DNA of 32,105 bases, from contig CANGKR010000011.1 of assembly GCA_947454355.1 (NCBI GenBank), positions 1 to 32,105 of the forward strand, in the 5' to 3' direction. The stretch is from Comamonadaceae bacterium. Lineage in GTDB: Bacteria; Pseudomonadota; Gammaproteobacteria; Burkholderiales; Burkholderiaceae_C. The position numbers and the translations under genes are program-made. Under the pieces are notes generated by a model, which was not told the DNA's origin, searched no databases, and worked only from the letters and a program-made list of their open reading frames with translations. Of the stretch, positions 1-32,105 are shown in pieces (position 1 is the stretch's first letter; each line of letters starts with the position of its first letter).

Positions 1-879
1 ACCGCCAAACTGGACGTACTCGAAGGTATTCGTTGGAGCGCGGTGGAAGAGCTAAAGAAAAGCGCCCCTGCCCTCAAATGGAAACGCTCAGTCGACACCG
101 GTGGAACCTTTGTGGCGATGCGGGTCGACACCAAACCCTTTGACGATATCCGTGTTCGCCGAGCTTTGAACATGGCGGTGAACAAACAAGAGATCGTTCA
201 GCAGTACTACGCAGGCAATGCGGTCTTGTTCGGCTACCCAATGCACCCCGATTACACAGGGTACTTCGAAACCCTGGACCAAATGCCGATAGCCGCCCAA
301 GAGCTCTTCAAATACAACCCTGAAAAAGCCAAAGCCTTGCTGGCTGAAGCCGGTTTTCCGAAAGGCTTCAGCTTCAAAACGCAAGTGTGCTCATGCAGCC
401 CCGACCACATGGACCTGTTGCCCTTAGTGGCGGCCTACCTTGAGAAGGTCGGTGTGAAGATGGAAATCCAGCCGATGGAGTACGGCGCCTTTCTCTCAGC
501 CATGACCACCAAAACCAATGCGGCGGGTTACATGATGCGCAATGGGCACACCAACCCGACTACCAGCATCCGCAAGAGTTTTGTCACGAAGCAAACCTGG
601 AATCCTTCGCAATACAGCGATCCTGAGCTCGACAAGCGCATGGCTGCCACTTACCTGGAGCGAGATGACTCCAAGCGGCAAATGCTGATCAAACTGTTGA
701 CCCGCGACATTGTGGAAAAAGCGCCCTACATCTGGCTGCCCACCCCGATCAGCTACAGCGCCTGGTGGCCTTGGGTGAAAAATTACGATGGTGAGTTGCG
801 TGCGGGTGCAGAGCGACCTGGCCCCATCCATGCCCGCATGTGGGTGGACCAAACCATGAAGAAAAAAATGGGCAACTGA
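1..879 (+). CDS. Dipeptide/oligopeptide ABC transporter substrate-binding protein (C-terminal part)
   Basis: Periplasmic solute-binding protein of family 5 (SBP_bac_5; DppA/OppA/NikA class), which delivers peptides or similar solutes to an ABC importer. The reading frame is open from the first base, so the N terminus and signal peptide lie outside the window; about 292 codons are visible. Family features seen: the block FDDIRVRRALNMAVNKQEIV, the YNPEKAKALLAEAGFPKG block typical of this family, and a C-terminal region rich in Trp/Tyr/Pro. It ends 29 bases before two ATPase genes of the same transporter class, so it is the binding-protein end of one operon. The permease genes are not in the window and presumably lie upstream. 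The exact ligand cannot be read from the sequence. Confidence 0.9.
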   Translation, partial: TAKLDVLEGIRWSAVEELKKSAPALKWKRSVDTGGTFVAMRVDTKPFDDIRVRRALNMAVNKQEIVQQYYAGNAVLFGYPMHPDYTGYFETLDQMPIAAQELFKYNPEKAKALLAEAGFPKGFSFKTQVCSCSPDHMDLLPLVAAYLEKVGVKMEIQPMEYGAFLSAMTTKTNAAGYMMRNGHTNPTTSIRKSFVTKQTWNPSQYSDPELDKRMAATYLERDDSKRQMLIKLLTRDIVEKAPYIWLPTPISYSAWWPWVKNYDGELRAGAERPGPIHARMWVDQTMKKKMGN

Positions 880-908
880 TTCGAGAACCTCGTTTGTAAG
901 ACCGACCC

Positions 909-1880
909 ATGGCTCCACCCCTGCTCAGCGTCAGAAACCTGGTCACGCGTTTTCGCACCAGCCGTGGCGCCATCACGGCGGTCAACAACGTGTCCTTCGA
1001 TGTCGCTGCCGGTGAAACGGTGGCCATCGTGGGCGAATCTGGCTCAGGTAAAAGCGTGACGGCTTTGTCCATCTTGCGCCTGATTCCAGACCCACCAGGT
1101 CACATCGAGAGCGGCGAGATCCTCTTCAACGGGCAAGACCTCTTGAAGATGAGCGATGAAGACATACGGGCCGTGCGAGGCAACCGCATCGCCATGATTT
1201 TCCAGGAACCTATGAGCAGCATGAACCCCTCGCTCACGGTGGGCATGCAGGTGGGCGAACCTGTGCATTTGCACCGCCAAGCCCCTTGGGCGGTGGCACT
1301 GGAGAAAGCCCGAGAATTGCTGGGATGGGTGCGCATGTCGGACACCGCGTCGCGGGTCAATGCCTATCCGCACCAGTTTTCGGGCGGTATGCGCCAACGC
1401 GCCATGATCGCGATGGCTTTGGCCTGCGAGCCGCAATTGATCATTGCCGACGAACCCACCACCGCACTGGATGTGACGGTGCAAGCGCAGATTTTGGACC
1501 TGCTCAAGGATCTGGCCGATCGGTCCGGTTCGGCGCTGGTATTGATCACCCACGACCTCGGGGTCGTGGCGCGCTACGCCGACCGTGTGGTGGTGATGTA
1601 TGCCGGACGTGTGGTGGAGTCTGCGCCAGCGGCAGATTTGTATGCCCACCCGCGCCATCCTTACACACGCGGGTTGATGGCCTCGGTGCCTCGCTTGGAT
1701 GGCGACACCCACCAACGCCTGGTGCCGATCGAAGGGCAACCGCCAGATCTGGCCAACATGCATGCGGGTTGTGCCTTTGCACCGCGCTGCCAACAAGCCA
1801 CAGCAGCTTGTCGCCAGAGTGCACCCGATCTGCGTGAGTTGGATACCGGCCATCAGGTGGCCTGCTTTTTGGAAGTTTGA
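909..1880 (+). CDS. Oligopeptide/dipeptide ABC transporter ATP-binding protein (OppD/DppD type)
   Basis: Cytoplasmic ATPase of 323 residues, the normal size for OppD/DppD. Walker A is GESGSGKS at residues 42-49, the ABC signature FSGGMRQR starts at 157, Walker B ends IIADEP with D181/E182, and the switch histidine is H215 (LITHD). The C-terminal part (from about 230) carries the oligo_HPY extension, including [14 protein letters not shown] and a Cys-containing CAFAPRC stretch. It works as a heterodimer with the next gene, three bases downstream. Start ATG at 909 is the first in frame after the binding-protein gene; no strong ribosome-binding site is visible. Confidence 0.95.
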
Positions 1881-1883
1881 ACC

Positions 1884-2861
1884 ATGGCCGAACCCTTGCT
1901 GCGCGTCCAAGACCTCAAGGTGCACTTTCCGGTGATGAAAGGTGTGCTGCTGAAAAAGCAAGTGGGCACGGTGCATGCGGTCGACGGCGTGTCTTTTGCG
2001 TTGGATCGCGGTGAAACCTTAGGTCTTGTCGGTGAAAGCGGTTGCGGCAAGTCCACCACCGGCCTGGCGGTGCTGCGCATGCAAGACGTCACGGCCGGTT
2101 CCATTGAATTTGAGGGTCAAGACATCACCCACCACGACAAGGCGCAGATGCGCCCGATCCGACAACGCTTGCAGATGGTCTACCAAGACCCCTACGGTTC
2201 GCTCAATCCACGCATGAAGGTCAAGGACATCATCGGTGAGCCGCTGGTGGTGCACGGCTTGGCCCCAAACCCTGCCGCCTATGACGATCGCATTGCCGAA
2301 TTGATGCGCACCGTGGGTTTGCTGCCCGACATGGCCGACCGGTACCCGCACGAATTTTCGGGCGGGCAACGTCAGCGCATTGGCATTGCGCGGGCCTTGG
2401 CCTTGGAGCCCAGCTTGATCATTTGCGACGAGCCGGTGTCTGCATTGGACGTATCCATTCAGGCTCAGGTGGTCAATGTGCTGCAAGAGCTGCAAGAGCG
2501 TTTGGGCTTGGCGTATTTGTTCATTGCGCACGACCTGTCGGTGGTGCGTCACCTCAGCCACCGCGTGGCCGTGATGTACCTCGGACGCATCGTCGAGATT
2601 GCCGATCGCGATGCGCTTTATAAAGCCCCGCTGCACCCCTACACACAGGCTCTGCTGTCTGCGGTGCCTGTGGCCGATCCGGTGGTAGAGCGTTCACGCC
2701 AACGCATTGTGGTGCAAGGCGAAGTGCCCAGTGCGCTGCACCCGCCATCGGGTTGTCGCTTCCATACCCGCTGCCCCATGGCCATGAACCAATGCAAAAC
2801 CGAAGACCCTGCCCTCAAGGACATGGGACAGGGCCGTTCGGTGGCCTGCCATTTGCATTGA
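1884..2861 (+). CDS. Oligopeptide/dipeptide ABC transporter ATP-binding protein (OppF/DppF type)
   Basis: Second ATPase of the peptide importer, 325 residues. Walker A GESGCGKS at residues 50-57, signature FSGGQRQR from 158, Walker B LIICDEP with D182/E183, and the oligo_HPY C-terminal region ([23 protein letters not shown]). The [11 protein letters not shown] block after the Q-loop is typical of OppF/DppF rather than OppD. Only three bases separate it from the upstream ATPase, so the two are cotranscribed and translationally linked. It is the last gene of the operon; no clear rho-independent terminator was found in the 26 bases before the convergent gene at 2888. Confidence 0.95.
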
Positions 2862-2887
2862 AGAAGATCTTTAAGAATCAGTTGAAT

Positions 2888-3403
2888 TCAGTGTGGTCTG
2901 AACAGGCCCGGCGTGGGCTCATAGCATGCCAGTAAATCTGCGGGCGCTGAGGGCACTTGTGTCAGCAGATAGCGCCTGATCCATGGCCCGGGCCGCCAGG
3001 GGCCCACAGGACCGCTCCAGATGCCGCGGTCCTGTATTTGTAAATGTCCATGGTGATTCTTCAGCACGATGACAGCAGGTTCCAACTCAGGAAAAGTCAC
3101 TTCCGCCAAATACCAAGATCCTGATGACAACCACTGCACACCCTTGACCGCATGAGATTGGGGTGGGCTGTGCGCACGAATCGCCTCCAGCACGGCCGTG
3201 GGCATAGCATCGGAAGACACCTGCACCGGCTCGCAATGGCGGCTCCATCGGGTCATGGCATCCAGCACGGCGCCCCCGGCATCCCAGTGCTGTCCATCCA
3301 CGTTGAGGATATAACTGTGGTCCATGGGCTCCAAAGCCACATGGTTCAGCACCAGACCCACACTGGTCAATGCCAAAACCGACAGCGCCAGGGACTTCTT
3401 CAT
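2888..3403 (-). CDS. Hypothetical protein with N-terminal membrane anchor
   Basis: Not recognised. The 171-residue product begins MKK followed by a hydrophobic segment (about residues 4-24), either an uncleaved signal anchor or a signal peptide; the rest is soluble and would face the periplasm. It contains many Trp, His and Pro residues (for example IWSGPVGPWRPGPWIRRYL near 125-145) but no motif I can name. It lies 33 bases downstream of the Rrf2-type regulator on the same strand, so the two probably share a transcript. No Shine-Dalgarno sequence is obvious before the ATG. The frame is the only long one here consistent with local codon use. Confidence 0.6.
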   Translation of the reverse strand: MKKSLALSVLALTSVGLVLNHVALEPMDHSYILNVDGQHWDAGGAVLDAMTRWSRHCEPVQVSSDAMPTAVLEAIRAHSPPQSHAVKGVQWLSSGSWYLAEVTFPELEPAVIVLKNHHGHLQIQDRGIWSGPVGPWRPGPWIRRYLLTQVPSAPADLLACYEPTPGLFRPH

Positions 3404-3436
3404 GCTGTCAACGACACAACCCGCATTCGAGCCGCA

Positions 3437-3922
3437 TCAGGAATGCATGTGCAGTTGAAACACCGAATTGGGCGCATTGGGCACCCAGGCCGCCGCCATG
3501 GGCTTGAACTTGAATCGGTTGGTGTGATCTTCCACGGGCAGTTGGTGCGACAAAGGCTCGGCAAAATCAGCCAAGGTGAAGCCGCACAAAGTGGACTTGA
3601 CCACCTCTTGGAGACCGCGTTCGCAGACCAGCACGGGCGTGTCATGGCTGTCGCTGTGTGCAGAAGTGTCTTCTTCAAAAATGCGCGCAATATCCCAAAT
3701 GCGCACTTGGCCAATGTCGCCCAAGATTTTGTAGCCGCCGCCCGGACCGCGGAACGCACACACCACGCCGCGGGCTTTGAGCTGCCGCAGGATCATTTCG
3801 ATATAAGACACCGACAAGCCCAATGTTTTGGACAACTGGCCTGTTGAGCAACTGAGGTGGTGCTGCAACTTGGTGATGCAGACACAGATTTCGATCGCGT
3901 TCAAAGTCTTTTTATTCAGCAT
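3437..3922 (-). CDS. Rrf2 family transcriptional regulator
   Basis: Winged-helix DNA-binding protein of about 161 residues. The Rrf2 pattern is clear: a first helix (LNKKTLNAIEICVCITKL), the recognition region SVSYIEMILRQLKARGVV, and the wing hallmark FRGPGGGYKI. Family members sense Fe-S status, nitric oxide, redox state or cysteine metabolism. This one has cysteines, but not in a spacing that I can equate with the IscR or NsrR cluster ligands. Its C-terminal 30 residues (PVEDHTNRFKFKP onward) look like an extension. I chose ATG 3922 because AAGGAG lies five bases upstream; an ATG at 3946 is in frame but places that Shine-Dalgarno inside the gene. It is divergent from the MerR-type gene and shares its regulatory region. 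Confidence 0.88.
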   Translation of the reverse strand: MLNKKTLNAIEICVCITKLQHHLSCSTGQLSKTLGLSVSYIEMILRQLKARGVVCAFRGPGGGYKILGDIGQVRIWDIARIFEEDTSAHSDSHDTPVLVCERGLQEVVKSTLCGFTLADFAEPLSHQLPVEDHTNRFKFKPMAAAWVPNAPNSVFQLHMHS

Positions 3923-3947
3923 GAGCACTCCTTGGTTGATTTGCATT

Positions 3948-3978
3948 TTGCAATCAACACCTACTCAAAGGCTATAAT
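3948..3978 (+). promoter_or_regulatory. Candidate promoter with 19-bp spacer for the MerR-type gene
   Basis: TTGCAA (3948-3953) and TATAAT (3973-3978) are separated by 19 bp. Most sigma-70 promoters have 17 bp; 19-20 bp is the hallmark of promoters controlled by MerR-family proteins. The gene 62 bases downstream encodes such a protein, so autoregulation is likely. One copy of the direct repeat ACCTACTCAA lies inside the spacer. Promoter activity is inferred, not shown. Confidence 0.55.
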
Positions 3979-4030
3979 TTAATGAAAATATGCTGAAATT
4001 CAGCAATTAACCTACTCAATACCTACTCAA
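3959..4030 (+). repeat. Three direct repeats of ACCTACTCAA (candidate MerR/CarH-type operator)
   Basis: Exact copies of ACCTACTCAA start at 3959, 4010 and 4021. The last two are 11 bp apart (one helical turn) and the first lies in the spacer of the candidate promoter. CarH-type light regulators bind tandem 11-bp direct repeats; the remembered core nTnnACAn matches CTACTCAA at three of its four fixed positions. The repeats end 10 bases before the start codon of the MerR-type gene. Confidence 0.6.
3991..4005. promoter_or_regulatory. Inverted repeat in the Rrf2/MerR divergent region
   Basis: TGCTGAA-A-TTCAGCA is a perfect inverted repeat with 7-bp arms and a 1-base centre. It lies between the two divergent regulator genes and downstream of the candidate TATAAT. 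It could be the operator of the Rrf2-type protein, which as a dimer would bind a dyad rather than direct repeats. Assignment to either regulator is inference. Confidence 0.4.
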
Positions 4031-4040
4031 AAGATGGCTT

Positions 4041-5024
4041 ATGTCCAACCCTCAGCACTTGAACGACGGTCGTTTCCGCATCGGTGCGGTCTCCAAAATC
4101 ACGGGCATCCCGGTGTCCACCTTGCGGATTTGGGAGACGCGGTACGGTGCTTTTCGCCCGATCAAATCGCAAGGGCAACAACGCTTGTATGCAGAACAAG
4201 ACGTCTCCAAAGCCCTGCTGATCAAGCAACTCACTCAGTCGGGGCATGCCATTGGCACCGTGGCGCATCTGGATGGAGAAGCGCTTCGCAGCTTGATCAG
4301 TCAAAGTCAACCGCTGATGGCCGCACGCCCATCAGGTGAACCTGTGGCCATGGCGGTGGTCGGCTTGACGCTGGCCAATCGGCTGGAATCGAAGACCTTC
4401 ACACAAGCGCAACCCGAGCGTTTCTTTCAAATTACCGATGTGTGGAGCGATTTGGCCGACGCTCACCAAGGCGTGTTGTCAGGGCAGCCCAAAGTCTTGA
4501 TGGTGAAAGTCAACAGCCTGCAACCAGATGTCCATGCCCGCATTTTGGAGTTGATCCGCCGTTTTCAATTCGAGCAAACCATGGTGCTTTACCACTTCGC
4601 GCCAGAATCGGTGGTGCAGGCCATGAAGCATTCCGGACTGACCGTCAGGCGCGAACCCTTGTCGGACATGGAGCTGAGCGAACTGCTGCAATCGGTGCTG
4701 TTTGTTGACCATTCGCGTGCGCAAGAATTTGGCACCAGCGGCAAAGTGATCACCAGACGCAAATACTCCGACGCCGTGCTGCATCGGGTGGCCGGTATCT
4801 CCACCAATGTGTTGTGCGAATGCCCGCGTCATGTGGCTGAACTGATCTCGCAGTTGTGCAGTTTTGAAGACTACAGCCAGGAGTGCCTGAACAAGAATGC
4901 AGAAGACGCACACCTGCATGCCTACTTGCGCTCGATCTCCGGCTCTGCCCGAGAGCTCTTTGAAAATGCCCTCGAAAAAATCGCCCAGCACGAAGGTATC
5001 GATTTGCTCAAGGCGACTTCATGA
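4041..5024 (+). CDS. MerR family (LitR/CarH-like) transcriptional regulator
   Basis: A 327-residue regulator. Residues 11-75 form a MerR winged helix (FRIGAVSKITGIPVSTLRIW, then WETRYGAFRP and QQRLYAEQDV). The pattern WETRYG is typical of the LitR/CarH branch, whose members often control photolyase, carotenoid and other light-response genes. The middle and C-terminal parts (about 100-220) resemble a Rossmann-type sensor, but I do not see the cobalamin motif DxHxxG (nearest is DVHARI at 163-168). It may therefore be one of the B12-independent members that partner with a light sensor. The C-terminal block VLCECPRHVAELI with further Cys and His residues could bind a metal. Its stop overlaps the next start (ATGA). 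Probably autoregulated through the upstream direct repeats. Confidence 0.85.
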   Translation: MSNPQHLNDGRFRIGAVSKITGIPVSTLRIWETRYGAFRPIKSQGQQRLYAEQDVSKALLIKQLTQSGHAIGTVAHLDGEALRSLISQSQPLMAARPSGEPVAMAVVGLTLANRLESKTFTQAQPERFFQITDVWSDLADAHQGVLSGQPKVLMVKVNSLQPDVHARILELIRRFQFEQTMVLYHFAPESVVQAMKHSGLTVRREPLSDMELSELLQSVLFVDHSRAQEFGTSGKVITRRKYSDAVLHRVAGISTNVLCECPRHVAELISQLCSFEDYSQECLNKNAEDAHLHAYLRSISGSARELFENALEKIAQHEGIDLLKATS

Positions 5025-5215
5025 AACAGGGCTTCAAGGGCAACAAGCAATCTCTGCCCAGCAAGCCCTGCGCTGCTTGCGGACGTGAAATGACATGGCG
5101 AAAAGCCTGGGCGAAAAATTGGGAGCAAGTGCTTTACTGCTCAGACCGCTGCAGGAAATACAAATCTGGCCCAGAACTGGCCCAAGGCGCGTCCCCCAAA
5201 ACCCGAGCAAGCTGA
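5021..5215 (+). CDS. DUF2256 zinc-ribbon protein
   Basis: A 64-residue basic protein with a four-cysteine zinc-ribbon pattern: C17-x2-C20 in CAACGREMTWRK, and C40-x3-C44 in LYCSDRCRKYK. This is the DUF2256 signature. The family has no proven function but is very often found beside cryptochrome/photolyase genes and LitR-type MerR regulators. Here the photolyase is missing and only the regulator is adjacent, with a 4-base ATGA overlap that implies translational coupling. The product is probably cytoplasmic. The tail after residue 48 is low in structure. Confidence 0.82.
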   Translation: MKQGFKGNKQSLPSKPCAACGREMTWRKAWAKNWEQVLYCSDRCRKYKSGPELAQGASPKTRAS

Positions 5216-5309
5216 GGGCAACAAAGGTTCTAGAACTCGGGTTTACACGCTACACAAGCCTGAGTCAGAAAGCCAAGATGAATATCCCTTCACCCCCCTA
5301 GGAGACATC

Positions 5310-5621
5310 ATGGCTTCAGTTGCATTGCAAATCGTATCCAAACCCCTGCCAGGCGCAGACACAGGCAAGATCATGTCCAACATGAAGGACGCCGCCAATT
5401 TGTGGCGCAGCGCTGGCGCTGTGGTGAAGGTCTACACCGTATCCGTCGGAGAAATCGGCAACATGGTTTTTGCAGCCCAGTGGGACAGCTATGAGGCTTA
5501 CGGCAAAAGCCTGGACAAAATGGTCGGTGAGCAGTCGATTCAGGCACTGATGACCCAGATCAACGGCTCTGGCACCGTCGAGTGGGTGCGAAGCAATCTG
5601 GCCAGAGAACTGCCGATTTGA
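5310..5621 (+). CDS. Small conserved-looking protein, function unknown
   Basis: A 103-residue protein with a strong Shine-Dalgarno (TAGGAGA, six to seven bases before ATG), so translation is very likely. It has no signal peptide or membrane segment. Its pattern (LQIVSKPLPGADTGKIMSNM, then VKVYTVSVGEIGNMVFAAQW and DSYEAYGKSLDKM) suggests one ferredoxin-like alpha+beta unit, as in dimeric alpha/beta-barrel (NIPSNAP/EthD-like) proteins; this is a fold guess only. It lies 94 bases after the DUF2256 gene and is followed by a hairpin that may end its transcript. Confidence 0.7.
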   Translation: MASVALQIVSKPLPGADTGKIMSNMKDAANLWRSAGAVVKVYTVSVGEIGNMVFAAQWDSYEAYGKSLDKMVGEQSIQALMTQINGSGTVEWVRSNLARELPI

Positions 5622-5636
5622 AAACTCAAGGTGTTC

Positions 5637-5658
5637 CCCTCTCGATAGACCGAGAGGG
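5637..5658 (+). terminator. Hairpin, possible terminator
   Basis: CCCTCTCG and CGAGAGGG form a perfect 8-bp stem around a 6-base loop, 16 bases after the stop codon of the 103-residue gene. Only TTTG follows, so the U-tract is short and termination may be weak. Confidence 0.5.
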
Positions 5659-5740
5659 TTTGCAAGATCCACTGTGGCTTTGGCTGTTCTTTTACACTTG
5701 GGTCTTGAAATGCGTGTAACTTGAACGGCACGCCCTCCCC

Positions 5741-5829
5741 GTCTTGACAATGTGGCAAGACATGCTTGATGACATGACAATTCCAACGAGTTAAATGTCT
5801 TGGTAAATTTTCGTTCAATCCCAATTGAA
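5741..5829. promoter_or_regulatory. Inverted repeats upstream of the aldehyde dehydrogenase
   Basis: GTCTTG (5741-5746) and CAAGAC (5756-5761) form a dyad with 9-base spacing that includes a TTGACA-like -35 (5744-5749). A second dyad, TTCAAT-CCCA-ATTGAA (5814-5829), ends 12 bases before the aldehyde dehydrogenase start codon, where no Shine-Dalgarno is visible. GTCTTG also occurs at 5702 and 5786. These may be operators, or structures that affect translation of the gene. No regulator can be assigned. Confidence 0.3.
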
Positions 5830-5841
5830 TGAATAACCACC

Positions 5842-7275
5842 ATGAACAAAATGTTGATCGGCTCGCAATGGGTGAGCGCCAAAGATGGTAGAACGCTGGA
5901 AGTTGTTGCCCCATCTGACGGGCAAGTCTTTGACCACATTCCACGAGGTACAGCACAAGATGTGGACAGTGCCGTGACGGCAGCGCGTGCCGCACTCTCA
6001 GGTGCTTGGGGCCAATTGAATGCCACCGAACGTGGCCGCATCATGACGGCCATCAGTCTGAGCGTCCTGGCGCATGAAGAAGAACTGGCGCAACTGGAAG
6101 CCCGCGATACCGGCAAGCCCCTGACCACTGCTCGCAACGACATCAAAGTGTTGGCAAGGTATTTCGAATTTTATGCAGGAGGTACCGACAAATTACACGG
6201 CGAGACCATCCCCTTCCTCAACGGCTACCAAGTCAGCATGCTGCGTGAGCCACTAGGGGTGACTGCACACATCATTCCATGGAATTATCCGGCTCAAATG
6301 CTGGGCCGCACCTTGGCCCCTGCCCTGGCCATGGGCAACGCCACCGTGCTCAAGCCTGCCGAAGACACCAGTCTTTCCGCATTGCGGTTTGCCAAACTGG
6401 CGCTGCAAGCCGGTTTGCCAGCCGGTGCGCTGAACATCGTCACAGGCTTGGGCGAAGAAGTGGGCGCCGCCTTGGCCGCGCACCCAGGCATTGACTTGAT
6501 TTCTTTCACCGGGTCCAACGAAGTCGGCACCTTGGTGCAACAAGCCGCTGCCCGCAATGCCGTCAAGTGTGTGTTGGAACTGGGAGGCAAGTCACCTCAA
6601 ATTGTCTTTGAAGATGTGGACATCGATCGCGCTGTACCGATCATCGTGCGTGCGATCGTTCAGAACGCGGGTCAAACCTGCACGGCGGGCAGTCGTTTGC
6701 TGGTGCAGAAATCCATTTACGACAAGTTTGTGCAGCGCGTCGCCGAGGAATTTTCCAAAGTCCGAGCAGGCACCCCTGAGATGGACTTGGACTGTGGTCC
6801 TTTGATGAATTCGGCTCAATTGAAACGGGTGCAGGCTTACATCGCGCAAGCGAAAGCACAAGGTATTGCGGTCATCGCGCAAGGGCAGATCGCCGACGGT
6901 GCGCCTGAAGAAGGTTATTTTGTACCGCCTGTTTTTTTTGGTCCCGTACCGCGAGATGCAGAACTGGCCAAAGAAGAAGTCTTTGGGCCTGTCCTGGCGG
7001 CCTTGCCATTTGAAGATGAAGCTGATGCAATTGCTCTGGCTAACGGCACAGACTATGGCTTGCTCGCAGCCGTCTGGACAGAAAATGCTGGATGTCTGCT
7101 GCGTGTGGCCAAGGCCGTCAAGGCCGGACAAGTCTTCATGAACTGCTATGGCGCAGGCGGAGGTGTGGAACTGCCCTTTGGGGGTACCAAGCGCAGTGGG
7201 CATGGGCGTGAAAAAGGCTTGTTGGCATTGGAAGAAGTCAGTAGCACCAAGACGTTGGTGCATTACCACGGATAA
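5842..7275 (+). CDS. NAD(P)-dependent aldehyde dehydrogenase
   Basis: Full-length ALDH superfamily enzyme (477 residues) that oxidises an aldehyde to a carboxylic acid in the cytoplasm. Catalytic elements are all present: N148 (IIPWNYP), K171 (LKPAED), the NAD-binding SFTGSNEVGT (221-230), E246 (LELGGKSP), C280 (NAGQTCTAGSR) and the late EEVFGPV motif. It looks closest to the betaine-aldehyde/gamma-aminobutyraldehyde dehydrogenase group, but substrate cannot be fixed. It is a single-gene unit facing, and convergent with, the catabolic operon that ends at 7303. It could oxidise an aldehyde made by that island, or be unrelated. The start lacks a clear Shine-Dalgarno; ATG 5842 gives a normal family N terminus. 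Confidence 0.93.
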   Translation: MNKMLIGSQWVSAKDGRTLEVVAPSDGQVFDHIPRGTAQDVDSAVTAARAALSGAWGQLNATERGRIMTAISLSVLAHEEELAQLEARDTGKPLTTARNDIKVLARYFEFYAGGTDKLHGETIPFLNGYQVSMLREPLGVTAHIIPWNYPAQMLGRTLAPALAMGNATVLKPAEDTSLSALRFAKLALQAGLPAGALNIVTGLGEEVGAALAAHPGIDLISFTGSNEVGTLVQQAAARNAVKCVLELGGKSPQIVFEDVDIDRAVPIIVRAIVQNAGQTCTAGSRLLVQKSIYDKFVQRVAEEFSKVRAGTPEMDLDCGPLMNSAQLKRVQAYIAQAKAQGIAVIAQGQIADGAPEEGYFVPPVFFGPVPRDAELAKEEVFGPVLAALPFEDEADAIALANGTDYGLLAAVWTENAGCLLRVAKAVKAGQVFMNCYGAGGGVELPFGGTKRSGHGREKGLLALEEVSSTKTLVHYHG

Positions 7276-7302
7276 CCAAGAAGGCACACCACTGGATGCG
7301 CT

Positions 7303-8139
7303 TCAACGCGCTCTGGCCAGTAACCTTTGGGCCTGCAGCACGACAGGCGCGTCGATCATCTCCCCTCGTAACTGCATGGCTGCCCCGCCAGAAGCGCTCA
7401 TGGCCGAGACCACTGACTGCGCCCAGAGCAACTCCTTTTCAGTCGGTTGAAATGCCGCGTGGACAGCAGGCACTTGACGCGGATGAATACACAACTTGCC
7501 GCCCATGCCAAAACGCAACGCACGTTCGGTATCCTCTCTCCATGAGGACTCGTCTTCGATGGAGACACTGACACCATCAACGGCACTGGCCAGATACGCC
7601 GCCCGAGAATGCACAGCGACTGCAAACCGCAAAGAATTCAGCTCGGCTTGGTCTCGCGAGCACGTCATGCCGGTATCCGAAAGAAAATCGATGTGTCCCA
7701 CCACCAAACGACAGACATGGGCAGCATTGGCGATGTGTTGCAAAGCCAGGTAACCCTTGGCACTTTCGATGATCGGCAGCAAAACTGCCTGGGGTAAGTG
7801 TTGGGCCAACGAACGCAAACCAAGTTCCGACTCACATTTGGGAACCATCAGTCCCGCCAGGGGCACGCCTGTCAAAGCCATCAAGTCAGATGAACCCTCA
7901 TCAGATTCAGGCGAATTGCATCTCACCACGATGCAAGCTTTGCCAGTCAACATCGGCAGGGCTCGAATAACCGATTGGCGAGCATCGTCTTTTGCGGACA
8001 AAGGCACACTGTCTTCCAGATCGAGCACCACTGCGTCTGCTCCACTGTCGATGGCTTTCTGGAATCGCTCTGGTCGATTACCTGGCACGAACAACAATGA
8101 CCGTGCAAGGGCCAAAGGGGACGACAGGTTCGCACTCAT
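7303..8139 (-). CDS. CitE-like CoA-ester lyase (HpcH/HpaI aldolase superfamily)
   Basis: A 278-residue member of the citrate-lyase-beta/malyl-CoA-lyase family, which cleaves 3-hydroxyacyl-CoA esters such as malyl- or citramalyl-CoA into an acyl-CoA and a 2-oxo acid. Seen: the start SLLFVPGNRPERFQKA, the strand VVLDLEDSV (D40, E42), VVRCN with R73, PKCES (100-104), and the metal-binding pair E125 (LPIIES) and D151 (GHIDFLSD). It is the last gene of a four-gene operon; its ATG directly follows the upstream TGA (TGAATG). The two CaiB-type CoA-transferases in the island would provide its CoA-ester substrate. Whether it really uses CoA or acts as a plain aldolase is not decided by the sequence. 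Confidence 0.88.
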   Translation of the reverse strand: MSANLSSPLALARSLLFVPGNRPERFQKAIDSGADAVVLDLEDSVPLSAKDDARQSVIRALPMLTGKACIVVRCNSPESDEGSSDLMALTGVPLAGLMVPKCESELGLRSLAQHLPQAVLLPIIESAKGYLALQHIANAAHVCRLVVGHIDFLSDTGMTCSRDQAELNSLRFAVAVHSRAAYLASAVDGVSVSIEDESSWREDTERALRFGMGGKLCIHPRQVPAVHAAFQPTEKELLWAQSVVSAMSASGGAAMQLRGEMIDAPVVLQAQRLLARAR

Positions 8140-9048
8140 TCAGCGTTCTTCCGCCTGTTGCAACAAATCCTTGAACTGTGAGACCTGCTGGGCATCAATA
8201 CCACCAGCCTGTTCAGCGAGGGCCACCGTGCGCAGACAAAGCGTGGTGTAGAAGTGCAGCATATCCTCGCCCATCGGTGAAATCGCACGCAAATGCTTGT
8301 CAATTGAAGACAGGTCTGCACGGGAAACCGGACCCGGCATGCCACGTGCCACCCCCGCTCGCTGAATAGAGCTGAGCGTGCCCTGAGCCAAAGGTAGCAA
8401 AGCCCGCAAGGCTTGCTCTTCGGTCGCGCCCCATGTTTGCCAGAGGCACACGGCCTGATCGAACAATGCGTTGATGAACTGAGACGTATACCCAGCCGCG
8501 GCATGGTAGCGGCCCCGCATGCCTGCAGGCAATTGATTGGCCACACACCCAAGTCCTTGCGTCATTTCCAACAGCACGCGCATCAAACCTGCATCTTCCG
8601 CTTCTACCGTGATCGTGCAACCTGGCAATGAACTGACGGCTGCGTGCGGATCGCCAAAGGTTTGCATCGGATGAAAACCCCCAATGCAAGCGCCATGCGA
8701 GCGCGCTGTGGTCAAGGCATCCACTTCAGTGACGCCGCTGCAATGCACAGCGGCTTGTCCATTTCGCCACTCCAATTCGTCGCAAGTGTTCTGAATGACA
8801 CTATCTGGTGTGGTCACAAACACCAGATCGCAGGCATCCACCACCGCTTGAGCTGACACAGTGGTACAGCCTTGTATCGGTTCAGCCAAGGCAGCGGCAT
8901 GCGCCTCTACCAGGCTGTGAACCGCCACCACCCTCAGGCCCGATTGGGCCAGGCTCCATGCCAGGGCTTGTCCCAAGCGACCCGCGCCGATGAAACCGAT
9001 GCGCAAGGAGTGTGACGCTCCCAGAGACAGTGTGTTCATCGCGGTCAT
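8140..9048 (-). CDS. Rossmann-fold dehydrogenase with DUF2520 domain
   Basis: A 302-residue protein with an N-terminal NAD(P)-binding domain (IGFIGAGRLGQAL; G21-x-G23-x2-G26) and a helical C-terminal DUF2520 domain marked by YHAAAGYTSQFINALFDQA, LLPLAQGTL and a GPVSRAD stretch. The family resembles 6-phosphogluconate and F420-dependent NADP oxidoreductases; biochemical roles are poorly known. In this operon a role as a 2- or 3-hydroxyacid oxidoreductase is a reasonable inference. Its start overlaps the stop of the upstream gene (ATGA at 9045-9048), and its stop abuts the CitE-like gene. An ATG three codons downstream (9039) is an alternative start. Confidence 0.85.
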   Translation of the reverse strand: MTAMNTLSLGASHSLRIGFIGAGRLGQALAWSLAQSGLRVVAVHSLVEAHAAALAEPIQGCTTVSAQAVVDACDLVFVTTPDSVIQNTCDELEWRNGQAAVHCSGVTEVDALTTARSHGACIGGFHPMQTFGDPHAAVSSLPGCTITVEAEDAGLMRVLLEMTQGLGCVANQLPAGMRGRYHAAAGYTSQFINALFDQAVCLWQTWGATEEQALRALLPLAQGTLSSIQRAGVARGMPGPVSRADLSSIDKHLRAISPMGEDMLHFYTTLCLRTVALAEQAGGIDAQQVSQFKDLLQQAEER

Positions 9049-10190
9049 GCCTTGACCCTGCCGGTCCAGGTTTGATGACCTGCCAGCTGGGACAGGTCAG
9101 GAACGGCCCCTAGCCCTGGTCCGGTAGGCACGGGCACACTTCCGTCTCGCACCGGCAGCAACTCACCCACCACGGCTTCACGCCCCAAATTGGGGTGTGC
9201 ATCGAACTCCAAAACTCCCTCGCCGCCCACTGCTGCCAAAACGTGCAAAGAAGCCAACAAAGAAACACCGCCACCAAAATAATGGGGGCAATACCTTTTA
9301 CCTGCTGCGACTGCTCGTCTTGCCACCTGTGCATTACCGCTCACGCCGCCCCACTTGGTGATGTCAGGTTGAATAACATGCAGAACCGAACCGTCTAAGG
9401 CCTGATCAAACTGCTCGTTGTGAAAATTTTCACCCCCTGCCAACGGTGTTGAGCTGAATTTGGACAGTTCCTCCCATTCGGATGCGGGCGCATCTACACG
9501 CAAGGGCTCTTCAAACCATGCCAACTTCAAAGGTGCGATGGCTTTGACAAAAGCCTTCGCAGCGGGAAGATCCAGGTTTTGATTGGAGTCACAAGTCAAC
9601 TCTACTGAGGGGCCCAGTGCTTCTCGCATGGCTTGCAGGTTGCGGACATCCAAGTCATGCCCAAAACCAGTTTTAAGTTTAAAAGACCGGAAACCCTCGG
9701 CCTGACGGGCTGCAGCAAACACTTCGGGTTGATCGGGGTTGATACCCGTCACATACACAGGCACTTGTTGCGCATCGCGCTGGCTGATCATGCGGTGTAA
9801 GGGTTTGTTGGCGCGGCGAGCCACCAGGTCCCAACAGGCGATGTCGATACCGGCCAAGACCTGCGCAATCGGTCCCACTTCCAAGGTTTGTAGCACCAAT
9901 ACTTCAAGTTCCTGACTGAGCTGGCGAAACAACTGCTCGGGCGAATCAAAATGCTTGCCGACCATGCGTTCACCCAAATCAATCGACAAGCGTGCACGGT
10001 GTTCGGCACCACTGGCGGGCCAATTGGCCCAGACTTCACCCCAGCCTTCAGCGCCATGGTCGTCGACCACACGGAGCAAGACCATTGGCCGATCGCGGAA
10101 GGTCCCAAATGCCACTTTGATGGGCATCTTAACGGGTACCCGAATGCAAAAAGCTTCGATCGAAACCAGATGGAGTGACAGGTCGTGCAT
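9045..10190 (-). CDS. Mandelate racemase/muconate-lactonizing (enolase superfamily) enzyme
   Basis: An acid-sugar dehydratase or racemase candidate of about 381 residues. The MR-type catalytic set is visible: KxK motif K171/K173 (FKLKTG), metal ligands D201 (TCDSNQN), E227 or E228 (WFEEPL) and E254 (GGENFH), and the His-Asp dyad D276 (QPDITKWGG) with H303 (CPHYFGG). Having both the KxK and His-Asp arrangements fits the mandelate racemase subgroup rather than MLE; many such proteins dehydrate aldonic or aldaric acids. ATG 10190 is chosen because AAGGA lies eight bases upstream and it avoids the 29-base overlap of a start at 10241. It sits directly after a lactonase gene, a common pairing in sugar-acid pathways. 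Confidence 0.92.
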   Translation of the reverse strand: MHDLSLHLVSIEAFCIRVPVKMPIKVAFGTFRDRPMVLLRVVDDHGAEGWGEVWANWPASGAEHRARLSIDLGERMVGKHFDSPEQLFRQLSQELEVLVLQTLEVGPIAQVLAGIDIACWDLVARRANKPLHRMISQRDAQQVPVYVTGINPDQPEVFAAARQAEGFRSFKLKTGFGHDLDVRNLQAMREALGPSVELTCDSNQNLDLPAAKAFVKAIAPLKLAWFEEPLRVDAPASEWEELSKFSSTPLAGGENFHNEQFDQALDGSVLHVIQPDITKWGGVSGNAQVARRAVAAGKRYCPHYFGGGVSLLASLHVLAAVGGEGVLEFDAHPNLGREAVVGELLPVRDGSVPVPTGPGLGAVPDLSQLAGHQTWTGRVKA

Positions 10191-10212
10191 GCTCAATTTC
10201 CTTGTGAATATG

Positions 10213-11136
10213 TCATTGGGCGCGAGGCCCGTGGATTGCAAAACGGGGTTCTGGTAAACCGCGAACTCCCGGGCGAAGGGCCATCAAGGCGCCGGCCATC
10301 GGGTGCGCCAATCGTTCTTCCTCGCTCATGTGCTGAGAAGTGCTGGTGATATACAAAATGTCCAATTCCGGACCGCCAAAGGCGCAGCAAGTCGGTCGGT
10401 CTACCGGCAAATCCAAGATCCGATCCAAACGACCGTCGGGTGCAAAACGCAAGAGTCGCCCACCATTGAATTCGGCATTCCACAAAAAACCTTCGGCATC
10501 GACAGCCGATCCATCCGGGAATGCGGGGGGGGTGCTTTCTGCAAATACCCTTGCTTTTCCCATGGTTCCGGTCTCCGGGGCATAGGTATGGGCATAAATT
10601 CGGTAATGCAATGAATCGGCGAAATACAATGTATCCCCTCCCGGACTGAAGGCCAGGCTGTTGGGGATACACACCCCTTGCAGGACCGGCTGCAGCGGAC
10701 CCGCGCCTTCCAAACAGAACAGCGTTCCTTCAGGTGCACGGGTGATGTTGTGCATGCTGCCGACCCAAAACCTGCCACGCTCGTCGCACCGTCCATCATT
10801 GAAACGATGCCCCTCCGGCATCTGCAGATTCGACAAGAAAGGCTTCAGGTGACCGTCCGCAGGATCGAAAAGTGCCATCTGATTGGGCAAAGCCACCAAC
10901 AAGCGACTGTCATCGGTCAAGGCGATTGAGCCGACCAGATCTGGCATGGCCCAGGTGTCCACGACGCCTGTGTCATGGCACAAACGCCGAATCGCAGGAC
11001 GGCGGATGTCGACCCAATACAGACAATTGGCGATGCCGTCCCACAACGGGCACTCCCCCAGAATGTCGGATTGTGTCCCCACGCGTTGCAATTCATGCGA
11101 CGCCATGGCCTGCTGTGGTGCCTTGAAATCATTCAT
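10213..11136 (-). CDS. SMP-30/gluconolactonase family lactonase
   Basis: A six-bladed beta-propeller lactonase of about 307 residues, which opens sugar-acid lactones. Numbered from ATG 11136, expected metal ligands are E28 (ILGECPLWD), N159 (CIPNSLAF) and D208 (FPDGSAVD), plus the substrate-side RFNDGRCD at 111-118. It is the first gene of the leftward operon, opposite the SDR-transporter operon, with a 32-bp perfect dyad between them. The start is uncertain: GTG 11157, ATG 11136 and ATG 11106 are all in frame and none has a good Shine-Dalgarno; the domain itself begins near residue 15. Partner enzymes (SDR upstream, enolase-superfamily downstream) support an oxidise-open-dehydrate order. Confidence 0.9.
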   Translation of the reverse strand: MNDFKAPQQAMASHELQRVGTQSDILGECPLWDGIANCLYWVDIRRPAIRRLCHDTGVVDTWAMPDLVGSIALTDDSRLLVALPNQMALFDPADGHLKPFLSNLQMPEGHRFNDGRCDERGRFWVGSMHNITRAPEGTLFCLEGAGPLQPVLQGVCIPNSLAFSPGGDTLYFADSLHYRIYAHTYAPETGTMGKARVFAESTPPAFPDGSAVDAEGFLWNAEFNGGRLLRFAPDGRLDRILDLPVDRPTCCAFGGPELDILYITSTSQHMSEEERLAHPMAGALMALRPGVRGLPEPRFAIHGPRAQ

Positions 11137-11197
11137 AACGTCGATGCTAGAAGCCACCGTGCCGTCAGGGAATCAAATTTGCAGCAAACTGACCTTG

Positions 11198-11229
11198 ACA
11201 CAAACGCAAGGCCAGCCTTGCGTTTGTGT
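11198..11229. promoter_or_regulatory. Perfect 32-bp inverted repeat between divergent catabolic operons
   Basis: ACACAAACGCAAGGC (11198-11212) is followed by CA and then its exact reverse complement (11215-11229). It lies about 60 bases upstream of the lactonase gene and about 85 bases upstream of the SDR gene, where a shared operator is expected. Neither side has a T-run, so it is not a usual rho-independent terminator. The regulator is unknown; the LysR-type gene in the island is the only local candidate, though LysR sites are normally shorter and less perfect. Confidence 0.7.
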
Positions 11230-11313
11230 GAAGTGTGCATTGACCAAGTTTCAATTCCACCCCGACTGCATGCCCATTAGGATGACACCACTGATAAACA
11301 AGCTGTGAACCTC

Positions 11314-12126
11314 ATGAATGCAACCACCTCTTTGGATGCCACTCCACCATTGTTTGGCGATCTGGCACCCCAAAAGCTTTTTTCACTCGCGGGCCAAGTG
11401 GTGATGATCACGGGCGCTGCCGGAGGTATTGGTGGCGCTCTGGCCCGCGGCTTTGCTGCTGCTGGTGCCAAACTCATCGCCTGTGACCTTGTGCCGCGCA
11501 TGCACGATCTGGCCGATCAATGGCGTACCCAAGGTATGGATGTCGAGTCCATGGTCTTTGATGTCACCCGCGAAGACGATATCGCCAATGCTTTTGCCCA
11601 AGTGACCGAGAGACATGGCCGGCTGGATGTGCTGGTCAACAATGCTGGCGTTATTGTGCGCACACCCTTTCTTGAATTGGAGCGCCATGAATGGCAAAAG
11701 GTCATGGACACCGACCTGACTGCCTGCTTTTTAATGGCACAGCATGCGGCGCGCATGATGGTGGCGCAAGGTCATGGCCGCATCATTCACCTGAGTTCCA
11801 TCATGAACCATGTGGCACGCCCTAATCTGGTGCCCTATGTGGTGGCCAAAGGCGGCGTCTCTGCTTTGACTCGCGCCATGGCTGCAGACTTGGGCGGCAC
11901 AGGCGTGACCGTCAATTCATTGGCACCAGGTTACACCCACACCGAGTTCAGTCAAGCCAAAGATGTTGAATTCAATGCATTTGTGTCAGGCTGGACGCCC
12001 GCACGCCGCTGGGGTCAACCCGAGGACCTGTGCGGCGCTGCATTGCTCCTGGCCTCGGGCGCTGGCGCCTACATCAACGGTCAAACCCTGTATGTGGATG
12101 GCGGCTTTTTGGCTGTCACCCGCTGA
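11314..12126 (+). CDS. Short-chain dehydrogenase/reductase (gluconate 5-dehydrogenase-like)
   Basis: Classical SDR of about 270 residues. Cofactor motif TGAAGGIG (33-40 from ATG 11314), NNAG at 109-112, and the catalytic Ser (HLSS, 161-162), Y175 and K179 (PYVVAK). The family oxidises secondary alcohols on sugars or sugar acids. It has an N-terminal extension of roughly 20 residues. GTG 11305 is an alternative start three codons upstream; neither has a clear Shine-Dalgarno. It leads the rightward operon and is followed 16 bases later by the transporter genes, so it probably acts on the imported compound or its early product. Confidence 0.92.
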   Translation: MNATTSLDATPPLFGDLAPQKLFSLAGQVVMITGAAGGIGGALARGFAAAGAKLIACDLVPRMHDLADQWRTQGMDVESMVFDVTREDDIANAFAQVTERHGRLDVLVNNAGVIVRTPFLELERHEWQKVMDTDLTACFLMAQHAARMMVAQGHGRIIHLSSIMNHVARPNLVPYVVAKGGVSALTRAMAADLGGTGVTVNSLAPGYTHTEFSQAKDVEFNAFVSGWTPARRWGQPEDLCGAALLLASGAGAYINGQTLYVDGGFLAVTR

Positions 12127-12142
12127 GGTACAAGGAGTCGAA

Positions 12143-12937
12143 TTGCCCCAGTTATCACTCAGTCACTTGCTGCAGGCCTACCGGCCGATGTGGGTTTCGC
12201 TGCGCGCCTTTGCCGGCTTTTTCCTGCTTTGGTGGCTACTCCATCTTTGGAACGGCAACCCTTTGCAACTGCCTTCACCCGGGAAAGTGTTTGAAGCCCT
12301 CTGGGCTTTGCTGCGTGAAGGCGAAATCGCAGAACACGCTGGGGTCAGCACAGTGCGGATGTTGCTGGCCTTGAGTTTGGCTGTCATTGTGGCTGTCCCC
12401 TTGGGTTTTGTCATGGGCCTGTCGAGACATGCCGAGGAACTCATTGGACCTATGGTGGAAATGCTCAGGCCCATCTCCGGGATCGCGTGGCTGCCCTTGG
12501 CGCTGTTCATCTTCGGAGTGGGTGACACCTTGCCCGTGTTCATCATGTTCTATGTGGGCTTTTTCCCCATCTTATTGAACACGGTGGCGGGTGTTCGGCA
12601 AACCGATCGACGTTTGCTGTCAGCCGCTAAGACCATGGGTGTTCGGCCTCTGCCCTTGCTGCTTTATGTGCTGGTGCCCTCGGCCCTGCCTACCATCATG
12701 GTCGGGATCCGATTGGCTTTCGCCGCCAGTTGGGCGGCTATCGTAGCGGCCGAGCTGATCGGTGCACCCAGTGGCCTGGGCTTTGCGATCGAGTGGTACC
12801 GGCAACTCTTGATGACGCCCAAAGTCTTTGCCTTCATCCTAGCCATTGGCGTGGTCGGCTATTTGTGCGATCTGGGATTGCGAGCCCTGCAGAAAAAACT
12901 GACCCCCTGGACCGAAGGTTCAGGCATCGTGCCATGA
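12143..12937 (+). CDS. ABC transporter permease (SsuC/TauC type), first copy
   Basis: Inner-membrane permease of 264 residues of the nitrate/sulfonate/taurine class. Several hydrophobic segments are visible (for example FAGFFLLWWLLHLW, LLALSLAVIVAVPLGFVMGL, TLPVFIMFYVGFFPILL), and the EAA-type loop that contacts the ATPase reads LLSAAKTMGVRP with the usual later LVPSALPTI. I chose TTG 12143: AAGGAG lies five bases upstream, and it gives the normal family length and N terminus. The longer open frame runs back into the SDR gene and is not credible as coding. Its stop overlaps the second permease start (ATGA). Confidence 0.9.
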   Translation: MPQLSLSHLLQAYRPMWVSLRAFAGFFLLWWLLHLWNGNPLQLPSPGKVFEALWALLREGEIAEHAGVSTVRMLLALSLAVIVAVPLGFVMGLSRHAEELIGPMVEMLRPISGIAWLPLALFIFGVGDTLPVFIMFYVGFFPILLNTVAGVRQTDRRLLSAAKTMGVRPLPLLLYVLVPSALPTIMVGIRLAFAASWAAIVAAELIGAPSGLGFAIEWYRQLLMTPKVFAFILAIGVVGYLCDLGLRALQKKLTPWTEGSGIVP

Positions 12938-13728
12938 AACACTCTGTCGATAACCGAACACAGGTCATTGTTCGACATCTGGCCTTGCCCGCCTTGCTTA
13001 TCATGGTCTGGCAACTTTGGGCTTTGAATTTACCGGCAGGCAGCCCCGCTCCCTCCCCCGTCAAAGTCGTTCAAACTTTTGGCGAATTGCTGAGCAAAGG
13101 CTCTTTGATCTCGGCCACGGTTCAAAGTATGGGGCGAGTCCTGATGGGCTTCGCCATGGCATCCGTGTTGGGCATCATCTTGGGCTTGCTCATGGGTTCG
13201 AGTCGGGCCATGCGTGAAAACCTGGACCCGATCATCGAGAGCTTCAGACCCATCGCACCGATGGCCATTTTGCCGATCGCCATCTTGTGGCTGGGCACCG
13301 GAACGCCCACCGCTTTGGCCATCGTGGCCTATGCCTCTTTTTTTCCTGTAGTCGTCAACACCGTACACGGCGTCAGTCATGTGGATCGCAAACTGATTCT
13401 GGCGGCCAGGACGATGGGGATTTCTCAATGGACCATCCTCACACGGGTGGTTTTACCAGGTGCATTGCCCTCGATTTTGCTAGGCACAAGGCTGGCCATG
13501 GGGGTGGCTTGGACGGCCATCATCGCAGCCGAACTGGCTGTGGGAGCCAAATCTGGCGGCGGAGGCTCCGGCGGCATCGGCCAAATGATGTTCGTGTTCT
13601 ACGCCTACAACATCGATCTCAATGCCATTGTGGTTTGCATGACCGTGGTGGGCCTGGTCGCCCTGTGTATCGATCAAATTTTCAGAGTCCTCGAAAAACG
13701 TCTGATCCCATGGAGACAAGAAGTATGA
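12934..13728 (+). CDS. ABC transporter permease (SsuC/TauC type), second copy
   Basis: Second membrane subunit, also 264 residues, with an N-terminal membrane helix (LALPALLIMVWQLWAL), further helices (VLMGFAMASVLGIILGLLMG, ALAIVAYASFFPVVV) and the EAA loop LILAARTMGISQ followed by VVLPGALPSILLG. It is clearly related to the first permease, so the importer is likely to use a permease heterodimer instead of the single SsuC/TauC permease of classical systems. A glycine-rich stretch (KSGGGGSGGIGQ) replaces the usual linker before the last helices. ATG 12934 overlaps the upstream stop, and its own stop overlaps the ATPase start (ATGA). Confidence 0.9.
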   Translation: MKHSVDNRTQVIVRHLALPALLIMVWQLWALNLPAGSPAPSPVKVVQTFGELLSKGSLISATVQSMGRVLMGFAMASVLGIILGLLMGSSRAMRENLDPIIESFRPIAPMAILPIAILWLGTGTPTALAIVAYASFFPVVVNTVHGVSHVDRKLILAARTMGISQWTILTRVVLPGALPSILLGTRLAMGVAWTAIIAAELAVGAKSGGGGSGGIGQMMFVFYAYNIDLNAIVVCMTVVGLVALCIDQIFRVLEKRLIPWRQEV

Positions 13729-14591
13729 CCCCCCCCACCGCCGACACCAAACTGCGCCTGACAGGCGTGACCAAGAGTTTTTTCACGCCCCGAACCGGGA
13801 CCAACACTCTGGCCGTAGCAGAAATGAACCTGGACATCCAGACTGGAGAATTCATTTGCATCGTCGGTCCTTCCGGTTGCGGAAAATCCACCGTACTGAA
13901 CATGATTGCGGGCCTGGACCAACCCAGCGGTGGTCGGATCGAAAAAGACGGCCAAGGTATCACCGGGCCAGGTGCCGATCGGGGTGTGATGTTCCAAGAC
14001 TATGCCTTGATGCCTTGGCAGTCCGTCGAAGACAACGTGGGATTTGGCCTGCGTCACGGCACACCAGGTGAGAACATGTCGACCAAGCAACGCCAAGAGC
14101 GCGTTGCTCATTTCATCGATTTGGTGGGTCTCAAAGGGTCTGAGCACAAATACCCGCACCAATTATCTGGTGGCATGAGACAACGTGTGGCATTGGCTCG
14201 GTTGTTGGCTAATGGCCCAGACATCCTGCTGCTGGATGAGCCACTGGGCGCTTTGGACGCACAAACGCGTTTGATTTTGCAAGCCGAGTTGCTGCGCATT
14301 TGGGGCGAAACTTCCCCTGTGTCTGAGCGCAAGACGGCCATCTTCATCACGCATGACATTGAGGAAGCCGTTTTATTGGCAGACCGCGTGGTGGTGATGA
14401 GCACTCATCCGGGGTGTGTGCGCGAGGTGGTCACCATCGACATCCCCAGACCCCGGGCCGGACATGCACGCACCAACCCCCGATTCGGTGTGCTGGTTGA
14501 GCACATCTGGTCCTTGATCCGTGACGAAGCGTTTCGCGCCATCGGCGGCGCGACTTCGGCAGAATCCGCATCCCCAGAAACCACCCACTGA
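13725..14591 (+). CDS. ABC transporter ATP-binding protein (SsuB/TauB type)
   Basis: ATPase of 288 residues energising the importer. Walker A GPSGCGKST at 48-56, Q-loop in VMFQDYALMPW, signature LSGGMRQR from 147, Walker B ILLLDEP with D171/E172, then LGALDAQTR and the switch histidine in FITHDIEEAVLLADR. The MFQDYALMPWQSVEDNV block is typical of the nitrate/sulfonate/taurine ATPases. ATG 13725 overlaps the upstream permease stop by four bases; the open frame further upstream is a shadow within the permease gene. The tail after about residue 270 is extended and Ala/Ser/Thr-rich. Confidence 0.95.
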   Translation: MTPPTADTKLRLTGVTKSFFTPRTGTNTLAVAEMNLDIQTGEFICIVGPSGCGKSTVLNMIAGLDQPSGGRIEKDGQGITGPGADRGVMFQDYALMPWQSVEDNVGFGLRHGTPGENMSTKQRQERVAHFIDLVGLKGSEHKYPHQLSGGMRQRVALARLLANGPDILLLDEPLGALDAQTRLILQAELLRIWGETSPVSERKTAIFITHDIEEAVLLADRVVVMSTHPGCVREVVTIDIPRPRAGHARTNPRFGVLVEHIWSLIRDEAFRAIGGATSAESASPETTH

Positions 14592-14627
14592 GTGGTCCAT
14601 TTTGATTTCAACCCCTAGGAGACATTT

Positions 14628-15863
14628 ATGAAAGCACCTGTATTTCCCACCTCACGTCGCCAGCTGGTTTTAGGTACTGCTGCTGTGGCAGGCATGGCAG
14701 CAACACCTGCATTTGTGCGGGCGCAGTCAGCCCGCAAGGCACTGAAAATCTCGATCGGTCGCATCCCATGGGCGGCAGGCAATTCGCCCATGAGTCAATA
14801 CATGATCAACAACAAGTTGATGGAAAAGCGTGCCGCTGAAGTCGGCTATGACCTCACAATCGACTGGCGCGAATACCCCACAGCTTTGCCCATGGTCGAA
14901 GCCATGGTCGGCAACAACCTGGACATCGGTATGTGGGGCAACACTCCGATCACCCGCGGTATCTCTTCAGGACTGCCCATCAGCCTGTTGTGTGTGGGTG
15001 AGGGTCACTTGCGCTTTTTGATTACCACCCGCAAGGGCTCTCCGATTCGCAACTTACAGGACCTCAAAGGAAAAACTGTCGGAGTGTCCTTGGGCGGCGA
15101 TCCGCAAAGCGCTTTGTTCCAAATGCTGATGTTTGAACTGGGCGTGCAAGACATCAAAGATACAGGCATCAAATTCGTGAACATGCCCACGCATGCCCAA
15201 GCTGCCTCCGTGCCCACAGGTGTGGATGCCACTTGCACCATTTATCCAGCGTATCTGGCCGCTCAAGCCTCCGGCACTGTGGCCATTGCCAATTCGTTTG
15301 GCTTCACTGAAGAATATTACGAAGGCCCCGCAGGCAAAGGTGCTGGTCACATGCTCGCAAGCGTGAAAAAGTCTCCGTTTTACCCCGATGGTTATTATTT
15401 GCATCGCTCATTTTGGATCGGCCGCAATGGTTTGATTGAACAACATCCGCAAGTCGTTGTCGCATTCTTGATGGCGCAGCAAGAAGCCGTTGCCGCTTTG
15501 ACCGCCATGGATGCAGGTGCTGTCTCGCAACTGGTGAAAGACTATTGGAAGCTCGACGCCCCTCAAGGCGCCAAAGTGGTGAAAGACGATGTGCTGTTCT
15601 CCCGCGGTTGGTCTTGGCCTACCGAAAATGATGCACGCGCTATTTTGGAAACCTCCAAGTTCATGGCGGGCAACAAAGTTATTGAAAAGCCTTTGCAATG
15701 GTCACAGATCAAAGACGCCTTCTCCAGAACCGCTCCCCTGATCCGTCAGGCCTATGAGCGCATGGGCTCTAAGCCCAACGCATCCGAATTCACACGCAAT
15801 GATGTTGCCGATTTGCGCGGACGACCTGTGTGGGAAATGGACAAGTGGACCAATCAAAACTGA
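14628..15863 (+). CDS. ABC transporter substrate-binding protein (SsuA/NMT1-like), Tat signal
   Basis: Periplasmic binding protein of 411 residues. The N terminus has a twin-arginine signal (TSRRQLVLG, then a hydrophobic stretch and a likely cut after FVRAQ near residue 34), so it is exported folded. Family features: KALKISIGRIPWAAGNSP at the start of the mature part, DIGMWGNTPITRGISSG, and DLKGKTVGVSLGGDPQS, as in aliphatic-sulfonate/nitrate/taurine or thiamine-precursor binding proteins. Strong Shine-Dalgarno TAGGAGA before ATG. At 411 residues it is longer than SsuA (about 320). The ligand is unknown; the operon partners suggest an organic acid, lactone or sulfonate. Confidence 0.9.
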   Translation: MKAPVFPTSRRQLVLGTAAVAGMAATPAFVRAQSARKALKISIGRIPWAAGNSPMSQYMINNKLMEKRAAEVGYDLTIDWREYPTALPMVEAMVGNNLDIGMWGNTPITRGISSGLPISLLCVGEGHLRFLITTRKGSPIRNLQDLKGKTVGVSLGGDPQSALFQMLMFELGVQDIKDTGIKFVNMPTHAQAASVPTGVDATCTIYPAYLAAQASGTVAIANSFGFTEEYYEGPAGKGAGHMLASVKKSPFYPDGYYLHRSFWIGRNGLIEQHPQVVVAFLMAQQEAVAALTAMDAGAVSQLVKDYWKLDAPQGAKVVKDDVLFSRGWSWPTENDARAILETSKFMAGNKVIEKPLQWSQIKDAFSRTAPLIRQAYERMGSKPNASEFTRNDVADLRGRPVWEMDKWTNQN

Positions 15864-15892
15864 ATCACAAAAACTGAAACTGGAGTCTATTT

Positions 15893-16795
15893 ATGAAAGT
15901 CGGATTTGTCGGACTGGGCGTCATGGGTGCTCCCATGGCTTTGAATATTTTGAAGGGTGGTCATGAACTCACCGTGTATGACAAAAGCCCCGAAGCCATA
16001 GCACGCTTGGTTCAGGCCGGAGCCAAGCAAGCCAACACGGCCCGTGAAGTGGGGGCCGCCAGTGATATCGTCGTGACCATGCTGCCTGAACCTCAACATG
16101 TTGAACAAGTGGTTTTGGGGCTTGACGGTTTGGCGGAAGGTCTGCGTGCGGGTGGCATCGTGATCGAGATGAGCACCATCGACCCAAGCACTTCACGTCG
16201 TGTCGGAGATGCACTTCGCCAACGCGGCATGGAATTGGTAGATTCCCCTGTGGGCAAGACCAGCGAACATGCCGCCACGGGCACATTGACCTTGATGGTC
16301 GGCGGCAACAAAGAAGCCATCGATCGGGCCACACCCGTTTTGAATTGCATGGGCACCGACACCTATTACTGTGGTGGACCGGGCACTGGCCACGCAATGA
16401 AGATGACCAACAATTTGCTGGCCACCACCATCATGATTGCCAACACCGAGGCCTTGGCCATCGGTGCCAAAAACGGTTTGACGCTGGAGTTGATGCAAGA
16501 GGTCATGCGTACCACCATGGCTTGGAACCAACAACTGGCTGTGGCCATGCCTAAAAAAGCATTTCTGGGTGATGACAGTCCCGGCTTTGCGATTCGCTTG
16601 GCTTGCAAGGATGTTCGCCTGGCCTGCGAAGCGGCTGATCAAATGGGCTTTGAAGCAAGTGTAGGACGCGGTGCACAAGCCACAATGGAACGAGCTATGG
16701 CCCAGGGCCTGGGAGATCGGGACACGGCAGCTCTGATGTTTCTGCGCGAAAAAGCACTGGGCATTGAAATTCGTCAACAGCCTGCGAAGACCTGA
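15893..16795 (+). CDS. Beta-hydroxyacid dehydrogenase (HIBADH family, YihU-like)
   Basis: NAD(P)-dependent dehydrogenase of 300 residues. Rossmann motif GFVGLGVMGAPMA (G7-x-G9-x2-G12), catalytic K170 in KMTNNLLA, and a C-terminal helical domain with AIRLACKDVRLA. At residues 117-124 it reads DSPVGKTS where classical 3-hydroxyisobutyrate dehydrogenases have an SGG-type turn. E. coli sulfolactaldehyde reductase YihU has VPVGRTS at this place, so this enzyme is in or near that branch. The YihU sulfonate-contact Arg is Lys (K122) here, N173 is kept, and the contact Ser is Ala (A177), so a different acid may be bound. It follows the SsuABC-like transporter in the same operon. Confidence 0.9.
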   Translation: MKVGFVGLGVMGAPMALNILKGGHELTVYDKSPEAIARLVQAGAKQANTAREVGAASDIVVTMLPEPQHVEQVVLGLDGLAEGLRAGGIVIEMSTIDPSTSRRVGDALRQRGMELVDSPVGKTSEHAATGTLTLMVGGNKEAIDRATPVLNCMGTDTYYCGGPGTGHAMKMTNNLLATTIMIANTEALAIGAKNGLTLELMQEVMRTTMAWNQQLAVAMPKKAFLGDDSPGFAIRLACKDVRLACEAADQMGFEASVGRGAQATMERAMAQGLGDRDTAALMFLREKALGIEIRQQPAKT

Positions 16796-16812
16796 CTCGA
16801 ATTGGAACACCC

Positions 16813-17109
16813 GTGCCCGCTTACATCATCAACGACATGGAGATCACGGACCCTCATCGCTTCGAGGAATACAAGCTGTTGTCACCGGCGACGGTGAAGG
16901 CATACGGCGGAAAATTCCTGGCACGCGGTGGCGAGGTCAACACATTGGAGGGTGACTGGCAACCGAGACGACTGGTCATTCTCGAATTCCCGGACCGGGC
17001 GCAAGCCCAAGCTTGGTTGAACTCACCCGAGTACGCTCCTGCCAGGCGACTGCGTCAGTTATCCGCCAATTCGCGCATGGTGGTGATTGACGGATTCACG
17101 TCCGTCTGA
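16813..17109 (+). CDS. DUF1330 family protein
   Basis: A 98-residue protein of the DUF1330 family, a ferredoxin-like dimeric alpha/beta-barrel fold. Typical blocks are visible: MPAYIINDMEITDPHRFEEY, KAYGGKFLARGG, and LVILEFPDRAQAQAWLNSPEYAPARRLR. Function is unknown; members often accompany catabolic enzymes. It starts with GTG at 16813, 17 bases after the dehydrogenase stop, so it is the last gene of the rightward operon. Two hairpins follow it. Confidence 0.9.
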   Translation: MPAYIINDMEITDPHRFEEYKLLSPATVKAYGGKFLARGGEVNTLEGDWQPRRLVILEFPDRAQAQAWLNSPEYAPARRLRQLSANSRMVVIDGFTSV

Positions 17110-17130
17110 GCAAAGCTAGTAAGGCTTTGA

Positions 17131-17150
17131 TGCCGTCACATCCGACGGCA
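17131..17150 (+). other. Hairpin after the rightward operon
   Basis: TGCCGTC and GACGGCA form a perfect 7-bp stem around ACATCC, 21 bases after the DUF1330 stop codon. It lacks a T-run, so it is more likely an mRNA 3'-end stabiliser than a terminator by itself; it lies immediately before the better terminator candidate at 17155. Confidence 0.45.
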
Positions 17151-17154
17151 GCTT

Positions 17155-17186
17155 GCCCATATGTTTTCATGGCATGTGGGCTTTTT
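17155..17186 (+). terminator. Rho-independent terminator of the rightward operon
   Basis: GCCCATATG pairs with CATGTGGGC (9 bp, one G-T wobble) around a 9-base loop and is followed by TTTTT. It follows the DUF1330 gene and overlaps the 3' end of the convergent CoA-transferase gene by 20 bases. Confidence 0.7.
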
Positions 17187-18309
17187 CTTGAAGCGAATCT
17201 ATCAATTGTCCGTGTTCATCCACTGCAGGCGCGCCCCTTAGATAGGCCATGGCCTGCCAAGGCGATTGACAAGCAGGTGCGGGCATCTCTACAGGTCGGC
17301 CACGCACCATCACCTGCTGGGTTCGCAACTGCGGATGATGAATCAAATCTAAAACAGAATTGAGGGTACCAAAAGGCGTTTGCGCTTCTGTCAAACGATC
17401 AGTCACCTCACCCCAAGTCAGCGCCCCAATCACAGCTTGAATCATGTCCTCGATCAGTTGGCGGTGAATACCTCGTGAGGCACTGTTGACAAATCTCACA
17501 TCCGCGATGAGTTCGGGCTGTTCCATCACATGTTGACAAAAAGCGTGCCACTCTCGGTCATTTTGTACTGCCAACACCAATTCGCGGCCGTCACTGCAAG
17601 TGAATGCACCGTAAGCCGCAATACTGGGATGTTTCAGGCCGCCGCGCTCAGGTGCAGAACGGCCATAACGCGCCTGCAAATACGGCACGGCCATGAGTTC
17701 TGCTGCGGCATCAAACAAGGACACATGCAAAGCACTGCCCTGCCCAGTGCGCTCGCGCAATAGCAGTGCTTCCAAAATGCCTTGCGCAGCATTCATGCCA
17801 GCAGTGATATCGCAAATCGACACGCCAATGCGACCCCAGGGCCCCGGAGCGCCATTGACAGACACCAAACCGCTCTCAGCTTGCACCAGCAAGTCGTAGG
17901 CCTTGAGGTCGTTCATAGGCCCGCTCTCACCATAGCCGCTGATGTCGCAGGTAATCAGACGGGGCATGGCGGCACGCAAGGCATCCGAACCCAGACCCAA
18001 CCGTTTGGCCGCGCCGGGAGCCAAATTTTGTATGAAGACATCTGCATGGGCCAATAAAGCCATCATTTGCGCCATATCGGTCGCTTGACGCAGGTCTAGC
18101 GCTACCGACTCCTTGCCTTGATTGATCCACACAAAGTACGAGGACTCGCCATACACTTCTCGGTCGTAATCGCGCGCGAAATCACCTTCAGGTCGCTCGA
18201 TTTTCAAGACGCGTGCACCCGCTTGAGCCAAACGGCTTGAACAGTAGGGGGCCGCCACAGCATGCTCCAGCGATACCACCAGCACGCCTTCAAGGGGTTG
18301 TAGACTCAT
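17167..18309 (-). CDS. CaiB/BaiF family (class III) CoA-transferase, copy A
   Basis: Cytoplasmic enzyme of 380 residues that moves CoA between carboxylic acids. Family blocks: VVSLEHAVAAPYCSSRLAQAGARV at the start, KIERPEGDFARDYD, NQGKESVALDL, ITCDISGYGESGP, and the catalytic aspartate D167 in SICDITAG (equivalent to D169 of formyl-CoA transferase). Length is normal. It closely resembles the second CoA-transferase at 22327, with near-collinear N termini. Its ATG overlaps the LysR gene stop (ATGA at 18306-18309), so it is translated with the regulator as the last gene of a six-gene operon. Acid substrate unknown; dicarboxylic or hydroxyacids are plausible because a CitE-like lyase is in the island. 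Confidence 0.93.
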   Translation of the reverse strand: MSLQPLEGVLVVSLEHAVAAPYCSSRLAQAGARVLKIERPEGDFARDYDREVYGESSYFVWINQGKESVALDLRQATDMAQMMALLAHADVFIQNLAPGAAKRLGLGSDALRAAMPRLITCDISGYGESGPMNDLKAYDLLVQAESGLVSVNGAPGPWGRIGVSICDITAGMNAAQGILEALLLRERTGQGSALHVSLFDAAAELMAVPYLQARYGRSAPERGGLKHPSIAAYGAFTCSDGRELVLAVQNDREWHAFCQHVMEQPELIADVRFVNSASRGIHRQLIEDMIQAVIGALTWGEVTDRLTEAQTPFGTLNSVLDLIHHPQLRTQQVMVRGRPVEMPAPACQSPWQAMAYLRGAPAVDEHGQLIDSLQEKAHMP

Positions 18310-19235
18310 GACACATTTCCTGATTGCGATCCATCTTCATCGGGCAAATGGCCGCGATGGCATAAAAATTCAATGAGTTTGCTCACCGACAGCAAACTGG
18401 CCCTGTCTTTGCGCGTGCACAGCATCATGCGCCGCACTGCCCAGTCATCACTGAAGGGACATACAGCCAAGTCCAGTCCTTTGGCCAGCACCCGAGCGGC
18501 TTGCTCAGGCAACAAGCCCAGCCCCAAGCCCGCTTCTACCATATGGCACACGGCTTCAAAGCTACGCACTTGCACCCGCAATTGCAACGTTTTTTCTGCA
18601 ATCACGGCTTGTGCCGCGAGCAACCGTGTCATGGACGATCCGCCTTCTAAGGTGATCAACTCATCGTCCAAGACATCACTGAATTTGAGAGACTCAAACG
18701 CCGCTAAGGGATGGTCCAGCGGCATCACAACCGCCAGTCTGTCTTGACAATAAGGGTACGCTTCCAAACCTTCGACCGGCGTGCCCTCCACCACAATGCC
18801 CACGTCGGCCTCAGCAGCTTGCAGTTCGCGAACGATCTCCTCACTCCATCGTTCTTGGACAATGACTTTGACATCCGGGTTGTGGTGCGCAAATGCGGCC
18901 AAATCATTAGGCAAGGTGTCCGTGATGACCGAGGTGTTGGCCAGTAACCGTAAAGCGCCTTTTCGGCCATTGGCATGGTCGCTCATTTCGGCCTGCATCA
19001 GGTTGAGCTCCACCAGCAAAGCCCGAGCACGAGGCAGCAAGGCCATGCCAGCAGGGGTCAACTCCACACCGCGCGAAGATCGCTCCAACAAAGTGGTGCG
19101 AAAGCGGTGCTCCAGCAAAGCCATACGTCGACTGGCAGCAGCCAGCCCCATGTGGGAGGCTTCTGCGGCCTTGGTCAGGCTGCGCAATTCGGCTGCGCGG
19201 ACAAACAGGGCCAATGTGTCTATATCTGGGAGCAT
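18306..19235 (-). CDS. LysR family transcriptional regulator
   Basis: Regulator of 309 residues. N-terminal winged helix (IDTLALFVRAAELRSLTKAAEAS, AAASRRMALLEHRFRTTLLERSSRGVELTPAG) and a C-terminal effector-binding domain with the usual LRLLANTSVITDTLP start and a GLGLGLLPEQAA block. ATG 19235 gives the standard LysR N terminus and has GGAAG upstream; the open frame extends to 19325 but into the intergenic region and the upstream gene end. Unusually, it sits inside the operon between the ApnL-like gene (14 bases) and CoA-transferase A (ATGA overlap), instead of being divergent from its target. It probably controls this operon, and perhaps the other two units, in response to a pathway intermediate. 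Confidence 0.93.
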   Translation of the reverse strand: MLPDIDTLALFVRAAELRSLTKAAEASHMGLAAASRRMALLEHRFRTTLLERSSRGVELTPAGMALLPRARALLVELNLMQAEMSDHANGRKGALRLLANTSVITDTLPNDLAAFAHHNPDVKVIVQERWSEEIVRELQAAEADVGIVVEGTPVEGLEAYPYCQDRLAVVMPLDHPLAAFESLKFSDVLDDELITLEGGSSMTRLLAAQAVIAEKTLQLRVQVRSFEAVCHMVEAGLGLGLLPEQAARVLAKGLDLAVCPFSDDWAVRRMMLCTRKDRASLLSVSKLIEFLCHRGHLPDEDGSQSGNVS

Positions 19236-19249
19236 TTCATGTCTTCCAT

Positions 19250-21190
19250 CTATTGAGGCAAATCGATCAGGACCAGGGCATAAGGTTTCAAGCTGAAGGG
19301 TGCATGAGTTTCCCCTTTGACCCAAGGACTCACCTCGGTAAAGCCTTTATAGTCAAGCCAGCTTTGTGCGTCCATCCTAGCCCATGAACATTCGGCTTGC
19401 CAGTGTAGCGGCTGGGATTGCTCTGTCAGATTGGCGATCATCATCTGCCGTCCTGCTGGACCAGCCCCCACGATGGCCGCGAAGGGCCAATAAAACCAAG
19501 GAAAAATTCTTTCTTGGAGTACTGATGGTTCCTGCAATTGAATGCCCTGCCAAGACATGCAAACCTCTAGCATGGCCTCTGTGGGGGTTACCCATCGTGT
19601 GCCGGGTTCATCTATCTGATCATGCGGGCGGCTGCTCAATGCTGGCAGCGTCAAAGCTCTCACCCCGGCTTGTGCCGCCCCGGCCATGTGACCGATCAGC
19701 CACGCTGCACCAAACAAGCCGTGGCTGCGCGGATCGACCGATGCCAAAGGGACTCGCCTACTTCCATCACTGATCGGTTGTCTGCCCAAGGGACTCGCGC
19801 GGGCACCCAAGCCACTCGGACCCAGATGCCATTCACGCCCGGGATGTCTGCGCCTCGCTGTGGCCAGCATCGAGGGCAAACTCTGCAGTCCTCGCATCAC
19901 CGCTGTATCGTCGACGCTGTGGACAATGGGGCAAACTGTGAACGCCATGAAATCCTCCCCGCCGCTTCTTTCAAGACGATTCAATTGCGCGAAAAAATGA
20001 GGTGTACCCCCACCGACAGAAACCATAGGGAACAAGCTGCGCAAACAGGCCACAGCGCGTTCACCACAAGGCAATGCAGCCACAGCAGAGGGCACTACAT
20101 TCGCTTGGGCTATGGCCTGAGCCAGTTGTTGGGCTGCGGCCTCATCGTCAGCGCCCCAGTCACGATGCGCTGCATCATCCACACACAAATCAATGCGCAG
20201 CTTAGCCTTGGCTGCATCCAGCATGCAGCCAAGCTGTGCCCAAGCCACAGTCTTGATGTCGCTGAAGGACCAGAGCGTGAGGTGTAAAAAATAGGGTTGC
20301 CAGCGCGTCAACAACGACAACAATGCAGACGTGGGTTGAAGCGTTGCGGATGATGTGATGATCAACCCCAAGCGCATGTGACCCGCACCATTGCTATGCG
20401 AAATTTCAGTGATCCTACTTGGCGGGATATCGTAGATGGGCCGCACAGGATTAGCGGGCGCCACATTCTCCAGCCGCAAATGCATTTCTCTTTGCCAAGA
20501 TTGATGCCGATGCAGTACATAGGGCCTGGGCATCCAATTAGATCGGCTGTAGGTCTTGAATGAAGCATCGGCATTGTTGCGCTGATCTTCAATTTCGTAG
20601 TCTTCCCCAAGCAACACTGCCTGCGCCCAGCACGCTGGGGCATATTCATGCCGGACGCCATTCACATTGGTGAAAGGTGGCCATGCCGGCACCTCTTGCG
20701 GAAATTGGGAATGCGTGACGCGGCCATCGATATGGCTGACTTGGACAGCAGAGCCTGCGGCAGACAAAGCATGCATCAACACCCAACCACAGCGATTGAC
20801 CCGAAGCTCATGGCTGGGTGTTGCCTTTACAGAAAAATGTAAATGTCCCTGTGCATCACCGTGCACATGCATTTCCAAACTCAAACGCGCTTGAGGGTCC
20901 CAGTCACCAGAAACATCGTCTGCAGAACAAGGAATGTGGGCCTTCAAGTGGAGTACAAAGCTCACATCGTCCATCTGCAGCTGCTCGCAGTCGAGCACCG
21001 TCACAGGGGTTCCCCAACCTGAATCGCGCAGCAAAAACTCCACACCATGCCAGACCTCATGGCCATGGACGCAGATCGGACCGAAATGCGTACCCTGGCG
21101 CACCAACGAAACAGGACCTGCCCTCAAACTCTGGCGAAGGGCCAGCGTTTCGTGACATCCGAAAAGAGCCCGCTGCTCGGCATCCGACAT
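19250..21190 (-). CDS. ApnL-like lactonase (D-apionate lactonase family), probable
   Basis: A large protein of about 646 residues. I recognise the pattern of the D-apionate lactonase (ApnL) family: an N-terminal beta domain (SLRAGPVSLV, VEFLLRDSGWGTP, and HIDGRVTHSQFP), the highly conserved stretch EDQRNNADASFKTYS at 201-215, a middle alpha/beta region (about 270-540) that fits the family's TIM barrel, and a C-terminal beta domain. ApnL hydrolyses D-apionolactone to D-apionate; this protein may open the same or another branched or sugar lactone. ATG 21190 is used; an in-frame TTG at 21214 overlaps the SDR stop. Neither start has a Shine-Dalgarno, so translation may depend on coupling to the upstream SDR. 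Family assignment is from memory of the motif. Confidence 0.68.
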   Translation of the reverse strand: MSDAEQRALFGCHETLALRQSLRAGPVSLVRQGTHFGPICVHGHEVWHGVEFLLRDSGWGTPVTVLDCEQLQMDDVSFVLHLKAHIPCSADDVSGDWDPQARLSLEMHVHGDAQGHLHFSVKATPSHELRVNRCGWVLMHALSAAGSAVQVSHIDGRVTHSQFPQEVPAWPPFTNVNGVRHEYAPACWAQAVLLGEDYEIEDQRNNADASFKTYSRSNWMPRPYVLHRHQSWQREMHLRLENVAPANPVRPIYDIPPSRITEISHSNGAGHMRLGLIITSSATLQPTSALLSLLTRWQPYFLHLTLWSFSDIKTVAWAQLGCMLDAAKAKLRIDLCVDDAAHRDWGADDEAAAQQLAQAIAQANVVPSAVAALPCGERAVACLRSLFPMVSVGGGTPHFFAQLNRLERSGGEDFMAFTVCPIVHSVDDTAVMRGLQSLPSMLATARRRHPGREWHLGPSGLGARASPLGRQPISDGSRRVPLASVDPRSHGLFGAAWLIGHMAGAAQAGVRALTLPALSSRPHDQIDEPGTRWVTPTEAMLEVCMSWQGIQLQEPSVLQERIFPWFYWPFAAIVGAGPAGRQMMIANLTEQSQPLHWQAECSWARMDAQSWLDYKGFTEVSPWVKGETHAPFSLKPYALVLIDLPQ

Positions 21191-21210
21191 GGGGGTCGAA
21201 AGTGAGTTTG

Positions 21211-21963
21211 TCAAATGGTGCGACCGCCGTCGACCGGCAATTCAACCCCCGTGATGAAGGCTGCAGCATCGCTGGCCAAATACAAGGCGGCCTTGGCCAC
21301 ATCTTCAGGTGTTGACATGCGTCCCAGGGGAATGCCCGCTGTGATGCGAGCACGCGCCTCTGGGGTGTCGGCAGTCCCTAAAAACTGCTCGATCAAGCCT
21401 GTGGCACCCATCACTGGACATATGGCGTTGACGCGGATGCCATCAGGCCCTAACTCGGCTGCCATGGATTTGGACATCAAATTGACCGCGCCTTTCGAGG
21501 CGTTGTACCAAGTCAATCCCGGGCGCGGCCGAATACCAGCTGTCGAACCAATGTTGATAATGACCCCTTGCCCCTTTTGGCGCATCAAGGGTACTACGGC
21601 CCTGGCCATGTGGTAAATGGATTTGACGTTGACATTGAAGACCCGGTCAAACGTAGCCTCGTCCACGTCGAGCATAGGCTGGTTGCGGTGCGTAGTCCCA
21701 GCGTTGTTGACCACGATGTCAGGCACGCCCAGGTGTTGCACACAAGCGTCCACAGCCTGTTTCACCTCTTGGCCTTTTGACACATCACATGCCACAGCGA
21801 AGGCTGCAGGTCCTAAACTTGCCGCGACAGTTTGTGCACGTGCTGCGTCCAGGTCCGCAATCAATACACGCGCTCCCTCTTGGACGAACAAACGTGCAAT
21901 GCCCTCACCGAAACCCGCACCAGCGCCTGTGATGATGGCTATTTTGTTTTGCAATACAGACAT
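21211..21963 (-). CDS. Short-chain dehydrogenase/reductase, second copy
   Basis: Classical SDR of 250 residues. Cofactor motif TGAGAGFG (12-19), NNAG (86-89), catalytic S140 (NIGSTAG), Y153 and K157 (WYNASK), then the late PVDGGRTI end. It shares only the family features with the other SDR at 11314 and is not a recent duplicate. ATG 21963 is chosen because AAGGG lies upstream at good spacing and the result is the normal family length; the open frame upstream adds only 12 residues. It directly precedes the ApnL-like lactonase gene, so a role making a lactone or oxidising a sugar alcohol carbon is plausible. Confidence 0.93.
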   Translation of the reverse strand: MSVLQNKIAIITGAGAGFGEGIARLFVQEGARVLIADLDAARAQTVAASLGPAAFAVACDVSKGQEVKQAVDACVQHLGVPDIVVNNAGTTHRNQPMLDVDEATFDRVFNVNVKSIYHMARAVVPLMRQKGQGVIINIGSTAGIRPRPGLTWYNASKGAVNLMSKSMAAELGPDGIRVNAICPVMGATGLIEQFLGTADTPEARARITAGIPLGRMSTPEDVAKAALYLASDAAAFITGVELPVDGGRTI

Positions 21964-21973
21964 TGGATTCCCT

Positions 21974-22309
21974 TCACGGCCAGAGCATCTGGTGCTCAAC
22001 CGAAATGATGGGGGAGACGTCTTTGGCGAAGTTGGGCAAATCCGCCAACAAGGTCTTGCCCTCAGGACTGGACAATGCGTGGGTCAAATCGGCCTCGGAG
22101 TCGAACCACAACTCAGAAAATCCATCGTAATCAAAATGTGGAAAACGCGCGCGATCCACCAAATTGACCGAATAGCGACGCAGCCCGGGCAATTTGACAC
22201 ACAGTGCCGCATGGCGCTGGAGCCAATGCTCCTTGAAATCATGATGGCTCATACCATCCTTGCATCGCAAAATTCCCAAGCGTTTAACGTAAGTGACGGG
22301 GGTTGTCAT
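21974..22309 (-). CDS. EthD domain-containing protein
   Basis: A 111-residue protein with the EthD dimeric alpha/beta-barrel pattern: VKRLGILRCKDGMSHHDFKE, then HWLQRHAALCVKLPGLRRYSVN, then DGFSELWFDSEADL. EthD-type proteins accompany many degradative operons; some are catalytic isomerases or lyases, most are of unknown role. ATG 22309 follows GGAG at a usable distance; the in-frame open stretch upstream lies in the CoA-transferase gene end. It sits 17 bases after CoA-transferase B and 10 bases before the SDR, inside the same operon. Confidence 0.88.
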   Translation of the reverse strand: MTTPVTYVKRLGILRCKDGMSHHDFKEHWLQRHAALCVKLPGLRRYSVNLVDRARFPHFDYDGFSELWFDSEADLTHALSSPEGKTLLADLPNFAKDVSPIISVEHQMLWP

Positions 22310-22326
22310 GCAGTTCTCCATTTTCT

Positions 22327-23517
22327 TCAGTGAGGTTTTGAAACAGGGGGTGGGGCCGAGGCGGCGAACTCTTGTCGCAGCGCCTCGCCATGGGAGTCGA
22401 TATCGGGTGCAGGGAGATAGGATGGCGACTCCCACTCCACTTGCCAGGGCAAAGCCGGCATCTTGACTACTTGATGGCCCACAGGCATATCACGTGTCCG
22501 CAATTGCGGATGCACCATCAAATCGCTTACTGAATTCACATGGCCATAGGCCGTTTGCGCCATGTCCAAGCGTTGGATGGCCTGGGCACTTTCCAAGGCG
22601 GCGAAAACATCTGTGACCACACCATCGACAAATGCGCGATGGTTGCAACGTGCGGCGTTATCTGCGCAACGAGGATCCGCGAGAAGATCAGGACGCTGCA
22701 AGACGATTTTGCAAAAAGCTTGCCATTCCCGCTCGTTTTGAATCGATATGACCAACTCCCTGCCATCGCCACAAGGAAACACCCCGTAAGGCGTGATAGA
22801 AGGATGTTTCAAACCCACCCGATCAGGTGCACGACCGCCGTATCGACCTTGCAGATAAGGCACGCTCATCAATTCGGCTGCGGAGTCAAATAGCGACACA
22901 TGCACGCTGCTACCCTGCCCCGTCAAATGCCTTTGCAAGACAGCTTGCTGAATGCCAATCAAGGCATTCATGCCGGCCGTAATATCACACAAAGACACGC
23001 CAATACGCCCCCACTCACCGGGTGCACCGCTGACGGCAATCAAGCCCGACTCCGCTTGAACCAGCAAGTCGTATGCTTTCATCTGATGGTAGGAGCCATG
23101 CGCGCCATAGCCACTGATGTCACAGGTGATCAGGCGAGGATGATGGGCGCGCAAGGACTCAGAACTTAGACCCAACCTGGCTGTAGCCCCTGGGGCCAGA
23201 TTTTGTAAAAACACATCGGCGCCGGCCAACATGGCTTTCAAGATGCTCAAGTCCTCTGGTTTCTTGAGATCCAACGCGATGGACTCCTTGCCCCGATTGA
23301 TCCAGACAAAATAAGAAGACTCGCCGTGAACATGTCGGTCGTAACCCCGCGCAAAGTCGCCTTCGGGTCGTTCAATTTTGATCACACGCGCCCCAGCATC
23401 GGCCAGTCGACTGGAGCAATACGGCGCCGCAACCGCTTGCTCCAGGGCTACGACCAACAAGCCCTGCAGGGGTTTGACTGTATTTTTTAACGAGTGATGA
23501 GGTGTCGTATCGCTCAT
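22327..23517 (-). CDS. CaiB/BaiF family (class III) CoA-transferase, copy B
   Basis: First gene of the six-gene leftward operon, about 396 residues. The blocks match copy A closely: VVALEQAVAAPYCSSRLADAGARV, KIERPEGDFARGYD, NRGKESIALDLKK, ITCDISGYGAHG, and the catalytic aspartate in SLCDITAG. Its C terminus differs more and ends with a Pro/Ala-rich tail. The start is uncertain: ATG 23517 gives a family-like N terminus after a short lead (MSDTTPHHSL), and other in-frame starts lie at 23550 and 23637; none has a clear Shine-Dalgarno. With copy A it may form a heteromer, or handle a second acid or the reverse step of the same transfer. Confidence 0.92.
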   Translation of the reverse strand: MSDTTPHHSLKNTVKPLQGLLVVALEQAVAAPYCSSRLADAGARVIKIERPEGDFARGYDRHVHGESSYFVWINRGKESIALDLKKPEDLSILKAMLAGADVFLQNLAPGATARLGLSSESLRAHHPRLITCDISGYGAHGSYHQMKAYDLLVQAESGLIAVSGAPGEWGRIGVSLCDITAGMNALIGIQQAVLQRHLTGQGSSVHVSLFDSAAELMSVPYLQGRYGGRAPDRVGLKHPSITPYGVFPCGDGRELVISIQNEREWQAFCKIVLQRPDLLADPRCADNAARCNHRAFVDGVVTDVFAALESAQAIQRLDMAQTAYGHVNSVSDLMVHPQLRTRDMPVGHQVVKMPALPWQVEWESPSYLPAPDIDSHGEALRQEFAASAPPPVSKPH

Positions 23518-23678
23518 GAATGCATGGAAGGTGACCACATGACTTGGCATTGTGGTGGCCAAATACCGCCACAGGAATTGCCATTGTTCAAAGCCTTCCT
23601 TGCCAAACTGGAAACACCCCTGAAAGACTGAAGGCATGGCCTCAAAGAGTGACCAAGAAAAATCTGAACACCCATGTC

Positions 23679-23691
23679 AGGGGATTCCCCT
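23679..23691. promoter_or_regulatory. Short palindrome in the divergent region
   Basis: AGGGGA-T-TCCCCT is a perfect inverted repeat between CoA-transferase B and the metallo-beta-lactamase-fold gene, which are divergently transcribed. It may be an operator for either side. Nothing else stands out in the 241-base gap 23518-23758. Confidence 0.3.
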
Positions 23692-23758
23692 AACGCGAAA
23701 CACAAAAGCACGACCACAATGGATCATCGATAACGCCCCATCACCAACAGGAGTTCCC

Positions 23759-24931
23759 ATGATCCGATCCGCACTTTTAGGCAGCGTGGCTTTGGCCGCC
23801 TTGATGGCCTGTACCACTGTAGCCACCACACAAGCCACTGTGGATCAATATGTGGACGATGCCCGACGCATCGCTGGCGAAGACTTAAAATTCCTCATGC
23901 CTGTATGCAATCCACAACCGGCTGTGCGTGCCGCGCCCAGTGCAGCCATGGACGAGTCTCTGGCCAAGCTGATCAACCAACCGGCACCCGAGCCGGGTCA
24001 GGCTTTTGACAATCTGTACTACGTCGGTGCGGCCTGGGTCAGCGCCTGGGTGCTCAAAACCAGCGAAGGTTTGATCCTGATCGATGCGCTCAACAACAAA
24101 AAAGAGGCCGCCGACCTGATCGAAGGCGGCATGCGCCGCCTGGGTCTGGACCCCGCACAAATTCGCTATGTCTTGGTCACGCATGGGCATGGTGACCACT
24201 ATGGCGGTGCGCAAATGATCGCTGAGCGCTACCGCGCCCGCGTAGTGGCCAGCGAGATCGATTGGCAAATGATGGAAACCGGTTTGGAATTTGACTCAAA
24301 GATGTGGGATAGACCACCGCAACGCGACATTGCGGTCAAGGATGGCGACACGCTCACATTAGGCGACACCACCGTGCGATTCTTGATCACACCTGGGCAT
24401 ACGCTGGGTACCATCTCCCCGGTATTCGATGTGCGCGATGGCAGTCGGGTGCACAAAGCCATGGTCTGGGGCGGAACTTCCTTCAACTTTGGCCGCGACA
24501 TGCGCCGCCTTGACGGCTACATAGCGCAAACCGAACGGATGCGCGAATTGTCGGCGCGCTGGGGCATCGACGTGCCTTTGAGCAATCACCCGGGCTTTGA
24601 CGGCACGGTGGCCAAACTGAAAGCCCGCAAGGACGCTGCAGGCGGCGCCAACCCCTTCGTGAGCGGTCAACCCGTGGTCGATCGGGCTATGCGCGTGCTG
24701 AACACCTGCGCACGGGCGCAAAAATCACGATTCCTGCTCACGGCGCAGGCAGGACATTCGGAATTATTCGCCCAGGCCAACCTGGTGGATGGCCATGCTC
24801 AACACAATGAGGACGAACATATCCAAGCGGGCATGCTGGCATTGAGCCGCTCTGAAGCGGCTCAGGCTGTGGCATTTCCTTTCAGTGTGCTGGCCAGCGC
24901 TCATACCTTGGATCCGCACAAATCCCGCTGA
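23759..24931 (+). CDS. Metallo-beta-lactamase-fold lipoprotein (subclass B3-like)
   Basis: A 390-residue MBL-fold hydrolase. The N terminus is a lipoprotein signal with lipobox LMAC (Cys18), so the mature protein is probably membrane-anchored in the periplasm. The metal site is complete: H142-x-H144-x-D146-H147 (THGHGDHYGG), H214 (TPGHTLGT) and H277 (NHPGFDG), the arrangement seen in B3-type enzymes and related lactonases. Good Shine-Dalgarno (CAGGAG) before ATG 23759. About 65 residues after CARAQKSRF extend beyond the usual end of the fold and carry no recognised domain. It lies next to the island and could be one more ester or lactone hydrolase; resistance activity cannot be inferred. Confidence 0.9.
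   Translation: MIRSALLGSVALAALMACTTVATTQATVDQYVDDARRIAGEDLKFLMPVCNPQPAVRAAPSAAMDESLAKLINQPAPEPGQAFDNLYYVGAAWVSAWVLKTSEGLILIDALNNKKEAADLIEGGMRRLGLDPAQIRYVLVTHGHGDHYGGAQMIAERYRARVVASEIDWQMMETGLEFDSKMWDRPPQRDIAVKDGDTLTLGDTTVRFLITPGHTLGTISPVFDVRDGSRVHKAMVWGGTSFNFGRDMRRLDGYIAQTERMRELSARWGIDVPLSNHPGFDGTVAKLKARKDAAGGANPFVSGQPVVDRAMRVLNTCARAQKSRFLLTAQAGHSELFAQANLVDGHAQHNEDEHIQAGMLALSRSEAAQAVAFPFSVLASAHTLDPHKSR
24843..24864 (+). other. Perfect hairpin inside the 3' part of the MBL-fold gene
   Basis: TGAGCCGCT and AGCGGCTCA form a 9-bp stem with a CTGA loop within the codons of the atypical C-terminal tail. No T-run follows. It would be normal for an intergenic hairpin but is unusual in a coding region, which supports the idea that the tail was originally non-coding. 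Confidence 0.5.
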
Positions 24932-25062
24932 TTCGATGAAGTCACCTAGGAGATAAACCCGTCATCAGCTGCTCACTAAGATCATTCTCCATAGAGGTCA
25001 GTTCGGGCCTACCACGACTCAACGCACAGATGACCATCCTGACTTGATGTGAAGGAGGATGC

Positions 25063-25110
25063 ATGAAACTGCTGATGACGGATCTGCACACTGCAGGGCT
25101 GGCGGCATGA
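25063..25110 (+). CDS. Possible 15-residue leader ORF coupled to ispH
   Basis: ATG 25063 starts a 15-codon frame ([15 protein letters not shown]) that ends with TGA overlapping the ispH start as ATGA (25107-25110). The best Shine-Dalgarno of the region, GAAGGAGG (25051-25058), is four bases upstream of this ATG, whereas ispH has none of its own. Translation of ispH would then depend on reinitiation after the leader. Four of its 15 residues are Leu (all CTG), but there is no clear attenuator structure. Alternatively it is chance, and ispH starts at the ATG at 25059. Confidence 0.45.
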
Positions 25111-26042
25111 CTGCCGAGATTTTGCTCGCCGAGCCCCGGGGGGTTTGTGCGGGGGTAGACCGGGCCATTGAGATCGTAGAGCGGGCTTTGATCAAATTCG
25201 GCCCACCCATCTACGTGCGGCATGAAATCGTGCACAACACCTTTGTGGTCGATGCACTGAAAAAAAAGGGCGCGCACTTCATTGAAGACCTGGATGACGT
25301 CCCGCCGGGAGCCACTTTGATTTTCAGCGCCCACGGGGTCAGTCGCGCGATTCAGCTGCAGGCGCAGGCACGTGGGTTTTCCATCTTCGATGCGACCTGC
25401 CCTCTCGTTACCAAAGTCCATGTGGAAGTCGCCAAGCTGCACAAAGAAGGTTATGAGTTCATCATGATCGGGCACAAGGGACACCCCGAGGTCGAGGGCA
25501 CTTTAGGTCAAATCGACAGTGGCATCCATTTGGTCGAAGATCTGGCGGATGTAGCCCTCCTGAATCCTTCGCAAACAGAGCGCTTGGCCGTGGTCACCCA
25601 GACCACCCTGAGCATGGACGATACGGCCGAAATCCTGGCCTTGGTGAAACAAAGATTCCCTCTGGTGCGACAACCCAAACAACAAGACATTTGCTATGCC
25701 ACACAAAATCGCCAGGATGCCGTCAAGTTGATGAGCAGTCAGGTGGATGTGGTGATCGTGGTAGGCAGTCCGGCCAGCTCCAACAGCAACCGGCTCAAGG
25801 AATTGGCGCAGCGCATGGGTGCAGACAGCTACATGGTGGACAGTGCGCAAGAATTACAAGCGCATTGGTTCGAAGACAAACCCCGCATCGGCTTGACTGC
25901 TGGCGCTTCAGCTCCAGAGGTGCTGGTACAAGACGTGATTGCGCGCCTGCGAGAGATGGGCGCGCTCAGTGTGCGCAAAATGAACGGCCTGCAAGAAAAC
26001 ACCAAATACCCTTTGCCCAAAGGCCTGCGCATTCCTGACTGA
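25107..26042 (+). CDS. ispH: 4-hydroxy-3-methylbut-2-enyl diphosphate reductase
   Basis: Last enzyme of the MEP isoprenoid pathway, making IPP and DMAPP with a [4Fe-4S] cluster; 311 residues from ATG 25107. Cluster cysteines are C14 ([12 protein letters not shown]), C98 (DATCPLV) and C196 ([11 protein letters not shown]). Active-site residues include H43 (VHNTFVV), H76 (SAHGVSR), and H126/E128 (GHPEVEG); the end [21 protein letters not shown] is typical of IspH. Most homologues have Phe in GFCAGV; here it is Val. ATG 25107 gives the usual N terminus; ATG 25059 in frame would add 16 atypical residues but abuts the Shine-Dalgarno. The usual Burkholderiales neighbour fkpB is absent. Confidence 0.97.
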
Positions 26043-26080
26043 AACGGTGAACTTGCACTGGTGGACTGGCAGCGTGAGGT

Positions 26081-27037
26081 TCACTGTGCTGGCAATGGGT
26101 TCAGCACATGGGCATTCAAAAACGCCTTAACTTGCGCCAAGCCCTGCTCGGGCTGCTCCTCTTGCAGCACATGCCCCAATCGGGGTAGCACCACGGTCTG
26201 TGAGCGGTGCAACAACTGCTCATAACTGGCTGCATGGCTGCTGGGGATCATGCGGTCGTTCTCGCCCCAGAGCAGCAATGTGGGCGCCTGGATGCTCTGC
26301 AATCGTGACAGCGGATTGCTGTAAACGGTTTGATGGGCCCTGTCCAATATGGCCCCGCGCACGCCAGGAGCACGCAGCATGTCGTGGTAGCGCTGGACCA
26401 AGGGTTCGGTCAAAAGCTGCGGATCTGTGAATGCTGCGCCCACAAACTGACGCACCAGCGGCAGGGGTAAGCTGAATTCGATCAGGTGCATCACGCCCGA
26501 GACCTCATAGGGCTTGGTGCCCCATTGCGCGGGAGACGCCAACCCATCGGGCGCCATCAACACCAAGGCCTTGACGCGCTCAGGCTCTGCGGCCGCCAAT
26601 GACCAGGCCATTTTGCCGCCCATGGAATGACCCACGACCGAGAAACTGCGCAAACCCAATCGGTCAGCAAAATGCCGCAAGGTGCTGAGGTCACGGTCCT
26701 CAGAATAATCTTGATCAGATCGGGCGCCAGTCAAACCAAAGCCCGGCAAATCGAGCCGAATCACTCTGTAGTCACGTGCCAGCGCAGGCACCCAAGCATT
26801 CCAGGTTTGCAAGCTCGATCCGAAGCCGTGCAACAAGATCAGTGCAGGAGCTTGTGGTGGTCCGGTGTCTTGGTAGTGAATGCGCAACCCGTCCACCTCC
26901 AGCACCTGCTGGCCTGGCACGCCATGGCGTTGCTGCAACTGCACGCTGGGCAAATCAGGTGTCCACAAACCCCAAAGGCCAATGGTCAAGACAAATGCAC
27001 TGATCAAGACCCAAGCCCTCACGGCAGACAAGCGCAT
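26081..27037 (-). CDS. Alpha/beta hydrolase with N-terminal membrane anchor
   Basis: A 318-residue alpha/beta hydrolase. A hydrophobic N-terminal segment (VRAWVLISAFVLTIGLWGLW, residues 6-25) anchors or exports it, so the catalytic domain is probably periplasmic. The oxyanion loop HGFGSS (70-75), nucleophile S138 (VVGHSMGGK), acid D261 (LLWGENDRM) and H289 (PRLGHVL) form a complete triad. It lies 21 bases after hemA on the same strand, so it is probably the third gene of a dxs-hemA operon. BchO, an alpha/beta-fold protein of bacteriochlorophyll synthesis, was considered, but the anchor and the GHSMGG elbow argue against it. Substrate unknown. Confidence 0.88.
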   Translation of the reverse strand: MRLSAVRAWVLISAFVLTIGLWGLWTPDLPSVQLQQRHGVPGQQVLEVDGLRIHYQDTGPPQAPALILLHGFGSSLQTWNAWVPALARDYRVIRLDLPGFGLTGARSDQDYSEDRDLSTLRHFADRLGLRSFSVVGHSMGGKMAWSLAAAEPERVKALVLMAPDGLASPAQWGTKPYEVSGVMHLIEFSLPLPLVRQFVGAAFTDPQLLTEPLVQRYHDMLRAPGVRGAILDRAHQTVYSNPLSRLQSIQAPTLLLWGENDRMIPSSHAASYEQLLHRSQTVVLPRLGHVLQEEQPEQGLAQVKAFLNAHVLNPLPAQ

Positions 27038-27058
27038 GGCGACGGCACAGCGTGCCGG

Positions 27059-28312
27059 TCAGTCGTTCAAAAAGAATTGTTTGACCGCCACCAATGCTTT
27101 GTCGCGTTGCTCGCTGCTGGGGTGGTTCAATTCACGCAAAGGCCCGTTGAGCATTTTTTTCATCAAACCCATGGACAAGGACTCCAGTACGCTGTCCATG
27201 GACTCGCCCTTTTCCATGCGTTTACGTGCGCGGCTCAGTTCGGTTTGCCGCCAAGTGTCTGCTTGCAAATTCAGCTCTTGAATCAAAGGCACATGGCTAC
27301 GTTGCTCCAGCCAGGTCATGAATTGATGAACTCCGCGGTCAATGATGATTTCCGCTTCGGCCACCGCTTCTTGGCGATGGTGTTGACCGGTCTGAATGAC
27401 CTGTGTCAAGTCGTCAACGGTGTACAGATACACGCCCGACAAGTTCTTGACTTCCGGTTCGATGTCGCGCGGCACTGCCAAATCGACCATGAACATAGGC
27501 CGGTTTTTACGGGCACGCAAAGCCCGTTGCACCGCACCCAAGCCGATCAACGGCAAGGTGCTGGCGGTGCAACTGATCACCACATCGAACTCCTGCAGTC
27601 GCGTGGGCAGGTCGGCCAAGGCAATGCTGCGTCCGCCGTGCAGGGTGGCCAAATGGTCGGCGCGCTCGGCTGATCGGTTGGCGATGGTGATCGAGCGCGG
27701 TGACTTGGCGGCAAAGTGCGCCACGCACAACTCGATCATCTCTCCCGCACCCACGAACAGAACATGCGTGTCCTGGATGTTCTCGAAAATCTGACTGGCC
27801 AAGCGGACACTGGCCGCCGCCATGCTGATCGAGTGCGCACCGATGTCTGTGGAGGTGCGCACTTTTTTGGCGACTGCAAACGAACGCTGGAACAACTGAT
27901 TCAAGGTGGTGCCCAAGGCGCCGGAGTCGGCCGCCAGGCGGACCGCGTCCTTGAATTGCCCCAGAATTTGTGACTCACCCAACACCATGGAATCGAGGCC
28001 ACTGGCCACCCTAAAGGCGTGTCTGGCCGAAGCATCGCCTTCCAGCCGGTAAATGTGGGACTGCAAACTGTCCACCTGGGCCTTACCCGCATCGGCCAGC
28101 CAATCGAGCGTTTGGCGCCACTGCACCTGCTCGCCCGCACAGTAAATTTCGGTTCGGTTGCAGGTCGACAAAATCGCCACCTCCTTGTGCGTGTCGAAAC
28201 TGCGGCGTAAGCCTTGCAACGAGGACACCAGTTGATCAGAGGCAAAGGCAAAGCGTTCGCGCAGATCGATGGGCGCGGTGCGGTGATTCAAACCCAAAGT
28301 CCAGACAGCCAT
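27059..28312 (-). CDS. hemA: Glutamyl-tRNA reductase
   Basis: First committed enzyme of tetrapyrrole synthesis by the C5 route: reduces glutamyl-tRNA to glutamate-1-semialdehyde with NADPH. 417 residues, normal length. Seen: the start LGLNHRTAPIDLRERFAF, catalytic C51 (AILSTCNRTEIYC), LGESQILGQFK, the NADPH-binding VLFVGAGEM, and a C-terminal dimerisation helix region. Its ATG follows directly on the dxs stop (TGAATG at 28310-28315), so the two are cotranscribed. In most Burkholderiales hemA is followed by prfA; here an alpha/beta hydrolase gene follows instead. Confidence 0.97.
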   Translation of the reverse strand: MAVWTLGLNHRTAPIDLRERFAFASDQLVSSLQGLRRSFDTHKEVAILSTCNRTEIYCAGEQVQWRQTLDWLADAGKAQVDSLQSHIYRLEGDASARHAFRVASGLDSMVLGESQILGQFKDAVRLAADSGALGTTLNQLFQRSFAVAKKVRTSTDIGAHSISMAAASVRLASQIFENIQDTHVLFVGAGEMIELCVAHFAAKSPRSITIANRSAERADHLATLHGGRSIALADLPTRLQEFDVVISCTASTLPLIGLGAVQRALRARKNRPMFMVDLAVPRDIEPEVKNLSGVYLYTVDDLTQVIQTGQHHRQEAVAEAEIIIDRGVHQFMTWLEQRSHVPLIQELNLQADTWRQTELSRARKRMEKGESMDSVLESLSMGLMKKMLNGPLRELNHPSSEQRDKALVAVKQFFLND

Positions 28313-30190
28313 TCAGACCACCTTTCTGAGTGGAGGCGTGACATAAAAGTCAGGCCAGGCCTGGGCCATCCGCTGGTGAATGCCTGTGGCGGTCAGCCCG
28401 TAGTGCTGCATCAGCTCTTGCGGGTCGCCGTGTTCAGTGAAAGTATCTTCAAAGCCCATGACCAACACAGGCTTGTGGACGCCCATGTCTTGCAAGGCTT
28501 CCAGCACGGCAGCGCCGGCACCGCCCATGCGGGCACCGTCTTCCAGCGTGATGAAGCGATCATGCTGCTGCGCCATCTGGGCCAACATGTCCAAATCCAA
28601 GGGCTTGGCCCAGCGCATGTTCACCACCGTGGCATCCATGGACTCGGCGGCTTTCAAGGCTTCATAGAGCAAGGGGCCAAAGGCCAGAATAGCCACTCCA
28701 CGTCCGGTTCTGCGAATCTCTGCCCGCCCCCAAGGCAACACTTGCAAGTCGGTAGACATCGGGGTTCCGATGCCTGAGCCTCTGGGGTAGCGCACGGTGA
28801 CCGGATGGTCCTGCGCATAGGCGGTGCTCAGCAATTGCCGGCATTCGTTTTCATCGGCTGGGCAAGCCACGCTCATGTTCGGAATGCAACGGGTAAAGGC
28901 AATGTCAAACATGCCTGCGTGGGTCGGCCCATCAGCGCCGACCAGCCCCGCGCGGTCAAGCGCGAAAACCACAGGCAAATTTTGTAAGGCCACATCATGG
29001 ATCAATTGATCGTAGGCTCGTTGCAAAAAGGTCGAGTAAATGGCGACTACGGGCTTCAAGCCCTCGCAGGCCAGCCCGGCCGCAAAGGTCACTGCATGCT
29101 GCTCGGCGATACCCACATCGTGGTAGCGATCCGGAAAGCGTTGGCTGAAGGCCACCATGCCCGAGCCTTCGCGCATCGCGGGCGTGATGCCCACCAGTCG
29201 CGCATCCTGGGTGGCCATGTCGCACAGCCATTGACCGAACACCTGAGTGAAAGTGGTTTTGCTGGAGCCACTGGCTTGCAAGCCAATGGCCGGATCGAAC
29301 TTGCCCGGTCCGTGATAGCTGATTGGATCGGCCTCGGCCCGCGCATAGCCCTGCCCTTTGCGGGTCACCACATGCAAGAACTGAGGGCCTTTGGCCTGAG
29401 AAATTTTCTGTAAGGCTTGCACCAAGCCCAGCACATCGTGCCCGTCGATAGGCCCGGTGTAGGTAAAGCCCAGTTTTTCGAAAATCGTGTCGGGATGGAT
29501 GAGTTGTTGCGTTTGCTGCTCGAGTTGCTTAGCCAAGGCAAACAAAGGCGGTGCGTTGCGCAAGAACTGCTGACTGATTTTTTTGGCTTGGGCGTAAAAG
29601 CGACCCGACATCAGTTCTGCGAGGTACTGGTTCAAAGCACCGACTGGCGGACTGATGGACATGTCGTTGTCATTCAGTACCACCAACACATCGCAATCAC
29701 TGGTGCCCGCATTGTTCATGGCCTCGTAGGCCATGCCCGCGGTCAGCGCGCCGTCGCCGATGATGGCCACTGCTTTGCGCGCACTGCCAGTGATTTGGGC
29801 CGCCTTGGCCATACCCAGAGCCGCAGAAATGCTGGTGGATGAATGGGCGGTGCCAAAAGCGTCGTATTCACTTTCTTGCCGATGCGGAAACCCGCTCAAA
29901 CCTCCCCGCTGGCGCAGCGTGGACATTTTGTCCATGCGGCCGGTCAGCATCTTGTGCGCATAGGTTTGGTGACCCACGTCCCAGACCAAACGGTCCTGTG
30001 GTGTGTTGTAGACATAGTGCAAGGCGATGGTCAGTTCTACCGTGCCCAGGTTGGAGCTGAAATGCCCCCCCGTTTGAGAGACCGACTGGATCAGACGTTG
30101 CCGCAAGTCATTGGCCAAGCCCGGCAAGCGCTCCATAGGGAGCGCTCTCAACTGCATCGGCGATTGAATCCATTCCCGCAAGGCGTCCAT
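28313..30190 (-). CDS. dxs: 1-deoxy-D-xylulose-5-phosphate synthase
   Basis: Thiamine-diphosphate enzyme that starts the MEP isoprenoid pathway from pyruvate and glyceraldehyde-3-phosphate; 625 residues from ATG 30190. Seen: [19 protein letters not shown] near the start, [13 protein letters not shown], the ThDP motif [20 protein letters not shown], the catalytic-Glu region [16 protein letters not shown], and [18 protein letters not shown] 30190 matches the family N terminus; an ATG at 30235 would add 15 atypical residues and lies close to the candidate -10, so the longer form is less likely. It leads the dxs-hemA-hydrolase unit, divergent from hemE. The usual neighbour ispA is absent. Confidence 0.96.
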
Positions 30191-30222
30191 GATGGGTCTA
30201 CTGGTTGGCTGTTCTGCACTCG

Positions 30223-30250
30223 AATCTACAGACATTTGACAAAATGTCAA
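30223..30250 (-). promoter_or_regulatory. Candidate dxs promoter
   Basis: On the minus strand TTGACA (30250-30245) and TAGATT (30228-30223) are 16 bp apart, giving a perfect -35 and a 4/6 -10. Transcription would begin near 30216, about 26 bases before ATG 30190. The -35 lies inside the PpsR-like dyad, as expected for repression. Confidence 0.45.
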
Positions 30251-30262
30251 GTTAGATTGACA
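30245..30262. promoter_or_regulatory. PpsR/CrtJ-like dyad between dxs and hemE
   Basis: TGTCAAGTTAGATTGACA is a perfect match to TGTC-N10-GACA (within TGT-N12-ACA), the operator form of the redox/light-responsive repressor PpsR/CrtJ. The arms extend to 6 bp (TGTCAA/TTGACA). In Rhodobacter, CrtJ/PpsR acts on several hem genes including hemE. The regulator gene is not in the window, so function is inferred from motif and position. Confidence 0.55.
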
Positions 30263-30291
30263 CTTTACTAAATTAATTCAGTTGACACTTT
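30257..30291 (+). repeat. Two direct repeats of TTGACACTTT upstream of hemE
   Basis: Exact copies of TTGACACTTT start at 30257 and 30282, 25 bp apart. Each contains a consensus TTGACA, but no good -10 stands 16-18 bp after either. A further TTGACA begins at 30236. They may be half-sites of the same regulator as the dyad, with the first copy overlapping it. Confidence 0.45.
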
Positions 30292-30329
30292 CATTTCAAC
30301 CCTGCTGACGCCGCCAAAAAGACATCTCC

Positions 30330-31427
30330 ATGACACTTCAAAACGACCGATTCCTTCGCGCTTGCCTGCGCCAAGCCACCGACCACACACCCGTCTGGCT
30401 CATGCGCCAAGCTGGCCGCTACTTGCCCGAGTACTGCGCCACCCGCGCCAAAGCCGGCAGCTTCATGGGTTTAGCCACCAACGTGGACTTTGCCACCGAG
30501 GTCACCCTGCAGCCCTTAGACCGCTACCCGCTCGACGCCGCCATCTTGTTCAGCGACATCCTCACCGTGCCCGACGCGATGGGTCTGGGCCTGTCCTTTG
30601 CCATGGGCGAAGGCCCGCGCTTTGCCAAAAACGTGCGTGACGAAGCGGCCGTGGCCGAACTGGCCGTGCCTGACATGAACAAGCTGCGGTATGTATTTGA
30701 CGCGGTCACCTCGATCCGCCGTGCTTTGAATGGGCGGGTGCCCTTGATCGGGTTTTCGGGTAGTCCTTGGACGCTGGCTTGCTACATGGTGGAAGGCCAA
30801 GGCTCGGACGACTACCGGCATGTCAAGACCCTGATGTACAGCCGCCCCGATTTGATGCACCGCATCCTCGAGATCAACGCCAATGCGGTGGCCCTGTACC
30901 TGAACACCCAAATCGAGGCGGGCGCCCAGGCGGTGATGATCTTTGACAGCTGGGGAGGCGTGCTCGCCGATGGACCCTTCCAGGAATTCAGCCTGGCCTA
31001 TACCCGCAAAGTGCTGGCCCAACTCCACAAGAGCCACAACGGCGAAACCATCCCGCGACTGGTCTTCACCAAGGGCGGCGGCTTATGGCTGCCGGAGATG
31101 GGCGAGCTCGACTGCGAGGTGCTGGGCCTGGACTGGACGGTCAACCTGGGTAAAGCACGAGGCTTGGTGGGTGGCCAAGTGGGCGGACCGGGAAAGGCCT
31201 TGCAGGGCAATATCGACCCGAACATCCTGTTTGCACCACCTGCGAGCATCCAAAAAGAAGTGCGCCGTGTGCTCGACAGCTTTGGCACGCCCCACACCGA
31301 CCCCAACCAAAGCGGGCCCACCCACATCTTCAACCTGGGTCACGGCATCAGCCAGTACACCCCACCCGAACATGTGGCAGCCCTGGTCGAGGCAGTGCAC
31401 AGCCACTCCAGAGCCATGCGGGCTTGA
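30330..31427 (+). CDS. hemE: Uroporphyrinogen decarboxylase
   Basis: Converts uroporphyrinogen III to coproporphyrinogen III, common to haem and bacteriochlorophyll synthesis; 365 residues, normal length. Key features: [13 protein letters not shown] with R26 and R30, the catalytic D76 in [38 protein letters not shown], and the C-terminal [16 protein letters not shown]. It is divergent from dxs, with a PpsR-like dyad between the two. The Shine-Dalgarno is weak (AAAAAGA, about nine bases upstream). In most Burkholderiales hemE adjoins priA; here a convergent glutathione S-transferase gene follows instead. Confidence 0.97.
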
Positions 31428-31513
31428 TGGTGTCGTCAAGCTCTGACCCTTCCTGGCGCATCGTGACCTTCTGACTGATAGGCCTGGTCTGGTCGTAAAA
31501 GTCGTTCATTGCT

Positions 31514-32105
31514 TCATGGCCCAGTTTTTTTGAGTCGTTCGTTGGATGGAAACATCGCCTTGCGCGCTTCGTCATCCAGGGTGGTCTTGAATTCGTGTCT
31601 GGATTGCAACTCCAACGCTCTTTTGGCAGCTGGACGTTCGCTGATTTCGTCTAAAAATCTTTTGACGTTGGGCAGGCTGTGGAAAGCGTCTTCATTCAGG
31701 AATCTGGGAACCATTCTGGCCCAAGGCCACAATGCCATGTCGACAATGCCGTAGGTGTCGCCCAGCATGTAGGGGTGCTTACTCAGGCGCTCTTCGATGA
31801 TGTTCCAATGCCTCCAAGCCTCGAAGTCATAACGGTTGACCGCGTACTCTTTGGGCTCAGGTGCGAAATGTTTGAAGTGAACAGATTGGCCGCAATAAGG
31901 TCCAATGCCCGTGGCAATGAACATCAACCATTGAAGCATCTCACCACGGTCTTTGAGCGTATTGGGCGGCAGAAATTTCCCAACCTTTTCTGACAAATAG
32001 AGCAAGATCGCCGTGCTGTCAAAAACCGTGATGTCACCATCTTGGATGGAGGGTGTTTTTGAATTGGGGTTGATATTCTTGTATTCCGCTGTGTGCTGCT
32101 CTCCC
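31514..32105 (-). CDS. Glutathione S-transferase family protein (N terminus cut by the window edge)
   Basis: The frame is open to the last base, so the start lies beyond the window. About 196 codons are visible. The thioredoxin-like N-terminal domain shows NPNSKTPSI, then DGDITVFDSTAILLYLSEK, where the ES/DS motif binds glutathione. The all-helical C-terminal domain follows (GEMLQWLMFIATGIGPYCGQ, then the hallmark YMLGDTYGIVDMALWPW). The SPFxxK-type catalytic region would be upstream. It resembles the bacterial YfcG/YghU-type GSTs. It converges with hemE, whose stop is 86 bases away; no obvious terminator is seen between them. Confidence 0.9.
   Translation of the reverse strand, partial: GEQHTAEYKNINPNSKTPSIQDGDITVFDSTAILLYLSEKVGKFLPPNTLKDRGEMLQWLMFIATGIGPYCGQSVHFKHFAPEPKEYAVNRYDFEAWRHWNIIEERLSKHPYMLGDTYGIVDMALWPWARMVPRFLNEDAFHSLPNVKRFLDEISERPAAKRALELQSRHEFKTTLDDEARKAMFPSNERLKKTGP

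Follow-up and report, generated by a model that had tools for sequence, protein, structure and literature searches.

The window, by which we mean the whole stretch of 32,105 nucleotides that was analysed, belongs to a genome (G000) of 2.69 Mb that is 85% complete. Between positions 5842 and 23517 it carries genes whose families point to import and oxidation next to others whose families point to CoA-ester chemistry. At one edge lies ALDH, an aldehyde dehydrogenase gene (5842..7275, + strand; Aldedh PF00171, E 1.3e-160). On one side of a divergent control region, the minus strand encodes an SMP-30/gluconolactonase-type lactonase (10213..11157; PF08450, E 4.3e-76; aligned to 7plb and 2ghs), a mandelate-racemase-subgroup enzyme (MR, 9045..10196; PF13378/PF02746) that is a probable acid-sugar dehydratase and has 3ddm as its closest solved chain, a DUF2520 Rossmann-type dehydrogenase (8140..9048; PF10728 and PF03807) and a lyase. 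On the other side, the plus strand encodes SDR1, a gluconate-5-dehydrogenase-like short-chain dehydrogenase (11305..12126; PF13561) that stays under the cut-off for every one of 25 NCBIfam models listed, followed by two ABC permeases (12137..12937 and 12934..13728; both PF00528), an ABC ATPase (13725..14591; PF00005), an NMT1/SsuA-type periplasmic binding protein (14628..15863; PF09084; SsuA_fam 77 bits, cut-off 163.5), a HIBADH-family dehydrogenase (15893..16795; PF03446/PF14833) and a small DUF1330 protein (16813..17109; PF07045, E 1.8e-33). The remaining genes, all on the minus strand, encode the type III CoA-transferase CaiB2, a LysR regulator (18306..19235; PF00126/PF03466), an ApnL-like putative lactonase, SDR2 (21211..21963; a short-chain dehydrogenase of the glucose-1-dehydrogenase subfamily, NF005559, 347.8 bits, cut-off 215), a small EthD protein (21974..22321; PF07110, E 6.1e-16; MmlI under cut-off) and the type III CoA-transferase CaiB1. 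A preliminary description of this DNA had named the gene families, all of which were recovered by Pfam and NCBIfam scans, and had drawn up a gene list for a 16-kb island; the genes on that list stand, and to them must be added ALDH, DUF1330 and EthD, which it had overlooked. Since all NCBIfam matches of the lyase, MR, HIBADH and ApnL-like proteins are under cut-off, their names denote families, not functions. The predicted model of the binding protein (mean pLDDT 63) has its best fold matches in SsuA/TauA and supports that type of fold, a statement about fold and not about ligand.

The lyase (7303..8139, - strand; PF03328, PF15617) is a member of the HpcH/HpaI-CitE family and belongs to the CitE/RipC lineage rather than to that of HpaI; its substrate is probably a CoA ester. 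When it was aligned to solved CitE-like lyases, all six motif strings, set around residues taken to be important, were found, and together with the C-terminal lyase segment (PF15617) these are the features of the CitE-like acyl-CoA C-C lyase superfamily. Among the lyases of the window (RipC 149.9 bits, cut-off 375) and of four relatives (L013, L137, L138 and L139), RipC gave the best score, under cut-off, and one or two motif strings are missing in each of L137, L138 and L139. All five thereby resemble citramalyl-CoA lyase. The CoA-transferases CaiB2 (17167..18309, - strand) and CaiB1 (22327..23517, - strand), both assigned by PF02515 and a tree, are paralogues with 62% identity. In the tree (20 rows), the CaiB2 clade comprises the window and seven relatives, including Limnohabitans and Rhodoferax records; a search of CaiB2 against solved structures at E 1e-60 gave zero matches. 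The two CaiB genes had been reported before, and both are there, but paralogues so close, placed as they are in the tree, need not imply two steps.

The ApnL-like protein (19250..21214, - strand) takes its name solely from NCBIfam NF049900 (246 bits, cut-off 750); it has zero Pfam matches even at E 1. With this model, the protein of a Roseibium apiose-type cluster scores 921, and two other presumed true ApnL proteins score 524 and 678, both below 750. The window protein has residues in common with ApnL of apiose-type clusters, and in the tree it forms a clade of its own apart from them. Its predicted structure (mean pLDDT 42, with alignment rows that are mostly C-terminal pieces) was not used.

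The promoter regions of the island have a motif in common, GGAATTG-N8/9-CAA, which was defined post hoc after promoter inspection and occurs three times in the window, once per promoter region (100 shuffles gave a mean of 0.35 copies and never as many as three). The first copy (5766..5784, - strand; GGAATTG-N9-CAA) lies upstream of ALDH and is found in 5 of 9 aligned ALDH promoters; the second (11240..11258, - strand) lies in the divergent control region and recurs exactly in that region of 13 out of 16 aligned relatives; the third (23574..23591, + strand) lies upstream of the CaiB1-EthD-SDR2-ApnL unit, has counterparts at similar distance in L141 and L182, and stands at promoter distance of the CaiB1 gene in 3 of 11 stretches examined. 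Because it occurs once in each of the three promoter regions and has 18 copies across the 2.69-Mb genome, the three units probably form one regulon, presumably under a regulator that binds the motif. A relaxed form of the motif was found twice and is not significant (17 of 100 shuffles reach 2). The divergent control region also holds, in an alignment with 16 relatives, an inverted repeat with 19-nt arms and a 2-nt spacer (11194..11233, no strand assigned), which is a probable operator. A stricter version with exact core arms occurs in 4 of 204 loci, namely the window, L010, L011 and L018, and a half-site search came out near chance: it gave 10 hits, of which two belong to the repeat, and 8 of 100 shuffles reach 10.

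The importer, SDR1, SMP-30, MR, CaiB, ApnL-like and LysR genes recur jointly in the 21 genomes with the island, a set that includes the window and was chosen via the MR enzyme, three genomes being chosen also via the ApnL-like protein. SDR1 is present in all 21, SMP-30 in 20, the ApnL-like and binding proteins and at least one CaiB in 19 each (CaiB1 and CaiB2 cross-match), LysR in 18, HIBADH in 17, DUF2520, EthD and DUF1330 in 15 each, SDR2 in 14, ALDH in 9 and CitE in 6; four flanking genes were found in one genome each, that is, in the window alone. A match required a single piece covering more than 20% of the query and 55% identity (34% for ApnL and CitE, 50% for DUF2520, 60% for LysR, at least 70% for ALDH); the CitE pieces of G205 and G1060 fall under the coverage threshold and are uncounted. 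These counts refer to sequence stretches per genome, many of which end at contig ends while some join two contigs, so that absences carry little weight and adjacency within each genome is not implied. The MR strings KxK and GEN are conserved in 21/21 genomes and CPHxxGGG in 19/21. Relatives include records of Limnohabitans sp. MMS-10A-192 and Ramlibacter rhizophilus CCTCC AB2015357. Wider searches gave matches in 24 of 399 genomes for MR at the order level (E 1e-80; best identity besides G000 51%), in 12 of 398 besides G000 for the ApnL-like alignment at the phylum level, and in one of 369, G000 itself, for the binding protein at the class level (E 1e-60); the eight neighbourhoods inspected from the MR search held no clue to the substrate. 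Plasmid searches returned two records with SDR1 and zero with HIBADH.

That the genes act in separate pathways and are neighbours by position only is a very improbable account. The positions of CaiB, ALDH and CitE do differ from genome to genome, as it would have them, but the gene set recurs in differing surroundings, of the 17 genomes to which MR led, 15 also hold the ApnL-like protein, and the units have a promoter motif in common. Independent units were rejected on this co-occurrence and on the motif. The recurrence of the set in relatives and the motif of the three promoter regions indicate more than chance, and we lean modestly towards reading 5842-23517 (about 18 kb) as one co-regulated, patchily inherited catabolic island with an oxidative front end and a CoA-ester lyase end. 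The preliminary description had read the genes as running from import through oxidation, lactone opening and dehydration to CoA activation and cleavage, with which the families of a single island agree, and had named a lack of joint conservation of the units in relatives as what would refute it; when the relatives were compared in this way, the units proved to stay together.

Several known pathways resemble the front end of the island. The sulfofucose Entner-Doudoroff pathway comprises an SDR of PF13561, an SMP-30 lactonase, an MR dehydratase (PF13378/PF02746), a PF03328 lyase and an ABC importer (PMC12421959), and the Pfam families of SfcH, SfcD, SfcF and SfcE, as well as an ABC importer, are all matched in the window. 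The earlier statement that sulfo-Entner-Doudoroff pathways use other dehydratases is thus outdated, since this pathway, published in 2025, uses an MR dehydratase (PMC12421959). A sulfofucose- or sulfoquinovose-like sugar could accordingly be envisaged as substrate: SDR1, SMP-30 and MR would yield a 2-keto-3-deoxy sulfo-aldonate, the lyase would cut it, and HIBADH and ALDH would handle sulfolactaldehyde. The importer, with its fold closest to SsuA/TauA, suits a sulfosugar equally, and so does the YihU-like HIBADH, whose best NCBIfam model is sulfolactaldehyde 3-reductase (NF012005, 251.7 bits, cut-off 348). Sinorhizobium mexicanum ITTG R7, one of the strains listed in the sulfofucose paper (PMC12421959), harbours a cluster (L226) that is presumably the one described there. 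The window SDR and SMP-30 proteins have 36% and 37% identity to their L226 comparators; the two MR proteins have the same Pfam pair and 28% identity, but the galactonate dehydratase model (cut-off 311) gives the L226 MR 482 bits and the window MR 115. The L226 binding protein is of the SBP_bac_1 type, against NMT1/SsuA in the window. The L226 aldolase matches HpaI and GarL, whereas the window lyase matches RipC and CitE only and shows no significant similarity to it (E 0.14); the HpaI type of the sulfofucolytic aldolase is taken from this comparator, PMC12421959 giving the Pfam family.

Relative to the sulfofucolytic pathway as given there (PMC12421959), the window moreover adds CaiB, ApnL-like, SDR2, EthD, DUF2520 and ALDH genes, and we can name no role for CaiB, ApnL-like and DUF2520 in a sulfosugar route. 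No sulfolyase, SuyAB or sulfite-exporter family was found among the 30 window ORFs scanned. The order of dehydrogenase, lactonase, dehydratase, cleavage and aldehyde oxidation also recalls the sulfoquinovose sulfo-Entner-Doudoroff pathway (PMC12890257), but its dehydratase is of PF00920 (PMC12421959), for which the same 30 ORFs gave no match, and GH31 glycosidase is missing from 6 of 9 genomes tested, including G000. By the finer sequence comparisons (lyase lineage, MR model and the added CaiB/ApnL-like/DUF2520/EthD set) the window appears to lie outside the sulfofucolytic pathway. Since lyase lineage and CoA genes misfit, we regard the sulfosugar reading as the main rival, unlikely though deserving of weight, and do not prefer it.

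The ApnL-like gene invites a second comparison. In the D-apiose/D-apionate pathway with ApnL, to which OiaX and OiaC also belong, an ApnL-family protein is likewise found next to a sugar-oxidising dehydrogenase. The island differs from it by the separate clade and the NF049900 score under cut-off of its ApnL-like protein, and by having neither a four-carbon-acid kinase nor a RuBisCO-like gene. The RuBisCO-like protein of the Roseibium ApnL cluster is unmatched at E 1e-10 in G000, which is 85% complete; a protein of this kind was matched in 6 of 16 genomes searched, among them four island-holding genomes (G687, G692, G693 and G1066) with the match outside the island, and in G692 it lies on one contig with MR. 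The standard apionate pathway was rejected on the missing match in G000 and the separate ApnL-like clade.

The island might instead serve an oxidative route for a different sugar acid, of the uronate, aldonate or pentose kind, with the CoA genes as a side branch, as in the SDR/SMP-30/MR/ALDH clusters of other bacteria. A Sulfitobacter mediterraneus plasmid indeed carries a gene related to that of the binding protein (30% identity) with MR, SDR, SMP-30, DHDPS-family and ALDH genes, and neither ALDH nor SDR1 of the window has a specific model over cut-off among those listed. We nevertheless consider it distinctly unlikely, since at least one CaiB occurs in 19 of the 21 clusters and the scanned ORFs of the island include neither a DHDPS- nor an FAH-family gene.

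For the preferred reading, that of one oxidative island ending in CoA-ester cleavage, we infer the order of the steps, every reaction and the substrate as follows. The SsuA-fold ABC system would import an aldose or aldose-derived acid, which the SDR enzymes would oxidise to a lactone; SMP-30 would open the lactone, and the ApnL-like protein may do likewise, in parallel or at a later step. The MR-type enzyme would then dehydrate the acid sugar, and the DUF2520, HIBADH and ALDH dehydrogenases would convert the product to a hydroxy-dicarboxylate, of which a type III CoA-transferase would form the CoA ester. The CitE/RipC-type lyase would finally cleave this ester to give a short acyl-CoA and a 2-oxo acid; with CitE in 6 of 21 genomes, its step is no more than a candidate for a general exit. 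The end of this route is similar to the degradation of itaconate and (S)-citramalate (Ict, Ich, Ccl), where a CoA-transferase and a RipC/Ccl-like C-C lyase act on branched C5 dicarboxylates (PMC9875883). The island differs from that pathway, as described in PMC9875883, by a lyase far under the RipC cut-off and by the sugar-oxidation genes that precede it; no hydratase family corresponding to itaconyl-CoA hydratase was found among the island ORFs scanned. Since branched C5 dicarboxylates are known to be broken down by CoA transfer followed by C-C cleavage, the candidate substrate class that we favour, by analogy, is that of apiose-like, branched C5 aldose acids. In a more specific version, tentative and in itself rather unlikely, apiose or a similar branched-chain aldose would be degraded by a CoA-dependent route, which would replace the RuBisCO-like and decarboxylase branches of apionate catabolism. 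SDR and ApnL-like or SMP-30 proteins would here yield a branched aldonate, MR a 2-keto-3-deoxy branched acid, and DUF2520/HIBADH/ALDH a hydroxymethyl-malate-like dicarboxylate; CaiB would form its CoA ester, and the RipC-like lyase would release glyoxylate and a 3-hydroxypropionyl-type CoA.

The preliminary description knew of no described pathway with this combination, and none was found in openly licensed papers either, nor, in the same literature, a DUF2520 or Limnohabitans precedent for such a pathway. If right, the reading joins oxidative sugar-acid catabolism with CoA-ester cleavage of a hydroxy-dicarboxylate, a pairing that we have not seen described. A distinct clade of ApnL-like proteins, and the DUF2520, DUF1330 and EthD proteins that accompany it, would then have a function, and bacteria of the Limnohabitans, Rhodoferax and Ramlibacter types would seem to use a carbon source that has been overlooked.

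The window constitutes contig C11 of the source genome (G000; 2.69 Mb, 222 contigs, 85% complete), and the island lies at 5842-23517. ORF listing together with Pfam and NCBIfam scans bore out all the gene families named in the preliminary description, and added three genes that it had overlooked: a DUF1330 protein gene (16813-17109) downstream of the HIBADH-type dehydrogenase gene (15893-16795, plus strand), an EthD protein gene (21974-22321) between those of the CoA-transferase CaiB1 (22327-23517, minus strand) and the short-chain dehydrogenase SDR2 (21211-21963, minus strand), and an aldehyde dehydrogenase gene (ALDH, 5842-7275) directly outside the range first assigned to the island. CaiB1 and the second CoA-transferase, CaiB2 (17167-18309, minus strand), share 62% identity, and in a CaiB tree the CaiB2 clade includes the window and seven relatives. 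Upstream of ALDH, a 103-aa ORF (5310-5621) displays only sub-threshold similarity to NIPSNAP/DUF6854 and is confined to the window among the 21 genomes compared below.

The island is genuine and recurring. The GTDB genome collection was scanned with the MR-type enzyme (9045-10196, minus strand), and among the best 80 of 323 loci, which were kept, at least 17 close relatives (L010-L026, 63-87% identity) were found, whose neighbourhoods, as far as the contigs extend, match the window in gene content and largely in gene order. Of the 17 MR genomes, 15 encode the ApnL-like protein (19250-21214, minus strand) according to a genome-wide search; the remaining two are MAGs with short contigs around the MR gene. 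A family-level search with the ApnL-like protein gave matches in 6 of 299 genomes, including the window's own: G097, G115 and G205 also possess the MR enzyme (67-72% identity), G082 has an MR of 44% identity, and G046 has none at E 1e-60. A single run in G115 unites the front-end genes, importer, HIBADH, DUF1330, CitE and CaiB with ALDH, EthD, the ApnL-like gene and LysR.

These searches were merged into a set of 21 genomes, window included, in which SDR1 (11305-12126, plus strand) is present in 21, the SMP-30 lactonase (10213-11157, minus strand) in 20, MR in 21 (by selection), the DUF2520 dehydrogenase (8140-9048, minus strand) in 15 and the CitE-type lyase (7303-8139, minus strand) in 6; the importer permeases in 21 and 20, its ATPase in 20 and its binding protein (14628-15863, plus strand) in 19; HIBADH in 17, DUF1330 in 15 and ALDH, at 70% identity or more, in 9; and CaiB in 19, EthD in 15, SDR2 in 14, the ApnL-like protein in 19 (three by selection) and LysR (18306-19235, minus strand) in 18. 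In contrast, each of the four flanking genes (OppD, MerR, MBL and LytB) was found in one genome, the window itself. Both the neighbourhoods and this co-occurrence uphold the initial proposal that the units of the island belong together. Since three other same-genus genomes in the ApnL-like search gave no match, and in an order-level search of 399 genomes the best MR besides that of G000 reached 51% identity, the island is, judging from these sequence searches, accessory and patchy in distribution.

Several relatives (L115, L137, L117, L175 and L183) carry a second ABC importer inside or beside the cluster; L175 and L183, the two loci in which it was scanned, have NMT1-type binding proteins. 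Divergence is much faster in the ApnL-like protein than in the neighbouring ones (L151 of G686 versus the window: 62% identity, compared with 95% for LysR and 97% for the binding protein). In G205 (L006, L009, L117; G205:C1:10674-12148) the ApnL-like gene is broken into separate frames and has one reported internal stop, reflecting either decay of this copy or an error in the assembly.

The region separating the divergently transcribed SMP-30 and SDR1 genes contains an inverted repeat (11194-11233) whose arms are 19 nt long. When aligned with 16 relatives, the repeat is well preserved in the nearest and degenerate in the farther ones, and its exact core arms were found in three relatives only. 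Alignment of the ALDH- and CaiB1-unit promoters revealed a motif, GGAATTG-N8/9-CAA, common to all three promoter regions (5766-5784, 11240-11258 and 23574-23591). It occurs exactly three times in the window (shuffle mean 0.35; 0 of 100 shuffles reach three) and 18 times in the whole genome, for a pattern picked after the promoters had been inspected; its relaxed form was not significant. The exact motif is present in the divergent control regions of 13 of 16 relatives; of nine aligned ALDH promoters, the window's among them, five have it. Around CaiB1, 11 stretches including the window were examined: the motif core lies at promoter distance in three of them and at another distance in a fourth (L156). 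The units probably constitute a single regulon, for which the island's LysR protein would be the obvious candidate regulator.

Among solved structures, the MR enzyme is closest to 3ddm, whose deposition describes a putative MR/MLE enzyme, and SMP-30 proteins of known structure can be aligned to the window's SMP-30 protein over its length. The lyase can be aligned with CitE-like and acyl-CoA lyases whose structures are solved, and has the C-terminal PF15617 segment. RipC, the C-C lyase of the itaconate pathway, is the best NCBIfam model for this lyase and those of four relatives scanned (L013, L137, L138 and L139), all below cut-off; activity is less sure for L137, L138 and L139, because one or two motif strings are missing in each.

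The preliminary description had held that sulfo-Entner-Doudoroff pathways use other dehydratases; this was not sustained for the sulfofucose pathway (PMC12421959), the closest described one, whose Pfam families match those of the front end in the window. Sinorhizobium mexicanum ITTG R7 is among the strains named there, and locus L226 on its plasmid c (SDR, SMP-30, MR, PF03328, an SBP_bac_1 importer protein and a GD_AH-domain gene) is, we infer, the cluster of that work. The L226 lyase is of HpaI/GarL type, scoring 282 bits on the HpaI model, whose cut-off of 369 it does not reach, and has no significant similarity to the window lyase (E 0.14); on the galactonate dehydratase model (cut-off 311) the L226 MR passes with 482 bits and the window MR fails with 115. 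The window thus has a sulfo-ED-like front end by gene families and failed the aldolase test. A sulfosugar is a possible substrate, hinted at by the fold of the importer and by the YihU-like dehydrogenase. Annotated sulfatase genes occur near MR-family genes in two records, L147 and L145, the latter a Sulfitobacter mediterraneus plasmid (NZ_CP081110.1 41122-70297) with a binding-protein relative beside MR, SDR, SMP-30, DHDPS-family, ALDH and sulfatase genes; two candidate sulfatases (L023 4806-6425 and L121 6717-8306) resemble these on N-terminal sequence only.

In a tree, the ApnL-like proteins form a clade separate from five proteins that we take to be true ApnL (L149, L190, L176, L177 and L189). 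The annotated clusters around L149 and L190 each encode a four-carbon-acid kinase and a Gfo/Idh enzyme, and one of them has a RuBisCO-like gene as well; L176 has a RuBisCO-like match. Residues invariant in both groups in a nine-sequence alignment include E207, E209, D210, Q211, R212, D216 and K220, which suggests that the chemistry is retained. Locus L118 (G082:C1:126000-145900) is arranged differently: an SBP_bac_1-type importer accompanies an SDR and an ApnL-like protein (37%), and the 44% MR is about 7 kb away, which may point to a sugar as the substrate class. On contig G692:C190 of an island holder, MR at 28607 and a RuBisCO-like protein of the apiose-cluster kind at 42306 are about 13 kb apart.

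The island holds two similar modules, EthD-SDR2-ApnL-like and SDR1-SMP-30, the latter with DUF1330 in the SDR1 operon; we would guess that EthD and DUF1330 are mutarotase- or isomerase-like helpers. No description of the island's gene combination was found among openly licensed papers. In the proposed route, import would be followed by SDR oxidation and lactone opening; dehydration by MR and dehydrogenase steps would yield a hydroxy-dicarboxylate, onto which CoA would be transferred before cleavage by the lyase. A branched C5 compound (apiose-like) is the favoured substrate, since the island encodes an ApnL-family protein and since the branched C5 dicarboxylates itaconate and citramalate are degraded via CoA transfer and a C-C lyase (PMC9875883).
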